From Aestuariivivens marinum (GTDB taxonomy: Bacteria; Bacteroidota; Bacteroidia; Flavobacteriales; Flavobacteriaceae): a DNA stretch of 64,000 bases. The position numbers were made by a program, and so were the translations under genes. Within the stretch, counting starts at the first letter, position 1; every line of letters begins with the position of its first letter. Positions 1 to 64,000 of this stretch are shown piece by piece. Below the pieces are notes generated by a model, which ran no database searches, had not been told where the DNA came from, and saw nothing but the letters and a program-made list of their open reading frames with translations. The DNA lies in contig NZ_JAKMCR010000002.1 of NCBI RefSeq assembly GCF_022662175.1, positions 372,001-436,000 on the forward strand, in the 5' to 3' direction.

Positions 1-1
1 A

Positions 2-2185
2 CCTTTTGTTATCATTCCTATTTATATTGAATACACGCCTACCCCTATAGAACATCTGGTTTTTAATGAACCTATAACAACTGAAGAAACTATTGAAACC
101 CCAGTTTCTTTATGGTATTATTTAGGCATTATCTATTTAATTGGCTTTAGTTTTTTTGCCTTACGGTTTTGCATTCAATTGGTATCCTTACTTTGGTTGA
201 TTGTTAATAACAAGAAACACAAACAACACGGATATACCTTAATTGAAACCACCAATAACACGCCTCCATTTTCATTTTTTAGGTGGATGGTCTATAACCC
301 CAAGCAATTTAACAGTAAAGAACTAAAGCATATTATTTCGCACGAACGTGTACACGTCAAGCAATATCATACGTTAGACATTATTATATCACAATTGGCA
401 TCCATTACCTTTTGGTTTAATCCCATAAGCTGGTTTTACAAAAAGGATTTACAGCAGAACCTTGAGTTTATTGCAGATTATAAAGCGTTGAATAACACGT
501 TTTGCACAAAAAGCTATCAGGAATTACTACTAAAAACCAGTGTTCCCGATTTTAAAATGGCACTGACCAATAATTTTTATTCATCATTAATCAAAAAACG
601 AATCGTTATGTTACACAAATCAAAATCAAAAAAACAAAATCTGTTTAAGTATGCCTTCGTACTTCCCTTTTTAGCCCTGTTTTTAATGAGCTTTAATATT
701 GAAGAGGTTTATGTTGCTCAGGCTTTGGGAAAAGACACAAATATTAAGAAGGAAAAACTGTTGAATAACATAGACCTAAAAGAAATTAACCCTGCAAACA
801 CTTATAATACTTCCCAAATACCAACATCAAAAGATATTACAATTATTTTCAACAAAGACTTAACTGACAGCGACCTTCAAATCATTAAAAAAGATCTGTA
901 TAATGAAGATATCATATTTACCTATACAAATGTTAAGCGTAATAGCAAAGGAGAAATTTTAAGTATTTTAACCAAATTTGAAACTAAAGGAGGAGGGTAC
1001 GTTTCAAATAATCCTAGAATTATTAAAAATGCCATTGAACCCTTTGTTTTTTATAAAAATGAATCCTCTTTTGGTGTACGTCCCTTAAACCCAAAAGTTA
1101 AAGAAATACAAGATAAAATTAACCTAACGCCATTTAGCGTTACAATTACTAAGGATTTTACAAACCAAGACTTAGAAGATGCCATTGCAAAAGCTAAAGC
1201 ACATGGTACAATGCTTAATTTTAGTGAAATTAAACGAAACACCAAAAATGAAATTATAGCTATCCATGCAAAATTCAAGAATGATAATGGTGCTGGTTCG
1301 ATAACCCTTAACGCATTAAATCCAATAAACCCCTTTGCTTATAATCAAGATAACTCTGGATTCGGATTTGGAAAACCAAGAGATTCTAGCACTAAAACAA
1401 AAACCTATTCGTATACTATCAAAGCTGACACTTTGAACTTTACACGAGGAAGTAATATGAAATCATCAGATTCTCTTAACTTTTACACATACAATATCTC
1501 TAACGATACGATAATTATAAAAGGGTTAAGTACAATCCAAGGAAAAGAACCGCTTTATATTATAGATAGTGTTGAGGTTGGCCCTGAACGCATAAAAAGT
1601 ATACTTCCAAATAGAATACAGTCTGTTACCGTTTTAAAAGATGCTGCATCAGTCTCTATTTATGGTGAAAAAGCTAAAAATGGCGTAGTCATAATTACAA
1701 CAAAAAAAGATTGGGAAACCAAGTTTATTGTTGGCAAACCTTTTAATTCTGAAAATAATCAAGAAGAGTTTGTTATTACTGGTACTGTTATCAATACAAA
1801 AGGCTTGGGTTTACCTGGCACCGAGATTGAAATTAAAGGAAGGGATGAAGGAGCAGTGTCTGATTTTGATGGCAACTATTCAATAAAAGTCACTAAAGGA
1901 GATGTCCTTATTTTTAGTTATAAAGGAATGGCTACAAAAGCGGTCACAATTAATAATGACAATAAAGTAAATGTTATATTAGAAAAAAATAACACAACAA
2001 TTTTTGAAGAATTTCGAAAAGCGCTTTTTATTATAGATGGCAAAGAAGAAACCTACACAGGGCTTGAAAATTTAGATCCAAACACCATTGAATCCATAAC
2101 TGTGCTTAAAAACAAAGCTGCAATAGAAAAATACGGTGACAAAGGAAAAAACGGGGTTATAATAATCACGACAAAAAAAGACTAG
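2..2185 (+). CDS. BlaR1-like M56 peptidase with plug and carboxypeptidase-regulatory-like domains (5' partial)
   Basis: The reading frame is open to the left edge, so the N-terminus lies outside the window; the first ATG/TTG inside is not the real start. A transmembrane segment near nt 122-210 is followed by the M56 zinc motif HERVH (nt 341-355), then another hydrophobic segment (nt 650-700). The large outer part contains two repeats related to the end of a TonB-receptor plug (GEKAKNGVVIITTKK and GDKGKNGVIIITTKK). Between them is a carboxypeptidase-regulatory-like fold (VINTKGLGLPGTEIEI, VSDFDGNYSI). In BlaR1/MecR1 relatives the membrane protease senses an outside signal and relieves a BlaI-type repressor. 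A BlaI partner would be expected just upstream, but this is not visible. The signal is unknown. Family call is firm; function is inference. Confidence 0.85.
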   Translation, partial: PFVIIPIYIEYTPTPIEHLVFNEPITTEETIETPVSLWYYLGIIYLIGFSFFALRFCIQLVSLLWLIVNNKKHKQHGYTLIETTNNTPPFSFFRWMVYNPKQFNSKELKHIISHERVHVKQYHTLDIIISQLASITFWFNPISWFYKKDLQQNLEFIADYKALNNTFCTKSYQELLLKTSVPDFKMALTNNFYSSLIKKRIVMLHKSKSKKQNLFKYAFVLPFLALFLMSFNIEEVYVAQALGKDTNIKKEKLLNNIDLKEINPANTYNTSQIPTSKDITIIFNKDLTDSDLQIIKKDLYNEDIIFTYTNVKRNSKGEILSILTKFETKGGGYVSNNPRIIKNAIEPFVFYKNESSFGVRPLNPKVKEIQDKINLTPFSVTITKDFTNQDLEDAIAKAKAHGTMLNFSEIKRNTKNEIIAIHAKFKNDNGAGSITLNALNPINPFAYNQDNSGFGFGKPRDSSTKTKTYSYTIKADTLNFTRGSNMKSSDSLNFYTYNISNDTIIIKGLSTIQGKEPLYIIDSVEVGPERIKSILPNRIQSVTVLKDAASVSIYGEKAKNGVVIITTKKDWETKFIVGKPFNSENNQEEFVITGTVINTKGLGLPGTEIEIKGRDEGAVSDFDGNYSIKVTKGDVLIFSYKGMATKAVTINNDNKVNVILEKNNTTIFEEFRKALFIIDGKEETYTGLENLDPNTIESITVLKNKAAIEKYGDKGKNGVIIITTKKD

Positions 2186-2210
2186 CTCAAACCTAGATTT
2201 AATTCAATTA

Positions 2211-2238
2211 AGACACTCTGAAATGAGTGTCTTTTTTT
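2211..2238 (+). terminator. Rho-independent terminator after the M56 peptidase gene
   Basis: An 8-bp stem AGACACTC / GAGTGTCT with a 6-nt loop is followed by a run of T, 25 bases past the stop codon. Confidence 0.85.
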
Positions 2239-2239
2239 A

Positions 2240-2686
2240 TACTCAAAAGTTTCACAAAAAGATGAAATCTAAAAAAACCCACCGGTTTTAAACAAAACTG
2301 GTCTAGGTTAAAAAATTTAGTGTTAAAAATCCCCTACAATTATTTCAATTTATAATAATATTAAATAAATATATTACATATAAAAACTTAATCGTAGATA
2401 TAAAGTTCTATATTGTAATTTATTGCATTTTTTTACTTACATATTTGTATTTAAATCCATGAATTTCCATTAAAACCTTTGGAACTAGGGTGCTTTTACA
2501 TATATATTGAAAACTCAATTGCAAAACAAAGTATATTTTATTAACCCTAAACTCGAAAATTATGATAACACTTGCTGAAATAATAATCGATTTAATTCTA
2601 TCGATTATTGTCTAAAAAACCAAAAAGTAAAGCTTAGTCTAGAATAAGTTTTACTATTTTTACCTTGATTAAGAATGGTTTGATAA
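2240..2686. other. AT-rich gene-poor stretch
   Basis: No convincing gene is visible. A 17-codon ATG reading frame (2562-2615) encodes a hydrophobic peptide. It overlaps a small dyad, AATCGAT / ATCGATT, near 2584-2605. Neither has supporting context. The region probably holds the promoter of the small gene that follows. Confidence 0.4.
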
Positions 2687-2839
2687 ATGAAAAAGCAGGT
2701 TTTTAAAGTTTTAGCAAAGGTTAATAAAGCAATACTTCCTAGTTATTCAAAAAAGAATTTAGATTTAGCAAAAGCCAGTAAGTTCCAATTGGTAATTATT
2801 GGCTGGCGATGGTATGTTACCCGAAACGCTATAGATTAA
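2687..2839 (+). CDS. Conserved 50-residue flavobacterial protein (often labelled SsrA-binding protein)
   Basis: A short frame of 50 codons starts MKKQVFKVLAKVNKAILPSY and ends GWRWYVTRNAID. It is basic, has no signal peptide and no membrane segment. Near-identical tiny proteins are common in Flavobacteriaceae. Databases often call them SsrA-binding protein, although they are one third the length of SmpB and I see no SmpB core, so that name is doubtful. It converges with manA, with only 10 bases between the stop codons. Recognition is from memory of the family; function unknown. Confidence 0.7.
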   Translation: MKKQVFKVLAKVNKAILPSYSKKNLDLAKASKFQLVIIGWRWYVTRNAID

Positions 2840-2849
2840 GTACATGCCT

Positions 2850-4058
2850 TTATGGCGTTGTCGCTTTATATAGTTTAGCCGATGGCGTCAATGCCCTTAT
2901 TCCATAGTCACAATTGGCTTCTAAGAAGACCGATTCTCCTTTAGACAACATTGATATCTTATCGGCTTCAGAAACTTCTACTTTACCGTCAATAACTATT
3001 AAAATCTGGGCAGACTTTGCCTTTGACTGGTAATTTTTAGAATCAAGCACTACTATTTTGCTCAATTCAAAATCTGGTGCGGGCGTTTTGTACACGCGTT
3101 CCATCCCGTCGGTTTGCAGCTCACCTACCATCACATTTGGAATGGTCGCTTCAAAAGCTACATGCTTAAGCAATTCAGGCACGTCAACATGCTTAGGAGT
3201 TAATCCTCCTCGCAATACATTATCGGAATTCGCCATAAGCTCCATATTCTGCCCCTCTAAGTAGGCATGAGGAATGCCCGCATCCTGAAAAACAGCTTCC
3301 CCAGAGTTTACCTTCACGATATTAAAAAAGTAAATGGAGTAAATCCCTTTATCAAAATTCGTTTTATCTTCAGCAGCATCAACAGCTTTGGCAGCCCAAT
3401 AATCCGGGCTTGATTTTTCTAGTGTTCCAGACTGGTATAACGGCAGAATACGTTTCGTTAAAGGCCTTAGTACAGCATTGCATTCATCAGTTGTTTGTTC
3501 CATAACATTTTTGTACAAGCCCAAGTAACCTTCATTAGCAAAAACAGGCAATAAATAGTTAAACTCTGGAACATCTTGCAGTATTTTAATTAGCTTATCT
3601 CTAGTCAAAAAACCATGAAGCAACCAAAATTCACTTAACGCAACCATAATCTCAGGTTTATGGTTATCATCCTTATAATTTCTATGGCTTGCCGTAATGG
3701 GAATGCCTAATTCATTTTCGGTCTTAAAGCCTTTTTCGGCTTCTTTTTTAGTGGGATGTACTTGTATGGACAACATGTCATGAACATCTAGAACCTTAAA
3801 CAGAAAAGGTAATCTTCCAAAAGTTTTGGCCACATCAGTTCCCAAAGCAGCACTAAGATTAGAATTTAAAAATTCATTTAATGGTAATCGTTCTCCAGAT
3901 GATGTTTCAATCACAGAAGGGGCATTGTCATGGGCCCCTAACCAATATTCGGCATATGTTTTATTATCTGGGGTCATTCCCAAAAGGTTTGGAATAAAGG
4001 TTTTGCCTCCCCAAGCATAGTATTGCAGTTTTCCCTTTAGTATATGTAATTTCGACAT
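2850..4058 (-). CDS. manA: Mannose-6-phosphate isomerase, class I
   Basis: A cytosolic zinc enzyme interconverting mannose 6-phosphate and fructose 6-phosphate, feeding GDP-mannose and cell-surface polysaccharide synthesis. Type I PMI features in order: N-terminal YYAWGGKTFIPNLL, the zinc-binding IQVHPTKKEAEKGF (Gln and His ligands), KPEIMVAL (Glu ligand) and GIPHAYLEGQNMELMANSDN with its His ligand, then a C-terminal cupin-like half. At 402 residues it is full length. The ATG start gives the usual short N-terminus. It is apparently monocistronic and faces the small gene to its left. Confidence 0.93.
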   Translation of the reverse strand: MSKLHILKGKLQYYAWGGKTFIPNLLGMTPDNKTYAEYWLGAHDNAPSVIETSSGERLPLNEFLNSNLSAALGTDVAKTFGRLPFLFKVLDVHDMLSIQVHPTKKEAEKGFKTENELGIPITASHRNYKDDNHKPEIMVALSEFWLLHGFLTRDKLIKILQDVPEFNYLLPVFANEGYLGLYKNVMEQTTDECNAVLRPLTKRILPLYQSGTLEKSSPDYWAAKAVDAAEDKTNFDKGIYSIYFFNIVKVNSGEAVFQDAGIPHAYLEGQNMELMANSDNVLRGGLTPKHVDVPELLKHVAFEATIPNVMVGELQTDGMERVYKTPAPDFELSKIVVLDSKNYQSKAKSAQILIVIDGKVEVSEADKISMLSKGESVFLEANCDYGIRALTPSAKLYKATTP

Positions 4059-4154
4059 TTTATCTTAATACAATTTTAAGCAGCTAATATTAGCCTACAA
4101 ATTTAAGTTAAACCTAACTAATATTGGGCTATTATTTAATTTTACCAAAGGGTT

Positions 4155-4196
4155 AAAGCCATAATACTTTTTTGGTTTTAATTGCATTATGGCTTT
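4155..4196. repeat. 11-bp inverted repeat downstream of the copper operon
   Basis: AAAGCCATAAT and ATTATGGCTTT pair perfectly around a 20-nt loop between manA and the last gene of the leftward metal operon. There is no strong T-run on either strand, so it may be a weak terminator or an mRNA 3' stabiliser. Confidence 0.4.
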
Positions 4197-4333
4197 TAAT
4201 TCTATCCTAGATCCTAAACCCTCTTTTTTATTGGCATAACCGAGAGGATATAAGCATTTATTATTGAATTACTTATGAAAGGTTTATAAATAATGTCAAA
4301 GAGAAGGATGTTTAGCCTCGGTTATCTTAAAAA

Positions 4334-4774
4334 TTAATGTTCGTGAATGGAAGAGTCCGTTTCTTTATTCTCACCTGTTTGATTCATTAACATAGTATGG
4401 TCATATTGACAACATCCCGGTAAATTGTTATAAGCCTCTTCGCTTCCTAATACTTTTTCGGTATCGTAACCCGAAGCTGCAATTGCATTATGAACAGCCA
4501 TTTCATCTGTTTTTGAACCATCAAAAGACACATCAATTTTCTTTTTGTTTTTATCCCAATTGGCAGTTGCAACACCTTCAACACTATTTGCAGCTTTTTC
4601 AATGGTCCTTTTACACATACCACAATTACCTCTTACGCCAAAAGACAACTCTGTCATTGCGATTTCTTTTGAAACTTCAGTAGTTGTAGTATCTACTTCT
4701 TTTTTTGATTCGTTTTTACAACTTGTAAAAACCATAGTTACTATTACAGCTGCACTTAGAATGACTCTTTTCAT
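4334..4774 (-). CDS. Heavy-metal-associated (HMA) domain lipoprotein
   Basis: 146 residues. The N-terminal signal peptide ends in a lipobox-like FTSC (Cys 19-20 region), so the mature protein is probably membrane-anchored in the periplasm. The HMA fold follows with the metal-binding GNCGMC motif around residues 50-55. The C-terminus has extra Cys and His (PGCCQYDH, SSIHEH). It is the last gene of the efflux operon, 31 bases after cusB. Likely role: a periplasmic Cu(I)/Ag(I) chaperone handing metal to the Cus pump. The role is inferred from domain and neighbours. Confidence 0.85.
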   Translation of the reverse strand: MKRVILSAAVIVTMVFTSCKNESKKEVDTTTTEVSKEIAMTELSFGVRGNCGMCKRTIEKAANSVEGVATANWDKNKKKIDVSFDGSKTDEMAVHNAIAASGYDTEKVLGSEEAYNNLPGCCQYDHTMLMNQTGENKETDSSIHEH

Positions 4775-4805
4775 TGTTTAAAATTTAATTATTATTTGTG
4801 TTAAT

Positions 4806-6572
4806 TTATTCTATTACTTGTTTTACTTCTCCACAGGTAAGCATGGCGTCTCCAAAATAGGGATTGAACACCTTTTCCTCCTTGCTCATCCAATAGCCAC
4901 CCTTGTTGTTGTCTGCCATGGGGCAAAATTCAACAAATACCTTTTCGTTAATCCCAAATAACTGTACGGCTCTTATTAAATGCAGGGATAACGCTTTAAA
5001 GCTGGCTCTTTGCTCTTCAATATCTTCTGAATTTGAAATTAATGTTGCCAAAGACTCAATTTCCTTTTCCAGTTCTTCCCAATGGTCCTGTGCCTTGCCC
5101 TTTATTTCAATATCTATTTTTGATAAACTGGTTAATAGTTTTTTTGAATCTTCCATAGCATTACTGCCCTGCCCCTTGACCAGATTACTTTTTAAATCGA
5201 TATAATTATCATAAACCTGTTTTAGATAGTTCTGGAATTTCTTTGAAACTTCCAACCTTTCTGTATTACTGGTATATCCATCACCATTTTTAGATCTGTT
5301 GTTTCCTGTGCTTAAATGCTCTTCATGGCCGATGACCACCTTCCCGGTACCATCATTCATCATAGATTTTTTACCTTGCAACTGTGCAGCTGCATCAACA
5401 GTAAACGTACCATTGGTGACTATTTCATTTCCAGCAAACAAACCTTCTAACACCTCATAGCTATCTCCTATTTTGTTTCCTAAAGACACTTCTTTCATTT
5501 CAAAAATGGGTGCATTGGGATTTGTTTTGAGATACACAACAGAACGTTCGCCTGTCCAAAGAATTGCTGAAGACGGAATGACCAACACTTCATTTGAGGT
5601 GTTTTTAGCCCCTTCAATTTTAGCAGATACGAACATGCCTGGTTTAAAAACACCATCCTTATTATTTAAAACCACCCGTAGATTTACCGTTCTCGTTTTG
5701 GTATTTAAAACTGGGTCTATAAAGTTAACCGTTCCTTTAAATGATGCGTTGGGATAGGCATTTGTGTATATGACAACGCCCTGCCCTTTTTTAAAAAGAT
5801 CTATTTGATTTTCATACACGTCAAAATTTGCCCAAACGGTATTTAAGTTTGCGATTTTAAATAAGGCTTGACCCTGTTTAATATAATCGCCTTGCTCAAC
5901 CAATTTTTCGATAACTGTTCCAGAAACCGTGGCATATACAGGAAAATTTTCCAATACTTTGCCTGAACTTTCAACTTGGTTGATTTGATTTTCAGATAGT
6001 TTCCAAAGCTTCAACTTATTTCGAACTGCTTTATACAATTCAGGTTGCGTTTCCTTTAAAGATGCTGTTGTTAGTAACTCTTGTTGGGCGGCATACAATT
6101 CGGGAGAATAAATGGTCGCCAACAACTGGCCCTTACGTACTTCTTCGCCAGTAAAACTGATGTTTAAACCTTCTATTCTACCAGAAAAATAACTAACCTG
6201 TACTGCATTGGTTTCTTCATTCTCCACTATTTTACCTGATAATTTTAAGGCTTTATTACCTGTAGTATCCTCCATGTCAACAACAGTAGTTTGTATGTTG
6301 GCTAACGCCAAAGCATTTGGCGTTAACTTAAACTGGTCTGCGGTCAAACCATCTGCAGTCACTTCGGCAGGAATTAAATCCATCCCACAAATAGGGCAAT
6401 CGCCAGGTTCTGGTTGCATAATTTGAGGATGCATTGAGCAGGTCCACAAATGTTTAGATCCTGCAACTTCGTTAGTATCTTGGTTTTCTTGATTAGATGA
6501 GCCGCCAAAAAGCAACCACCCCAAAAACAAGCCAAACAGTAATATACCTGAATAGATAATATATTTTTTCAT
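4806..6572 (-). CDS. cusB: Efflux RND periplasmic adaptor (CusB-type) with heavy-metal-binding and DUF3347 domains
   Basis: Start set at the ATG giving MKKYIIYSGILLFGLFLGW (588 residues), two bases past the upstream stop; an in-frame start 57 bases earlier would run into that gene. An N-terminal membrane anchor is followed by a Cys-rich heavy-metal-binding motif, CSMHPQIMQPEPGDCPICGM, near residues 45-65. Next come the barrel-sandwich, hairpin and beta-barrel parts of a membrane-fusion protein. A C-terminal DUF3347-like region ends with FCPMADNNKGGYW and DAMLTCGEV. It should link the CusA pump to the TolC-like channel and pass bound Cu(I)/Ag(I). Confidence 0.92.
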   Translation of the reverse strand: MKKYIIYSGILLFGLFLGWLLFGGSSNQENQDTNEVAGSKHLWTCSMHPQIMQPEPGDCPICGMDLIPAEVTADGLTADQFKLTPNALALANIQTTVVDMEDTTGNKALKLSGKIVENEETNAVQVSYFSGRIEGLNISFTGEEVRKGQLLATIYSPELYAAQQELLTTASLKETQPELYKAVRNKLKLWKLSENQINQVESSGKVLENFPVYATVSGTVIEKLVEQGDYIKQGQALFKIANLNTVWANFDVYENQIDLFKKGQGVVIYTNAYPNASFKGTVNFIDPVLNTKTRTVNLRVVLNNKDGVFKPGMFVSAKIEGAKNTSNEVLVIPSSAILWTGERSVVYLKTNPNAPIFEMKEVSLGNKIGDSYEVLEGLFAGNEIVTNGTFTVDAAAQLQGKKSMMNDGTGKVVIGHEEHLSTGNNRSKNGDGYTSNTERLEVSKKFQNYLKQVYDNYIDLKSNLVKGQGSNAMEDSKKLLTSLSKIDIEIKGKAQDHWEELEKEIESLATLISNSEDIEEQRASFKALSLHLIRAVQLFGINEKVFVEFCPMADNNKGGYWMSKEEKVFNPYFGDAMLTCGEVKQVIE

Positions 6573-6574
6573 TT

Positions 6575-7285
6575 TTATTTGTTTTTTCTTTTTAAAATAT
6601 TTCTTATTGTTGGTGATGATGTATACCATAGTAAAAAGCCACTTAAAACTGTTATTAATCCCAAAAGGGAAAAAGCTCTTAAAACAGTAGTATTGAAATT
6701 ATCCCTGCTTTCATAATCCATTGTGTGAGTCATCCATAAAAAGTCAAACCAACGCCATCTACGATGTTTTACAGTTTGAAATTGACCATCCGCAACTGAA
6801 ACATAGGCTTTTAAAACATCATCTGTTTTATATGAAATGACGTAAGCCGGCAATAATCGTTCACGATATTCGTGATGCTTATCCACTGCTTCTATTTTTT
6901 CTACAGAAGTTACTTCCAAATTGTTTTTCAAATAACTTTGTGCAACATAAAGAGCCTCTTCTTCTGTAATGCCAGATTTAGGATTTCCATTTAATGCATT
7001 AAATAACCACTTTTGGTTTATCCAGTAGTAAGGTGTGTTATTTATGTCTCTTAAATCAATAGTTTGAATACCATTGTCTATATTAAGTTGAGAGGGATTA
7101 ATTAGATTTTTAAATGCTTTGGGTTGACGATCTAGATTTTTATAATGGTCTCCGTGAATATCATCAATATCCGTCCAACTAAAATACAAACCACTAATTG
7201 TCCAAAACAGAAATTGGATTCCCAAAAACAAACCTAAATAGCGGTGCGTTTTTCTAATTTTTAATGCTGTGTGCCTGTTTATCAT
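6575..7285 (-). CDS. PepSY-type membrane protein
   Basis: 236 residues with a membrane helix at residues 15-38 (LGLFLGIQFLFWTISGLYFSW), a periplasmic part carrying a PepSY-like segment (ITEEEALYVAQSYL) and a second helix near residues 203-222. The basic Trp-rich HRRWRWFDFLWMTHTMDY before the last helix is typical of small PepSY-associated TM proteins. It is tightly packed between copA and cusB with 2-base gaps, so it is translated with the efflux operon. Relatives include iron-reductase-like membrane proteins; the exact role in metal handling is unknown. Confidence 0.8.
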   Translation of the reverse strand: MINRHTALKIRKTHRYLGLFLGIQFLFWTISGLYFSWTDIDDIHGDHYKNLDRQPKAFKNLINPSQLNIDNGIQTIDLRDINNTPYYWINQKWLFNALNGNPKSGITEEEALYVAQSYLKNNLEVTSVEKIEAVDKHHEYRERLLPAYVISYKTDDVLKAYVSVADGQFQTVKHRRWRWFDFLWMTHTMDYESRDNFNTTVLRAFSLLGLITVLSGFLLWYTSSPTIRNILKRKNK

Positions 7286-7287
7286 AA

Positions 7288-9789
7288 TTAAATATTGATA
7301 CTTCTTAACCTTAACGCATTTGCTATTACCGATACCGAACTAAAGCTCATGGCCAATGCAGCAATCATGGGGGATAATAATATCCCAAAAAACGGAAACA
7401 AAACACCTGCTGCAATGGGTACACCCAAGGTATTGTAAATAAGAGCAAAGAACAGATTTTGCTTAATGTTTGTCATTATAGCATTGCTTAAATAACGTGC
7501 TTTAACTATACCTTGCAAATCTCCTTTAACGAGGGTTATCATAGCACTTTCAATAGCTACATCTGTTCCTGTTCCCATAGCAATACCCACATCACTTTTT
7601 GCCAATGCCGGTGCGTCGTTAATACCATCACCAGCCATGGCCACTACTTTACCGCTTAATTGCAACTTCCCTACTTCCTTAAGTTTGTCTTCTGGCAACA
7701 TACCAGCCAGAAATTCCGCAAGATTTAATTCTGAAGCCACTGCTTGAGCAGTTTCGTGATTATCGCCTGTTAACATTACCACATCAACTCCTGTGTTTTG
7801 TAGTGCTTTAATAGCTTTTGCACTGGTTTCCTTTATTTTATCACCAATAACTACATAACCAACCACATTATTATCTATAGCAAGATAAGACACCGTTTTA
7901 CCTTGTTTTTGATAGCTTTTAGCTTCCTCTTCCATTATGGGTGTTACTAAGGCATTAGCATATTCCATCATTTTTGGGTTACCCAGTGACACTTTTTTTC
8001 TATTGATCTCGGCCATAACACCTTTTCCAGTTACTGCCCTAAAATTGTTAGATTTTAATATTTCTGCATTATGCTCTTTACCATATTTAATGGTGGCTTC
8101 CGCTAGTGGATGTTCACTGTTTGTGTTTAACGAAACGATGTGGTTAAGCACTTCATTTTTATTGAAACCATTACTAAAAGCACTTACCTTTTGAACGGTT
8201 GGCTTACCTTCGGTTATGGTTCCTGTTTTATCTATTATTAGTGTATTAACTTTATTCATTTTTTCGAGTGCTTCAGCGTTTTTAATTAACACCCCATTTT
8301 GGGCACCTTTACCCACACCAACCATTACCGACATTGGTGTTGCTAAGCCCAAAGCACAAGGGCAAGCAATTATCAAGACTGAAATAGCATTGACCAACGC
8401 ATAAACATACGCAGGGGCAGGGCCCCAAATTGACCAAACAATAAAGGTGATAACTGAAATCATCACTACTAATGGAACAAAATAACCAGATACTTTATCG
8501 GCTAAATTCTGGATTGGTGCACGACTTTTACTAGCATCATTCACCATTTGGATGATTTGGGAAAGCATGGTATTACTTCCCACTTTTTCAGCTTTCATCA
8601 AAAAGGCCTGATTGCCGTTAATTGTTCCGCTACTTACCTTGTCATCCTTTATTTTGTTTACCGGAATAGGTTCACCTGTAATCATGGATTCATCAACACT
8701 GGTTTCGCCTTCTGTTATAATGCCATCTACAGGAATTTTGTCGCCCGGTTTTACTTTTAAAATATCTCCTATTTCAATCGTATCAATGCCAACTTCCACC
8801 TCTTCACCATCAAGTATTTTAATGGCTTTATTAGGTGCTAACTTCAATAATTCCTTTACAGCCGAATTGGTTTTACTATGCGCTCGCGCTTCTAATAATT
8901 GCCCCAATAAGACCAAGGTTAAAATAACCGTAGCAGCTTCAAAATAAACATGTACCGCACCAGATTCAGTTTTAAACTGCTCGGGGAACACATTTGGAAA
9001 CAACATACCAATAACGCTAAACAACCATGCCACACCTGCACCAATACCAATAAGTGTAAACATATTCAGGTTCCACGTTTTAATACTTTTGTATGCGCGT
9101 TCAAAAAACATCCAAGTAGAATGAAATACTACCGGAATCGATAAAACCAATTGTATCCAATTCCAATATTTCTGTTCCATTATATCATACAACACATTGT
9201 TTTTGAACATTTCACTCATTGCTATCAAAAAAATGGGTAGCGTAAATGCCGTAGCCAACCAAAACTTTTTCAAAAGTTTTTTATAGGTCTTTTCTTCTGC
9301 TGAAAGGTCTGGTTGCATTGGTACTAAATCCATACCACAAATAGGACATGGCCCTGCTTCCTCTTTTACAATTTCGGGATGCATAGGACAAGTCCATTGT
9401 TCAACCGATACTTTAGATAGATTTTGTTCCTCCACCAAATCCATTCCACAAACAGGACAATCACCATGTTTATCATAGGTTTTATCGCCTTCGCAATGCA
9501 TTGGACAATAAAATATACCTGTGCCTTTTCCTTTTGATTCCTTTTCTTTTTTTGGTTCTAAATGATGGCTGTGTTCACCTTGATTATGAATACTATATCT
9601 ATCACCATCATCTTTTAAAACCTTTTGAAGGGTTTCCAAAGGAATATGCTGTTCCATTTCGATAGTCGCTTCGGCTTTCTCAAGATTAACCGATACTTTA
9701 GAAACACCTGTTACTTTTGAAAGTGTTTCTTCTACGTGACTGCGACACCCGTTACAGGTCATTCCATGTATATGATAAGTGTGTTCCAT
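7288..9789 (-). CDS. copA: Copper-translocating P1B-type ATPase (CopA)
   Basis: 833 residues. Pumps Cu(I) (or Ag(I)) out of the cytosol with ATP. An N-terminal HMA domain (GMTCNGC, residues 9-15) is followed by two Cys-rich heavy-metal-binding motifs (YCPMHCEGDKTYDKHGDCPV and WTCPMHPEIVKEEAGPCPIC). Then come the transmembrane core with the CPC metal site (IACPCALGLATP), the phosphorylation motif DKTGT, the nucleotide-binding SEHPLAEA and the hinge GDGINDAPAL. The two extra Cys-rich motifs make the N-terminus longer than in typical CopA and match the one in the adaptor next door. Part of the compact leftward operon. Confidence 0.96.
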   Translation of the reverse strand: MEHTYHIHGMTCNGCRSHVEETLSKVTGVSKVSVNLEKAEATIEMEQHIPLETLQKVLKDDGDRYSIHNQGEHSHHLEPKKEKESKGKGTGIFYCPMHCEGDKTYDKHGDCPVCGMDLVEEQNLSKVSVEQWTCPMHPEIVKEEAGPCPICGMDLVPMQPDLSAEEKTYKKLLKKFWLATAFTLPIFLIAMSEMFKNNVLYDIMEQKYWNWIQLVLSIPVVFHSTWMFFERAYKSIKTWNLNMFTLIGIGAGVAWLFSVIGMLFPNVFPEQFKTESGAVHVYFEAATVILTLVLLGQLLEARAHSKTNSAVKELLKLAPNKAIKILDGEEVEVGIDTIEIGDILKVKPGDKIPVDGIITEGETSVDESMITGEPIPVNKIKDDKVSSGTINGNQAFLMKAEKVGSNTMLSQIIQMVNDASKSRAPIQNLADKVSGYFVPLVVMISVITFIVWSIWGPAPAYVYALVNAISVLIIACPCALGLATPMSVMVGVGKGAQNGVLIKNAEALEKMNKVNTLIIDKTGTITEGKPTVQKVSAFSNGFNKNEVLNHIVSLNTNSEHPLAEATIKYGKEHNAEILKSNNFRAVTGKGVMAEINRKKVSLGNPKMMEYANALVTPIMEEEAKSYQKQGKTVSYLAIDNNVVGYVVIGDKIKETSAKAIKALQNTGVDVVMLTGDNHETAQAVASELNLAEFLAGMLPEDKLKEVGKLQLSGKVVAMAGDGINDAPALAKSDVGIAMGTGTDVAIESAMITLVKGDLQGIVKARYLSNAIMTNIKQNLFFALIYNTLGVPIAAGVLFPFFGILLSPMIAALAMSFSSVSVIANALRLRSINI

Positions 9790-9790
9790 T

Positions 9791-11071
9791 TTAATTCACT
9801 AAATAATTAATGATTGCACTTTGTTCATAGTAGGTTTTAACAGCTTCAATTTGGTTTATTTGAAACTTTAGCTGCAATTCCTGAATGTCAAGAACATCAT
9901 TAAAATCAATTGTTCCCGTTTCATAGCTTTTAATCAGTATATCTTCTGCATCTTTAGTTCGATTTAAATTTTTGGTCGCTGTATTATTACTTATCCGTGC
10001 TGCAACTCGTTCATTTATTGCTTTATCCAAAAGGGTTTCCAAGCTATTTAATCGCTCTTGTTTTTGGTAGTTAATTTCCTGTTTCTCAAGTTCATTCTGT
10101 TTGGTTACCGACTTGTATTTTTTACTAAAAATGGGAATGGACAGCGTTACCATAGGCATAACAATATCTTTTCCGTTATCGGTAAAAGTCATATCTGGAC
10201 GTGGCTCAACATTAATATAGTCCAAACCAAAACCTATCATTGGACTGCTTTTCTTTTGGTTTAAAAATTCCGATTTTCCAATAGATTGATAGAGTTTATC
10301 ATACTTCAATAATTCAGGATGCACCTCTAAATTTTCAATATTAATTTCAAAATCCTCTAAAGGAATCGTTAGGCTATCTACTATAGTAACGATAACTTTA
10401 TTTTCCCTATTTAAAAGATTATTGAAATTTGTTTGTTCAGCCAAAAACTGTTGTTGCAATACCTCTTTTAATTGCTGCAAATCGTTTTGACGCATTTGCA
10501 AACGCAAGACATCTACTGCAGATGCCCTTCCTACCTCAACCGCTGTCAATGCCATGGTTTCGTAGGTTTTCAACAAGTTGATGTTTTCAATCAATACTTT
10601 CTGTTTTGCCTTGTTTGCATATAAGTTATAATAGGATTGCGAAACCGAAAGCATTAATTTGCGCTTAGCAATCACAATATCTTCATATTTAGCATCGGCT
10701 AACGAATTCACATAGTTTTCTCGTGAGGTTATTGTACCAAACCAGGGTAACATTTGCTTTACCGAAACTTTAAAACGCTGTGCACCAGTTCTTGTTTCTG
10801 GTTCACTCACAAAATAGCCAACACCAAATTCGGTATTGGGAATTGCGTTGATTTCATTCACTTTTTCGGAAGCTCTTCTATGCTGCAGCTCAAACTTTTT
10901 AATTTCGGGATTGTTTTCCAAAGCTTCATTTACCAATACATTCAGTGATTGACTATTTATTAAGTGTACAGAGAAAAGTAAAAAAATAATAATTAAGACG
11001 CTTTTAAAGTGAAAAACTAAAAGTGAAAAACTAAAAATCAACTCTTCTATGATGTATTTTAACTTTTTCAT
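9791..11071 (-). CDS. cusC: TolC-family outer-membrane efflux protein (CusC-like), N-terminus altered
   Basis: 426 residues with the two repeated helical halves of outer-membrane efflux proteins (VNEALENNPEIKKFELQHRR, LLKTYETMALTAVEVGRASA, YETGTIDFNDVLDIQELQLK). It forms the outer-membrane channel of the Cus system. The signal region is unusual. Residues 12-24 (FSFSLLVFHFKSV) are encoded by a 14-bp tandem repeat that forms the end of the adjacent S23 cassette. The true hydrophobic signal segment (LIIIFLLFSVHLINSQ) follows. This suggests the cassette replaced the original start. Export should still work, but this was not tested. Confidence 0.87.
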   Translation of the reverse strand: MKKLKYIIEELIFSFSLLVFHFKSVLIIIFLLFSVHLINSQSLNVLVNEALENNPEIKKFELQHRRASEKVNEINAIPNTEFGVGYFVSEPETRTGAQRFKVSVKQMLPWFGTITSRENYVNSLADAKYEDIVIAKRKLMLSVSQSYYNLYANKAKQKVLIENINLLKTYETMALTAVEVGRASAVDVLRLQMRQNDLQQLKEVLQQQFLAEQTNFNNLLNRENKVIVTIVDSLTIPLEDFEINIENLEVHPELLKYDKLYQSIGKSEFLNQKKSSPMIGFGLDYINVEPRPDMTFTDNGKDIVMPMVTLSIPIFSKKYKSVTKQNELEKQEINYQKQERLNSLETLLDKAINERVAARISNNTATKNLNRTKDAEDILIKSYETGTIDFNDVLDIQELQLKFQINQIEAVKTYYEQSAIINYLVN

Positions 11072-11482
11072 TTTTAAACCTTTGATTTAGATGTTTTTAT
11101 TGAACTTACCAACATGGCTACTAATTCTTTATTTAAATTAGAATGTTTTTTATACGCTTCAATACTTAAATAATCTGTATCCTTTAATAAATCTAACCAA
11201 TACAGTGTTTCATTAGCCTCTTTTAGAGAAACACTCATTTTATTGATAAAATCTTTTTTGCTTTGTGCAAATTCGGCTTCACGAATAAGCGCTCCAATAG
11301 CAGTACCACTTCTTAAAAGCTGTTTGCTTAAAGTGTACTGCTTATTTTCAGAAATTAGTTTTTGCGACAATTTCACAATAAGAATTGCAAACTTGTAACT
11401 TTTATCCTTTAAAATACTTTTACTCATAATTTTTCATGCTTTCTTTCTCCCTTCTCCATTTATCTATTCACTTTTCACTTTT
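11007..11482 (-). mobile_element. Putative S23-gene cassette with inverted tandem-repeat ends (copy 1)
   Basis: A four-helix-bundle gene is bounded on the left by two copies of a 14-bp unit AAAGTGAAAAACTA (11007-11034). On the right is TTCACTTTTCACTTTT (11467-11482). The ends share the 11-mer AAAAGTGAAAA in inverted orientation (11020-11030 versus the complement of 11472-11482). The repeats form part of the coding ends of both flanking operon genes. No transposase is present. A second cassette with the same plan but different repeats lies near 50.5 kb. Mobility is inference. Confidence 0.5.
11074..11427 (-). CDS. Four-helix-bundle protein (S23 / 23S rRNA intervening-sequence type)
   Basis: 117 residues, entirely helical in appearance, with the family core SKQLLRSGTAIGALIREAEFA and KMSVSLKEANETLYWLDLL. 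This matches the TIGR02436 four-helix-bundle group, related to Avd of diversity-generating retroelements and to proteins in 23S rRNA intervening sequences. No rRNA or reverse transcriptase is nearby. It sits inside the copper operon in the same orientation, 2 bases before the TolC-like gene and 36 bases after cusA. It has no evident link to metal efflux and looks like cargo of a small inserted cassette. Confidence 0.85.
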   Translation of the reverse strand: MSKSILKDKSYKFAILIVKLSQKLISENKQYTLSKQLLRSGTAIGALIREAEFAQSKKDFINKMSVSLKEANETLYWLDLLKDTDYLSIEAYKKHSNLNKELVAMLVSSIKTSKSKV

Positions 11483-14400
11483 ATTTTTTCTCTTTTTATT
11501 TTCAATTCTGCTTTCCAACTGTATAGTACCGGTACTACAAATAGGGTTATCAATGCTATCAACATCCCACCAAAACTTGGTACGGCCATCGGAATCATAA
11601 TATCGCTCCCCCGTCCTGTTGAAGTCAATATAGGCAATAAGGCTAAAATGGTAGTTGCTGTAGTCATTAAACACGGTCTTATACGTTTTTCACCAGCTTC
11701 AACTATTGAAGCCCTAATCTCTTTTTTAGTTTCTGGTGTGTTTCTGTTAAACGTCTGGGTTAAATAGGTTGCCATTACCACACCATCATCGGTAGCTATA
11801 CCAAAAAGTGCAATAAACCCAACCCATACCGCGACACTTAAATTAATTGGATGCATTTGGAATAAGTCCCTTAGGTTTTCTCCAAAGAAACTAAAGTTTA
11901 AAAACCAACTTTGGCCATACAACCAAATCATTAAAAACCCTCCTGCAAAAGCCACTGCAATTCCGGTAAAGACCATTAACGACGTTCCTAAAGAACGGAA
12001 TTGGAAATATAAAATCAAAAAGATAATAACTAATGCCAAGGGTACAACTACCGATAAGGTTTTTTCGGCCCGTAATTGATTTTCATAACTTCCCGTAAAT
12101 TGATAGTTGATACCTTTTGGCACAACCAATTCACCTGCATCAATTTTACTTTGAATCAATGCTTGGGCATTTTCAACTACATTTACTTCCGCATAACCAT
12201 CTTTTTTGTCAAATAATACATAACCCACCAAAAAGGTATCTTCACTTTTTATGACTTGTGGCCCTCGTTCGTAACGAATGGTTGCCAATTCACTTAAAGG
12301 AATAGGACTTCCTTTTTCAACAGGTATATAAATTTGCCCTAAGTCGTTTGGATTTTCCCTTAATTCCCTTGGATAACGCACCCTAACTCCATAACGTTCC
12401 CGTCCTTCAACCGTTTGGGTTAAAGGCATACCCCCAACTGCAACTTTTAAAACGTTTTGTACTTCTTCAATACTTACGCCATATCGTGAAATTTTCGCTC
12501 TATCAATATCTATTAACAGATAAGGTTTCCCCACGATTCGATCTGCAAATACGGCTTCTTCCTTAACACCATCAGCTTCTTTTAAGATGCTTTCCAATTG
12601 TATTCCAAAAGTTTCAATTTGTTTTAAATCTTGACCTTTTATTTTAATACCCATTGGTGCACGCATACCTGTTTGCAGCATTACCAATCGGGTTTCGATA
12701 GGTTGTAGTTTTGGTGCAGAAGTGACCCCTGGCAGCCTAGTGACCTTTACAATTTCGTTCCAAATATCGTCTGGTGAATTTATTTCTGATCGCCAATTAC
12801 GGTAGAACTCGCCATGATTGTCTGGAATTAGTTGTTCTTTTAAATTGAGAGATGGCCAAGCTTCACGTTGATCTGCTCGCAATGACATTCCATTTTTTAA
12901 TACAAACGCACCGTCTTCATTTACTTTATATCGTTGGCGTTCTCCATCTTCATTCAACATGTATTCTGGTTTGTACAGAATGATGTTTTCATACATTGAC
13001 AACGGTGCAGGGTCTAAAGCCGATTCTGTTCGACCTGCTTTACCAACCACAGTTTCAATTTCGGGAATACTTGCTACTGCCATATCCAGTTGCTGCAATA
13101 CACGTTTGTTTTCTTCTATTCCCGAATGTGGCATTGAGGTTGGCATTAACAGAAAAGAACCCTCGTTTAATGATGGCATAAATTCTTTACCTGTATTTTT
13201 CATTATGAAAAAACCTGCAATTACAATTGCGGTTGGAATGGATAGAAACAGTAATTTATTATTTAAACACCACCTTAAAATACGTGTATAGAATTTAATG
13301 AATAATGAGAAAACACTTAATAGACCAAAGCAAATAACAGCTACAAAAATGAGATTTAAAAAGATACTCTCATGCACGCCTAATGGCCGCCAGTATTCTG
13401 CCAGCAAGAACACAATTGCAGAAGCCGAAGTAATGATCTTTGCAAGGCTTGCCTTTTTATCTGAAATCTTATTTTGAACATTCAATATTGCCACAATACC
13501 AAATCCAATCAAAATCAATCCTAACCAATAACCGTAAAATAGAACTGCAACACCCAAGGCGATTAAAACACCATTTAAAACATATTTAAAATTCTTTTTA
13601 AGGCTCTTCTTTCTGAATAAAAATGCAGCAAAGGGTGGAATTAAAAATAACGCCACAATAATTGATGCCGTTAATGCAAATGTTTTGGTAAAGGCTAAGG
13701 GCCGGAATAGTTTACCTTCAGCACCTATCATTGTAAATACCGGAATGAAACTGATAATGGTTGTCATAACGGCGGTTATAATGGCACCCGAGACTTCTGC
13801 CGTTGCATTATAAACTATGGTATTTATAGATAGTTTGTCTTCATTTTCATCGAGGTGGCGAATAATGTTTTCTGAAAGTATGACCCCAACATCTACCATA
13901 GTACCAATGGCAATAGCTATACCCGATAGGGCTACAATATTAGCATCTACACCAAAAGCTTTCATCGCTATAAAGACCATTAAAACGGCTACAGGCAATA
14001 ACCCAGAAATCAATACCGAGGCCCTAAGATTAAATACCATGATGATGATTACCAATATGGTAATGAGTATTTCTAAGGTTAATGCTTCATTAAGTGTACC
14101 TAATGTTTCCTTTATGAGTTCTGTTCTATCGTAAAAAGGAACAACCGTTACCTGCGAGGTGGTACCATCGGCCAAAGTCTTTGTTGGCAAGCCTGCACTT
14201 AATTCGTTGATCTTTGCCTTTACTTTATTGATCACTTCCATAGGGTTTGCACCATACCGTGCCACAACAACACCACCAACAACTTCTGCACCTTCTTTAT
14301 CTAAAATACCTCTACGGGTTGCAGGACCTAAGGACACTTTAGCAACATCTTTAATTTTGATAGATGTATAATCTTCTGAAATCACTACTGCATTTTCGAT

Positions 14401-15180
14401 GTCTGCAATAGATTTTACATAACCCAAACCACGTACCAAATATTCGGCTTGGTTTATTTCCAAAGTTTGAGCGCCAATATCACGATTGCTTTCCTTAACT
14501 GCTTTTACAATGTGATGCAAACCAATATTATATTGGCGCATTACCTCTGGGTTTACATCCACTTGATATTCTTGAACATAACCACCAATAGAAGATACCT
14601 CGGACACCCCACTTGCCGATGACAAGGCATATTTTACGTAGTAATCCTGAATGCTTCGCAATTCGTGTAAATCCCAACCACCAGTTACATTACCGTTTTC
14701 ATCGCGGCCTTCTAATGTGTACCAAAATATTTGCCCTAACCCCGTAGCATCTGGACCCAAAGCAGGGTTAACACCTTCTGGGAGCAACCCACTAGGTAAG
14801 GAATTGAGCTTTTCGAGAATACGGCTTCTACTCCAATAAAACTCTATATCTTCATCAAAAATGATATAGATACTAGAAAAACCAAACATAGACGAGCTGC
14901 GTATGGTTTTAACTCCCGGAATACCCAACAATGAGGTCGTGAGTGGATAGGTAATCTGGTCTTCTATGTCTTGAGGGGAACGACCATCCCATTTGGTAAA
15001 CACGATTTGTTGATTTTCACCTATATCTGGAATGGCATCTACTGCTACTGGATTACTTGGCAAAAAACCAGTATCCCAGTTAAAAGGTGCATTTGCAATT
15101 CCCCATCCTGTAAAAAGAACAAGCAATAATACAGCTACGAGTTTATTCTCTATTAAAAATTTTATGCTTTTGTTTAGCAT
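11464..15180 (-). CDS. cusA: Heavy-metal efflux RND transporter (CusA/CzcA family)
   Basis: 1238 residues. A proton-driven inner-membrane pump moving Cu(I)/Ag(I) into the CusB-TolC conduit. Family features: N-terminal helix then periplasmic porter domain (TKWDGRSPQDIEDQITYPLT), the TM4 proton-relay segment GTMVDVGVILSENIIRHL, a second porter half and the closing TM bundle (GIATDDGVVMATYL). It is about 200 residues longer than E. coli CusA. The middle holds an extra hydrophobic insert of about four helices (residues ~520-640), common in Bacteroidota. The C-terminal tail ELKIKREKIKVKSE is encoded by repeat DNA of the neighbouring S23 cassette. Confidence 0.94.
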   Translation of the reverse strand: MLNKSIKFLIENKLVAVLLLVLFTGWGIANAPFNWDTGFLPSNPVAVDAIPDIGENQQIVFTKWDGRSPQDIEDQITYPLTTSLLGIPGVKTIRSSSMFGFSSIYIIFDEDIEFYWSRSRILEKLNSLPSGLLPEGVNPALGPDATGLGQIFWYTLEGRDENGNVTGGWDLHELRSIQDYYVKYALSSASGVSEVSSIGGYVQEYQVDVNPEVMRQYNIGLHHIVKAVKESNRDIGAQTLEINQAEYLVRGLGYVKSIADIENAVVISEDYTSIKIKDVAKVSLGPATRRGILDKEGAEVVGGVVVARYGANPMEVINKVKAKINELSAGLPTKTLADGTTSQVTVVPFYDRTELIKETLGTLNEALTLEILITILVIIIMVFNLRASVLISGLLPVAVLMVFIAMKAFGVDANIVALSGIAIAIGTMVDVGVILSENIIRHLDENEDKLSINTIVYNATAEVSGAIITAVMTTIISFIPVFTMIGAEGKLFRPLAFTKTFALTASIIVALFLIPPFAAFLFRKKSLKKNFKYVLNGVLIALGVAVLFYGYWLGLILIGFGIVAILNVQNKISDKKASLAKIITSASAIVFLLAEYWRPLGVHESIFLNLIFVAVICFGLLSVFSLFIKFYTRILRWCLNNKLLFLSIPTAIVIAGFFIMKNTGKEFMPSLNEGSFLLMPTSMPHSGIEENKRVLQQLDMAVASIPEIETVVGKAGRTESALDPAPLSMYENIILYKPEYMLNEDGERQRYKVNEDGAFVLKNGMSLRADQREAWPSLNLKEQLIPDNHGEFYRNWRSEINSPDDIWNEIVKVTRLPGVTSAPKLQPIETRLVMLQTGMRAPMGIKIKGQDLKQIETFGIQLESILKEADGVKEEAVFADRIVGKPYLLIDIDRAKISRYGVSIEEVQNVLKVAVGGMPLTQTVEGRERYGVRVRYPRELRENPNDLGQIYIPVEKGSPIPLSELATIRYERGPQVIKSEDTFLVGYVLFDKKDGYAEVNVVENAQALIQSKIDAGELVVPKGINYQFTGSYENQLRAEKTLSVVVPLALVIIFLILYFQFRSLGTSLMVFTGIAVAFAGGFLMIWLYGQSWFLNFSFFGENLRDLFQMHPINLSVAVWVGFIALFGIATDDGVVMATYLTQTFNRNTPETKKEIRASIVEAGEKRIRPCLMTTATTILALLPILTSTGRGSDIMIPMAVPSFGGMLIALITLFVVPVLYSWKAELKIKREKIKVKSE

Positions 15181-15215
15181 TGGCTTTGATAATTAAACAG
15201 TTAGACATTAGCGTT

Positions 15216-15272
15216 AGGATAACACCGAATACAGCAAATTATCCTTACGACATTACAGTCATAGGATAACAC
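15216..15272. repeat. Alternating AGGATAA / TTATCCT repeats between cusA and the HYC_CC_PP gene
   Basis: AGGATAACAC occurs twice (15216-15225 and 15263-15272), with the inverted TTATCCT between them (15239-15245). The copies could form alternative hairpins in the intergenic mRNA leader of cusA. Operator or attenuator function is only a possibility. Confidence 0.35.
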
Positions 15273-15289
15273 AGTCTATTGTTTAAAAA

Positions 15290-15706
15290 TCAAATTAAAT
15301 AAGTCTCATCAAGCTTGTATATTTGCCTGACGACAAGGGGAGGTTTATACGCTTTATAAACGTTGGTGTTCTTATTAAATCCCTCAAAAGAATCTAAATA
15401 CGCATGTATGAAGGAAACCACAAACTGTTGTTGCTCAAATGAAAGCTGATCTATTGGTAATTTTAATTCATCCTGCCCATTAACTACTGATTGCTCATCG
15501 CTACAACAATTCTTTTTGGAAACCGAACAGCTATCTGTCGAAGGATTCTGCATTTCCATACCACAACCCTTAGCTTTTTTAAAGATGGCCATTTCCACTA
15601 AAACATCACCGCAATAATGCATATTTACAGTAAATGACATGGTGGAAAAAAACACCAAAAATGCCATAAATACAGATATTACTTTATGCAGCAATTGTTT
15701 TATCAT
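15290..15706 (-). CDS. HYC_CC_PP family protein
   Basis: 138 residues. An N-terminal signal or anchor (VISVFMAFLVFFSTMSFTV) is followed by NMHYCGD, then SKKNCCSD and near the end YKPPL. The HYC, CC and PP landmarks that name this Bacteroidota family are all present. Such proteins usually sit at metal-efflux operons, and this one is the first gene of the leftward copper operon, 109 bases before cusA. The conserved Cys and His suggest periplasmic copper binding; no enzymatic role is known. Confidence 0.85.
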   Translation of the reverse strand: MIKQLLHKVISVFMAFLVFFSTMSFTVNMHYCGDVLVEMAIFKKAKGCGMEMQNPSTDSCSVSKKNCCSDEQSVVNGQDELKLPIDQLSFEQQQFVVSFIHAYLDSFEGFNKNTNVYKAYKPPLVVRQIYKLDETYLI

Positions 15707-16116
15707 AAAACAAAGCTACAAATTTTTATTTTAGAATGTTGTTTTTAACAAATAATTAAAACCCTTCATATTGATGCAATTAAAATTAAAAAAGGCAATA
15801 AAAACCATATGTCTGGCAACAAATAATGTCTTACCCTCCCTTTTAAAAGGACGTTACTTAGCCAATTAGGCTAATGTGAATGTTCTATGTAAAATAACAT
15901 TGCACAAGATATAGCAAGCGCTAAAAAGCTTTTCAATCATGGTTTTTAATTAGTAGATATTTTTAAAAAAATCATTTTTTTAATTTACCATACTTCTGTC
16001 CAACAATTGTTTAAATGAAAACTACTCGTTGTAAGTAATTTTTCCAAACATGATATTTGTCATAAAATATATGATATATGAATTTTAATTTTAAAAAATT
16101 TAATTCATAACATATT
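15707..16116. other. Divergent intergenic region of the copper operon and cytochrome c gene
   Basis: No gene is seen. A small dyad TTAGCCAATTAGGCTAA lies at 15858-15874 with no T-run. The right end carries the Crp/Fnr-type box and -7 element of the cytochrome gene, listed separately. The copper-operon promoter must lie on the left, but no convincing regulator site was recognised. Confidence 0.5.
16051..16093 (+). promoter_or_regulatory. Crp/Fnr-type box and -7 element, monoheme cytochrome gene
   Basis: Dyad TGATATTTGTCA (16051-16062), then 23 bases, then TAATTTTA (16086-16093), 23 bases before the ATG. The spacing is identical to the other boxes in this window. Confidence 0.65.
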
Positions 16117-16524
16117 ATGAAAAATCAAGTTTTAATTACAGCAGCATTGTTTATAGGTAGTTTTGTTTTATTATCAATGAACATTTCAAAAACTTTTGTT
16201 CAAGACCCATGGGAAGTTCCTGCCAAATATGAAAAAATGGAAAACCCCCATGCATCTAATGCTGATGCGGAAAGAATTGGTCGTACATTATATGCCAAAC
16301 ATTGTAAATCCTGTCATGGTTCCAAAGGAAAGGGAGACGGTCCTAAAGCAGAAGGGCTAGAAACTTCGTGTGGAGACTTTACCTCAAGTTCTTTTAAAGA
16401 GCAAACCGATGGCTCTCTTTACTATAAAATGGTTTTTGGAAGAGATGAGATGCCTGGATTTGATAAAAAAGTTCCAGATGAACAAGATCGTTGGCTCATT
16501 GTTAATTATTTAAGAAGTCTTTAG
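16117..16524 (+). CDS. Secreted monoheme cytochrome c
   Basis: 135 residues. An N-terminal signal/anchor segment (ITAALFIGSFVLLSMNI) precedes a class-I cytochrome c domain with CKSCH (about residues 66-70) and a likely Met axial ligand in DEMPGFDKKVP. It would be a periplasmic one-heme electron carrier. It has its own Crp/Fnr-type box and precedes hemA, which supplies the heme pathway. It is probably co-regulated with the multiheme genes and could shuttle electrons to them. The partner is not shown by sequence. Confidence 0.9.
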   Translation: MKNQVLITAALFIGSFVLLSMNISKTFVQDPWEVPAKYEKMENPHASNADAERIGRTLYAKHCKSCHGSKGKGDGPKAEGLETSCGDFTSSSFKEQTDGSLYYKMVFGRDEMPGFDKKVPDEQDRWLIVNYLRSL

Positions 16525-16606
16525 GCTGTAATCTATTTGAAACTATTTTTAATTAAATATAAACTCAAAAAATTACATCTGTAACTATTAATAAGAATCA
16601 CTATTA

Positions 16607-17836
16607 ATGGATAAATCATTACGCTATATAAGTATCTCACATATAACAGCCAGCGTCACCCAAAGATCACATTACCAATTTTCAAACGAGCAAATAAGTA
16701 GTTTTGTAAATGTCCTGCGAAAAGAATTTAATGATATTTCAGGACTAATGTTATTGGCTACCTGCAATAGAACTGAACTCTATTTTGAGTCTGTTAATAC
16801 CTCTGCCAACTTAATAAGAGATTTTTTATTAACCTTTAAAGGTCATCAAAGTTCAAGTATAGGCAAAACTCTTTTTAAATTAAGTGATGATACAGAAACT
16901 ACTGTTAATCATTTATTGCAAGTATCATCAGGATTGGAATCTTCTGTGTTGGGTGATGCAGAGATCATTCATCAAATTAAAAAAGCCCATCAGTTTACAA
17001 TAGCCCATCATTTACAGGGTTCTTTATTGGAACGTGCTCTACAGGCTGCCTTTAAATGCCATAAGCGCATTAGTAATGAAACCCACTTTAGGGACGGAAC
17101 TACATCGTTGGCCTATAAGTCTTTGAAAATCATAAAAGATTCTTATGAAAAAGCAGCACTAAAGTCAATGAAAATGCTTTTTGTAGGTGCCGGAGATATT
17201 GTTAAGCAATTGTTTAAGTATAACTCTAAATTTAATTTCAAAAATATTTACATCACGAATCGCACTGAGCAAAGAGCGAAGGACTTATCTAAAGATTACC
17301 ATTGTCATGTATTTGACTGGAACAATCTTTTGGAAAACAAACTTGAGGATTTTGATGTCATTATTAGTGGCATAAGCAATTCTGAGAACCTCATCAAGAA
17401 AGTGCCTCAACACAAACAAAAAGTGATGCTCATCGATTTATCTGTGCAGGGCAGTATTGACAGGGCTTTGGCTAATGAAAAGCATATTACATATTATGAC
17501 CTAGATGCCATAGCCGAAGATCTTAAAGAAGTAAAGGAACAACGCTTTTTAGCCATAGATGAGGTCAATAAAATTATTGCCCATGAACTTTCAGAATACT
17601 GCAAGTGGTTACATGAGGCCCCTTTAAGGGAATTACTGGCGGAATATAAAATAAAGGTAGCCAAAAAAGTGAATACCTATTTTGAAGCAGACAAAGAAGA
17701 AGAAAAAATTACAGCTGTAACCAATGAGGTGATGAGAAAATTGATGAGCAAACCAGAAACCTTCATGTCATCATTAAAAATGGATAATGTAATTTCTGAA
17801 CAGGTAACTAAATATTGTATTGAAAACTTAAAATAA
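16607..17836 (+). CDS. hemA: Glutamyl-tRNA reductase
   Basis: 409 residues. Reduces glutamyl-tRNA(Glu) to glutamate-1-semialdehyde with NADPH, the first committed step of C5 heme synthesis. The catalytic Cys is C53 in LLATCNRTELYF. Other signatures are GLESSVLGDAEI (residues ~104-115), the NADPH-binding FVGAGDIVKQ (~193) and the dimerisation helix region RELLAEYKIKVAKKVNTYF near the C-terminus. It follows the monoheme cytochrome gene by 82 bases with no terminator between, so it may be co-transcribed. That would fit the heme demand of the adjacent multiheme cytochromes. Confidence 0.94.
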   Translation: MDKSLRYISISHITASVTQRSHYQFSNEQISSFVNVLRKEFNDISGLMLLATCNRTELYFESVNTSANLIRDFLLTFKGHQSSSIGKTLFKLSDDTETTVNHLLQVSSGLESSVLGDAEIIHQIKKAHQFTIAHHLQGSLLERALQAAFKCHKRISNETHFRDGTTSLAYKSLKIIKDSYEKAALKSMKMLFVGAGDIVKQLFKYNSKFNFKNIYITNRTEQRAKDLSKDYHCHVFDWNNLLENKLEDFDVIISGISNSENLIKKVPQHKQKVMLIDLSVQGSIDRALANEKHITYYDLDAIAEDLKEVKEQRFLAIDEVNKIIAHELSEYCKWLHEAPLRELLAEYKIKVAKKVNTYFEADKEEEKITAVTNEVMRKLMSKPETFMSSLKMDNVISEQVTKYCIENLK

Positions 17837-17855
17837 TCCCATGACTAACTTGGAA

Positions 17856-17893
17856 GGGGCAATCCTAAACTTTTATTAGGTTGCCCTTTTTTT
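17856..17893 (+). terminator. Rho-independent terminator after hemA
   Basis: GGGCAATCCTAA pairs with TTAGGTTGCCC, with one bulge, and is followed by seven T. Confidence 0.85.
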
Positions 17894-17915
17894 ATTTTAA
17901 AAACGCTCTTTATTA

Positions 17916-18521
17916 TTAAAACGCAACGGTTCCCCAGGTTAATGGATCGGCTATTAAGGCTTGCCCAGGCCAATAGGTATGTTGTTCCAAAGGATTGCTT
18001 ATTTTAAAAGCCATTTTTATATGCATGCCTGCTGATGGGTTTATGCCTAACTTTAAAAAGCTGATTTTAAATTCAATATTGTCATGACCATCCGTGAAAG
18101 GAAAAGTATTGGCGGCCCAACCCACAGGTTGTGCTGTGCAATCCTCCCAATAATAATACAGCCCAACTGCAGAACAATTACTGTAGGACGAATGAAACCA
18201 GTAGCTCTGGTCACCCCAATTAGGGTCTTCTATGCTGGTGCTAATTAAGACCTCGGCATTATGATTAATGTTATTGGAGTCGGTTAGATTTTTAAAAGCC
18301 ACATATAAGTTCTCCTTGTCATATTTTAATAATACGGCCACCTCATTAGGGGTTTCCTCCTTTAGGGTCAATTCCTTGGCATCCATCCACTCCTGATCAT
18401 CCAGTTCACCATCTATAATTACCGAAACCGTAGTGCTCTCCATAAGCCTTAAGGTATTATCTTGTGCCTGAATGGTAATACAAAAACTCGATATTATAAA
18501 GAAAACAAACAAAGCCCTCAT
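17916..18521 (-). CDS. Secreted CBM9/DOMON-like domain protein
   Basis: 201 residues: signal peptide (ALFVFFIISSFCITIQA) then one beta-sandwich domain of the CBM9-like/DOMON type. Landmarks are VSVIIDGELDDQEWMDA, LYVAFKNLTDS, and the late IEFKISFLKLGI. Related domains bind sugars or heme and occur beside multiheme cytochromes and molybdoenzymes, so a redox-partner role is possible but not shown. It is transcribed divergently from the NHL-dodecaheme operon. The Crp/Fnr-type box at 18624 could in principle serve both directions, but its leftward -7 match (TAAATTGC) is weak. Two Cys around a WEDCTAQP segment may form a disulfide. Confidence 0.65.
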   Translation of the reverse strand: MRALFVFFIISSFCITIQAQDNTLRLMESTTVSVIIDGELDDQEWMDAKELTLKEETPNEVAVLLKYDKENLYVAFKNLTDSNNINHNAEVLISTSIEDPNWGDQSYWFHSSYSNCSAVGLYYYWEDCTAQPVGWAANTFPFTDGHDNIEFKISFLKLGINPSAGMHIKMAFKISNPLEQHTYWPGQALIADPLTWGTVAF

Positions 18522-18623
18522 GAATTTATCTTTAGAACACGACTCTTATTATTATAAAATTATAAATACAAAAACAACAGCTCTTTAGTACTGCAATTTA
18601 TAATAAATCCATATTCCTTTATA

Positions 18624-18666
18624 TGACAATTATCACCATTTTGCTCATAACAATACATTACATTTG
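18624..18666 (+). promoter_or_regulatory. Crp/Fnr-type box and -7 element, NHL-dodecaheme operon
   Basis: Dyad TGACAATTATCA (18624-18635), 23 bases, then TACATTTG (18659-18666), a full match to the Bacteroidota -7 consensus, 61 bases before the chosen ATG. Confidence 0.7.
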
Positions 18667-18727
18667 TTTAGTTACCATGTTTACAACCCATTAAAAAAAA
18701 TAGGTATTGGTTTGGATAATAAGTACT

Positions 18728-19747
18728 ATGCATCCGTATAAAATACATAGGTTTTTTTTAATTGTGGGATTGATGCTATTTTACATAAATTCAGTTCAAT
18801 CTCAAGACACAACCTATGTAGAAATCCTAGATTTTAATGCTACCAATTCCGTAAGTTGGGTCAACCAAATTCCATCATTAAAAGAAGATAATAAAAAAAC
18901 TAAAAAAGGCTGGTTCAAACGCTTGCTCCTGGGTAAAAGTGAGATAACCGCCTTGCAAAAACCTGTTGGGGTGATTGGTTTTGACCATGAAGAGGGTATC
19001 ATCTTCGATCAGGGTCATGGTACGATCTTTATCGCTAAAGACAACAAATTAGAAATTCCAAAATTTTTACGAAAAGAAGCGTCCTATTTCCCCTCATTAG
19101 TTGGGGCCTGTATCCTGCCAGACAACCGTATATTATTCACCGATTCCAAACTCAATAAAATTTTTGTTTTTTCAGCAGACCGTAAACAGGTTACAGAACT
19201 TAACAATAGTTTAGAGCTTACCCAACCTACCGGTATTGCCTTTAACAAAAGCAACAATCAAATTTGGGTAATAGAAACAGGGGCACATCGTATATCCATT
19301 TTAGATATTACGGGCAAACGCATAAAAGCTTTTGGACTACGTGGTCATGGTCCAGGTGAATTTAATTATCCAACGTCTATTTGTATAGGTTCTGATGAAA
19401 AAGCGTACATCGTGGATGCTTTAAATTATCGTGTCCAGATTTTTGATACTCATGGCACGTTTATTTTTGAATTTGGTGAAAATGGCAACGGTTCCGGTTT
19501 TTTTGCGAGTCCCAAAGGGATTGCTTCCGATAGTTATGGTAACATCTATGTCGTGGATGCCCTATTTCATACCGTTCAAATTTTTGACAATCGGGGCAAT
19601 TACCTCTATAATTTTGGTGCCCAGGGCCGTGATATCAATCAGTTTTGGATGCCATCGGGCATATTTATAGACAAAAATAATCACATCTATATTGCCGACA
19701 GTTATAACTCCAGAGTACAGGTATTTGATTTAAACTATATGGAATGA
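18728..19747 (+). CDS. Secreted NHL-repeat beta-propeller protein
   Basis: 339 residues from the ATG giving MHPYKIHRFFLIVGL; an upstream TTG would lengthen the signal peptide without merit. After the signal peptide, NHL blades repeat at ~45-residue intervals (IWVIETGAHRISILD, AYIVDALNYRVQIFD, IYVVDALFHTVQIFD, IYIADSYNSRVQVFD), consistent with a six-bladed propeller. No Cys-lipobox, so probably periplasmic or exported. Its stop overlaps the start of the dodecaheme gene (ATGA), implying translational coupling. NHL proteins also accompany multiheme cytochromes in Geobacter-type electron-transfer loci; a scaffold role is inferred. Confidence 0.88.
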   Translation: MHPYKIHRFFLIVGLMLFYINSVQSQDTTYVEILDFNATNSVSWVNQIPSLKEDNKKTKKGWFKRLLLGKSEITALQKPVGVIGFDHEEGIIFDQGHGTIFIAKDNKLEIPKFLRKEASYFPSLVGACILPDNRILFTDSKLNKIFVFSADRKQVTELNNSLELTQPTGIAFNKSNNQIWVIETGAHRISILDITGKRIKAFGLRGHGPGEFNYPTSICIGSDEKAYIVDALNYRVQIFDTHGTFIFEFGENGNGSGFFASPKGIASDSYGNIYVVDALFHTVQIFDNRGNYLYNFGAQGRDINQFWMPSGIFIDKNNHIYIADSYNSRVQVFDLNYME

Positions 19748-21441
19748 AACGATTGATTTTTATAATAATTGGCTTAATTATTTTTCCTTTATACCCCATA
19801 ATGGCACAAGGAAGAGTAGATCAATCACGCCATAATTTATCCGCTTCAGGAAGAGGAAACATTAAATCATTGGACGATTCCAGGGTCTGTATATTTTGCC
19901 ATACGGCCCATTCTGCAAATCCAAAGGCCCCTCTATGGAATCGCAATAAATCTGGAAGAATATATACTTTATATAACAGTTCTACACTGGATGCCAAACC
20001 GGGACAGCCCGATGGCAGTTCCATGTTATGCCTGTCCTGCCATGACGGGACTGTGGCCTTGGGCAATACCTATAAAAACCCCAACAGCATGTCATTTTCC
20101 CATAGCATGACCAAGCGGGGTAATTTGGGTACCGATCTGTCCGACGACCATCCCATATCATTTATTTACGATGCATCTCTGGTGGCTACAGATGGCCAAC
20201 TAAAAGACCCAGTAACTTTAGGTCGTAATGTATTGGATCATAACAGCAAGCTGCAATGTACAGCTTGCCACGATCCGCATAAAGATGTGGATGGCAATTT
20301 TTTAAAGCACAGCAACGAATTTTCTGAGCTCTGCTTTACCTGCCATGACACCAACTATTGGAGTAATAGCAGCCATAATACGGCTACAGCCAACTGGAAC
20401 GGTATTGCTCCAAATCCATGGTCGCATATGGATGCGCCCTATAATTCAGTAATGCAAAATGGCTGTTCCAATTGCCATGATACCCACAATGCCAATGGTA
20501 AAGAACGCCTATTGAAACGGGAAGCCGAAGAAGACAACTGTCTGGATTGTCATAATGGTAACACGGCCAAATCCAATATTCAAGCCGATTTGACTAAACC
20601 CTACCGTCACGATGTGTATGCCTACACCGGTATTCATGACCCTGTGGAGTCCAATTTTAATAAAACCAAGCATGTAGAATGTGTGGATTGCCACAATGCC
20701 CATGCCAGTAATGAATTACCGGCACAGGCCCCTTTTGTAAGTGGTGCCAATGCCAATGTTAAAGGGATTAGCCAGTCGGGTATGGAAATATTTCCTGCTG
20801 TAAACGAATATGAAATCTGTTTTAAATGCCATGCCGATAATCCTGTAACGCCACAGCATACCCTACGGTATTTGGGCTCTGCAAATACACGTTTGGATTT
20901 CGACCCCAACAACGTCTCTATGCATCCGGTTATACAAGAGGGGAAAAACCCTAATCCAAGAGGTCTTATAGAGCCCTATAACGCCAACAGTAAAATTTAT
21001 TGTTCGTCCTGTCATGCCAGTGATGGTAAAAATGCACCTGCAGGACCCCATGGCTCTATTTATCCCAGAATTTTAAAGGCCAACTACAATACAGAGATTA
21101 CGCCGCAATTGGGTAAAAGCTGGCCATCGCTTATACAGGCTAATTTCACCTTGTGTTTTGAGTGTCACGAAATCAATAGTGTAACCAACATCCATACCCA
21201 AATCAGTGAGGGCCATTTTATGGAGACTATAGGCTGTAATGCCTGCCATGACCCCCATGGTTATGAAGGCGGTACCTTAAGTGAAAATGCCTATGGTATT
21301 AATTTCGACCAAAGCGTGATACAGCCCAACCCTATAAATGGCCGTATGATCGACCTCGATCAAAAGAAATGTTTTATGACCTGCCATGACCCCCGTGGTG
21401 TGGTGAATTATACCCATAAAGCCGAAGGCGACGATTACTAA
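19744..21441 (+). CDS. Dodecaheme secreted cytochrome c
   Basis: 565 residues with a signal peptide (LIFIIIGLIIFPLYPIMAQ). Eleven CXXCH motifs start near residues 49, 96, 172, 197, 241, 266, 313, 359, 420, 471 and 498. A twelfth motif is CX3CH (C543 FMT C547 H). Residues 30-201 are clearly homologous to the stand-alone tetraheme protein encoded downstream: same order SRHNLS, CHTAH, APLW, CLSCHDG, DHPISF, CHDPH, and the second heme falls at residue 96 in both. The rest is an octaheme extension. It probably acts at or outside the outer membrane. No lipobox and no T9SS tail, so its location is unresolved. Confidence 0.9.
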   Translation: MKRLIFIIIGLIIFPLYPIMAQGRVDQSRHNLSASGRGNIKSLDDSRVCIFCHTAHSANPKAPLWNRNKSGRIYTLYNSSTLDAKPGQPDGSSMLCLSCHDGTVALGNTYKNPNSMSFSHSMTKRGNLGTDLSDDHPISFIYDASLVATDGQLKDPVTLGRNVLDHNSKLQCTACHDPHKDVDGNFLKHSNEFSELCFTCHDTNYWSNSSHNTATANWNGIAPNPWSHMDAPYNSVMQNGCSNCHDTHNANGKERLLKREAEEDNCLDCHNGNTAKSNIQADLTKPYRHDVYAYTGIHDPVESNFNKTKHVECVDCHNAHASNELPAQAPFVSGANANVKGISQSGMEIFPAVNEYEICFKCHADNPVTPQHTLRYLGSANTRLDFDPNNVSMHPVIQEGKNPNPRGLIEPYNANSKIYCSSCHASDGKNAPAGPHGSIYPRILKANYNTEITPQLGKSWPSLIQANFTLCFECHEINSVTNIHTQISEGHFMETIGCNACHDPHGYEGGTLSENAYGINFDQSVIQPNPINGRMIDLDQKKCFMTCHDPRGVVNYTHKAEGDDY

Positions 21442-22200
21442 CGTCATGGCGAGCCTTTCGACTGCGCTCAAGACAAGCTACACGAAGCCATCCCATGAAC
21501 AGAACCGTCATTGTGAGCCCTTGTAAAGGGCGTGGCAATCTCATAAACAGGAACTCCAGACAAACAGACTGCCACGTCGCCATTGCATTAGGCTCCTCGC
21601 AGTGACCAAATGAAAACGTCATTGTGAGCCCTTATAGAGGGCGTGACAATCTCATGAAAAGGAACTCCACACAAACAGACTGCCACGTCGCCATTGCATT
21701 AGGCTCCTCGCAGTGACCAAATGAAAACGTCATTGTGAGCCCTTATAGAGGGCGTGACAATCCCTTGAACAGAAACGTCATTGTGAGCCCTTATAGAGGG
21801 CGTGACAATCCCTTGAACAGAAACGTCATTGCGAGCCCTTGAAAAGGGCGTGACAATCCCATGAACAGGAACTCCAGACAAAAAGACTGCCACGTCGCCA
21901 TTGCCTTGGGCTCCTCGCAGTGACGTCATTGTGAGCCCTTGTAAAGGGCGTGACAATCCCTTGAACAGAAACGTCATTGTGAGCCCTTGTAAAGGGCGTG
22001 ACAATCCCATGAACAGGAACTCCAAACAAACAGACTGCCACGTCGCCATTGCCTTGGGCTCCTCGCAGTGAAGTCATCACGAGGCACGTAGTAACGAAGT
22101 GATCTCCTTATAGTTAGTTCGGTACTCCCAATTAGGAGACTGCTTCGCTCACTGCGCTCGCTCGCAGTGACGTCATGGCAAGCACTTAACAATCTCAAGA
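21442..22200. repeat. Array of ~10 palindromic intergenic repeats
   Basis: Units begin CGTCATTGTGAGCCCTT, fold with AAGGGCGTGACAAT into a hairpin, and come in two forms. Short 48-bp units start at 21728, 21776 and 21924. Long units of ~100-111 bp start at 21506, 21617, 21824 and 21972 and add an arm ending GCTCCTCGCAGTGAC. Divergent copies start at 21442, 22072 and 22171. The array fills the gap after the dodecaheme gene and could act as a terminator or mRNA-stabilising block. It resembles the REP-like 'GTCATTGCGAG' elements scattered in many bacterial genomes. Reading frames inside it are spurious. Confidence 0.9.
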
Positions 22201-22643
22201 GAAAACCTAACGAATCCCCCTACATTTTTTACACCGTTTTAAAGTATAATGTATTGATAATGAATATAATAAAAGACGTTTTTATCCGATTTAATTTCAC
22301 AAAAAATTAGGAGCCAACTAGAAGAATTGAACAATTTTAAGGCTTATTTAAATTCATTATAAACAACATAATACATTGATTTACAGCATTTTACAAAATT
22401 GCTAAAAACAGGTGTTTTTCACAAAAAAAAAGTGTCGCTCTAAGGGCAAACAACAGTGCTTGTATATTACTGTTTTTCAATGTTTTACAGGTGTTTTAAA
22501 AAAAGTGTCGCTAAAAATAGCGATAAGCAGGAAACATGATTTTTGTCATGTTTTTTTGTGGGTATGCTGGTTATATTCATAACAATTAATTAACATTTTT
22601 TTAATAAATACATGTATATATAAAAAACTTAAATTTAAGTATT
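22201..22643. other. Long leader/promoter region of the tetraheme gene
   Basis: No coding sequence. It contains a direct repeat: ACAGGTGTTTT followed by A-tract and GTGTCGCT at 22408-22439 and again at 22487-22512. It also has a small hairpin CGCTA / TAGCG at 22510-22523, and then the Crp/Fnr box and -7 element listed separately. Confidence 0.6.
22537..22579 (+). promoter_or_regulatory. Crp/Fnr-type box and -7 element, tetraheme cytochrome gene
   Basis: Dyad TGATTTTTGTCA (22537-22548), extended to ACATGA-N6-TCATGT. After 23 bases comes TATATTCA (22572-22579). The ATG lies 64 bases further on. Confidence 0.65.
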
Positions 22644-23297
22644 ATGAAAACAACAAAATCTTTATTTTTAACACTGGCACTTGCATTAACAGGTACATTT
22701 GCATTTGCTCAAAACGGTACTATTACTGGATCTGCTCACGATTTTAAAGCTGAAGGTTGGTCTGGAGGTGAAATATGTAAAGTTTGCCATACCCCTCACA
22801 ACGCTCTTCATAGTGATCAAGGTGCACCATTATGGGACCATTTGGTTACAACTGAAACTTTTACTCCTTATGCAGATACAGGAACTTTAGATGCAACTGT
22901 AGGAGTTCCAACTGGTACATCAAAATTATGTTTATCATGTCATGATGGCGTAACGAATGTTGATGCATTTGGTGGAGATGCAGGTACTGGTAATATTTCT
23001 ACACTTTTTACAGGTACTACTGCAAGTTTAGGGGTAAACTTAACAACACACCATCCTATTTCTTTAACATATAATGCGACTTTAGCGACAACTGATGGTG
23101 GTTTGCATAACCCAACAACTACAGATAGTGGAATAACTGCACAAATTGATGATGATATGCTTTTCGGAACAGGAAATGATCAATTGGAATGTGCGTCTTG
23201 CCATGATGTTCATAATAACGGACCATCAGGAGTTAGTTTTCTGTTAGTTAAAACTAATGCTGATAGTGCATTATGTTTAACCTGTCATAACAAATAA
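22644..23297 (+). CDS. Secreted tetraheme cytochrome c
   Basis: 217 residues: signal peptide (LFLTLALALTGTFAFAQ) and four CXXCH motifs at residues 45-49, 96-100, 183-187 and 211-215, with further His (SAHDF, CHTPH, THHPIS, CHDVH) able to serve as second axial ligands. Small, abundant-looking and independently transcribed: own promoter box, strong terminator and a codon choice more uniform (AT-rich third positions) than the neighbouring genes. Size and heme number recall tetraheme extracellular cytochromes such as OmcE, which polymerise into filaments, but no alignment was possible. It shares its whole fold with the first 200 residues of the dodecaheme protein upstream. Confidence 0.9.
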   Translation: MKTTKSLFLTLALALTGTFAFAQNGTITGSAHDFKAEGWSGGEICKVCHTPHNALHSDQGAPLWDHLVTTETFTPYADTGTLDATVGVPTGTSKLCLSCHDGVTNVDAFGGDAGTGNISTLFTGTTASLGVNLTTHHPISLTYNATLATTDGGLHNPTTTDSGITAQIDDDMLFGTGNDQLECASCHDVHNNGPSGVSFLLVKTNADSALCLTCHNK

Positions 23298-23313
23298 TTA
23301 TAACTTAGAGTTG

Positions 23314-23347
23314 AAAAAAAGGCAAATTTTATTTGCCTTTTTTTTTT
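23314..23347 (+). terminator. Rho-independent terminator after the tetraheme gene
   Basis: AAGGCAAA / TTTGCCTT stem with a 4-6 nt loop and a run of at least ten T, ending 50 bases after the stop codon. Confidence 0.9.
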
Positions 23348-23402
23348 GCCTTAACAAGTTTTAAAAATTTGGTGTTTATAGATACTTTTAAAGTTCTTAA
23401 GT

Positions 23403-23445
23403 TGACTTTTGTCATACTTTTTGGAATTAGTAATAGGTACCTTTA
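23403..23445 (+). promoter_or_regulatory. Crp/Fnr-type box and -7 element, conduit operon
   Basis: Perfect-core dyad TGACTTTTGTCA (23403-23414), 23 bases, then TACCTTTA (23438-23445), 48 bases before the start of the NHL lipoprotein gene. Confidence 0.7.
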
Positions 23446-23493
23446 CATAATATGTAACAGCGTAAACTTAAAGTAAAAAAACAGGTTAAAAGT

Positions 23494-24582
23494 ATGAAGA
23501 CTCCTATTATCTTTTTCAAATATATTATAATTGGCATAAGTATGTTTTTGGTAGTATTTTCTTGTGCACCAAAAATATCCAGTACTAAAGTAACACCCCA
23601 AAACAAACCTATTTTTTATCCTAAGTATGCAGATACTGCTCGTATACAATTTTTAAGAGCCTTTAGTAAATCTACAGATATTACACCCAAACAATCGGCA
23701 TTCAAAGCATCTATATTGGGAGAGGAAATGGTTTTTGAAATTGGAAAACCTTATGGGATTAGCATGGCAAAAGGCAAAATATATATTTGCGATTTAAATA
23801 GTAATAAAATAGTCATTTTAGACATTGAAAACAAAACATTTAACTCAATACAACCCACACTAAAAAAAGGTTTTGCACAGGCTATTAATATGTTTGTTGA
23901 CAGTGAAGGCTTCATCTATTTGGCCAACCCTTTACAACGTGTAATCTCTGTATATGATGTCAATTTTAATTATATTACAGAATTTGGAAAAAAAGTAAAT
24001 TTTAGACCTGTTGATGTTGCTGTTACAAATGATAAAATTTATGTGGTTGACATTCAAAATAACCGCGTCAACATCTTTGATAAAACCACCAAAGCCTTTT
24101 TAAGCTATTTTCCCAATAGTGTGGTCGGCAATGACGACTGGCTATATTCAGCTAGCGCAATAAGTATTTCAAACAATAATATATATATTACTGATACTGG
24201 TGATTATTCACTTAAAATCTATTCCCTAAAGGGTGAGTTTATAAAAAAAATGGGGAATATAGGCGACGGTTTAGGTCAGTTTTCAAGGCCCAAAGGCAAT
24301 GCGGTTGATCAAGACGACAATGTGTATGTATTGGATGCCGCCTTTGAAAATGCCCAGCTGTTTAATAAAAACGGCCAGTTATTGATGTTTTTTGGTGGGC
24401 CCTATAAAGGGCCAGGGGATATGTACCTGCCTGCCCAAATTACTATTGATTACGACAATATCCACTATTTTGAACATTTGGTGGATAAACGCTATAAACT
24501 ATTGTATTTAATACTGGTCACCAACCAGTATGGTCCAGATAAAGTCTCAGTCTATGGCAGAATAGAACTTAAGGAACAATGA
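23494..24582 (+). CDS. NHL-repeat beta-propeller lipoprotein
   Basis: 362 residues. The lipobox FSCAP near residue 27 marks a lipoprotein. NHL-type blades follow (PYGISMAKGKIYICDLNSNK, IYVVDIQNNRVNIFD, IYITDTGDYSLKIYS, VYVLDAAFENAQLFN). First gene of a four-gene rightward operon (NHL lipoprotein, nonaheme lipoprotein, beta-barrel, undecaheme cytochrome), downstream of its own Crp/Fnr-type box. It may cap or scaffold the outer-membrane cytochrome conduit. Propellers bind proteins and other ligands without defined chemistry, so the role remains inferred. Confidence 0.88.
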   Translation: MKTPIIFFKYIIIGISMFLVVFSCAPKISSTKVTPQNKPIFYPKYADTARIQFLRAFSKSTDITPKQSAFKASILGEEMVFEIGKPYGISMAKGKIYICDLNSNKIVILDIENKTFNSIQPTLKKGFAQAINMFVDSEGFIYLANPLQRVISVYDVNFNYITEFGKKVNFRPVDVAVTNDKIYVVDIQNNRVNIFDKTTKAFLSYFPNSVVGNDDWLYSASAISISNNNIYITDTGDYSLKIYSLKGEFIKKMGNIGDGLGQFSRPKGNAVDQDDNVYVLDAAFENAQLFNKNGQLLMFFGGPYKGPGDMYLPAQITIDYDNIHYFEHLVDKRYKLLYLILVTNQYGPDKVSVYGRIELKEQ

Positions 24583-24652
24583 AGCAATGGGGCTATTGGT
24601 TATAAAATTTAAAACCCCGCAAAGCTCTTAATAGTCTAATTTGGTGAACACC

Positions 24653-25507
24653 ATGACTAAAAAAATATATAATATAGTTTTTAAAGTTCTTGTTTGTACC
24701 ATAGTTATGATTTCGTGTAGCCCCAAAAGCAGTTATCATTTTAAAAGCTTTTTTTTTGATGGGGTACCAGATCCAATTAATGAAAATTCAATAATTGCTA
24801 ATATAAATAGTATTGATTCTACAGGATTTAAAAAACGAGATAGTATTTTAGAACAAGCCAAGTCTAAAGAAATTTATCATCCACCTTTTCAGGAAAAAAA
24901 GTGTAAGACTTGTCATCAAAAGTATAAGCGTAGTGAATCCATGGCTAATAATAAAGCCTTATGTTATACCTGTCATGACCAATTTGAATACACCTATCAA
25001 ACTTTACATGGACCTGTGGATTTTGGCCATTGCACCCAATGCCATAACCCCCATAAATCAAAATATGAGGGGCTCTTAACACAAAACGATAACCAACTCT
25101 GTTTGGAATGTCACGACCAATCCTATTTACTGCAAACCAGTATCCATAATAGGCTTGATGAGACGCAACAATGTTTAAACTGTCATAACCCCCACGGTGC
25201 TAACACCCGATTTTTATTGACCCAGAACAGTTGTTTTGGATGTCATGACAATTATAACAGCAAATTCAATAATGTGCATGGCCCTGTAGCGGCAGGCTTG
25301 TGTGTCAATTGCCATGAAGACCATAATTCCAAACAGCCCCATTTACTAACCAATACAACCAATGCCCTGTGCCTAAACTGCCATAACGCCCAAGACCTCA
25401 ACAAGACAAGTACCCATAAAGAAACCAATACAAAATCGTGTACTACTTGCCATAATCCACATGGAGGTTCTAACCACTATCTCTTAAATAAAACCGCACT
25501 GCAATGA
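24653..25507 (+). CDS. Nonaheme cytochrome c lipoprotein
   Basis: 284 residues from the ATG giving MTKKIYNIVFKVL; a TTG twelve bases earlier is less likely. Lipobox MISCSP around residue 20. Nine CXXCH motifs: CKTCH, CYTCH, CTQCH, CLECH, CLNCH, CFGCH, CVNCH, CLNCH, CTTCH, most in the paired CX2CH...CHNPH pattern of NrfB/MtrA-like chains. The stop overlaps the start of the barrel gene (ATGA), implying coupled synthesis. As a lipoprotein beside a barrel and a soluble multiheme protein it is the best candidate for the outer-face (or periplasmic-face) anchored cytochrome of the conduit. Confidence 0.92.
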   Translation: MTKKIYNIVFKVLVCTIVMISCSPKSSYHFKSFFFDGVPDPINENSIIANINSIDSTGFKKRDSILEQAKSKEIYHPPFQEKKCKTCHQKYKRSESMANNKALCYTCHDQFEYTYQTLHGPVDFGHCTQCHNPHKSKYEGLLTQNDNQLCLECHDQSYLLQTSIHNRLDETQQCLNCHNPHGANTRFLLTQNSCFGCHDNYNSKFNNVHGPVAAGLCVNCHEDHNSKQPHLLTNTTNALCLNCHNAQDLNKTSTHKETNTKSCTTCHNPHGGSNHYLLNKTALQ

Positions 25508-27462
25508 GACCGTTAAGAGTGATTATAGTAGGTTTAATGATTATGGGTATAGGTTATGCCCAGGATACAGAGTATCAGCCTGCCTTCTGGAACCTGATGG
25601 ACCTTAATGGCAAAATAGAACTCTTGGGCACCTATAGAATAGTCAATTCTCAAATTAGTATAACTCGTAATAAGATTGAAAACACCTTCTGGTCCGGTCG
25701 ATTGGATGTGGATACCCAATCGTATGTCTGGCACCCTAATTTTATGGTCTTAAATGTGGGTGGCACCTATTTCCCGGGTGCCGGGCAAAACAGCTCGTTA
25801 CTACAACCCGATTTTGCCATAGAGTCCGTGTCCCAACAATTACGATTGAGCACCACAATTTTTAGAAAAAAACAATTGAATTATCGTGCATTTTTTAATT
25901 ATAGCAATTCTTACTCGAACGCTGAAAACATCAATGAAAATAAAAATTACAATTTTGATTTTGGAGGCAATATCACTTTTAGAAATAAATTTGCACCATT
26001 ACGATTTAATTATTTAAATTTTGATAGACAGCAAGAGCAAAAATTTTTTAACCGTACCTTTATAAATAAAGGTGATGAGCTTACCTTAAACACTAAAACA
26101 TCCTTTAGTGATTTTGATAGTCATGATGTAAAATTTTCACATCGAAATTTAACCAATGAGCTTTTAGGGGTATATAAAAACATTTTAAATAGTACAACAA
26201 TAAATTTAAATGATCGCATTTATTTTGACTCAAAGAAAAGTAAGTTCTTTAGCTCATACATATCATACTTGGATATAACTGGTGTTAATGCATATAAACG
26301 CTTCAGTGTAAACGAAAATTTAATATATACCTTACCCAACAATTTTAATTTTACTGGCAGTTTTAATTTTAATAACATAGAACAAAACAGTCAAAAGATT
26401 GATAACATTAACTACTCTGGTGTTATAAGACATAAACTCTATGAGAGCGTAGACTCTTATATCGGCTATGAATCCAGAACCATCAAACAAACGGCATTTA
26501 ATGAAACCTCCAACTTTGTAAGGGCTGGTTTTACCTATACCAAAAAGCTTCCTTTTAAAAGCAATCTAACTTTATCCTATAATTATGCTCTAAACAAACT
26601 GGACAGGGACAGTAAACCTATTAATATATCTTATTTTAATGAATCTGTTGTGTTAAGCGACACAGAAGTAACCCTAATACCCTACCCCAATGTCTTAAAA
26701 GAGACTATTATAGTAAAGGATATTTCAGGGAGCTTGATTTACCAGGAAAATGTAGATTATATCATTATTGAAAACAACAACTTTTATCAGATACAACGTC
26801 TGCCGGGTGGCCTGATCCCCAACAACACCCAGGTGTACCTCGATTTTATAACCCAAAGTTTGGGCAGTTTCAATTACATATCAACAAACCATAGGTTTAG
26901 TTCGCAACTCAGTTTCTATAATAATTTGGTCAATGTGTATTACAGGCACTTTAATTTAGATTATAATGATGTTAATGTTACCAATACCAATATTTTAAAT
27001 TATACCAATCAAAACGTCATTGGGGTACAGCTTCATTATGATGGTATTGAATTGGGTGCCGAAAAGGACCACTATAATTCTACTATTGTACCCTATAAAC
27101 TCAACGCCTATTTTTTAAATATCAATGGCAGGTTAAATAAAAAGTTAACTTATGTCATTAATGCCAATGTGAGGGATTATGATATGATTGGTGAGGAAGG
27201 CAGAACGCAGCTATTTGTGAATGCTTCAGGTAATTTAGCGTATCAGTTTAATCATACTACCAAGTTAATTGGCACGGCAGGTTACCGGAAACAGGAAGGC
27301 GAGGGCATTGATCTGGATCTGTTCACCTCCAGGGCCGAATTTTCTACCTCGTTCAATAAATTAACGATAAGCATCTCGGCAGATCTTTACAGAAGACACT
27401 ATTTGCTTACAGAAGACTATAATTTTAGCGCCATTAACCTAAAAGTCACCAGAATTTTTTAA
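25504..27462 (+). CDS. Outer-membrane beta-barrel, putative porin of a porin-cytochrome conduit
   Basis: 652 residues: signal peptide (VIIVGLMIMGIGYAQ) then almost continuous alternating hydrophobic/polar strands with aromatic girdles and Asn/Ser/Tyr-rich loops, ending in a C-terminal Phe (LKVTRIF), the usual barrel-insertion signal. The length would fit a large MtrB/PioB-sized barrel. I see no CXXC at the N-terminus as in proteobacterial MtrB and no TonB-receptor plug. Translationally coupled to the nonaheme lipoprotein gene and followed by the undecaheme gene. This order (anchored cytochrome, barrel, soluble cytochrome) is that of known trans-outer-membrane conduits. Homology to MtrB was not tested. 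Confidence 0.8.
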   Translation: MRPLRVIIVGLMIMGIGYAQDTEYQPAFWNLMDLNGKIELLGTYRIVNSQISITRNKIENTFWSGRLDVDTQSYVWHPNFMVLNVGGTYFPGAGQNSSLLQPDFAIESVSQQLRLSTTIFRKKQLNYRAFFNYSNSYSNAENINENKNYNFDFGGNITFRNKFAPLRFNYLNFDRQQEQKFFNRTFINKGDELTLNTKTSFSDFDSHDVKFSHRNLTNELLGVYKNILNSTTINLNDRIYFDSKKSKFFSSYISYLDITGVNAYKRFSVNENLIYTLPNNFNFTGSFNFNNIEQNSQKIDNINYSGVIRHKLYESVDSYIGYESRTIKQTAFNETSNFVRAGFTYTKKLPFKSNLTLSYNYALNKLDRDSKPINISYFNESVVLSDTEVTLIPYPNVLKETIIVKDISGSLIYQENVDYIIIENNNFYQIQRLPGGLIPNNTQVYLDFITQSLGSFNYISTNHRFSSQLSFYNNLVNVYYRHFNLDYNDVNVTNTNILNYTNQNVIGVQLHYDGIELGAEKDHYNSTIVPYKLNAYFLNINGRLNKKLTYVINANVRDYDMIGEEGRTQLFVNASGNLAYQFNHTTKLIGTAGYRKQEGEGIDLDLFTSRAEFSTSFNKLTISISADLYRRHYLLTEDYNFSAINLKVTRIF

Positions 27463-27485
27463 CTTTATACATAACCACTAAAATC

Positions 27486-28538
27486 ATGAAAACCAGTAAA
27501 AAAGCAAGGTATTTTAAAGTAAAAGGAACCGTTTTGATGTGTGTATTTTTCATATTTGCATATAATGTGATTGTAGCACAGCAAAGCAGCAATGAAAGTT
27601 GTTTGGAATGCCACAAGCGTACGGTAAAAAAAGACATTTTACATGGCCCAACGGCTACCGATTGTACCATTTGCCATGAACCCAATGGTAAGGAGCACCC
27701 TGTAGAAGACGTATCGGCATTTAATTATTTTGCCGAAGGTGCAGACCTTTGTTATTCCTGCCATACCGAGATTAAGGAACAATTCGGCTTAAAATACGTA
27801 CATAAACCTGCCAAAAATGGGGAATGTGCCGAATGCCATGAAGTCCATAGCTCGAACGATCCAAAACTGGTATTTACCCAGGCCCCCGATCTGTGCTTTT
27901 TCTGCCATAGTGATTTTGATGATAATCGGGCCACAGCAAAATCGGTACATACCGCATCCTATACAGGAGAGGCCTGTTTACAGTGCCATAGCCCACATGC
28001 CTCGAAAGAAAGAAGACTATTGGTAGGCAATAACCGCGAATTGTGCTTAAACTGCCATAATAAAATTCTTAAAAAAGAAGATGGTACGCTCCTCGCAAAT
28101 ATTGAAAAACACCTAAGCGAAAGTACTCATGAACACAGAGCCCTAGGCAGAAGCTGTACCGGTTGTCATAGTCCCCATTTATCTGAAATGGAACGTTTAT
28201 TAAAAGAGAATTTTACAATAGGCAATTATGTTGAGGGTATAGAAGATAATTTCGCATTATGCTTTCAATGCCATGATACCGACTTATTGAATGTAGAAAC
28301 CACGACTGTTGGAACTGAATTTAGAGAAGGTGATCATAATTTACATTATCTGCATGTCAACAAGATAAAAGGGCGTAATTGTACAAACTGTCATGATGTG
28401 CATGGAGCCAATAACACCAAACTTATTGCCGCAACAGTTAAGTTTGGCCGTTGGGATATGCCCTTAAATTTTATTGAGAACGACAATGGAGGTACCTGCG
28501 CCACAGGTTGCCATAAAGAACAAAGCTATGTGCGATAA
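27486..28538 (+). CDS. Undecaheme periplasmic cytochrome c (MtrA/DmsE-like)
   Basis: 350 residues with a signal peptide (VLMCVFFIFAYNVIVAQ). Ten CXXCH motifs (CLECH, CTICH, CYSCH, CAECH, CFFCH, CLQCH, CLNCH, CTGCH, CFQCH, CTNCH) plus a last CX3CH (C338 ATG C342 H). Spacing and pairing resemble the decaheme MtrA/DmsE chains that thread an outer-membrane barrel, with one extra heme. No lipobox. Last gene of the conduit operon, 23 bases after the barrel gene. Likely carries electrons across the outer membrane inside the barrel; that placement is by analogy. Confidence 0.9.
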   Translation: MKTSKKARYFKVKGTVLMCVFFIFAYNVIVAQQSSNESCLECHKRTVKKDILHGPTATDCTICHEPNGKEHPVEDVSAFNYFAEGADLCYSCHTEIKEQFGLKYVHKPAKNGECAECHEVHSSNDPKLVFTQAPDLCFFCHSDFDDNRATAKSVHTASYTGEACLQCHSPHASKERRLLVGNNRELCLNCHNKILKKEDGTLLANIEKHLSESTHEHRALGRSCTGCHSPHLSEMERLLKENFTIGNYVEGIEDNFALCFQCHDTDLLNVETTTVGTEFREGDHNLHYLHVNKIKGRNCTNCHDVHGANNTKLIAATVKFGRWDMPLNFIENDNGGTCATGCHKEQSYVR

Positions 28539-28589
28539 TAAGGATTTGGACATTATTTATTTTCATGATTAAATATGTTTGTTGTATTA

Positions 28590-28617
28590 AAGACCGGCTT
28601 TAAAGCCGGTCTTTTTT
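28590..28617 (+). terminator. Rho-independent terminator of the conduit operon
   Basis: Perfect AAGACCGGCTTT / AAAGCCGGTCTT hairpin followed by T-run. Confidence 0.92.
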
Positions 28618-28674
28618 AATTGCAAACTTCCAGATATAAATCTTGTTACCAACATACTAGCCGTGAAATAACAT

Positions 28675-28711
28675 AAAAAAGCACTGAAGGATAATCCAAC
28701 AGCGCTTTTTT
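28675..28711 (-). terminator. Rho-independent terminator of the OB-fold gene pair
   Basis: Read leftward: AAGCGCTG pairs with CAGTGCTT (one mismatch), followed by six T. Confidence 0.75.
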
Positions 28712-28733
28712 AAATTGCTATTAATCTGTGGGT

Positions 28734-29447
28734 TTACTTTAACAGAACCGCATCTTCCATAATGACTTTATAAAAGTATCCAGCCCCAAAATCTTTATTT
28801 ATTGCAATAACACCTTCAAAAACAACAACATCGCCCACCGTTAGATTCTCCTGAGTGGTAATCATTAAATCGTAAGCGCCTTCATGGGATGTTCCATCCT
28901 GAAAATGTACCCAGTTTTTGCCCATGATACTGGCCGTAAATTTGGTGACTTCGCCAACAATTTTAACTTGTTTTCCAGCATATTGTTGAGCGTTTTCAAA
29001 CAGGGTGGCAATACGAATGCCGCCTTCAACGGGTTCAATGTTCAATTCTAATTTATTAAGGGTAGGTTTCTTTGCTGGTGAGCCATCTCCTTTTGGTGCA
29101 TTTGGATCGATTAGGCCATTATCAATATCAATGGCATCGGCACTAGTAATGGCCCCTAAAAAAAGGACAGAATCGAAAGTTCTATTAAGTTCCGTACTAT
29201 GGAAATTGGGCATGGCCATACCGCCTTTATAATAGTAAATTTCGCCTAATTTGGCTTCAACCTTTGGAACGGCAATCCATTTTTTTTCTTCACCTTCCAG
29301 AACATGTAAGTAAGTATAGGAAGACACCTGTATAACTTCCTGTACAATTACTTTTTTGAGTCCACTATCGGCATGTGGGTCCTGTGCCAAGGTATCGACC
29401 CCAAATAGAAATAGTACTAAAATAAAAACTGTTTTAAATATTTTCAT
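28734..29447 (-). CDS. Secreted OB-fold protein (paralogue A)
   Basis: 237 residues with a signal peptide (VFILVLFLFGVDTLAQ). The N-terminal half has an SH3-like segment (VIVQEVIQVSSYTYLHVLEG, EKKWIAVP). The C-terminal half is an OB-fold of the nucleic-acid-binding-like superfamily (KQVKIVGEVTKF, WVHFQDGT, VGDVVVFEGVIAINKDFGAG). Similar secreted proteins accompany nitrite reductase and multiheme cytochrome genes in other phyla, where their role is unclear (metal, heme or protein binding). The first gene of the pair encodes a lipoprotein version. Both read away from ccsBA and share its Crp/Fnr-type box. Confidence 0.75.
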   Translation of the reverse strand: MKIFKTVFILVLFLFGVDTLAQDPHADSGLKKVIVQEVIQVSSYTYLHVLEGEEKKWIAVPKVEAKLGEIYYYKGGMAMPNFHSTELNRTFDSVLFLGAITSADAIDIDNGLIDPNAPKGDGSPAKKPTLNKLELNIEPVEGGIRIATLFENAQQYAGKQVKIVGEVTKFTASIMGKNWVHFQDGTSHEGAYDLMITTQENLTVGDVVVFEGVIAINKDFGAGYFYKVIMEDAVLLK

Positions 29448-29465
29448 AGTCTTGTGCTTTCAAGA

Positions 29466-30200
29466 TTAGTTTAGGATTGTCGCATTTTCTATAATAATGC
29501 CATACTTGTAGCCTGCTCCAAAATCCTTGTTTAAAGTTACTTTTCCCTCAATGGTAACCACATCCCCAACCTTTACAGTTGAAGTAGAGGTAACAGTAAG
29601 GTCAAATTCACCGTCATAGTCTGTACCATCTTGAATATGCAACCAATTAACATTCATAATGGCAGGGTTATATTTTGTAACCTCTCCTCTTAACCTAACC
29701 ACCTTATTCTTATAGGTTTCCCTATTTTTAAATAATTCGGAAATGCTAATGGTGTTCTCGGTAGCAGCCACATTTACATCCTTTTTTTCAATAACTGGTT
29801 TGGTTGCTTGGCCAGGTACTGCTTGTTGATTGGATACCATTGGCAAAGGATGGGGGTTTGTTTTTAATGGTGATTTCACATCCGCTTCGGTGGCGCTTAT
29901 CTTTTCAATGAAATAAATGGTTTCAAAAGTTTTGCTTAATTCTTTACTCTCAAAATTCTTCATCTCCATGGTTTTACTGTAATAGTAGGTACCCCCCTTT
30001 TCAACATTTGTTATGGGTGCCGCAAGCCACTTTTCTTGGTCACCCTCCAATACACGTATATAAGAATATTCCCTTACGTGAAGCACTTCTTGAACTATAC
30101 CTTTATGGATTTCAGGTTCAGTTGTGGTTTTGGAAGATGATTTATCCTTACAGGATAAAAAAAGTACGAGTACGACCAGTAAATTTAAAGCGATTTTCAT
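29466..30200 (-). CDS. OB-fold lipoprotein (paralogue B)
   Basis: 244 residues, lipobox FLSCKD around residue 17. Same two-part layout as its downstream neighbour: GIVQEVLHVREYSYIRVLEG with EKWLAAP, then a Pro/Lys-rich linker, then the OB-fold (KVVRLRGEVTKYNPAIMNVN, WLHIQDGT, VGDVVTIEGKVTLNKDFGAG). A tandem duplication is evident. Transcribed divergently from ccsBA from a shared regulatory region. It may help cytochrome maturation or deliver heme or metal at the membrane; this is inference from position only. Confidence 0.75.
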   Translation of the reverse strand: MKIALNLLVVLVLFLSCKDKSSSKTTTEPEIHKGIVQEVLHVREYSYIRVLEGDQEKWLAAPITNVEKGGTYYYSKTMEMKNFESKELSKTFETIYFIEKISATEADVKSPLKTNPHPLPMVSNQQAVPGQATKPVIEKKDVNVAATENTISISELFKNRETYKNKVVRLRGEVTKYNPAIMNVNWLHIQDGTDYDGEFDLTVTSTSTVKVGDVVTIEGKVTLNKDFGAGYKYGIIIENATILN

Positions 30201-30239
30201 TCTATTTTTTTTTTATTATAATTGATTTAAAAGATATAA

Positions 30240-30313
30240 CAAAAATAGCTATAATATAGTATAGAATAGCTGACAAAAGTCATCTATAATCATGGCGCAT
30301 TATAGTAATTTTG
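30240..30313. promoter_or_regulatory. Bidirectional Crp/Fnr-type box with two -7 elements
   Basis: Perfect dyad TGACAAAAGTCA (30271-30282). Rightward, 23 bases then TAATTTTG (30306-30313) for ccsBA. Leftward, 23 bases then TATTTTTG (complement of 30240-30247) for the OB-fold pair. Both sides match the -7 consensus at the same distance. Confidence 0.8.
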
Positions 30314-30346
30314 ATGCTGAATCATTATAAATTCATCTGACTTATC

Positions 30347-33300
30347 ATGAAAAAATTATTGAAAATAATTTACTCCCCGAGAACAACCCTAGGCCTATTG
30401 GTCATTTTTGCAATAGCCTTGGGCGTTGCTACTTTTATTGAAAACTCTTATGATACCATAACTGCAAAATTGTTGATTTACAATGCCAAATGGTTTGAAG
30501 TATTAATGCTGTTAATGATCTTTAATTTTATTGGTAGTGTTAAAAGATATCAGTTATTAACCTGGAAACGATTGTCCGGATTTATATTTCATACCGCTTT
30601 TATCATCATCATTATTGGTGCAGGTATTACGAGATATATTGGTTTTGAAGGCATGATGCATATTCGTGAAGGTGCCTCGTCCAATTTTATTTACAGCAGT
30701 CAAAACTATTTGAATATTAGGGCATCAGACGGCTCTAAGGATTATAATCTTGACAAGGAAATGAACTTAGGCATGATCACTGATAATGCTTTTGAAGTTA
30801 AAGTTGAAACCAAACAAAAAGGGGATATTTCAATTCGATATAAAGATTTTATAAGAAACGCCAAGGAGTCTTATGTTGAAGCCGAACAAGGGTTTACAAT
30901 GCTTGAATTAACCCTTAATGTTGAAGGTCATAAAGACGACATTAAATTGAAAGATGGAGAGGTACAGTATGTCCACAATTTTCCAATTGCCTTTAATAAT
31001 AATTCAAGGCCGGATGGCTTGGTGATTACAGGTAATGCAGACCAATTATTTATTAATTATGCCGGTGATATTAAAACTTCTCGTATGCCAGATATGGAAG
31101 AAGGGCTTATTTCAAAGGACAGCCTTGGTGAATTTACTAAAATGAAGCTATACGAGCCTTTAGGAACTGGAATTGCAGTTGTGCTCACTAAAGTATTACG
31201 TAATACCGCTATAACATATGTTGAAGCCGAGGATAATGAAAAACGACCCAATGCATTGGTCTTAGATGTGGAGCACAATGGAAAAACCCAGGAAATCAAT
31301 GTACTTGGAGGGTCGGGCTACATGGAAAATTATGTAAATGTTCCTTTGGAGGACCTAAGTCTTAAATTAGCCTATGGTGCGAAAAAAATAACCTTACCAT
31401 TTTCATTGAAACTTAATAAATTTGAGTTGGAACGCTATTCTGGTTCCATGAGTCCTTCTTCATACGCAAGCGAAGTTACGCTTATAGACCCTAATAAAGG
31501 CATTACAAAAGACCATCGTATTTTTATGAACAATGTCCTTGATTATGGCGGCTATCGTTTTTTCCAATCTTCATATGATCAAGATGAAAAAGGAACCGTG
31601 TTATCTGTAAACCATGATTTTTGGGGGACAATGATCACCTATTTAGGATATGCCTTGATGATTATTGGTTTTATTTGGACTTTATTCAATAAAAACTCAA
31701 GATACTGGAGTTTAATGCTAATGATTAGGCAAACGAGAGCACGTAGAAAAGCACTATCTTTTATAGGAATATTTTTTATTGTCTCAGGGTCATTATTTGC
31801 ACAACAAGCCCACCAAAATCATCAACACGAAGCCAGTCCATATGCGGTAAGTGAAACCCATGCCGATCAATTTGGTGAACTTGTTGTACAGAATTATGAA
31901 GGGCGATTTGAACCTATACACACACTGGCTATTGATGTGATGCATAAAATTTCAAGAAAAGACAAGTTTAACATTCCAGAACGGGGAGAATTGAGCTTGA
32001 TGCAGGTATTCTTGGACATCCCGCTTAACGTTGAATTCTGGAAGAATCAAGATATTATTTACATTAGGGAACAGTCTGTTTCAGATCTTATTGGTATCAA
32101 TGGCAAATATGCTTCGTTTATAGATTTTTTCGATGAAAAGGGACAGTATAAGCTGGCTACATTTGCAGAAACTGCTTTTAGAAAAGCTGATGCCGAACGC
32201 AATAAATTTGATAAGGAATTGATTAAATTGAATGAGCGATTGGAGATCTTTATGATGACCTATCAAGGCAATATGTTGGATATTTTTCCTGTACAAAATT
32301 CAGAAAACAACAAATGGGTAAGTTGGGAAGACCCATTAGCACGACAACCTCTAACAGGAAGCATCCGAATCATTAATGATGATCTGCAATTGCCCGAATT
32401 GAATTATACCAGTATTATGAGGACCTATTTTTTGGAGTTGATCAATGCTTCTAAAACAGCCAATTATACAAGGGCCAATAAAATACTTGGTTATATTAAA
32501 AGCATTCAAAGACAGGATGGAGTCAATTCAGCTATTCCGTCTATTTCAAAAATTAAAAAAGAAATTAGCTATAATAAATCCAACATTTTTAACAATCTTA
32601 AAAAAGTATACAGCTTATTAAGTGTCCTATTGCTTCTGCTTACTTTTATTGACAATTTAAGGTCAAAAAGCAATAAGCTACTGACCATTATTTTAAATAT
32701 TTCTATTTCTATACTTGCACTTGCCTTCTTATACCACACCTATGGTATGGGCATGCGCTGGTACCTGTCTGGTCACGCTCCCTGGAGCAATGGCTATGAA
32801 GCTTTAATACTGGTATCCTGGTCCAGTTTACTAGCAGGATTCTGTTTTATGCGGTATTCAAAAATCACTTTGGCCGCAACCGCTCTACTAGCCTTCTTTA
32901 CCTTAATGACCGCCGGCCATAGTAACTATGATCCTCAGCTAACCAATTTGCAACCGGTATTAAAATCCTATTGGCTCATCATTCATGTGGCTACCTTAAC
33001 CATAAGTTATGGATTTTTAGGCTTGGGCTTTATTTTAGGGCTTTTTAACATGGGGCTCTATCTGTCCAAAACCACCAAAAATTGGAATCGGGTTTCACTG
33101 ATGATAAAAGAATTGACCTATATCAATGAAATGAATTTGACCATAGGCTTATTATTGGCCACTGTAGGAACCTTCCTGGGAGGCGTTTGGGCCAATGAAT
33201 CCTGGGGTCGTTACTGGGGATGGGATGCCAAGGAAACCTGGGCATTGGTCATCACCATAGTTTATACCATCATCCTTCACATGAGATTAGCGCCTAAGAT

Positions 33301-33526
33301 CAAAGGCGAATATATTTTTAATGTGGCTGCTGTATTTGGTTTTGGCTCTGTATTAATGACCTTTTTCGGAGTAAATTATTATTTTACCAAAGGCATGCAT
33401 TCTTACGCAAGCGGCGATACACCCGTATTTCCTGTCTGGGCATGGATTACCATTTTAACCATCGTTGTTTTTATTGCCGCAGCAGGATTAAAGGAAAGAT
33501 ATTACAGAAAACAGTTTCCGGAATAA
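30347..33526 (+). CDS. ccsBA: Cytochrome c biogenesis protein CcsBA (System II heme lyase)
   Basis: 1059 residues. Exports heme and attaches it to CXXCH cysteines outside the inner membrane. The N-terminal half is ResB/CcsB-like: TM helices near residues 10-100, then a large periplasmic part with GYRFFQSSYDQDEKGT and a closing TM near 430. A linker rich in His (QQAHQNHQHEASPY) follows. The C-terminal half is CcsA-like with GMRWYLSGHAPWSNGYE and the WWD heme-handling segment WGRYWGWDAKETW (residues 953-965). Monocistronic, sharing a regulatory box with the OB-fold pair and lying inside the multiheme region, so it is probably the dedicated synthetase for these cytochromes, including their CX3CH and CX4CH sites. 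Confidence 0.94.
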   Translation: MKKLLKIIYSPRTTLGLLVIFAIALGVATFIENSYDTITAKLLIYNAKWFEVLMLLMIFNFIGSVKRYQLLTWKRLSGFIFHTAFIIIIIGAGITRYIGFEGMMHIREGASSNFIYSSQNYLNIRASDGSKDYNLDKEMNLGMITDNAFEVKVETKQKGDISIRYKDFIRNAKESYVEAEQGFTMLELTLNVEGHKDDIKLKDGEVQYVHNFPIAFNNNSRPDGLVITGNADQLFINYAGDIKTSRMPDMEEGLISKDSLGEFTKMKLYEPLGTGIAVVLTKVLRNTAITYVEAEDNEKRPNALVLDVEHNGKTQEINVLGGSGYMENYVNVPLEDLSLKLAYGAKKITLPFSLKLNKFELERYSGSMSPSSYASEVTLIDPNKGITKDHRIFMNNVLDYGGYRFFQSSYDQDEKGTVLSVNHDFWGTMITYLGYALMIIGFIWTLFNKNSRYWSLMLMIRQTRARRKALSFIGIFFIVSGSLFAQQAHQNHQHEASPYAVSETHADQFGELVVQNYEGRFEPIHTLAIDVMHKISRKDKFNIPERGELSLMQVFLDIPLNVEFWKNQDIIYIREQSVSDLIGINGKYASFIDFFDEKGQYKLATFAETAFRKADAERNKFDKELIKLNERLEIFMMTYQGNMLDIFPVQNSENNKWVSWEDPLARQPLTGSIRIINDDLQLPELNYTSIMRTYFLELINASKTANYTRANKILGYIKSIQRQDGVNSAIPSISKIKKEISYNKSNIFNNLKKVYSLLSVLLLLLTFIDNLRSKSNKLLTIILNISISILALAFLYHTYGMGMRWYLSGHAPWSNGYEALILVSWSSLLAGFCFMRYSKITLAATALLAFFTLMTAGHSNYDPQLTNLQPVLKSYWLIIHVATLTISYGFLGLGFILGLFNMGLYLSKTTKNWNRVSLMIKELTYINEMNLTIGLLLATVGTFLGGVWANESWGRYWGWDAKETWALVITIVYTIILHMRLAPKIKGEYIFNVAAVFGFGSVLMTFFGVNYYFTKGMHSYASGDTPVFPVWAWITILTIVVFIAAAGLKERYYRKQFPE

Positions 33527-33552
33527 TTTTTAAGTTTTATATATACATTATG

Positions 33553-33583
33553 AAAAACCTTGCCCGGCTTGGGCAAGGTTTTT
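33553..33583 (+). terminator. Rho-independent terminator of ccsBA
   Basis: AAAACCTTGCCC / GGGCAAGGTTTT hairpin with a short loop and T-run. Confidence 0.92.
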
Positions 33584-33737
33584 CATTTTGTGTTAGGCCT
33601 GGTCATTTCATTTATGATTTATATATCCATTTAAATCGTATTTACAATCTTCTCGTAATTTAAAGTGTGTTTAATTCTTCGAATGGCTTTACTGAAGTAC
33701 TCTTATGCTTTCTGCTAATATATGAACCTACCCTAAA

Positions 33738-33763
33738 TAAAAAGCCCGCTTTTGCGAGCTCTT
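33738..33763 (-). terminator. Terminator of the NHL-giant cytochrome operon
   Basis: Read leftward: GAGCTCGC-loop-GCGGGCTT with one mismatch, followed by five T, 49 bases past the stop codon. Confidence 0.75.
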
Positions 33764-33811
33764 CAAATTTTAGGGTACAGGATTAATTTACATTAATGCC
33801 CATTATCATTT

Positions 33812-36800
33812 TTACCAACAGGTCTTACCATTACCGCAATGGCCGGCAGAACCTTCAGCCGAATAAGTAATTGTATTTACCATGGTTCCGCCATTACTAT
33901 ACCAGAGTGGTCTAAAGTAACTCTCACCATCAACATGCCAAGAAGTACCATAAGTTCCTTGTAAATTTGGAGATGCATCACTACCGTTATTAGCATTGTG
34001 ACACCAGAAACATTGCACATTGCTCCAGCCGTTACCTGAAAGATTTTGACTATTAGAAATATGAGCACCTCTTGTATGACTATCAAATGGAGGCACATCA
34101 CCCGTTCCTGTAACAGGACCAGCTACAGTATTAGTAATGGTATAATCTGGTTCCATATTACCAGCGGCACCATGACAACTATTGCAAGCTGTTAATGTTC
34201 CAACATTCCAAACTGGAGTGGTAATATAAGTTGCTGTTTGTGGGCCAATTGTAGCACTCCATTCAAATGCTCCTGTAGGATTCGTGTCAGGATCCCAAGG
34301 ATTAGTAGCGAAATCAGCTTCCTGACCCCGATGGGAAGTTCTACCATTACTATGGCAATAAATATTATCACATGTTTTATCTCCATTAAATACTGGAGTA
34401 TTTCCGTCCTGACCATTTCTTGTAGCCATTCCATTTGGATCAAAGACAATATTTATGGTCCCATTTGGATGGGTTCCGCCTTCGTTGGCCCCTCCACTAC
34501 CATGTCCGAAATGGCATGTGTTACAAGCATAGCCATACCTATCCTTATGTGTGACATGAACAGCTGATGTAAATGTGGGTGCATTGGTTTCATGGCATGA
34601 GTTACAACCACCGCCAGATGGCGAGAAATTGGAGCTGTGCGGATGACAAACGGTACAGTTTTGACCAGGTATACCCGCACCCTGACTGGTATGATTTTGA
34701 TCGCTGGCAGTACCGGTGTTATTGAAATGCGTGGTTGTTGTATGGCATACTTCACAAACACCATCATAGGTTGCATTGCCATCAGCAAAAGAATTAGTAC
34801 TCGTTTCGGCTGTAAAGATTACCGGTTTATCACCACTATTAGGTGTTGTTATGGTATTTCGTACCATGTAAATATTGCCTTTATTAGTATTATGTGGCTG
34901 GTGGCAATCCAGACAATCCATACCGTTGTGTGTACCATATGTATGACAATCTGTACATAATGAAGCGTCGTTGGTAGTTCTTAAAAGATTTCCATTTGCT
35001 GCCAATCCTAAAGATCCCGTCACGTCGTGTACACCATGACAACTTGAACACTCTACATTACCGCTTACCAATTGGGTGTTTGATGGTGCCGCATTGAATC
35101 GTGAATCCCCTCCATTATAAGCAACACCAACAGGGTGGGATCCTCTATTGGTAGAGGGGGAATCATTGTATATCCCCACATTTCTAGCAGAGTGACAGTC
35201 CTTACACATGGCATCTCCCACATTACTGGCTCTCAAATGCGGTGAGGCTGCTGAAGTATTGTGCTGGTCGTGGCATGTAGAACAAATAATTTGACCTGAA
35301 ATAACCCGCATGGCCATTTGCGAATTACTCGGTACATTGGTTTCCTTTGAGGCATTTACCGCATTGACATTCCATGCATGGGAATCGCCCGTAGCAGGAA
35401 AAGTATTGATATTATCTGCCGCCGTAAATGGTTTTGCACTGGCCGCACCGGTAGAAGTATGACAGCTCTGACATAAATTATCATTTCCTGCGATACTGGT
35501 CAAACTCATACCTGGAGCACTATGGGTAATATGGCATGAGTTACAGTTATAATAGGTATGATTTGTTGCGATAGAGATAACTACAGTCTTAGAACCTGCT
35601 GCACTGGTACCACAAGTATTTGTAGCAGTAACAGTGATATCAGCAGCAGCTTGAGCTGGTCCCGTATCAACAATGATCTGGCTTGTTCCCTGTCCGGCAG
35701 TAATCGTAAATCCGGAAGGCACCACCCATGTGAATGATGTTGCTCCACTAGCTGAGGCCGAATATTTAAAACCAGTACTGTTTTGCGGGACTGTGGCGTT
35801 ACCAGAAATACTGGGTGTTGGTGGAATATCATTAACATCAATGATTATTGAATACCCGATACTGGAGTAGCCGGTAGTTGAGTTCTTTACCTTCAAGGTC
35901 CCATAATATTTGGCTTTTGGAGCTGTTGCAGGAACTGTTATTGGTATTGGACTTACAGGTAAAGTGGCATCAACAACATTTGTAAAACCTGCGGCCAATG
36001 CCGAACTTGTAAACGTAATACTATATAGATCAGGATCATCGGTCGTTGCCGTATAAGGTAAATTTGCCGTTGTGGTTCCTTTACAGATTTGTGAAATGGT
36101 TCCTAATGTAATGGTCGGTGGACTTGCGGCAGTTGAAGAGGTTACTGCAAGTATCGAAGCTGTACTGGTACCGCAAACATTAGAGGCAGTAACAGTAATA
36201 TTTCCATTTTCTCCATTAGCTCCAGAAGTCACAGAAATGGAAGTCGTTCCTTGTCCCGAGTTAATCGTCCATCCTGAAGGTACTGTCCAGGTATAAGTAG
36301 TTGCATAGGTAACAGCCGTAATACTATATGTGTAACCTGATGTATTGGGCGTCGTATCCGGTTGCCCTGAAATGGCTCCCGGTGTATCTGGTACTGGCGT
36401 CACCAATACTCTAACCGTGTTTGAGGCTTGATCTTGTGTGGCATTTGTCTGCCCACAGCCATTATCTGAAGCGTATCCCACACAGAAATAATAACGATTA
36501 CCAGCTGCAGCACTTGAATTATCAGGGGTATAAGTATCGGAAGTGGCACCAGACAATAGGGTTGCGGAACCTATATTATTGCTGTTGCTGGTATTATAAT
36601 ACCATTGATATTGTACGGTGGGTGTACCTGACCCACCAGAAGTACTCACGGTGGCTGTTAATGTGTTAGCAGGGTCGCCTACACACAGATCTTGAAAAGC
36701 AGTTGGAGCAACAGCGGTTGATATTGGGCAATCAATTGCTTCGGAAGTTACAGCTAAAGTTGTAGTCGGGCTATTGCCACAACTATTTCCCGCATAAACC

Positions 36801-38635
36801 GTGACATCACCATTTTGACCCGCAGTTCCGGAAGTCACCGATATCGAGTTGGTATTCTGCCCTGAATTAATGGTCCATCCCGCAGGGACATTCCAGGTAT
36901 AAAAAGTTGCATTGGGAACTTCGGTAACACTGTAAACTAACCCACTTGTACTTTCAGGGACAGTTGTTGAACCACTGATAGCTCCAGGTTGTGCAGGAGC
37001 TGGAGGATTTACGGTTACCTGAACGGCATTGGAAGCCAGGGTTTGGTCGGCATTGGTTTGTCCGCAACCATTGTCCGTGGCATAACCCACACAAAAATAC
37101 CATCGATCACCAAGGGTTGATGCATCGGTTGGGGGTGTATAAGTAGCCGCAGTTGCCCCGGATATTAGTGTTGCCGTTCCTACAGTATTGCTGTTACTTG
37201 AATTGTAGTACCATTGGTATAAAAGCGTTGGTGTTCCTGAACCTCCCGAAGTCGTGACGTTGGCTGTTAATTGACTTGCGACATCATCCTGACATAGGGT
37301 CTGAGCACCCGATGGACTTACCGAGGTGGATTGAGGACAATTCGATGCCACCGTTATACTCACTGCCAGTGAGGATGCAGGGCTCGTCCCGCAGCTGTTT
37401 TCGGCCGTGACCGTGATGTCACCATCCTGACCTTCAGTTCCGGAAGTAACGGATATTGACGTGGTCCCCTGTCCGGAATCTATGGTCCATCCCGTTGGTA
37501 CGGTCCAGTTATAAGTGGTCGCATCAGGAACCGCAGAAATGCTGTAATTTAAACCCGATGTGGAAGGATCAACTGGTGTTGGTCCGGAAATGGCCCCGGG
37601 TTGCGAAGGTGCAGGCGGATTTACCGTAACCTGCACTGCATTGGATGCCAAAGATTGGTCTGCATTGGTTTGCGAACAATTGTTATCCGTAGCATAACCC
37701 ACACAAAAATACCAGCGGTCACCAATTTCGGCGGCTGTGGTCAACGGTGAATATGTTGCACTGATTGCACCTGCAATCAAGGTCGCTCCGGAAACCGTAT
37801 TGCTGTTGGTTGTATTGTAATACCATTGGTACTGAATAGTTGGCGTTCCAGAACCTCCAGAAGTTGTTACATTTGCTGTAAGCAGACCTGAAGCGTCTCC
37901 TTGACAAAGGGTTTGTGTAGCGGTTGGAATTACTGAAGTTGATGCAGGACAATTTGAAGCTGCAACAGTATAAGTTACAGTAACATATCCATTAGCTCCA
38001 GATCCAGGAGTGGTGTTTTTTGTACCACCACCACCACCACCATAAATTGAACCATTTCCACCAGTTTTCGCTCCTTCACCACCGTCACCACCATTATTAG
38101 CAGTTCCGGTACCTCCAGTTGTTCCAGTAGCATTACCTCCAGGTCCAGTTGAGCCCGCACCGCCGCCGCCACCGCCGCCATTTCCACCCTGAGCACTTGA
38201 ACCAGCTGCTCCGTTTCCTCCATTATATGTGACATCTCCTGTTCCACCACTCCCACCACTAGCACCTGCTATTCCAGTAGCACCTACTCCTCCAGGTGCA
38301 TTTACAGTTCCTCCATCAAAACTTGACGATCCACCGCTGTTACCCGGAGCTCCCCCTGCACCTACTATTACAGTATAACTACCAGAAACACCAGATAAAA
38401 CACTTCTTGCATAAGAACCGCCACCGCCGCCACCGCCATTAGGTTGAGTTCCTCCACCTCCAGCTCCCCAGCATTCCACTGTTATTTCAGTGACTCCGGG
38501 GGGAACAGTAAATGTGCCATCTGAGGTAAATGTTTCTGTGGTTTGCGCATAAGACATTTGAACTAAAACAAATAAGAAAGTGAATAATCCAAGGTTAAAT
38601 TTCAACAGTTTTATATAGTGCTTATTTGTTTTCAT
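33812..38635 (-). CDS. Giant multidomain multiheme cytochrome c (14 heme motifs) with Gly-rich and PKD/Ig-like domains
   Basis: 1607 residues. Signal peptide (1-30), a glycine-rich beta domain (~38-225, TFTVPPGVTEITVECWGAGG then long Gly runs), three ~200-residue repeats (~228-835), each a Cys-bearing Ig-like part (QYQWYYNT, YFCVGYA) plus a PKD-like part (NWTVPTGWTI, TVTAENSCG). A divergent fourth module follows, then a cytochrome region (~1030-1607). That region has 13 CXXCH and one CX4CH (C1422 DNIY C1427 H). The CDNIYCHSNG context matches the Geobacter CxxxxCH/CXXCH domain group (TIGR01904 type). It ends oddly with CGNGKTCW. No T9SS tail is seen. Four bases after the NHL/T9SS gene. Likely a cell-surface adhesin-like electron carrier. 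Confidence 0.88.
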   Translation of the reverse strand: MKTNKHYIKLLKFNLGLFTFLFVLVQMSYAQTTETFTSDGTFTVPPGVTEITVECWGAGGGGTQPNGGGGGGGSYARSVLSGVSGSYTVIVGAGGAPGNSGGSSSFDGGTVNAPGGVGATGIAGASGGSGGTGDVTYNGGNGAAGSSAQGGNGGGGGGGAGSTGPGGNATGTTGGTGTANNGGDGGEGAKTGGNGSIYGGGGGGTKNTTPGSGANGYVTVTYTVAASNCPASTSVIPTATQTLCQGDASGLLTANVTTSGGSGTPTIQYQWYYNTTNSNTVSGATLIAGAISATYSPLTTAAEIGDRWYFCVGYATDNNCSQTNADQSLASNAVQVTVNPPAPSQPGAISGPTPVDPSTSGLNYSISAVPDATTYNWTVPTGWTIDSGQGTTSISVTSGTEGQDGDITVTAENSCGTSPASSLAVSITVASNCPQSTSVSPSGAQTLCQDDVASQLTANVTTSGGSGTPTLLYQWYYNSSNSNTVGTATLISGATAATYTPPTDASTLGDRWYFCVGYATDNGCGQTNADQTLASNAVQVTVNPPAPAQPGAISGSTTVPESTSGLVYSVTEVPNATFYTWNVPAGWTINSGQNTNSISVTSGTAGQNGDVTVYAGNSCGNSPTTTLAVTSEAIDCPISTAVAPTAFQDLCVGDPANTLTATVSTSGGSGTPTVQYQWYYNTSNSNNIGSATLLSGATSDTYTPDNSSAAAGNRYYFCVGYASDNGCGQTNATQDQASNTVRVLVTPVPDTPGAISGQPDTTPNTSGYTYSITAVTYATTYTWTVPSGWTINSGQGTTSISVTSGANGENGNITVTASNVCGTSTASILAVTSSTAASPPTITLGTISQICKGTTTANLPYTATTDDPDLYSITFTSSALAAGFTNVVDATLPVSPIPITVPATAPKAKYYGTLKVKNSTTGYSSIGYSIIIDVNDIPPTPSISGNATVPQNSTGFKYSASASGATSFTWVVPSGFTITAGQGTSQIIVDTGPAQAAADITVTATNTCGTSAAGSKTVVISIATNHTYYNCNSCHITHSAPGMSLTSIAGNDNLCQSCHTSTGAASAKPFTAADNINTFPATGDSHAWNVNAVNASKETNVPSNSQMAMRVISGQIICSTCHDQHNTSAASPHLRASNVGDAMCKDCHSARNVGIYNDSPSTNRGSHPVGVAYNGGDSRFNAAPSNTQLVSGNVECSSCHGVHDVTGSLGLAANGNLLRTTNDASLCTDCHTYGTHNGMDCLDCHQPHNTNKGNIYMVRNTITTPNSGDKPVIFTAETSTNSFADGNATYDGVCEVCHTTTTHFNNTGTASDQNHTSQGAGIPGQNCTVCHPHSSNFSPSGGGCNSCHETNAPTFTSAVHVTHKDRYGYACNTCHFGHGSGGANEGGTHPNGTINIVFDPNGMATRNGQDGNTPVFNGDKTCDNIYCHSNGRTSHRGQEADFATNPWDPDTNPTGAFEWSATIGPQTATYITTPVWNVGTLTACNSCHGAAGNMEPDYTITNTVAGPVTGTGDVPPFDSHTRGAHISNSQNLSGNGWSNVQCFWCHNANNGSDASPNLQGTYGTSWHVDGESYFRPLWYSNGGTMVNTITYSAEGSAGHCGNGKTCW
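36130..37951 (-). repeat. Three tandem ~600-bp coding repeats in the giant cytochrome gene
   Basis: Modules at roughly 37345-37951, 36739-37345 and 36130-36739 encode near-identical Ig-like plus PKD-like units (shared CP.ST start, TSGGSGTP, QTNA.Q, PGAISG, SGQ.T.SISVTSG). Such repeats can expand or contract by recombination, and may be collapsed in assemblies. Confidence 0.8.
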
Positions 38636-38639
38636 ATGT

Positions 38640-41354
38640 TCAATCTTTTAAGACCAGCTTTTCCTGTTCTGCAAAATTTCCAGCATTGATATATACAATA
38701 TAAATTCCCTTGTCAAAACTTTCAATACTGACAGGTATATACATACTGCCATCATATTGTGTTAAATAATTTGGATCGAAGACCTCTGCATAAATACTTT
38801 GTCCGGAAGTACTGTTAATGAGTATACTGATGTTGGAAGTTATTGGTATCAATGGAGTAATTTTGATAGTAAATTGTCCATAGGATGGGTTGGGATAAAT
38901 CATAACAACATCGGTCTCTATATTGCTGCCTACATTTACTACTTTACTCACCTGGAGCGTACCACAATTATCATTTATGGCCGTATAAATGACCGTATAA
39001 TTCCCTTTTTTACTATAGGTATGGATGGGGTTCTCCTCCGTGGAAGTGGTTTTATCTCCAAATTCCCAATAATGCGCATCGGCTTCAGTGGCGTTGCTGA
39101 CAAACTGCACTTCAAACCGATTGACATCATAGTAAAAGTCAGAATTTACAAATGAATGTAACGTTACATTAACATAATCGGTAGCTGTACAGCCCTCAGC
39201 ATTACTCACCGTAACACTATAAGTTCCTTCTGAGGTAACTTCAAGTGTTCTGCCGGTGCTTCCGTCGTTCCACAGGTAACTATCGAATAGTCCGGCATCC
39301 AGTGTATAGGTCGAGTCTCCTTCACAAATAGCAATATCAGGCCCTAAATCAAGTGCGGGCTCCGGTGCTTCCGTTACCTCAACTGAACCTGAAAATGTCC
39401 CTGGATTATTTAAACCATCTGTCAATGAGCTTAACTCATAAATCCCAGGAGTTGATGTTATTAATTGATAAAGGGGTTCATTCGTTGTAATTTCTCCAAC
39501 GGAATTGCCATCAATGGTATAACCAAATGTCCAAGGTGGTGTGCCAGTAAATGAAATTGGAATTGTTGCAGTTTTACCCTTACAAATAGTTTGGGTGGCG
39601 GTTTCAATGGTCGCTGTTGCTGGTTCAAGAATATTGCCGAAAACAATTTCAGGATAACCCTTACTTATGTTACTTGAACAATTAACATCGGTTACTTGAA
39701 CAACCTCATAGGTACCTTCCATCGATGCCGACAAAAGATAGGGATTCTGATCGGTTGTGATGGAGACCGGGTTTTTGTCATCAATTTCATAAGTAAAGGT
39801 CCAGGGTCCTGTCCCGGTAAAGGCGATGGTTAACTCCGTCGACTCTCCTTCACGAATAATGATCCTGTCATTGCCATTGGTAATTTCTGCGGTAGGTAAT
39901 GGATTTACAACCACCTCTACCAGGCCATTAATTACCGAACCACTGCAACCATCATCATTGACGGAGGTTATTTCATATAATCCGGAAATATCTGGAATAA
40001 GGGAATAGGTATATTCTGTTGTAACTACCTCAATTGGAGCTTGGTTGTCAATAGTATACGTAAATTTAAACGGAGGGGTTCCGGTTAATGTAATAGCAAT
40101 ACCCAAACCATCATTGAAACAGGTATCTAAGTTGGTATCACTTACTGCAACTGTAGGCGCACTTGACTGGGTTACCATAGCCCCCCCGGTAAAGCAATCT
40201 GTAGAGGCTGCACTACCATCGGTTAAGGCAGTAATTTCATACCAACCAGGACCAGCTGTCAGCATATACGGATTTTCACTCGTTGTGATCTGAGAGGGGT
40301 TTTCTCCGTCTATGGTATATGTAAAAGTCCAGGGAGCTATTCCTGTAAAGTGAACTTCCAATTCAGCTGAATCCGAACAGGTAGTGATATCTGCTGATTT
40401 AATAATTGCTGTTGGTGTTGGCATGTTGATTTCAAACACATCAAGGCTCGCCTTATCCATGGATGACACGATTAATTTATGGTCTGTAGTGAACAGAATA
40501 TCTACAGGAAGATCAAACTCCCCGGAACCATAACCCCATTGACCTATATTCGTTAAAAAATTTCCGGATTCATCATACACACTTATACGCGCCAGATAAG
40601 GATCTATAGCGTAAATATTTCCACATGGACCAACAGCAATTCCTTGAATTCTGTGATTTTGCCCTTCTAACCTACCAAAACATCCAAATTGATTTAGCAA
40701 GGTTCCGTTTAAATCAAATGTATATATTGAGGTATTGGGTCCATAATTTCGTACTGCCCACCCCCCATTTTGGTTACAATAGGTATCTGTTTCAGGCCCT
40801 ATACCGCCATGTTCTGAAACCACTAACCTATTATTCTTTTCATCGAAAGCAATTCCCGTTGGAAATGTGAAATTTGGATCTGAAAATTGAAGTACGGTGT
40901 TACCAGACACATTCAGCCCTAATACTTCCTTAGCTTCACTGTCTGTAACATACAATATGTTTTTAAATCCAAAAGTCATTGAATTGGGTAATTTTGTGCC
41001 TGAATGGAACAAAGATTTACTGCCATCATATTTTAAATGATAAATATTTCCAGTAATCTCATCCCCAACAAAGAGTTGTCCTTTTTTATTTACGGCAATT
41101 GAAATAGGATTAAAATCGGTAGCTATTATGCTTTTATATACTCCACTACCATCATAAATAATAATACTTTTTTTGTCAACATCTATAACATAGATGTAAT
41201 CATTAGAATCAATAGCCATCCTGCCGGGTGCATCAATACCATAGCTAATTAGTTGTGAAGGGACATAATCATCTTGAGTGTTTTGTGAATTTAAAGACAG
41301 TACAAAACACATAAAAAGATTACAAAATAGAATATGTTTTACAATGGAAAGCAT
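38640..41354 (-). CDS. Secreted NHL-propeller protein with Ig/PKD domains and T9SS sorting domain
   Basis: 904 residues. Signal peptide (residues 1-24), an NHL propeller (~30-310: IDSNDYIYVIDVDKKSIIIY, GNIYAIDPYLARISVYDESG), five or so short Ig-like repeats (APWTFTYTIDG, PPFKFTYTIDN, GPWTFTYEIDD, PPWTFGYTIDG), a PKD domain (AHYWEFGDKTTSTEENPIHT) and a C-terminal type A sorting domain (IYPNPSYGQFTIKI to KLVLKD). It should be exported by the type IX system and fixed to the cell surface. First gene of the operon with the giant cytochrome, under its own Crp/Fnr-type box. It may be the surface receptor or scaffold for that cytochrome. Confidence 0.9.
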   Translation of the reverse strand: MLSIVKHILFCNLFMCFVLSLNSQNTQDDYVPSQLISYGIDAPGRMAIDSNDYIYVIDVDKKSIIIYDGSGVYKSIIATDFNPISIAVNKKGQLFVGDEITGNIYHLKYDGSKSLFHSGTKLPNSMTFGFKNILYVTDSEAKEVLGLNVSGNTVLQFSDPNFTFPTGIAFDEKNNRLVVSEHGGIGPETDTYCNQNGGWAVRNYGPNTSIYTFDLNGTLLNQFGCFGRLEGQNHRIQGIAVGPCGNIYAIDPYLARISVYDESGNFLTNIGQWGYGSGEFDLPVDILFTTDHKLIVSSMDKASLDVFEINMPTPTAIIKSADITTCSDSAELEVHFTGIAPWTFTYTIDGENPSQITTSENPYMLTAGPGWYEITALTDGSAASTDCFTGGAMVTQSSAPTVAVSDTNLDTCFNDGLGIAITLTGTPPFKFTYTIDNQAPIEVVTTEYTYSLIPDISGLYEITSVNDDGCSGSVINGLVEVVVNPLPTAEITNGNDRIIIREGESTELTIAFTGTGPWTFTYEIDDKNPVSITTDQNPYLLSASMEGTYEVVQVTDVNCSSNISKGYPEIVFGNILEPATATIETATQTICKGKTATIPISFTGTPPWTFGYTIDGNSVGEITTNEPLYQLITSTPGIYELSSLTDGLNNPGTFSGSVEVTEAPEPALDLGPDIAICEGDSTYTLDAGLFDSYLWNDGSTGRTLEVTSEGTYSVTVSNAEGCTATDYVNVTLHSFVNSDFYYDVNRFEVQFVSNATEADAHYWEFGDKTTSTEENPIHTYSKKGNYTVIYTAINDNCGTLQVSKVVNVGSNIETDVVMIYPNPSYGQFTIKITPLIPITSNISILINSTSGQSIYAEVFDPNYLTQYDGSMYIPVSIESFDKGIYIVYINAGNFAEQEKLVLKD

Positions 41355-41374
41355 TGACGATAAATAACCAATTT

Positions 41375-41417
41375 CAAATATATAATTTGATATCTGTTAA
41401 TTCTATGACATAAGTCA
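41375..41417 (-). promoter_or_regulatory. Crp/Fnr-type box and -7 element, NHL/T9SS-giant cytochrome operon
   Basis: Dyad TGACTTATGTCA read leftward (41406-41417), 23 bases, then TATATTTG (41375-41382), a full -7 match, 20 bases before the ATG. Confidence 0.72.
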
Positions 41418-41928
41418 GCTAATTCATTAATTTTTAAGTCATAATACCCCTACATATACTTAGTTAACTCCTCAAGTATAATTGTAAATTGGGACTGAAA
41501 AAAATTGATTTCATGTTCATCAATCCGATAACAGATTAATACTGTTTAAACAATGCTTATATTTTCAATTTTTTAACAAAATAAGCTACTATCAAAAAAT
41601 GACAAAAGGCAAGAGAGATTAGGAACGCTGTAATATGCAAGGTTATATAATGAAAAGGATAACCCATATATTTTATACCCAAAAAATCTTGAAAAAACAC
41701 GCAAGGGTATAAAATGGAAACTAACAATCATTTATTAAAAATTATAAGCTATATTTTAAACTCTTTTTTTTAATAAAAACCCTAATAATATTGATGAAAT
41801 TAAGCAAGAAAAAGTGTAGTGCAATTAGGCATATGTCATTTCTTCTAAATATACGGCTTATGGGATTTACAAAGCCATCCCTTTGATTAAATTTTCAGTT
41901 ACATTTAACAGGAATAACTTGAAAAACA
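41418..41928. other. AT-rich intergenic region
   Basis: No gene recognised; only frames under 30 codons. It contains a perfect 11-bp inverted repeat, ATTTTATACCC (41670-41680) and GGGTATAAAAT (41705-41715), with a 24-nt loop and no clear function. Confidence 0.5.
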
Positions 41929-41964
41929 AAAAGCAACTTATTGACAATTAATAAGTTGCTTTTA
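41929..41964 (-). terminator. Terminator of tRNA-Arg
   Basis: AAAAGCAACTTATT pairs with AATAAGTTGCTTTT; leftward it is followed by a T-rich tail. It lies 7 bases past the tRNA 3' end. Confidence 0.8.
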
Positions 41965-41971
41965 ATTAAAG

Positions 41972-42045
41972 TGACCTCGACAGGATTCAAACCTGTAACC
42001 TTCTGAGCCGTAATCAGATGCGCTATTCAGTTGCGCCACGAGGCC
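41972..42045 (-). tRNA. tRNA-Arg (ACG)
   Basis: A 74-nt cloverleaf: acceptor GGCCTCG/CGAGGTC with one G-U pair, anticodon stem TCTGA/TCAGA with loop TTACGGC (anticodon ACG), T-loop GGTTTGAATCC, discriminator A, CCA not encoded. It is transcribed leftward, divergent from the Crp/Fnr gene. Confidence 0.96.
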
Positions 42046-42127
42046 GTTTTGAGGGTGCAAATATAGTATTTTTATTAAAACTTAGCCAAAATATTCAATT
42101 CAATTTTCAATTCACTATTTTTGATCT

Positions 42128-42757
42128 ATGGATAAACTAATACTACAAGAAAAATACGGCCATATCTTGGACGAAAACCTAATAGGTGAGATCTCACAGA
42201 TAGGCATGTTTAAAACTTATAAGAAAAATGATATTATCATAGACATTGGTCAACCTCTGAAATTTATTCCGCTTTTAATATCGGGTAATATTAAAATTTT
42301 AAGGGAAGATAATGAGGGCAATGAGTTGCTTATTTACTTTTTGGAGGCTGGCGAAACTTGTACCATGTCCCTAACATGCTGCATGGGAACAACTAAAAGT
42401 AAAATTCGTGCCGTAGCAGAAAAAGACTCCAGTTTGGTTATGATACCTGTTCAAAACATGCTCCAATGGTTCCATAATAACATGAGCTGGAGAACCTATA
42501 TTTTGGAGAGTTATCAGGAACGCTTTGATGAAATGCTGGATACAATTGATAATATAGCATTTATGAAAATGGATGAGCGACTGAACAAGTACCTTGTTGA
42601 AAAAACAAAACTTCATGGTTCAAACACCATTAATGTAAAGCACCAAGACATAGCTGAAGATTTACATACCTCACGGGTAGTTATTTCTAGGTTGCTAAAA
42701 CAATTGGAAAATGAAGAGAAAATAAAATTAAGCAGAAACAAAATTGAAGTGTTATAA
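42128..42757 (+). CDS. Crp/Fnr-family transcription regulator
   Basis: 209 residues: cNMP-type beta-roll sensor (residues ~20-120), dimer helix and a C-terminal winged helix with recognition helix TSRVVISRLLKQLENEE. The Ser-Arg pair is as in FNR, but Val stands at the place of the FNR Glu. There is no N-terminal Fe-S cysteine cluster. Instead the beta-roll has C78, C84 and C85 (ETCTMSLTCCMG), which could be a redox or persulfide switch. It lies 73 bases before the sulfur-transport operon and is a candidate for the protein that binds the TGAC-N4-GTCA boxes, although a regulator elsewhere in the genome could do so. Confidence 0.88.
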   Translation: MDKLILQEKYGHILDENLIGEISQIGMFKTYKKNDIIIDIGQPLKFIPLLISGNIKILREDNEGNELLIYFLEAGETCTMSLTCCMGTTKSKIRAVAEKDSSLVMIPVQNMLQWFHNNMSWRTYILESYQERFDEMLDTIDNIAFMKMDERLNKYLVEKTKLHGSNTINVKHQDIAEDLHTSRVVISRLLKQLENEEKIKLSRNKIEVL

Positions 42758-42764
42758 GGGTAAG

Positions 42765-42807
42765 TAACTTTTGTAACATAACCAACCTAGATGTAAAATT
42801 ATTTTCG
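42765..42807 (+). promoter_or_regulatory. Degenerate Crp/Fnr-type box and -7 element, sulfur-transport operon
   Basis: TAACTTTTGTAA (42765-42776; flanked as GTAAC-N4-GTAAC), 23 bases, TATTTTCG (42800-42807), 23 bases before the ATG. The symmetry is weaker than at the other sites, but the spacing is the same. Confidence 0.55.
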
Positions 42808-42830
42808 CATCATATAAACACTAAAACTTA

Positions 42831-43388
42831 ATGGAACACTTATTAAATCCCTGGCCATGGTATGTATCTGGCCCACTAATAGCATTGGTAATGGCTTTAT
42901 TGCTTTACTTTGGTAAAACCTTTGGCATGTCGTCTAACCTTCAAACCTTTTGTACTATGGCAGGAGCCGGAAAATTTTCTAATTTTTTTAAGATGAATTG
43001 GAAGGAACAGTCGTGGAATTTAATTGTAGTGGCTGGCGCCATTATTGGTGGATTTATTGCCACACAATATCTATCCAACGATAGTATTACGGAATTAAAC
43101 CCTACTACAATTAAAGAACTTAACAGCATGGGCTTTTCTAATTCTGGATCTACTTTGGTGCCTAATGAAATGTATGGTACTGAAGCCATAAATTCTACTA
43201 AAGGACTTTTATTGTTGATTGTAGGTGGTTTATTGGTTGGTTTTGGCACACGATATGCTGGAGGGTGTACTTCTGGACATGCCATAACTGGTTTAAGCAG
43301 TTTACAAAAACCTTCACTTATTGCCGTAATTGGTTTTTTTATTGGAGGATTGCTCATGGCTAATTTTATATTACCCCTAATTTTTTAA
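42831..43388 (+). CDS. YeeE/YedE-family sulfur (thiosulfate-type) transporter, larger subunit
   Basis: 185 residues with about four to five membrane helices and the family motif GTRYAGGCTSGHAITGLSS (Cys near residue 146). E. coli YeeE (TsuA) imports thiosulfate through such Cys-lined half-channels. Here the function is split over two adjacent genes, as is common in Bacteroidota. First gene of a sulfur operon, with the partner starting two bases after its stop. Substrate (thiosulfate, sulfide or persulfide) cannot be told from sequence. Confidence 0.9.
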   Translation: MEHLLNPWPWYVSGPLIALVMALLLYFGKTFGMSSNLQTFCTMAGAGKFSNFFKMNWKEQSWNLIVVAGAIIGGFIATQYLSNDSITELNPTTIKELNSMGFSNSGSTLVPNEMYGTEAINSTKGLLLLIVGGLLVGFGTRYAGGCTSGHAITGLSSLQKPSLIAVIGFFIGGLLMANFILPLIF

Positions 43389-43390
43389 GT

Positions 43391-43804
43391 ATGAAATATT
43401 TAAAATTTTTATTGGTTGGTATATTCTTCGGAATTGTTTTAGTAAAATCGGAAGTTGTTTCCTGGTATCGTATCTATGAAATGTTTAGGTTTCAATCCAT
43501 TCACATGTATGGTATTATAGGAACAGCCATAATTTCCGGAATAGTGTTCTTGCAAATTTCTAAAAGAGGCTATATTAAGAATATTGAAGGCGCAGAAATT
43601 TATGTTCCCAAAAAAGAAAATGGGCTTATTAAAAACATTGTAGGGGGTAGTATTTTTGGTTTAGGATGGGCCCTTATGGGAGCTTGCCCAGGCCCCATGT
43701 ACATATTAGTGGGGACAGGTGTTTATAGTATGCTAATTGTTATAGCTGCTGCTATTTTGGGCACCTTTATTTATGGTTTATTAAAGGACAAACTACCGCA
43801 TTAA
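43391..43804 (+). CDS. YeeE/YedE-family protein, smaller subunit (DUF6691 type)
   Basis: 137 residues, about four helices, with the motif GLGWALMGACPGPMYILVG carrying the conserved Cys. It is the second half of the split YeeE/YedE transporter, packed between its partner and the TauE/SafE gene (the last starts directly after the stop). Confidence 0.9.
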   Translation: MKYLKFLLVGIFFGIVLVKSEVVSWYRIYEMFRFQSIHMYGIIGTAIISGIVFLQISKRGYIKNIEGAEIYVPKKENGLIKNIVGGSIFGLGWALMGACPGPMYILVGTGVYSMLIVIAAAILGTFIYGLLKDKLPH

Positions 43805-44596
43805 ATGGATAACCTCCAACTTTTAGGATACTTAGGAGCCCTTATTGTGGGGTTAATATTAGGCTTAATAGGTGGTGGCGGCTCTATACTAACCGTACCC
43901 CTATTGGTTTATCTATTAGGTTACAATCCTGTTGTAGCAACAGCCTATTCCTTATTTGTGGTTGGAACTTCTTCATTGGTTGGAACCTTTCAGAAATACA
44001 AAAAAGGATTAGTGGATTTTAAAACGGGATTAGCTTTTTCATTTCCTTCGTTTTTAGCGGTTTATCTTTCACGAAGATATTTGGTTCATGATATCCCTGA
44101 AACACTTTTTAGCCTAGCCGATTACGTGATAACGAAAGACATTGCCATTATGGTATTTTTCTCCATTATTATGTTGCTGGCTTCAATTTCAATGATCAAA
44201 AACTCGAAAAACAATGTCTCAACACACCACAAGCAACCTTACTATAAAACATTTATTCAAGGAATTGTGATAGGTACTATTACAGGTATTATTGGTGCAG
44301 GTGGTGGTTTTTTGTATGTCCCCGCTTTAGTTCTTTGGGCCAATATTCCTATGAAAAAAGCTGTAGGAACCTCTTTGGTTATTGTTGCCATAAACTCTCT
44401 TATAGGTTTTATAGGGGATGTGCTAACCATAGAAATAGAATGGGTTTTTCTTCTTACTTTTACATTTATATCGATTATTGGTATAGTTTTGGGTGTTTTC
44501 CTATCCAAATTTATTAGTGGAGGAAAACTGAAAAAGGGCTTTGGAGTCTTTACGCTGCTTATGGCTATCTATATTATTTATAAAGAGATAAGCTAA
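43805..44596 (+). CDS. Sulfite exporter TauE/SafE family protein
   Basis: 263 residues, eight or so TM helices in two related halves, each with the glycine-rich family motif (GLILGLIGGGGSILTVPLLV and GTITGIIGAGGGFLYVPALV). Members export sulfite, sulfoacetate or related anions. In this operon it probably removes sulfite made by the downstream persulfide dioxygenase. No terminator separates it from that gene, although the latter has its own promoter box. Confidence 0.92.
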   Translation: MDNLQLLGYLGALIVGLILGLIGGGGSILTVPLLVYLLGYNPVVATAYSLFVVGTSSLVGTFQKYKKGLVDFKTGLAFSFPSFLAVYLSRRYLVHDIPETLFSLADYVITKDIAIMVFFSIIMLLASISMIKNSKNNVSTHHKQPYYKTFIQGIVIGTITGIIGAGGGFLYVPALVLWANIPMKKAVGTSLVIVAINSLIGFIGDVLTIEIEWVFLLTFTFISIIGIVLGVFLSKFISGGKLKKGFGVFTLLMAIYIIYKEIS

Positions 44597-44617
44597 TTTC
44601 AATAGATTTATTGTTTG

Positions 44618-44660
44618 TGACATAAGTCACAAATCATTTTAATAAAGTCAATTATTTTTG
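44618..44660 (+). promoter_or_regulatory. Crp/Fnr-type box and -7 element, persulfide dioxygenase gene
   Basis: TGACATAAGTCA (44618-44629), extended to the 20-bp perfect dyad TTTGTGAC-ATAA-GTCACAAA (44614-44633). After 23 bases comes TATTTTTG (44653-44660), 46 bases before the ATG. Confidence 0.78.
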
Positions 44661-44706
44661 TACAACAAAAATTACAACATTTTTTACCACACAAAATAGC
44701 ATAGTT

Positions 44707-46116
44707 ATGAAAATAGAACAAATATATACGGGATGTCTTGCTCAAGGTGCGTACTATATAGAATCTGATGGAGAAGTTGCAATAATTGATCCTCTTCGTG
44801 AAACGCAACAGTATGTAGATAGGGCCAATAAGGAAAATGCTAAAATAAAATATATTTTTGAAACCCACTTCCATGCCGATTTTGTTTCTGGGCACATAGA
44901 TTTAGCCAAAAAAACAGGTGCTACAATTATTTACGGCCCTGGAGCAAAAACCAATTACGATATTCATGAAGCTAAGGATAATGAAATCTTCAAATTGGGC
45001 AAGGTAAGTATTAAAGTATTGCATACCCCTGGTCACACCCTGGAATCTTCGACGTTTTTATTATTGGATGAAAATGGAAAGGAACACGCTATTTTTTCTG
45101 GAGACACCCTGTTTTTAGGTGATGTTGGTCGTCCTGATCTAGCCATTAAATCCAATTTAACCAAGGAAGATTTAGCCGGTATGTTATACGATTCTTTGCG
45201 TAATAAAATAATGCCCTTACCCGACGATACTATTGTATATCCAGCCCATGGTGCCGGTTCGGCATGTGGTAAAAATTTAAGTAAAGAAACCGTTGGGGTT
45301 TTAGGTGAACAAAAGAAGACAAACTATGCCCTGCGTGCCAATATGACCCGAGAGGAATTTATAGAAGAAGTTTTGGACGGTATTGCTCCCCCACCCCAAT
45401 ACTTTGCCAAAAATGCTATGATGAACAAATCTGGATATGATGAATTTGAAACGGTATTAAAAAAAGGAGACAATCCTTTGTCACCTGAAGATTTTGAAAG
45501 CATTGCCAATCAAGAAGATGCATTGGTCCTAGATGTTAGGCACGAAAATGATTTTGTGAAAGCGCATATTCCCAACTCCATTTTTATAGGATTACATGGT
45601 GGTTTTGCGCCATGGGTAGGAGCATTGATAACCGATTTAAAACAACCCATTTTATTGGTAACGCCTGAAGGGAAGGAAAAAGAAACGGTTACCCGTTTAT
45701 CACGTGTAGGATACGATAATACCTTAGGCTATCTTGAAGGCGGTATAAAAGCTTGGGAAAATGCCGGTAAGGACATTGAAGGCATCGAATCTATTTCTGC
45801 CAATGAGTATGAAAATAGAATGAAAAGAGAGGTAATAGCCACACTGGACGTTAGAAAAGATGGTGAATACAAATCAGAACATTTAGAAGGAGACCATGTG
45901 CAACATTTTGCTTTAGATTATATTAATGACAATATGAATACTATTGCCAAAAATAAAACGTACTATGTGCATTGCGCTGGTGGTTACCGTTCTGTTATAG
46001 CGTCATCCATACTAAAAGCAAGAGGCTTCGATGTTATTGATATAGCAGGTGGTTATGCAGCACTAAAAAGCACCGATTTACCAAAAACCAATTATGTTTG
46101 TCCGTCAACATTGTAA
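44707..46116 (+). CDS. Persulfide dioxygenase-like MBL-fold protein fused to two rhodanese domains
   Basis: 469 residues. The N-terminal metallo-beta-lactamase domain has H54-F-H56-A-D58 and H63 (THFHADFVSGH), LHTPGHTLES and SGDTLFLGDVGRPDL, as in ETHE1-type persulfide dioxygenases that oxidise glutathione or other persulfides to sulfite. The first rhodanese domain (~260-350) lacks the catalytic Cys (ILLVTPEGKE). The second (~365-465) has it in HCAGGYRS (C423). Known fused enzymes of this type couple persulfide oxidation with sulfur transfer. Neighbours handle sulfur transport and sulfite export. Confidence 0.93.
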   Translation: MKIEQIYTGCLAQGAYYIESDGEVAIIDPLRETQQYVDRANKENAKIKYIFETHFHADFVSGHIDLAKKTGATIIYGPGAKTNYDIHEAKDNEIFKLGKVSIKVLHTPGHTLESSTFLLLDENGKEHAIFSGDTLFLGDVGRPDLAIKSNLTKEDLAGMLYDSLRNKIMPLPDDTIVYPAHGAGSACGKNLSKETVGVLGEQKKTNYALRANMTREEFIEEVLDGIAPPPQYFAKNAMMNKSGYDEFETVLKKGDNPLSPEDFESIANQEDALVLDVRHENDFVKAHIPNSIFIGLHGGFAPWVGALITDLKQPILLVTPEGKEKETVTRLSRVGYDNTLGYLEGGIKAWENAGKDIEGIESISANEYENRMKREVIATLDVRKDGEYKSEHLEGDHVQHFALDYINDNMNTIAKNKTYYVHCAGGYRSVIASSILKARGFDVIDIAGGYAALKSTDLPKTNYVCPSTL

Positions 46117-46171
46117 GGTTTTTTATAATGAAATCATATTTTAAATAAGAGAAATTTTTAAATTCAATATT

Positions 46172-46378
46172 ATGACAAAAAACATGGGAGCCACCGATAA
46201 AACCATAAGGGTTTTAGTGGCAATAGGTATTTTTCTGCTTTACTTCTTTAATGTAATTGAAGGTACATTGGCATATATTTTAATGGCTTTAGCTATTATT
46301 TTTGTATTGACCAGTTTGGTTAGTTTTTGTCCGTTATACAAACCGTTTAACATAAACACTGGGAAGCATAAAAAATGA
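46172..46378 (+). CDS. DUF2892 small membrane protein
   Basis: 68 residues, two TM helices (IRVLVAIGIFLLYFFNV and AYILMALAIIFVLTSLV) and the late SFCPLYKPFNI with a conserved Cys-Pro. Same family as the membrane part of the rhodanese YgaP. It overlaps the next gene by 4 bases (ATGA). Probably works with the upstream rhodanese in moving or sensing sulfane sulfur. Confidence 0.88.
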   Translation: MTKNMGATDKTIRVLVAIGIFLLYFFNVIEGTLAYILMALAIIFVLTSLVSFCPLYKPFNINTGKHKK

Positions 46379-46644
46379 AAGCAACCCTAGAAGTTCAAAA
46401 CTTAAAATGTGGTGGCTGTGCTAGCACCATAGAAAAGCGACTAAGTGGTTTAGAACACATTACAGAGGTATTGGTTAACACAAATGATTTTACGGTTACC
46501 TTTTTATATCAAGATGAAACCAACCTCACCCAAGCAAAAGAACTTTTGGCTAAATTAGGATATCCCGTAGTTGGAGAAAAAAATGCACTAACAACAAAGG
46601 CTAAATCTTTTGTAAGCTGTGCCGCGGGAAGAATGACTAAATAA
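46375..46644 (+). CDS. Small HMA-domain protein
   Basis: 89 residues: one ferredoxin-like HMA fold with LKCGGCASTIEKRL (CGGC near residues 12-15) and a C-terminal extension with SCAAGR. No signal peptide, so cytosolic. Coupled to the DUF2892 gene by overlap. CopZ-like metal binding is the default reading, but in a sulfur operon the cysteines could also carry persulfide. Confidence 0.85.
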   Translation: MKATLEVQNLKCGGCASTIEKRLSGLEHITEVLVNTNDFTVTFLYQDETNLTQAKELLAKLGYPVVGEKNALTTKAKSFVSCAAGRMTK

Positions 46645-46670
46645 AAAAAGTGCTTTAAAGCACTTTTTTT
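46643..46670. terminator. Bidirectional terminator between sulfur operon and clpS
   Basis: Perfect 28-bp dyad AAAAAAAGTGCTTT / AAAGCACTTTTTTT. It serves both converging transcripts. Confidence 0.92.
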
Positions 46671-46671
46671 A

Positions 46672-46947
46672 TTATACAATCTCCGCACTTAAACCAGCAT
46701 CCAAGAGCATGGTGCAACGCGGTTTTAAATCGTCGTAAGGTCCAGTTTTAACTGTACATTTACCCTTATAATGTACTATAATAGAACATTGTTCGGCCTG
46801 TTCTGCAGTATGTTCGCAGGCATAGATTAATGTATCAATAACATGGTCGAAAGTATTAACATCGTCATTGTACAACACAATTTCATTTTGTGCAACCACT
46901 TCTTCTTCAAGTAATAGCTCCTCTGATACTTTTTCTTTTGAGCCCAT
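46672..46947 (-). CDS. clpS: ATP-dependent Clp protease adaptor ClpS
   Basis: 91 residues. Delivers N-degron substrates to ClpAP/ClpCP. Core motifs are IVLYNDDVNTFDHVIDTLIY and AEQCSIIVHYKGKCTVKTG, ending with LDAGLSAEIV. The acidic N-terminal tail is usual. It follows prmA by 27 bases in the flavobacterial order prmA-clpS. Confidence 0.93.
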   Translation of the reverse strand: MGSKEKVSEELLLEEEVVAQNEIVLYNDDVNTFDHVIDTLIYACEHTAEQAEQCSIIVHYKGKCTVKTGPYDDLKPRCTMLLDAGLSAEIV

Positions 46948-46974
46948 AGTATTAACTTTTGCAATTTACTTGCA

Positions 46975-47811
46975 CTAATTTAAAAATTTTAACGAAACCC
47001 AATTATTCCGTTCTAGTTTTTCTTCAAATTTTAACAAATGGGTTTCACATTCTTTTTGTATTACAGGAATATCTTCATTGTAAAATCCACTTAAAAGCAA
47101 CATCCCGTTTGGATTTAAACAAGACACATACGTTGCCATGTCCTGAAGCAGAATATTTCTATTGATATTGGCAATAATAATATCGTAGCTTTTATTGCTT
47201 AAAACAGAAGCATCGCCTTCAATCACCGTGATATGGTCACAATCATTGCGCACTACATTTTCTAAACTATTCAAATAACACCAATTATCGTAATCGACGG
47301 CATCAATAGGCTTAGCGCCCTTTAATTCGGCCAAAATAGCCAAAACTCCGGTACCACAACCCATATCCAATACCGATTTATCCTTAAAATCATTATTCAA
47401 TATATGTTGGATCATCATGTGGGTAGTTTCGTGGTGCCCAGTGCCAAAACTCATTTTAGGTTCTATAATAATATCATATTGCGTATCTGGCTTCTCATGG
47501 AATGGTGCACGGACCGAACATACGTTGTCTACTATAATGGGATTGAAGTTTTTCTCCCACTCCGCATTCCAATTGGTCTGCTCAATTTCTTCAAAGGTGT
47601 AGCTAATTTTAAATTCATCGGATTTTAAAATTTGGATATCGTCTAAAATCGCCTCATGCCACTCCTCCTTTTGAATATAAGCCGTAACACCTTCATCTGT
47701 TTCAACAAAACTTTCAAAACCGGCATATCCCAATTCCGCGATAAGAATGTCTACTGCTGGTTGCAAAGGGCTTACTTTAAATTGATAGCCTATGTAAGTT
47801 GTATTGGACAT
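46975..47811 (-). CDS. prmA: Ribosomal protein L11 methyltransferase
   Basis: 278 residues. S-adenosylmethionine-dependent trimethylation of L11. Motif I is VLDMGCGTGVLAIL (residues ~150-163), preceded by the family signature SFGTGHHETTHMMI and followed by DYDNWCYLNS and IIIANINRNIL. N-terminal substrate-binding domain present. Full length. Confidence 0.94.
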   Translation of the reverse strand: MSNTTYIGYQFKVSPLQPAVDILIAELGYAGFESFVETDEGVTAYIQKEEWHEAILDDIQILKSDEFKISYTFEEIEQTNWNAEWEKNFNPIIVDNVCSVRAPFHEKPDTQYDIIIEPKMSFGTGHHETTHMMIQHILNNDFKDKSVLDMGCGTGVLAILAELKGAKPIDAVDYDNWCYLNSLENVVRNDCDHITVIEGDASVLSNKSYDIIIANINRNILLQDMATYVSCLNPNGMLLLSGFYNEDIPVIQKECETHLLKFEEKLERNNWVSLKFLN

Positions 47812-47853
47812 CTATGTTTTCGTAAGATCGGTATGCTTTAAAAACCTTCTAAT

Positions 47854-48603
47854 TTAAAACGCATTTACAATTGCATAGAAATCTTCAGCATTAAGAGAAG
47901 CCCCTCCTATTAATCCACCATCAACATCGGGGTTAGAAAATATTTCCTTGGCATTGCTAGGTTTACAGCTACCACCATATAAAATGGAAACCAAATTGGC
48001 CACATCGCTTCCGTATTTATCTTCCAAGGTCTGTCTTATAAAGGCATGCATATCCTGGGCTTGTTCTGGGGTTGCCGTTTCCCCTGTGCCAATGGCCCAA
48101 ACAGGCTCATAAGCTAATATAATGTTTTGAAATGAAGAAGCCTCTAAATGAAATAATGCTTTCCTTATTTGGCTTTCAACTATATTTTGGTGGTTACCAG
48201 ATTTCCTATCCGCTAATTGCTCTCCAAAACAAAAAATAATTTGCATCCCTTTTTCTAAGGCTGCATCTACTTTTTTCGCCAAAGATTCATCGGTTTCGTT
48301 AAAATATTCCCGACGTTCGCTATGTCCCAAAATAACAGTATTAATACCAACGCTTTTTAACATATTGGCACTAACCTCACCAGTATATGCTCCACTTTCT
48401 GCGAAATGCATATTTTGTGCTATAACTTCTATATTGCTTTGCTTTAAAGTTTCGAAAGCTTGGTAGAGGTTCGTAAAAGCAGGTGCAATCATAACTTCAG
48501 CATTCGAGGTTTGGGTTTGCTTTTGCAAGTCGGTTAATAACGCTTGGGTTTGTGCCAAATCGTTATTCATTTTCCAGTTTCCGGCAACAATTTGTCTTCT
48601 CAT
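47854..48603 (-). CDS. tpiA: Triose-phosphate isomerase
   Basis: 249 residues. Interconverts dihydroxyacetone phosphate and glyceraldehyde 3-phosphate in glycolysis. Substrate Lys in GNWKMNN (residues 8-14), catalytic His in ILGHSERR, catalytic Glu in AYEPVWAIGTG, phosphate loop LYGGSCKP and GLIGGASL. Complete TIM barrel. 42 bases upstream of prmA. Confidence 0.97.
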   Translation of the reverse strand: MRRQIVAGNWKMNNDLAQTQALLTDLQKQTQTSNAEVMIAPAFTNLYQAFETLKQSNIEVIAQNMHFAESGAYTGEVSANMLKSVGINTVILGHSERREYFNETDESLAKKVDAALEKGMQIIFCFGEQLADRKSGNHQNIVESQIRKALFHLEASSFQNIILAYEPVWAIGTGETATPEQAQDMHAFIRQTLEDKYGSDVANLVSILYGGSCKPSNAKEIFSNPDVDGGLIGGASLNAEDFYAIVNAF

Positions 48604-48672
48604 AAGTCTGAACTTAAACTCCTTTTGAAAAAGGTATTTTTGTTTATATTGATTAATAATTCCACAAAAATA

Positions 48673-49167
48673 CTATTTTTTTAAGGCCTTTACCAACTTA
48701 TGGTCATCTGCTTTTACTGCTTTAAACAATTCTATATTTCCTGCTTTATTTATTACCATATATCTTGGAATCCAATCGATTTTTACAAAATCTGCAAACG
48801 GACACTTTTTTCCTGAGGCCATATAATAATGCTCCCCATCGACTTGATATCTAGCTATTCCCTTTTTCCAAGCGGCTTCGCCCCTATCTAAGGATAAAAA
48901 AATGTAGACCACATCCTGATATTGCGATTGCAAGGACTTAACCTTAGGCAAACCTTCCAAACAATCCCCGCACCAAGACGCCCAAATATCAATTAAAATG
49001 GTTTTTCCCTTATGGGTTTCTAAAATAGATTTTAAATCAATTGTTTCGCCCTGTAATGTGGTAAACGTATCACTTAAAGCCGCTTCACTAAATTGTTTAG
49101 GGCTTTCATTGACATTACAACTAAAAAGACTAATTAATAAAATGAGTAGGTAGTTCATTTTCTTCAT
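48673..49167 (-). CDS. TlpA-like thioredoxin-fold lipoprotein
   Basis: 164 residues. Lipobox LFSCNV near residue 18, then a thioredoxin fold with active site WASWCGDC (CGDC, ~residues 61-64) and the cis-Pro context DWIPRYMVI. Periplasmic thiol-disulfide exchange, possibly for cytochrome or envelope protein cysteines. Follows the ABC permease gene by 16 bases, and is in a housekeeping neighbourhood, not in the cytochrome cluster. Confidence 0.9.
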   Translation of the reverse strand: MKKMNYLLILLISLFSCNVNESPKQFSEAALSDTFTTLQGETIDLKSILETHKGKTILIDIWASWCGDCLEGLPKVKSLQSQYQDVVYIFLSLDRGEAAWKKGIARYQVDGEHYYMASGKKCPFADFVKIDWIPRYMVINKAGNIELFKAVKADDHKLVKALKK

Positions 49168-49183
49168 ATTTTTAACTAATGTA

Positions 49184-50260
49184 TTACTGTAATTTAACTT
49201 TTGGATCCAACCAAACGTATATTATGTCGACTAAAATATTAATCATTACAAATAAAGTTGCAATTACTAAAACTGAACCCATAATAACGGGCAAATCTAA
49301 GGTGTTAAGGGCATTTACAATTTCCTTTCCCAAACCATTCCAGCCAAAAATATATTCTACAAAAACAGCACCGGCCAACATGGAGGCAAACCATCCTGAA
49401 ATAGCTGTAACGACAGGGTTTAAAGCATTCTTTACCGCATGGCGCTTAATGATTTGAAATTCGCTTAATCCTTTGGCTCGGGCCGTACGAATATAATCCT
49501 GGTTAAAAACTTCTAACAAAGAATTCCGCATTAATTGAATAACCACTGCTAAAGGACGAATACCTAAAACGATGGCCGGCAATATTAAGTTTTTCCATTT
49601 AATATGCATGGCCTCACCAAAATCATCAAGCTCATACAAACTACCTGTCATTTCTAAATTGGTATACTCATGCAAAACATAACCAAATAACCAAGCAAAC
49701 AAAATAGCACTAAAAAAAGATGGTACGCTCATCCCCAGAGTACTAAACACCTGAATAACCCTATCCAACCACCTATCCTTGTATAAGGCTGAAACAATGC
49801 CAAGCAATATTCCAACAATAATAGCTATGATGATAGCCGAAACTGCTAAAACAAATGTATTGGGTAAAGTTTCGGTCAATACCTGGGTTACTTTTTTACC
49901 CTGTTTAGCAAAAGATTCGCGTAAATAAGGGGTTTTAAGGGCAATGGTTGTATTTCCAAAAGATAACAACTCAACAGCATTATATTTGCCTTGGCTTAAA
50001 AACGTATAATCTTCGGGTTTTTGAGAGTGGAATGAAAGTGGCGACAGGTCATTTAAATAATATAAATACTGAGTCCCCAATGGTTTGTCGAATCCATATT
50101 TTTGTTTTACCAATATCAGTTGTTCACTATCTTCGTTTTGACCGAGCATCATTTGAGCTGGGTCTCCCGGAAGCACATTAAACAAAAAGAAAATAACGGT
50201 AACGACTCCCCATAATGTGAGTAAGGCGTAAGTGGTTTTATTTAGGAAATAGTGTATCAG
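49184..50260 (-). CDS. Oligopeptide/dipeptide-type ABC permease (OppB/DppB), start codon apparently lost
   Basis: Six-helix inner-membrane permease. Family signatures: TYALLTLWGVV near the N-terminus, VLPGDPA, and the EAA-like loop region RTARAKGLSEFQIIKRHAVK. Homologous sequence continues upstream of the first TTG to the segment IHYFLNKTTY, where the expected initiator ATG reads CTG (50258-50260). The preceding DNA is the heptamer repeat of the S23 cassette, with an in-frame stop two codons before. Either a CTG/TTG start is used or the gene is crippled. The shortest frame (from TTG, 333 residues) would lack the first helix. No other ABC component lies nearby. Confidence 0.75.
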   Translation of the reverse strand: MIHYFLNKTTYALLTLWGVVTVIFFLFNVLPGDPAQMMLGQNEDSEQLILVKQKYGFDKPLGTQYLYYLNDLSPLSFHSQKPEDYTFLSQGKYNAVELLSFGNTTIALKTPYLRESFAKQGKKVTQVLTETLPNTFVLAVSAIIIAIIVGILLGIVSALYKDRWLDRVIQVFSTLGMSVPSFFSAILFAWLFGYVLHEYTNLEMTGSLYELDDFGEAMHIKWKNLILPAIVLGIRPLAVVIQLMRNSLLEVFNQDYIRTARAKGLSEFQIIKRHAVKNALNPVVTAISGWFASMLAGAVFVEYIFGWNGLGKEIVNALNTLDLPVIMGSVLVIATLFVMINILVDIIYVWLDPKVKLQ

Positions 50261-50744
50261 TGTTCAGTGTTCAGTGTTCAGTGTTCAGTGTTCAGTGTTC
50301 AGTAAGAGTTTTATTTATATTTTACAACCAAATTTATCTGGGTTGCATATCATATAGTTTATCAATTTCCCCACTTCTTCACTTTTTTGAAAAAGTTCTT
50401 CATAATTCTCTTTTGGCAAATAATCACAAGCCAAAGCAAATTTGAGCCAGGTTTGGGTTTCAGCATTTTCTGCATCACTATCTGTTAGTTTACTGATAAA
50501 ATGCTTTGGATACAATCTTTTCCTATATGCTTCAGAAATATTTGCACAGACACTTCTTGAAGACCTCCTTACTTGGTCGGTCAAAGCATATTTTTCTTCT
50601 TTTGGAAACCTTTTAGACTCATCAAAAATATCCATTACCAAATCGAACCCTTTCTTATAGGCCAACAAATCTTCAAACTTCATTTTACTGTTTACTTACT
50701 TAATTTCACAAAATCCTGCTAACTGCCACTGCCAACTGAACACT
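50252..50744 (-). mobile_element. Putative S23-gene cassette with inverted tandem-repeat ends (copy 2)
   Basis: The left end is six perfect copies of TGTTCAG (50261-50302) preceded by a diverged one. The right end is AACTGCCACTGCCAACTGAACACT (50721-50744 region; shown here only by its key 10-mer ACTGAACACT at 50735-50744), the inverse of AGTGTTCAGT on the left. It fills exactly the gap between the stop codon of the DoxX gene and the start codon of the permease gene, overlapping both. No transposase. Confidence 0.5.
50315..50683 (-). CDS. Four-helix-bundle protein (S23 type), second copy
   Basis: 122 residues, core motifs FEDLLAYKKGFDLVMDIF, LTDQVRRSSRSVCANISEAY and FISKLTDSDAENAETQTWL, matching the TIGR02436 four-helix-bundle group more closely than the copper-operon copy does. 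Positively charged face on helix 2-3 suggests nucleic-acid binding. Same orientation as the host genes. The two copies in the window share fold but little sequence. Confidence 0.9.
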   Translation of the reverse strand: MKFEDLLAYKKGFDLVMDIFDESKRFPKEEKYALTDQVRRSSRSVCANISEAYRKRLYPKHFISKLTDSDAENAETQTWLKFALACDYLPKENYEELFQKSEEVGKLINYMICNPDKFGCKI

Positions 50745-51837
50745 AAAATTTCAAGCTTTCTATATCATTCCAATGGACTTTTTGCATCACGGTTCCGCTA
50801 TTTAATTCCAAAACTCCAGGATTGGATCGCACTACTGTTTTTAAGGCTTTTTCATCACATAAATACCAGTCAAAGTCAATACCATAATCCTCTTTAACAC
50901 GTTGTTTGGCATCTTCTCCAGAAGCTGTTAACCCAATGATTTCATAACCATTATCTCTTGCCCTTTCCTGTAAAGCCTTTAATTTTATAGCCCCTCCTCT
51001 TTCAATTTTTTCCAAGCTATAGGATACCACTACTAAAAGATTATGTTCGGTTAAAAAATGTTCGGTTAAATCTTCTTCATCACTCTCTATGGAAAAATCG
51101 ACTACCGGTGGTGCATAGCCTTCCTGAATCATTTTGGTTTCCACACCAACAAATTCTCCTTCAACTGAAGGGTATGATCCATCGGTAACAATGATTTCTT
51201 CTTTTCCGTTCACATTAAATTTCCAACTATATTCCAAAATTGGCTTAGGTGCATCTTCTGGAATTTCCATACCCTCCTTTATATTCTTCCCAATGGCATA
51301 TGCCCTAAAATCTACCGAAGGTAAATGCATTAACACATGGTAACCAAACCATAAACTCAAAACAAAGCCCAATAAAGCAACAATCGTTAAAGGGAATTTT
51401 GAAAATATAGGGTTAACATATTTTTTTCCAAAGAATAAAATCAAAATAAAAAACAACAATACCACATCTTTTGTAAAACTTTCCCATGGCGTTAATTTTA
51501 GGGCATCACCAAAACAACCGCAGTCCTTTACTTTATCGAAGTATGCCGAGTAAAAGGTTAAAAAAGTAAAGAACACTATCATACCCAATAAACTCCAAAT
51601 AGTAAATTTTGGTTTATATCCAATTAAAAGGAAAACCCCTAAAACCACTTCAAAAACGACTACAAAAATGGAAATTCCCAAAGCATAAGGTTCCAAAAAG
51701 GGGATGTTTAATACCTCTGCACTAAAGTATTCCTGTAGTTTATAAGAAAACCCAAGTGGATCGTTCAATTTTATTAATCCTGATATAATGAATAATACAC
51801 CTACAAATATTCGGGAAATGGTTACTAATATTTTCAT
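50743..51837 (-). CDS. DoxX-like membrane protein with C-terminal thioredoxin-like domain (BT_3928 type)
   Basis: 364 residues. Four TM helices of the DoxX/MauE type (ISRIFVGVLFIISGLIKLND and following, residues 5-170) with DCGCFGD between helices. Then a periplasmic thioredoxin-like domain without a CXXC (LLVVVSYSLEKIERGG, YEIIGLTASGEDAKQRV). Common in Bacteroidota next to DUF1599 and tpiA; may form or pass disulfides or quinone electrons, but no activity is established here. Its stop codon overlaps the end repeat of the S23 cassette. Confidence 0.85.
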   Translation of the reverse strand: MKILVTISRIFVGVLFIISGLIKLNDPLGFSYKLQEYFSAEVLNIPFLEPYALGISIFVVVFEVVLGVFLLIGYKPKFTIWSLLGMIVFFTFLTFYSAYFDKVKDCGCFGDALKLTPWESFTKDVVLLFFILILFFGKKYVNPIFSKFPLTIVALLGFVLSLWFGYHVLMHLPSVDFRAYAIGKNIKEGMEIPEDAPKPILEYSWKFNVNGKEEIIVTDGSYPSVEGEFVGVETKMIQEGYAPPVVDFSIESDEEDLTEHFLTEHNLLVVVSYSLEKIERGGAIKLKALQERARDNGYEIIGLTASGEDAKQRVKEDYGIDFDWYLCDEKALKTVVRSNPGVLELNSGTVMQKVHWNDIESLKF

Positions 51838-51842
51838 AATTC

Positions 51843-51924
51843 TGTCATTCCTGTGAAGTCAGGAATCTTTTAATTGAAACTTAATTTTTTATATAGTGGA
51901 TTCCTGCCTTCGCAGGAATGACAA
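51843..51924. repeat. Palindromic intergenic repeat (GTCATTCCTG type)
   Basis: TGTCATTCCTGTGAAGTCAG (51843 onward) pairs with the arm ending CTTCGCAGGAATGACA (51909-51924). The arms are ~25 bp with two mismatches and the loop is ~32 nt. It lies between the DUF1599 and DoxX genes. This is a scattered-repeat type known from many genomes. Confidence 0.8.
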
Positions 51925-51926
51925 TT

Positions 51927-52466
51927 TTAACCTTCATTGAGATGAATCAATGCAAAAATCGCATAATTAATCATATCCTGATAATTAGCGTCAATACCCT
52001 CACTAACCAAGGTTTTGCCTTTATTGTTTTCAATCTGTTTAACGCGCAATAACTTCTGTAAAATTAAATCGGTTAAACTGCTTACCCTCATATCACGCCA
52101 AGCCTCTCCATAATCGTGGTTTTTATCCTCCATCAATTTTTTGGTAATGGCAATTTGCTCTTCATAAAGTACTGTTGCTTCTTGTGTAGTTAAATCTGGC
52201 TGCTCCACAACACCTTTTTGCAACTGAATCAATGCCATAACACAATAATTAACAATACCAATAAATTCACTTACTTCATCTTCATCAACTTTTCTAACAT
52301 CATTTTGCTGTAAACCACGAATTCGCTGTGCTTTAATAAATATTTGATCTGTTAATGACGGTAATCTAAGTATTCGCCATGCACTACCATAATCACTCAT
52401 TTTCTTAACAAACAAATTTTTACAGGTTTCTATAACAGCATCGTATTGCTTTGAAGTATCTTGCAT
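51927..52466 (-). CDS. DUF1599 domain protein
   Basis: 179 residues from the ATG giving MQDTSKQYDAVIE; a start 51 bases upstream adds an unlikely tail. Two tandem copies of the DUF1599 helical unit: KKMSDYGSAWRILRLPSLTD with KAQRIRGL, and KNHDYGEAWRDMRVSSLTD with KLLRVKQIE. The pattern resembles the MazG-like nucleotide pyrophosphatase helical fold, but no activity is proven. Divergent from folP, as in other flavobacteria. Confidence 0.9.
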   Translation of the reverse strand: MQDTSKQYDAVIETCKNLFVKKMSDYGSAWRILRLPSLTDQIFIKAQRIRGLQQNDVRKVDEDEVSEFIGIVNYCVMALIQLQKGVVEQPDLTTQEATVLYEEQIAITKKLMEDKNHDYGEAWRDMRVSSLTDLILQKLLRVKQIENNKGKTLVSEGIDANYQDMINYAIFALIHLNEG

Positions 52467-52656
52467 ATATAAAATTCTATTTGGGGTAAATTTCGTATAA
52501 ATAATTAAAAAGTTCAAAGTTTAAGGTTTAAACTTTCATTTATATTTTATTTATTGCCACTACGAATTCCCTAATCACTATTTTTGAAGGGAATTTTACA
52601 TTTTTTAAAAAATCGTGTACCTACCAGAAGGTAGTTTAATGCCAATATTTAATTTT

Positions 52657-53481
52657 ATGACAATTAACTGTAAGGGACAACTCATCGATTTATCAACGCC
52701 AAAGGCTATGGGCATTTTAAACATAACCCCAGACTCGTTTTATGATGGTGGGTCCTATAAAAATGATAAAACCATTTTAAACCAGGTTGAAAAGATGATT
52801 GATGAAGATGCCACATTTATTGATATTGGTGCTTATAGTTCACGTCCTGGAGCTGATTTTGTTAGTGAAACTGAAGAATTAAAACGTATACTGCCCATAG
52901 TTAAATTAATTTTAGATAGATTTCCCCATGCACTTATTTCCATAGACACGTTTAGAAGTGAAGTGGCCAAGCAATGTATAGAAACTGGCGCCGCAATCAT
53001 CAATGATATTTCTGCCGGAAAACTAGATAAAAACATGTTATCTACTGTTGCCGAATTGCGAGTCCCCTACATTATGATGCATATGCGTGGCACACCCCAA
53101 ACCATGCAGCAACAAACCCAATACGACCATTTGATTAAGGATATTCTATTTTACTTCTCTGAACGTATTGCTGTAGCTAGAGAACTTGGCATTATTGATT
53201 TAATTATTGACCCAGGATTTGGCTTTGCCAAAACATTGGAACAAAATTTTGAATTATTAAATAATTTGGAATTGTTTAATATGATTGAAAAACCTTTATT
53301 GGTAGGTATTTCTAGAAAATCCATGATTTATAAAACACTAGGGAACTCTGCACAACAAGCTTTAAACGGTACATCGGTCTTGAATACCATCGCTTTACAA
53401 AAAGGCGCATCCATTTTGCGGGTACACGATGTGAAGGAAGCTGTGGAGTGTATTCAATTGGTTAAGTCGTTAAGTTGTTAA
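52657..53481 (+). CDS. folP: Dihydropteroate synthase
   Basis: 274 residues from the ATG giving MTINCKGQLIDLSTPKAMGI, the usual family N-terminus; upstream in-frame ATG/GTG codons add residues with no match. Condenses p-aminobenzoate with dihydropterin pyrophosphate in folate synthesis. Motifs: MGILNITPDSFYDGG, DIGAYSSRPGA, SIDTFRSEVA, IINDIS, IIDPGFGFAKT, GISRKSMI. Confidence 0.95.
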   Translation: MTINCKGQLIDLSTPKAMGILNITPDSFYDGGSYKNDKTILNQVEKMIDEDATFIDIGAYSSRPGADFVSETEELKRILPIVKLILDRFPHALISIDTFRSEVAKQCIETGAAIINDISAGKLDKNMLSTVAELRVPYIMMHMRGTPQTMQQQTQYDHLIKDILFYFSERIAVARELGIIDLIIDPGFGFAKTLEQNFELLNNLELFNMIEKPLLVGISRKSMIYKTLGNSAQQALNGTSVLNTIALQKGASILRVHDVKEAVECIQLVKSLSC

Positions 53482-53578
53482 AAAATCATGAAATACCCTT
53501 TAACAAAAGTTGCAAACCTACCGATAATGATAATTAGGGCATTCCATCTGACAATTAAAAACAAATAAATATTAACAG

Positions 53579-54271
53579 ATGAAATATACTTTCCTATTGG
53601 CTATTACCTTATTTATGTTTTCTTGCGGAAATAAAAAAGTGATACAACTGCCTGAAATCGATCATGCAGAAATTACCAAAATCAGTGATGTTTCAGCCGC
53701 TTATTTGTTTTACGACGAGACACAACCTGATAGTGTTTCATTAAATAGAAAAAACTTGATTAGCACCACCAATTGGTTGGTTAATGTGGACAAACGCCTC
53801 AGGTTGAAACAAGTAATCCCATACATTCAATTTTTACAAGAGAAAAAACAAAATGCAGGCCATAAAAACCCGAATGCCAAAAACTATTTTTCCTGCCATG
53901 ATACCAGCAGTAATAATTTAGGATTTTTGGAGTTTACGGATGTAATTTATCATGAGGAGAGAATTAGAGCGTTTGATAAAAAAAACAAACAAGAATCCGA
54001 ACCAAACCAAAAGGTTTTTATAAACGTAATTTCTAATGATTCAATACCTATCCACTACGCTTCTGGTTCATGCTCGACCAGTAATGGTTCAAAAAAAGAT
54101 GATTTGCTTAATGGTATAAAATCAGATTTACTGCATTACGGGAATGTAATAATCTATGTTGGTTATCATAAAAATATATCTTTTCAGGATTATATAGGTA
54201 TCAAGTCCAAATTGAATAGTTTTGAATTAGGTAACGCCAAAATATCAAACCATGAATTCATCACAGATTAA
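53579..54271 (+). CDS. Hypothetical lipoprotein between folP and cdaA
   Basis: 230 residues with a lipobox MFSCGN near residue 16. No domain recognised. The mature part is mixed alpha/beta, Lys/Asn-rich, with three further Cys (NYFSCHDT, SGSCSTS); the FSCHDT is not a heme motif, having only one Cys. Sits between folP and the cyclic-di-AMP cyclase gene in the same orientation. Function unknown. Confidence 0.75.
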   Translation: MKYTFLLAITLFMFSCGNKKVIQLPEIDHAEITKISDVSAAYLFYDETQPDSVSLNRKNLISTTNWLVNVDKRLRLKQVIPYIQFLQEKKQNAGHKNPNAKNYFSCHDTSSNNLGFLEFTDVIYHEERIRAFDKKNKQESEPNQKVFINVISNDSIPIHYASGSCSTSNGSKKDDLLNGIKSDLLHYGNVIIYVGYHKNISFQDYIGIKSKLNSFELGNAKISNHEFITD

Positions 54272-54306
54272 CCCTTTTTTACTAAATTTACCAAAACCAT
54301 AATCTT

Positions 54307-55092
54307 TTGGATATTTTTAAAGATCTTTTAAAATTTTCGGTTGTAGACGTTATAGACGTTATCCTTGTTGCCCTATTACTTTACTACCTCTACAAATTGG
54401 TAAAAGGTACTGTGGCCATTAATATTTTTATTGGAATTATTATTATTTATGGGGCATGGCGCTTAACAGACTTCCTAAACATGGAACTGCTAACTGGTAT
54501 TTTTGGTGGTTTTATAAAAGTGGGCATTATTGCGTTAATCGTTGTTTTTCAACCAGAAATCAGGAAGTTTTTACTTATGGTTGGCTCCACCAACTTTGGC
54601 AAGCGGGGAAAACTTTTTAAGCAATTTAAATTCTTAAAAACAGAAGTTACCAACACCACCAATGTTGACGCCATTGTTTCTGCATGCAACAAAATGGCTA
54701 TGTCCAAAACCGGTGCATTAATAGTTTTTGAGCGCAATAATAATCTTGATTTTTTATCGTCATCAGGCGATGAAATGAATATTAAAGTCACCCAACCTAT
54801 CATAGAAAGTATTTTCTTTAAAAACAGTCCGCTTCACGATGGCGCCATTATTGTGAGTAACAATATTGTAAAGGCCACAAGGGTTATACTTCCGGTTAAC
54901 AATGAAAAAAACATACCTCAACGCTTTGGTTTACGCCATAGGGCCGCCATTGGAGTTACCGAAAAGACAGATGCCGTTGCACTGGTAGTTAGTGAGGAAA
55001 CAGGACACATTTCCTATTTTAAGGATGGGGAGTTTGTGGTGTTTGAAGACACCAATGAGCTAAACAAACTCATTAAAAATGATTTGGTTTAA
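54307..55092 (+). CDS. cdaA: Diadenylate cyclase CdaA
   Basis: 261 residues from a TTG start giving MDIFKDLLKFSVVDVIDVIL, the normal family N-terminus with no ATG available. Three TM helices (residues ~10-80) anchor a DisA-type cyclase domain with the DGA motif (SPLHDGAIIV) and RHR motif (FGLRHRAAIG). It makes cyclic di-AMP from two ATP, controlling osmolyte and wall homeostasis. The CdaR partner typical of Firmicutes is absent, as usual in Bacteroidota. Confidence 0.94.
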   Translation: MDIFKDLLKFSVVDVIDVILVALLLYYLYKLVKGTVAINIFIGIIIIYGAWRLTDFLNMELLTGIFGGFIKVGIIALIVVFQPEIRKFLLMVGSTNFGKRGKLFKQFKFLKTEVTNTTNVDAIVSACNKMAMSKTGALIVFERNNNLDFLSSSGDEMNIKVTQPIIESIFFKNSPLHDGAIIVSNNIVKATRVILPVNNEKNIPQRFGLRHRAAIGVTEKTDAVALVVSEETGHISYFKDGEFVVFEDTNELNKLIKNDLV

Positions 55093-55123
55093 TTGATAAG
55101 GAACACAGAGGAATTCTTTTCGA

Positions 55124-56893
55124 TTAAACTACCTCTTCCTTCTGTAAAAACTGTACTTCGTAAAGATTTTTATAATAGCCATCTTTCTTTTTAAGCAGTT
55201 CCTTATGGGTACCTTGTTCTACAAGTTTACCTGATTCCATAACCAAAATCTTATCGGCTTTTTTAACGGTAGCTAAACGGTGTGCTATAATGATAGAGGT
55301 CCTGCCTTTGGTTATTTTATCGGTAGCATTTTGGATAAGCTGTTCAGAATACGAATCAACAGAAGAGGTAGCCTCATCCAATATCAAAATACTAGGGTTG
55401 GTAACATAAGCCCTTAAAAAGGATATTAATTGCCGTTGCCCAGATGACAACATGGCACCACGTTCCTTTACATTATAGTGATAACCACCTGGCAAGCTAC
55501 TTATAAATTCATGCACACCTATGGCTTTTGCTGCTTCAATAACTTCAGCTTCTGTAATTTCTGGATGATTTAGCGTAATGTTATTTAAAATGGTATCGGC
55601 AAATAAAAATACATCTTGTAATACCACAGCAATTTGGGTGCGCAATGATGCTAGAGTCACTTCCTTGATGTTAATATTATCGATGGTAATATAACCGTCA
55701 TTAATTTCATAAAAGCGATTCAATAAATTAATAATGGTCGATTTTCCAGCTCCTGTTGCTCCAACAATTGCAATGGTTTCACCTGCATTAACTTGAAATG
55801 AAACACCTTTAAGTACTTCTTCATTTTCAACATAACTAAATCGTACATTATTAAACCTAATATGGCCCCTAAAATGCTCTGCAACATAAGTACCATTATC
55901 ATCAATCTGTGAAGTAGTATCCAATACTTTAAATACCCTGTTGGCTGCTACCATACCCATTTGTAGCGTATTGAATTTATCGGCAATTTGTCGCAAAGGC
56001 CTAAATAGCATAGGAATGTACATAATAAAAGCAACAAGAACACCTTGGGTTACCTTACCTTCCAATACAACGTTTAAACCACCATACCAAGCTACCAATC
56101 CTATAGTCACCGATGATGCCAAATCTGCTATAGGAAAGAAAATAGAGTTATACCAGACCGTTTTTAACCAACCCCTTTTATGACGTTCGTTAATGGCTTT
56201 AAATTTTTTGTATTCAATGGCTTCCCTTGTAAATAATTGAAGTATTTTCATTCCGGTTAAACGTTCCTGTACAAAGGAATTGAGATTGGAAACTTCGGTA
56301 CGCACCTCTTCAAAAGCCTTCTTCATATATTTTTGAAAAACTCGTGTAGCGTATATCAATACCGGGAGCATAATAAAAACTATTAAACTCAATCTAATAT
56401 TAGAGTAAAGCATAAAACTAAACACTACTGCCATAGTGAGTAAATCACGAATAATCATAAACAACCCTTGTCCAAAAATATCCGCAATACGCTCCATATC
56501 CGTTACGGCACGTGTTATGAGTACCCCAACAGAGGAGTTATCATAATACTTCATTTTAAACTTAAGTAAATGGTCAAAGAGCTTTACCCTTACATCCATA
56601 ACCAAATTTTGTCCCAACCAAGACGCGTAATAGATAAACAATAACTGGAAAACGGTTTGTAGAAACAACACACCTAACATTAGTATGACATAGAACATAA
56701 AATCCTTTTCAACTTTTGTTGCAATACTATTATCAATGGCATATTCAGTAATCTTTGGGGTGGCAGCACTAACTATAGCTAAAAGTACCACCAACAGTAC
56801 CAAACCTAAAAACACGACCTTATAAGGCCTAATGTATTGAAATAAGCGCTTAAAAAGCTTAACATCGAAAATATGTTCTTTTTTCTCCTTCAT
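55124..56893 (-). CDS. ABC transporter, fused permease-ATPase (MsbA/MdlB type)
   Basis: 589 residues. Six-helix exporter domain (~1-320) then a nucleotide-binding domain with Walker A GATGAGKST, Q-loop VLQDVFLF, signature LSSGQRQ (Ser for the usual Gly at position 3), Walker B ILILDEATS and H-loop IIAHRL. A homodimeric exporter of lipid or drug type; substrate unknown. Starts immediately after the truA stop codon, so co-transcribed. Confidence 0.93.
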   Translation of the reverse strand: MKEKKEHIFDVKLFKRLFQYIRPYKVVFLGLVLLVVLLAIVSAATPKITEYAIDNSIATKVEKDFMFYVILMLGVLFLQTVFQLLFIYYASWLGQNLVMDVRVKLFDHLLKFKMKYYDNSSVGVLITRAVTDMERIADIFGQGLFMIIRDLLTMAVVFSFMLYSNIRLSLIVFIMLPVLIYATRVFQKYMKKAFEEVRTEVSNLNSFVQERLTGMKILQLFTREAIEYKKFKAINERHKRGWLKTVWYNSIFFPIADLASSVTIGLVAWYGGLNVVLEGKVTQGVLVAFIMYIPMLFRPLRQIADKFNTLQMGMVAANRVFKVLDTTSQIDDNGTYVAEHFRGHIRFNNVRFSYVENEEVLKGVSFQVNAGETIAIVGATGAGKSTIINLLNRFYEINDGYITIDNINIKEVTLASLRTQIAVVLQDVFLFADTILNNITLNHPEITEAEVIEAAKAIGVHEFISSLPGGYHYNVKERGAMLSSGQRQLISFLRAYVTNPSILILDEATSSVDSYSEQLIQNATDKITKGRTSIIIAHRLATVKKADKILVMESGKLVEQGTHKELLKKKDGYYKNLYEVQFLQKEEVV

Positions 56894-57637
56894 TTATAAT
56901 TTTATATCATTCGGATAGGTCACTTTAATTAGATATAAGGCGTGGGCAGGTACAGAAAACCCAGCTTCACTCCTGTTTTTGGATTTAATTATATCATGTA
57001 AATCCTCAACACTCAATTTTCCCAATCCTATATTAATCATGGTACCTACAATTGCTCTTACCATGTTTCTTAAAAACCTATCGGCCTTAATGGTCAACTG
57101 CAGCTCATCATCTATCAATTGCCAATCACACTGCATGATATTACAATGATACGTTTTTACATCGGTATTACTCTTCGAAAAGCATTGAAAATCATTATAC
57201 TCGAATAACACTTTAGACGCTTGCTTCATTTTTTCAATTGCTAACGTTTGCTTAACAAAATAGGCTGTGTTATATGTAAACACATTTTTCTTTAGTGCAA
57301 TGCGATACAAATATGTTCTGCTTAGCGCATCAAATCGGGCATGTGCATCTGGTTTTACCTTAAAAAGATCAAGTATGGCAATATCGTTGGGTAAAAAGGC
57401 ATTGAGTTTGTAAACTAGATTGTCATTATCAAATGAAACCTCCGTATTAAAATGAGCAAATAGCTGCTTAGCATGTACCCCTGCATCCGTCCTACCTGCA
57501 CCAACAATAGCAATAGGTTCATCCAATAAGGTCGATAATGACTTTTCAATTACCTCCTGCACCGAAATGGCATTGGGCTGGTTTTGCCACCCATGGTATG
57601 CACTGCCATTATAAGACAATTCAATAAAATACCTCAA
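56894..57637 (-). CDS. truA: tRNA pseudouridine synthase A
   Basis: 247 residues from a TTG start giving MRYFIELSYNGSAYHGWQNQ, which matches the family N-terminus; an upstream TTG (57665-57667) would add ten residues. Makes pseudouridine at positions 38-40 of tRNA anticodon stems. Catalytic Asp in GRTDAGVHAKQ, further motifs FHARFDALSRTYLYRI and DRFLRNMVRAIVGTM. Confidence 0.95.
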   Translation of the reverse strand: MRYFIELSYNGSAYHGWQNQPNAISVQEVIEKSLSTLLDEPIAIVGAGRTDAGVHAKQLFAHFNTEVSFDNDNLVYKLNAFLPNDIAILDLFKVKPDAHARFDALSRTYLYRIALKKNVFTYNTAYFVKQTLAIEKMKQASKVLFEYNDFQCFSKSNTDVKTYHCNIMQCDWQLIDDELQLTIKADRFLRNMVRAIVGTMINIGLGKLSVEDLHDIIKSKNRSEAGFSVPAHALYLIKVTYPNDIKL

Positions 57638-57746
57638 ACGCTTTTTATACTTTTGTTGAAATAGCAAAGATAGCTAGTTTTACTATTGTTGCACAACTAC
57701 GAATCTTAATTATATATTAAAAGCTACTGATATAAATTCAGGATAT

Positions 57747-58241
57747 ATGACCAAAATACTTTTGCTTTCAGATACACACGGCTATATAGATGATGATATT
57801 TTGAAATATGTAAAACAAGCCGATGAAGTTTGGCATGCAGGTGATATTGGAGACTTAAAAGTAACCGATGCCATTAAGGCCTTAAAACCTATAAAAGGTG
57901 TTTATGGTAATATTGACGATACAAAAATTAGACTGGAATTTCCTAAACATCATCGGTTTGTGTGTGAAGGTATTGATGTTTGGATCACCCATATTGGAGG
58001 TTATCCTGGAGCGTACAATACTCGTGTTCGTGATGTAATTAGAACCAATCCTCCAAAGCTATTTATTTGTGGACACTCGCACATTCTTAAAGTAATGCCC
58101 GATAAAAAACTAAATCTTTTACACATGAATCCCGGAGCTGTTGGAAAACACGGGTTTCATAAAATGCGAACCATGTTGCGCTTTACCATAGACGGAAGTA
58201 AAATTGATAATTTGGAAGTAATTGAATTTAAAAAACGATAA
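57747..58241 (+). CDS. YfcE/MJ0936-type metallophosphoesterase
   Basis: 164 residues. Compact calcineurin-like phosphodiesterase: LLLSDTHGYI, VWHAGDIGD, GNIDD, WITHIGGY and CGHSHI supply the two-metal site. Probably a cytosolic phosphodiesterase with unknown natural substrate. Divergent from truA. Confidence 0.92.
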   Translation: MTKILLLSDTHGYIDDDILKYVKQADEVWHAGDIGDLKVTDAIKALKPIKGVYGNIDDTKIRLEFPKHHRFVCEGIDVWITHIGGYPGAYNTRVRDVIRTNPPKLFICGHSHILKVMPDKKLNLLHMNPGAVGKHGFHKMRTMLRFTIDGSKIDNLEVIEFKKR

Positions 58242-58243
58242 CA

Positions 58244-58274
58244 AAAAAACCCAAAGCTCTCGCTTTGGGTTTCA
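58244..58274. terminator. Bidirectional terminator
   Basis: AAACCCAAAGC / GCTTTGGGTTT stem with 4-nt loop. It has a long T-run in the leftward direction (DUF4293 gene) and a short one rightward (phosphoesterase gene). Confidence 0.88.
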
Positions 58275-58301
58275 CGCACTAATACTACTAAGATGATAGG
58301 T

Positions 58302-58718
58302 TTATCGCAATCGATCTACAGATTTTACAAGATCTTCATCCTTTTTAATGGCCTTATTGGCTAAAACCAAAAATACGATAGAAATGATAGGAAGAAACAT
58401 CCCAATACCTTTCTCTGAAACCTGAGCTTCTCCAGATACATTTAGAGATTGATACACGAAAAATCCTAGTAAAAAAAAGTTTAATATAATGTTTAGTCGT
58501 CCCAACATGAATTGAGATTTCCTGTTGTTGTATCTAAAAATTGAAATCACCGATAATAACGCTGATCCTAAAAATAAACTTAAGACCAATACATCATCTT
58601 TAGCATAAACCCACTGCCCATGTATAGCTTCAATTTGAAATAGAGGAAATATAAATATTAGTCCGGCAGATACTCCTGCGGCAACTAATAAATATATGGT
58701 TTGTATGCGTTGTAACAT
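58302..58718 (-). CDS. DUF4293 membrane protein
   Basis: 138 residues with four TM helices (IYLLVAAGVSAGLIFIFPLF, VLVLSLFLGSALLSVISIF, LNIILNFFLLGFFVYQSL, IGMFLPIISIVFLVLANKAI) and the family N-terminus MLQRIQTIYL. Divergent from rho, the common Bacteroidota arrangement. Function unknown. Confidence 0.9.
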   Translation of the reverse strand: MLQRIQTIYLLVAAGVSAGLIFIFPLFQIEAIHGQWVYAKDDVLVLSLFLGSALLSVISIFRYNNRKSQFMLGRLNIILNFFLLGFFVYQSLNVSGEAQVSEKGIGMFLPIISIVFLVLANKAIKKDEDLVKSVDRLR

Positions 58719-58914
58719 GTGAATTTTAATATCGAAGGCAAAAATAATAGTTTCTTTTATAATTTAGGCAGTAAAAATTAAAATAAAGTTGTATAATTGC
58801 AGTAACAATCCACAACAATCACAATTGCAAGTTGTTAATTCTTCAGAATAAAAATTCATTTTTTTCAGAATAACCCAAAAATAATAGTAAAAAAATTATT
58901 CAACTAAACATCAA

Positions 58915-60507
58915 ATGTTTGAAATTTCACAATTAAAGGAGAAGAAGCTCTCTGATTTACAGGAGATTGCAAAAAAATTAAACGTTCCTAAGTACCGTTC
59001 TCTCAAAAAATTAGATTTAGTATATCAAATCCTTGATGTACAAGCTGCCAATCCCGAAACAGCAAAAGGGATTAGCAATACCTCTCAAGAGCCTAAAGAA
59101 AAAACCGCTGCTAGGAAGCCACCTAGAAAACGCATTCAAAAAGAAGCTGCTCCTAAACCTCAACAAAATCAAGCAGAAGCTAAAGAGACCAAAACAGATA
59201 AACAAACTGAAAACAAGAAAGGTAACGACGATAATCCTAGGGTATCCAAAGACAAACAGCATCAGCATCAAAAAAAAGAACAAGGTCAACAGCATAAAAA
59301 TCAAAATAAAGGTCATAAAGGCAATCAAAACAGCAACCAAAATAACGGTAACAAAGACAACAGAAACCGTTACCGTGAGCCAGATTACGAATTTGATGCC
59401 ATCATAGAAAGTGAAGGTGTTTTAGATATCATGCAAGATGGCTATGGCTTCTTACGCTCGTCTGATTACAACTACCTATCCTCTCCAGATGACATTTATG
59501 TATCGCAATCGCAAATTAGATTGTTCGGATTGAAAAAAGGAGATACCGTTCTTGGACAAGTACGTCCACCAAAAGAAGGTGAAAAATATTTCCCGTTAAT
59601 CAAGGTGACAAAAATTAACGGTCAAAAGCCAGAAGTGGTACGCGACCGTGTGGCTTTTGAACACTTAACACCCCTTTTTCCAAAAGAGAAATTTAATATT
59701 GCTGAAAAGCAAAGCACCATTTCTACTAGAATTATGGATTTGTTCTCACCTATAGGAAAAGGACAACGAGGTATGATTGTTTCCCAACCAAAAACGGGTA
59801 AAACCATGCTGCTTAAGGATGTAGCCAATGCCATTGCCGCTAACCATCCTGAAGTTTACCTTATGATTTTGCTGATTGATGAACGCCCTGAAGAGGTAAC
59901 CGATATGCAACGCAACGTAAGAGGTGAAGTGATATCGTCTACCTTCGATAAAGAAGCGCATGAACACGTTAAAATTGCGGATATTGTTTTAGAAAAAGCA
60001 AAACGCTTGGTCGAATGTGGACATGATGTGGTTATCTTATTGGATTCCATTACGCGTTTAGCAAGAGCTTACAATACCGTTCAACCAGCATCAGGTAAGA
60101 TATTAAGTGGTGGTGTTGATGCCAATGCATTGCACAAGCCAAAACGTTTCTTTGGTGCAGCTAGAAATATTGAAAATGGCGGATCACTTTCCATTATAGC
60201 AACTGCACTTACCGAAACTGGGTCGAAAATGGACGAAGTTATATTTGAAGAATTTAAGGGGACTGGTAATATGGAATTGCAGTTGGACAGAAAAATATCC
60301 AACCGTAGAATTTTCCCTGCTATCGACTTGACCTCTTCCAGTACGCGTCGCGATGACTTATTATTAGACGACAACACCATTCAACGTATGTGGGTCATGC
60401 GTAAGTACCTTGCCGATATGAACCCTGTTGAAGCTATGGAGTTTATTAACGAACGCTTTAAACAAACGAGAAATAATGAAGAGTTTTTAATTTCAATGAA
60501 TGGTTAA
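58915..60507 (+). CDS. rho: Transcription termination factor Rho
   Basis: 530 residues. N-terminal Rho_N helical domain (residues 1-45), then a ~100-residue Lys/Gln/Asn-rich low-complexity insert (~50-150) typical of Bacteroidota Rho. After that come the RNA-binding cold-shock domain ([20 protein letters not shown]) and the RecA-like ATPase with Walker [43 protein letters not shown] and the Q/R loops near the end. Long 5' leader (~190 nt) suggests autoregulation, which is usual for rho. Confidence 0.97.
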
Positions 60508-60530
60508 AAGTTATTCATTAGTTACATACA

Positions 60531-60562
60531 AAAAGCCTTGAAAAATTATTCAAGGCTTTTTT
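60531..60562 (+). terminator. Terminator after rho
   Basis: AAAAGCCTTG / CAAGGCTTTT stem, 10-nt loop, T-rich tail. Confidence 0.88.
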
Positions 60563-60612
60563 ATTAACAAGTCGTTCTATGTTTAAAAACTGGCTAAACA
60601 ACTGTCAGTCCT

Positions 60613-60644
60613 AAAAAAAAAGCCTTTCATTTCTGAAAGGCTTT
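60613..60644 (-). terminator. Terminator after rpsT
   Basis: Read leftward: AAAGCCTTTCA / TGAAAGGCTTT hairpin followed by nine T. Confidence 0.9.
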
Positions 60645-60663
60645 AAATTTCTTTTGGCTTCTA

Positions 60664-60915
60664 TTAAAGTGCAGCAACGTGCTTTGCTAAACCAGATTTA
60701 AGGTTTGCTGCTTTATTAGCATGAATAACGTTTTTCTTAGCCAATTTGTCCAACATAGACGCTACAGAAGGGAATAAAGCTTCTGCTTCTTTTTTGTCTG
60801 TCAACTCACGCAATTTCTTAATCGCATTACGAGTCGTTTTGTGCTGATACCTATTGGTTAATCGCTTAGCTTCGTTACTTCTAATTCTTTTTAAAGCTGA
60901 CTTATGATTTGCCAT
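60664..60915 (-). CDS. rpsT: 30S ribosomal protein S20
   Basis: 83 residues, basic and helical: [19 protein letters not shown] at the start and [20 protein letters not shown] at the end. Binds 16S rRNA in the small subunit. Just downstream of tRNA-Glu in the same direction. Confidence 0.96.
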
Positions 60916-60942
60916 TTTATTTTTTTACTTGTTAAAATATTG

Positions 60943-61014
60943 TAGCCCGTAGGGGAATCGAACCCCTCTTACCAGGATGAAAACCTGGCGTCCTAGCCGA
61001 TAGACGAACGGGCC
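60943..61014 (-). tRNA. tRNA-Glu (TTC)
   Basis: A 72-nt cloverleaf: acceptor GGCCCGT/ACGGGCT, anticodon stem CCAGG/CCTGG with loop TTTTCAT (anticodon TTC), T-arm GAGGGGTTCGATTCCCCT, discriminator A. CCA not encoded. Confidence 0.96.
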
Positions 61015-61163
61015 ATTGTTTTTTGAGAGCGCAAATATAAATTTAAAATTTAAACCTGCAAAACTTTTCAATTAACTTAGCAATGTTTCCATTGCGGATG
61101 CAAAAATACAACTATTTTTAAATGCTGCAAGCACAAAATATTTTTTTTTGAAAAAAAATATTA

Positions 61164-62642
61164 TCAGTATGCTTTTGCAAATAAAACCCTGCCTTTAGAA
61201 GGTTTTCCACTGTACACACAAACCCCTTCTTCAGCACTCATTTCTAACGGAATACACCGTATGGTAGCTTTTGTTAGCTCTTTAATCTTGTCTTCCGTTT
61301 CATTGGTACCATCCCAATGTGCAGAGACAAAACCTGCTTTTGTTTCTAAAACAGTTTTAAAATCCTCAAATGTATCAACCTTAGTAATATGTTCATCCCT
61401 GTATACTAATGCCCTATTGAATAGAGATTCCTGTATCTCTGTCAACAAGACTTCAACTTTTTCTTTTAAATCTCCTAAAGCAATAATCTCTTTAGTTAAT
61501 GTATCTCGTCTAGCTAATTCGACTGTGCCATTTTCTAAATCTTTAGGGCCGATAGCTATTCGTAATGGCACGCCTTGCAATTCATGTTGGGCAAATTTAG
61601 CACCTGGTCGTAATGTATCTCTATCATCATACTTCACAGAAATGCCACTACCTCGCAAATCTTTTACAATACTATTTACAACCTCTGTAATGGCATTAAG
61701 TTGCTCTTCGCTTTTATAAATGGGAACAATCACCACTTGGTTAGGCGCTAAACTTGGTGGCAATACAAGACCATTATCATCACTGTGCGTCATAATCAAG
61801 GCTCCCATTAAGCGTGTAGAGACACCCCAAGAGGTTGCCCAAACGTAATCCTGCTTGCCTTCTTTAGTTGCAAACTTTACATCGAATGCCTTGGCAAAGT
61901 TTTGTCCTAAAAAATGAGATGTTCCAGCTTGTAATGCTTTACCATCCTGCATTAAAGCTTCAATACAAAAGGTTTCTTCGGCCCCTGCAAAACGTTCATT
62001 TTCTGTTTTCACACCCTGAATCACAGGAATGGCCATAAAGTTCTCTACAAATGTAGCATAAACATTATTCATCAATTTAGCCTCATTCATAGCTTCGTCT
62101 TTAGTAGCATGTGCCGTATGGCCTTCCTGCCATAAAAATTCGGCAGTACGTAAAAACAAACGTGTCCGCATCTCCCATCGCACCACATTGGCCCACTGAT
62201 TCACCAAAATTGGTAAATCCCTATAAGACTGGATCCAATTTCTGTAAGTGTTCCATATAATAGCTTCACTGGTTGGCCTTACCACAAGCTCCTCTTCTAA
62301 CTTAGCTTCAGGGTCTACACGTAGTTTCCCTGGATTTTCTGGATCGTTCTGTAGTCGATAATGCGTAACAACCGCACATTCTTTTGCGAAACCTTCGGCA
62401 TTTTTTTCTTCAGCCTCAAACAAACTTTTAGGCACAAATAACGGAAAATACGCATTTTGATGTCCCGTTTCTTTAAACATTCTATCGAGTTCTGCTTGCA
62501 TTTTTTCCCATATGGCATATCCGTAAGGCTTAATGACCATACATCCTCTAACTGCCGAATTCTCTGCTAAGTCAGCCTTAACAACCAATTCGTTATACCA
62601 TTTTGAGTAATCCTCCGCTCTACTTGTAAGTTTTTTGCTCAT
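61164..62642 (-). CDS. proS: Prolyl-tRNA synthetase (archaeal/eukaryote-like short form)
   Basis: 492 residues from the ATG giving [20 protein letters not shown]; an earlier ATG adds six residues. Class II synthetase: motif 2 [20 protein letters not shown], motif 3 near [12 protein letters not shown], anticodon-binding domain [12 protein letters not shown] and C-terminal ending in Tyr (FAKAY) as in this type. No bacterial editing insertion. Makes Pro-tRNA(Pro). Confidence 0.96.
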
Positions 62643-62739
62643 ACTAGTGTTTTGGCACAAATATTGTGACTATGTTAAATAAAAATAGTTTGGCAAAACT
62701 AACTATTTTTGTTATGTTCAACAATAAAATTCTGTAGAT

Positions 62740-63903
62740 ATGCAATTTAACAACTACCTAAAAAGAAAAATGCCAATTTTAGCCGTTTTAGGTCTAGCAA
62801 TTGGATTAACGTCATGTGGTTCATATCAATATGTAGGTGTTGATAATGATGGAATTTATGGTACAACAGAGCCGCACGTAACCTATGAACAAGCTGTTGT
62901 TGAAATACCTAATCAATCAAATAGCAATTACTACAAAAACTATTTCAGAAATAAATCTCTAGAAGCCCAACAAATATCTGCAGAGGACGCCATATTCACT
63001 GATATAGACTCTTACTCAAGTGACAATTATGTTGTAAATGACACCTTAACCAACGATTACCAAGGTTATGCCGGATGGGGAGAAGACAGTAACAGTATTA
63101 CAATTAATTATATAGATAATGGTTGGAATAACTGGGGATGGAATTCAGGCTTTGGTTGGGGATGGAATAGTTGGAGATGGAACCGTTGGAACAACTGGGG
63201 ATGGAATGTAGGCTTTGGTTGGGGATGGAATAATTGGGGCTGGAACAGTTGGGGATATTACGATCCGTTTTGGTGCCCACCTTACTATGGGTATTACAAT
63301 AGCTGGGCCTATTATAGACCATATAGATATGGCGGGTATTACAGCTATCCTTACAGATCACGCTATTATGGATACAACAGTTATTATAGCCCAAGGGTTT
63401 CTTATAGTGCGAGTAGACGAGGAAGCTATGCCACTAATAGAAGAACCTCTAGTGCCTCTAGTGTAACAAATTCTAAATATACAAGACGAAGCAGCGTCGC
63501 ATCATTAACTAATCGCAGAATAGCATCTAGTGCAAATTCTAATGCTTCATCTCGCAGATCTTATGGCACTTCCAATAGAACTTATAATCCTAGTGGACAA
63601 AGACCGTCATCAAGTACGGTAAGACGAAGCACGTCAGTATCGCCATCGGCAAATTCAACGCAACGTTCATCATCTTCAACAGTAAGAAGGAACTCTAGCA
63701 GTGTGTACCGCTCATCACCTTCATATAACAATTCAAGAAACAGTAATTCGTCTTACAGTAGAAGAAGCTCAGGTTCATCTTCCAACAACCGTAGCTATAG
63801 CAGTGGCAGTAGTAGCTCTAGATCTTCTGGTTCGTACTCACGATCTAGCAGCAGTGGCAGCAGTAGAAGTTCTGGAAGCAGTAGTAGTGGAAGAAGGCGT
63901 TAA
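62740..63903 (+). CDS. Lipoprotein with Trp/Asn/Gly repeat and Ser/Arg-rich tail
   Basis: 387 residues. Lipobox LTSCGS near residue 27. A central region (~125-165) repeats WNNWGWNSGFGWGWNSW-like units. A Tyr/Pro-rich stretch follows (~170-215, YYGYYNSWAYYRPYRYGGYY), then a long Ser/Arg/Thr low-complexity tail ending SSSGRRR. Intrinsically disordered in appearance; likely a surface or outer-membrane lipoprotein. Similar proteins occur beside proS in other flavobacteria; function unknown. The low-complexity frame generates shadow frames on both strands. Confidence 0.8.
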   Translation: MQFNNYLKRKMPILAVLGLAIGLTSCGSYQYVGVDNDGIYGTTEPHVTYEQAVVEIPNQSNSNYYKNYFRNKSLEAQQISAEDAIFTDIDSYSSDNYVVNDTLTNDYQGYAGWGEDSNSITINYIDNGWNNWGWNSGFGWGWNSWRWNRWNNWGWNVGFGWGWNNWGWNSWGYYDPFWCPPYYGYYNSWAYYRPYRYGGYYSYPYRSRYYGYNSYYSPRVSYSASRRGSYATNRRTSSASSVTNSKYTRRSSVASLTNRRIASSANSNASSRRSYGTSNRTYNPSGQRPSSSTVRRSTSVSPSANSTQRSSSSTVRRNSSSVYRSSPSYNNSRNSNSSYSRRSSGSSSNNRSYSSGSSSSRSSGSYSRSSSSGSSRSSGSSSSGRRR

Positions 63904-63990
63904 ATTAAAATTAAATTTTTTAATTCATTAGAATATCAGTAACATTGGTACGTGGATGCCTACATCCTTGTTTAAAAACAACTTAATACT

Positions 63991-64000
63991 ATGAAAAAGT
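63991..64000 (+). CDS. Start of a further gene (3' partial)
   Basis: An ATG followed by AAA AAG at the right edge, 87 bases after the lipoprotein gene, looks like the start of an exported protein (MKK). Too short for identification. Confidence 0.4.

Follow-up and report, generated by a model that had tools for sequence, protein, structure and literature searches.

An OmcE-type tetraheme cytochrome encoded with a candidate trans-outer-membrane conduit in Aestuariivivens marinum

Aestuariivivens is a genus of marine sediment. We analysed a 64,000-nucleotide stretch of the Aestuariivivens marinum genome, referred to here as the window. The locus of interest encodes six heme proteins, a predicted barrel, three NHL proteins and a cytochrome c synthase. 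Its features are listed below.

16117..16524, plus strand: monoheme cytochrome c, likely a periplasmic shuttle (Pfam Cytochrom_C, 3.9e-11)
16607..17836, plus strand: second, divergent glutamyl-tRNA reductase, HemA-like (Pfam GlutR_N, 1e-32)
17916..18521, minus strand: secreted protein, no Pfam match
18707..19747, plus strand: NHL1, secreted NHL propeller (Pfam NHL, 2.1e-29)
19744..21441, plus strand: cyt12, dodecaheme; OmcE-like module (residues ~17-202), then an 8-heme part
21442..22210, no strand: array of hairpin-like repeats, left border of the variable cassette
22644..23297, plus strand: OmcE4, secreted tetraheme cytochrome homologous to the nanowire subunit OmcE (phmmer, profile, conserved His)
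23494..24582, plus strand: NHL2, lipoprotein NHL propeller (Pfam NHL, 4.5e-13; lipobox-like FSC read from the sequence)
24641..25507, plus strand: cyt9, nonaheme lipoprotein cytochrome (N-terminal Cys invariant in 5/5 homologues)
25504..27462, plus strand: outer-membrane barrel (AlphaFold2, pLDDT 91.7; 30 long strands; conserved insert ~385-440)
27486..28538, plus strand: cyt11, soluble undecaheme, MtrA-related (profile match to 6r2q_A, E 9.5e-19)
28589..28617, no strand: terminator-like hairpin with T run, 3' of cyt11, read from the sequence
28734..29447, minus strand: OB1, secreted; many relatives carry a homologue close to the locus
29466..30200, minus strand: OB2, lipoprotein paralogue of OB1 (PF01336, E 0.017)
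30347..33526, plus strand: cytochrome c synthase CcsBA (PF01578, 3.5e-35)
33812..38635, minus strand: cyt14, glycine-rich/PKD multiheme, 1607 aa, 14 hemes; Cys-containing C-terminus conserved among 3 homologues compared
38640..41354, minus strand: NHL3, T9SS-sorted NHL/Ig-like protein (TIGR04183, 24.1 bits, cut-off 23)

Heme motifs were defined as CxxCH plus Cx3CH and Cx4CH. Recounting gave 1, 12, 4, 9, 11 and 14 motifs in the six proteins, in agreement with the 51 reported in the initial annotation of this DNA and at the coordinates given there. The remaining listed ORFs of the window (at least 90 aa, overlapping shorter ones left out) had none. Shuffled controls of the five multiheme proteins averaged 0.01–0.10 CxxCH motifs, with a maximum of 2. 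Other predicted parts were also recovered. The 652-aa barrel models as such, with no Pfam or NCBIfam match, the lipoprotein cytochrome has its invariant Cys, and the heme lyase is a 1059-aa CcsBA. All three NHL proteins were borne out, the T9SS tail of the third lying barely above its cut-off. The paired proteins described as OB-folds are indeed a pair, but the fold label is weak, since PF01336 matches one of the two.

Several genes have relatives elsewhere. The monoheme cytochrome is 49% identical to a monoheme inside the NrfD module of the same genome and 50–53% identical to two monohemes of genome G025. The HemA-like protein shares 26% identity with the other genomic copy, and its gene adjoins the locus in three relatives (L017, L018 and L019). 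A homologue of the secreted protein at 17916..18521, which by eye we take to be CBM9/DOMON-like, is found near the locus in L011, L014 (identical to L017), L018, L019 and L025. OB1 is presumably NrfJ/OB-fold-like. The genome holds three CcsBA proteins, of which the other two match the locus copy at 42% and 38%, and it encodes SprA of the T9SS. At 28580-28738, where the terminator-like hairpin lies, Rfam STnc430 scored 49.1 bits (cut-off 47), probably a chance match. A genomic island at tRNA-Arg (41971-42045) was unsupported; the stretches scanned in six relatives had no tRNA. The Crp, YeeE, TauE and rhodanese genes at 42128-46116 are probably not part of the locus because other genes follow it in A. 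sediminicola and G025.

OmcE4 is a 217-aa protein with four CxxCH motifs and a signal peptide. Its homology to OmcE, and the OmcE-like module of cyt12, were overlooked in the initial annotation. Using phmmer, OmcE4 matched PDB entries 9yuq (2.3e-20) and 7tfs (6.5e-17) over its full length; in a profile search the E values were 5.7e-34 and 5.4e-33, respectively. The presumed distal heme ligands H32, H137 and H190 are conserved in 68/68 sequences, and H52 in 62/68. The 67 relatives were picked for having four motifs, and the distal His are the independent result. Judged by its sequence, OmcE4 is of the OmcE type: homology is full-length, there are four hemes and each has a conserved distal His. 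It may also form filaments. According to the sections available of the published accounts, OmcE polymerises and one of its hemes takes a ligand across the subunit interface (PMC12307469), while the part that OmcE plays in electron transfer by Geobacter is contested (PMC13194489). OmcE4 shares full-length homology, four CxxCH motifs and a signal peptide with the Geobacter OmcE nanowire (7tfs) and the related entry 9yuq. The host phylum differs, and OmcE4, here a putative filament subunit, is encoded with a dodecaheme protein bearing an OmcE-like module.

That module in cyt12 matches 7tfs with a phmmer E value of 8.9e-28. Across 75 aligned rows, 12 proximal and 15 other His are kept in at least all but one, and the same eight His of the OmcE-like part are retained in 74–75. 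The structure model of cyt12 (pLDDT 73.3) is poor over the OmcE-like part, mostly below 60, and we count this against the explanation preferred below. NHL1 lies immediately 5' of the dodecaheme gene in 78 of 80 loci. From its sequence, cyt12 may be an adaptor that joins the filament to the cell.

The barrel, cyt9 and cyt11 resemble MtrCAB in composition: a barrel stands with two cytochromes, and cyt11 is related to 6r2q_A, which we take to be MtrA (the entry is listed under another molecule name). Even so, cyt11 scored 99.9 bits against TIGR03508 (DmsE-family decaheme), short of the curated cut-off of 192.2, and cyt9 scored 28.8 bits against TIGR03507 (cut-off 209.3). No locus protein scanned reached the NCBIfam cut-offs for OmcA/MtrC- or DmsE-family proteins. 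Pfam PF22113 (MtrC/MtrF II/IV domain) exceeded its cut-off of 30 in the dodecaheme (45.0) and nonaheme (31.6) proteins, perhaps due to common CxxCH spacing. In contrast to MtrCAB, NHL proteins and a tetraheme are added, and no barrel among 59 members has an MtrB/PioB match or any informative Pfam family. In fold comparisons MtrB does not stand out as the nearest match to the modelled barrel, which also counts against our explanation. With Foldseek, MtrB (6r2q_B) ranked 32 among the best 50 matches, with the highest query TM (0.41), amid generic barrels; with VIA, the best 50 were generic barrels and did not include MtrB. The best single-sequence PDB match was a hydrolase (E 0.031), taken as chance, and the best profile match had an E value of 0.66. 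The likelier start of cyt9, read from the sequence, is the ATG at 24653. By eye, the locus lipoproteins lack an acidic surface-export motif of the type used in Bacteroidota, so cyt9 may face either side of the membrane; this, too, counts against our explanation.

We consider it fairly probable that the locus encodes an extracellular electron transfer system built around an OmcE-type nanowire and a trans-outer-membrane conduit. The initial proposal of a porin-cytochrome-type locus differing from standard MtrCAB is supported. The gene set was also suggested to be a distinct Bacteroidota system, and this is contradicted. By record titles the loci span ten phyla, which rules out a system confined to flavobacteria, and the genes largely fit the published Uet part list. 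Co-occurrence in other genomes, suggested as a check at the outset, was borne out: of 38 well-flanked loci, 33 have NHL1, the tetraheme, NHL2 and the barrel in addition to the dodecaheme. Heme counts are 12, 4, 9 and 11 in three other family loci holding all four cytochromes, and 4, 9 and 11 in a truncated locus. Heme number varies in the wider set: among 55 cyt9 homologues above 60 bits, 36 have five hemes and 15 have nine, while cyt11 homologues have 7 to 24. We count this variation against our explanation.

OmcE homology alone does not imply that the tetraheme polymerises. It could stay a monomer, with the lipoprotein and dodecaheme passing electrons directly and the locus serving as a conduit only. 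The tetraheme is tied to filaments by homology alone, and other porin-cytochrome conduits, such as MtrCAB, run without nanowires. However, the tetraheme is retained alongside the barrel in distant phyla, the tetraheme being present in 34 and the barrel in 35 of the 38 well-flanked loci. Furthermore, four strongly conserved distal His for four hemes are expected if every OmcE ligand is kept. Hence, we regard a conduit without filament as unlikely.

The nearest described system is Uet, compared here by its published part list. In the available portion of its description, Uet has an extracellular tetraheme (UetA), a barrel (UetC), NHL proteins (UetHI) and an 11–12-heme cytochrome (UetJ), in a cluster with a peptidylprolyl isomerase (UetB) and triheme UetDEG (PMC10734462). 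As in Uet of Ca. Tenderia electrophaga and Gallionella, the tetraheme, barrel, NHL1/NHL2 and dodecaheme are encoded together here. No Pfam match to such an isomerase was found among 15 locus proteins scanned, and no triheme among the listed ORFs of the window. Beyond the Uet parts named in that portion, the locus has a nonaheme lipoprotein, an MtrA-related undecaheme, CcsBA, a PKD multiheme and a T9SS NHL protein. OetABI of syntrophic sulfate reducers, as excerpted, comprises a periplasmic cytochrome, a barrel and a lipoprotein cytochrome with nanowire-type cytochromes adjoining (PMC10553843). The likeness, by description, is one of composition only, and the filament types named there differ (OmcX, OmcS-like and Apc2a). 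Literature searches returned no paper naming Flavobacteriaceae and OmcE together, and none combining porin-cytochrome, Bacteroidetes, extracellular electron transfer and NHL; for neither is priority certain.

The initial annotation placed the inner-membrane quinol module outside the locus. Consistent with this, NrfD, Fe-S and monoheme genes were found on another contig of the A. marinum genome. Two relatives, genomes G025 and G232, have NrfD, Fe-S and monoheme genes 4–6 kb upstream, in divergent orientation to the locus. These are probably the missing quinol module and may serve the locus. NrfD/Fe-S modules suit quinol oxidation and reduction equally. Flavobacteriaceae are mainly heterotrophic, which argues against electron uptake from minerals, electrodes or partner cells. 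Such uptake is improbable here, although it is proposed for Uet in Tenderia and for iron oxidisers; in the accessible text, the bacteria with Uet are Tenderiales that oxidise cathodes and bacteria that oxidise iron (PMC10734462; PMC13386937).

Within Aestuariivivens, divergence is far stronger in the adjacent tetraheme, NHL2, nonaheme and barrel genes than in the genes around them. A joint tree of the four is in conflict with the neighbouring genes (AU p 1.6e-89), as if they had been exchanged as a unit. In single-gene quick trees, NHL1 (98) and the undecaheme (100) recovered the genus clade. The window and G025 were grouped by the barrel (99), NHL2 (95) and, weakly, the nonaheme (25); the tetraheme did not group them, and the dodecaheme gave no resolution. 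All 7 genomic copies of the 14-mer GTCATTGYGAGCCC fall within the repeat array at 21442..22210. GC content in the window is 34.4% for the cassette versus 41.0 and 40.2 on the flanks. In A. sediminicola, GC3 is 23–30 for the four cassette genes versus 39–56 for neighbours. Base composition is not general proof of import because, in the window, the tetraheme alone is low. What is new here is the strong divergence and swap-like pattern of four putatively outward-facing genes within the genus. We tentatively raise the possibility that the exposed nanowire half is a hypervariable, exchangeable cassette between the constant dodecaheme and undecaheme. The filament subunit, the propeller lipoprotein, the lipoprotein cytochrome and the barrel would be swapped and diversified as a unit. 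Recombination at repeat arrays is a possible mechanism, and phages, partner cells or minerals in contact with the wire may exert the pressure.

Across 31 Bacteroidota/Chlorobiota loci, pairwise divergence of the tetraheme, NHL2 and barrel correlates well (0.65–0.78), and that of barrel and undecaheme weakly (0.33). This would suit a machine in which the barrel, NHL2 and nonaheme export or anchor the filament subunit, with another complex as conduit; secretion of cytochrome wires is an open question in the available text of PMC12307469. However, the nonaheme correlates weakly with the tetraheme, NHL2 and barrel (0.23–0.52), and the dodecaheme correlates with these three nearly as well as they do with each other (0.62–0.67). 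In addition, the MtrA-related undecaheme lies directly 3' of the barrel and the lipoprotein cytochrome directly 5'. We therefore think an export machine doubtful.

For the preferred nanowire and conduit system, the analysis establishes gene content, conservation, homology to OmcE for the tetraheme and the dodecaheme N-terminus and to 6r2q_A for the undecaheme, and the presence of NrfD/Fe-S genes in the genome. From these we infer localisation, polymerisation, order of transfer, outward direction (as in respiration), acceptor, what the NrfD module does and that the dodecaheme acts as adaptor. Briefly, menaquinol would be oxidised by the inner-membrane NrfD/Fe-S module encoded elsewhere. The monoheme cytochrome would hand electrons to the undecaheme, which would feed the 30-strand barrel, and the nonaheme lipoprotein would take them on the opposite side. 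The dodecaheme, via its OmcE-like module, would deliver electrons to the tetraheme filament, from which a mineral, an electrode or another cell would accept them. Further contacts at the surface may be made by the T9SS-sorted propeller and by the PKD protein with its 14 hemes. CcsBA would attach heme, and the second HemA-like protein would contribute to its supply.

An OmcE-type nanowire gene set is thus present in isolates of Aestuariivivens, a genus of Flavobacteriaceae, and record titles place it in ten phyla. Because a candidate conduit and a quinol module accompany it, nanowire formation can now be tested in organisms other than Geobacter. How a cytochrome filament connects to the cell is listed as an open question in the part available of PMC12307469, and the dodecaheme suggests a concrete way for it to plug in. 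The pattern of the cassette gives a hint as to which of the proteins have to fit each other, and it prompts one to ask what makes nanowire surfaces vary.

The locus occupies positions 16117-41354 and is ordered as follows.

16117, monoheme cytochrome
HemA-like protein
minus strand, small secreted protein
NHL1, NHL propeller protein
19744-21441, dodecaheme cytochrome
21442-22210, repeat array
22644-23297, tetraheme cytochrome
NHL2, NHL propeller lipoprotein
24641-25507, nonaheme lipoprotein
25504-27462, barrel, an outer-membrane protein of 652 residues
27486-28538, undecaheme cytochrome
minus strand, OB1 and OB2
plus strand, CcsBA
33812-38635, minus strand, 14-heme PKD protein (cyt14)
minus strand, NHL3, NHL propeller protein

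The initial annotation counted 51 heme motifs in six proteins, and this number is exact (1, 12, 4, 9, 11 and 14). No heme motif occurs in the remaining listed ORFs of the window. Shuffled copies of the five multiheme proteins contained a mean of 0.01-0.10 CxxCH motifs. The HemA-like protein matches Pfam GlutR_N. Elsewhere, the genome has one more HemA-like gene (26% identical) and two more CcsBA genes (42% and 38% identical). Hence, the locus has its own copies of both.

The C-terminal tail of cyt14 is conserved and contains two cysteines (GHCGNGKTCW in the window and A. sediminicola, GHCGASSSCWQ in the related genome G025). No T9SS domain was recognised in cyt14, and the tail may be an unrecognised sorting signal. 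The G025 counterpart (within L012, 3578-15099) has 26 heme motifs in 1549 residues, and additional CcsBA-related genes lie beside that locus. Genes for metal efflux lie upstream of the locus at 4806-15180: a CusB-type adaptor, an OEP, an RND pump and a heavy-metal P-type ATPase. Just past its right end are a tRNA-Arg (41971-42045) and, at 42128-46116, a Crp-type regulator, two YeeE-type sulfur-transport half proteins, a TauE permease and an MBL-rhodanese protein. This sulfur set does not adjoin the locus in A. sediminicola or G025, and scans of stretches from six relatives showed no tRNA.

The barrel is rare within the family, with homologues in 5 of 397 family genomes and 4 of 395 phylum genomes (own included in each, two of the latter weak), and in 3 of the 4 Aestuariivivens genomes. 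All five family genomes share the gene order, with 12, 4, 9 and 11 hemes wherever the contig has all four cytochromes. Among 84,980 species genomes, at least 558 candidate stretches encode a dodecaheme-related protein (E 1e-3 or better), although these may include other multiheme proteins; the best 80 were kept, a sample biased to high dodecaheme similarity. NHL1, an OmcE-type tetraheme, NHL2 and the barrel were also present in 33 of the 38 loci with at least 8 kb on either side (the exceptions being L021, L025, L054, L086 and L091). By record title, which is mostly that of a metagenome bin and not always reliable, this full set occurs in Bacteroidota (18/20), Calditrichota (3/3), Nitrospirota (2/2), Pseudomonadota (1/2), Planctomycetota (1/2), unnamed records (3/4) and, at 1/1 each, Chlorobiota, Ignavibacteriota, Myxococcota, Verrucomicrobiota and Thermodesulfobacteriota; one record with a Chlorobiota title, L035, is apparently G232, of the window's own family. 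Dodecaheme homologues have 12 hemes in 76 of 80 cases. Nonaheme homologues have five in 36/55 and nine in 15/55, and undecaheme homologues have 7 to 24.

Database matches identify the tetraheme as a homologue of OmcE, the Geobacter cytochrome nanowire subunit. In phmmer searches of PDB sequences, the whole mature protein matched 9yuq (2.3e-20), listed as a 'putative multiheme cytochrome c' with 16 chains, and 7tfs (6.5e-17), which we take to be the OmcE filament. A profile of five relatives gave 5.7e-34 and 5.4e-33, respectively. We aligned the tetraheme with 67 sequences from other loci, chosen from 86 profile matches for exactly four motifs. Hence, the CxxCH count is by construction but other histidines are unselected. 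H32, H137 and H190 are each kept in 68/68 sequences and H52 in 62/68; H66 is likewise common (57/63). Four kept distal histidines for four hemes is the requirement of a fully bis-histidine OmcE-type subunit. In OmcE, one heme takes its histidine ligand from the neighbouring subunit, according to PMC12307469. Our guess is that H32, which precedes all hemes, is this cross-subunit ligand.

The window's genome encodes no second OmcE-type tetraheme; the next best match is the dodecaheme. Residues 17-202 of this protein match 7tfs at 8.9e-28, which is stronger than the tetraheme's own match and marks an OmcE-like module. The alignment comprised 75 rows, the window and 74 of 79 selected sequences (L065, L075, L076, L089 and L094 were excluded as truncated, long or divergent). 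The module's eight histidines, together with H211 immediately behind the fourth heme, are conserved in 74 or all 75 rows. The module would be the terminal 'subunit' of the filament, giving H30 to it, and H211, from the protein's own 8-heme part, would stand in for the next subunit. On this point the predicted model is not decisive, with a pLDDT of 73.3 and low confidence over the OmcE-like module.

The undecaheme profile matched the Mtr complex structure 6r2q at its chain A (9.5e-19), which carries another molecule name there and is presumably MtrA. The protein scores under the DmsE/MtrA cut-off, and the results for the barrel and the surface cytochromes are mixed. Hence, we do not class the locus as MtrCAB. 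The Pfam MtrC/MtrF II/IV domain, but not the NCBIfam OmcA/MtrC model, is over cut-off in the dodecaheme and nonaheme, and this Pfam match leans towards Mtr-type surface cytochromes. None of 59 barrel family members had an informative Pfam match. Against PDB sequences, the best barrel E values were 0.031 for the single sequence (an unrelated hydrolase) and 0.66 for a profile. Its confident model shows 30 long strands, with a small insertion around 385-440. Of the 18 positions that are invariant or almost so in 59 members, 9 fall within residues 380-448. Foldseek returned generic barrels, with MtrB at rank 32 but with the highest query TM (0.41) among the 50 matches listed. MtrB was absent among the 50 listed by VIA.

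The window's NHL1, dodecaheme, undecaheme, OB1, OB2, CcsBA, cyt14 and NHL3 share 68-88% identity with their A. sediminicola counterparts. Four adjacent genes, here the cassette, differ more: tetraheme 51%, NHL2 44%, nonaheme 41% and barrel 31%. We compared mean identity in five close loci (window, G025, L017, L018 and L019) with that in all 49 loci having seven genes. Values were 72 vs 53% for the dodecaheme, 70 vs 38% for the undecaheme and 61 vs 41% for NHL1, the frame genes. For the cassette they were 46 vs 53% (tetraheme), 45 vs 44% (NHL2), 40 vs 36% (nonaheme) and 29 vs 29% (barrel). Hence, the tetraheme is more diverse among these relatives than overall. In trees of 21 loci, the frame placed the three Aestuariivivens together (100/100). 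The cassette gave two pairs, window plus G025 (100/99) and L018 plus A. sediminicola (100/100). A clade of the genus is rejected by the cassette data with a difference of 136 log units (p 1.6e-89), and frame data reject window with G025 (p 0.002) and L017 with L018 (p 0.0005), in trees with long branches and with no resolution from the dodecaheme alone. Neither the tetraheme nor the nonaheme alone clearly supports window with G025. Across 31 loci, nonaheme divergence correlates weakly with that of other cassette genes (0.23-0.52); for the dodecaheme against tetraheme, NHL2 and barrel the correlation is 0.62-0.67. The pattern probably reflects both rapid evolution and exchange. Outward-facing parts of Geobacter conduits are often replaced, according to PMC6148476.

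The hairpin-like repeat array sits at the cassette's left border and has a GC content of 50.5%, against 36% for the window. Its 14-mer core is found only here in the genome. Among ten relatives searched, a shorter core occurs only in L018, in the dodecaheme-tetraheme and undecaheme-OB1 gaps. A link between repeats and cassette is suggestive only. An Rfam STnc430 hit (28580-28738), barely over cut-off, overlaps the hairpin after the undecaheme and is probably chance.

The quinol part had been placed elsewhere in the genome, and a candidate for it, an NrfD/Fe-S set, lies on another contig, C5. In G025 and G232, NrfD and Fe-S genes in divergent orientation are 4-6 kb upstream of NHL1, with more cytochrome genes in between; the Fe-S product has, by eye, a twin-arginine-like N-terminus. 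The window's genome has NrfD homologues at C5:1126343-1127632 (66% identical) and C5:1122651-1123862 (50%). Beside them are Fe-S proteins, a 6-heme cytochrome, a DUF5777 barrel and a monoheme cytochrome 49% identical to that at 16117. This set is probably the missing quinol module; its service to this locus, and the electron direction, we infer.

Among described systems, the locus comes closest in its components to Uet (PMC10734462 and PMC13386937), followed by OetABI (PMC10553843) and MtrCAB. Two listed Uet parts, the peptidylprolyl isomerase and the trihemes, were not found among the 15 locus proteins scanned with Pfam and the window's listed ORFs, respectively, and the comparison is by description. 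Hence, we do not class the locus as Uet. We infer its filament, topology, electron direction and acceptor. We expect the locus to function in the manner of a porin-cytochrome conduit combined with an OmcE nanowire.
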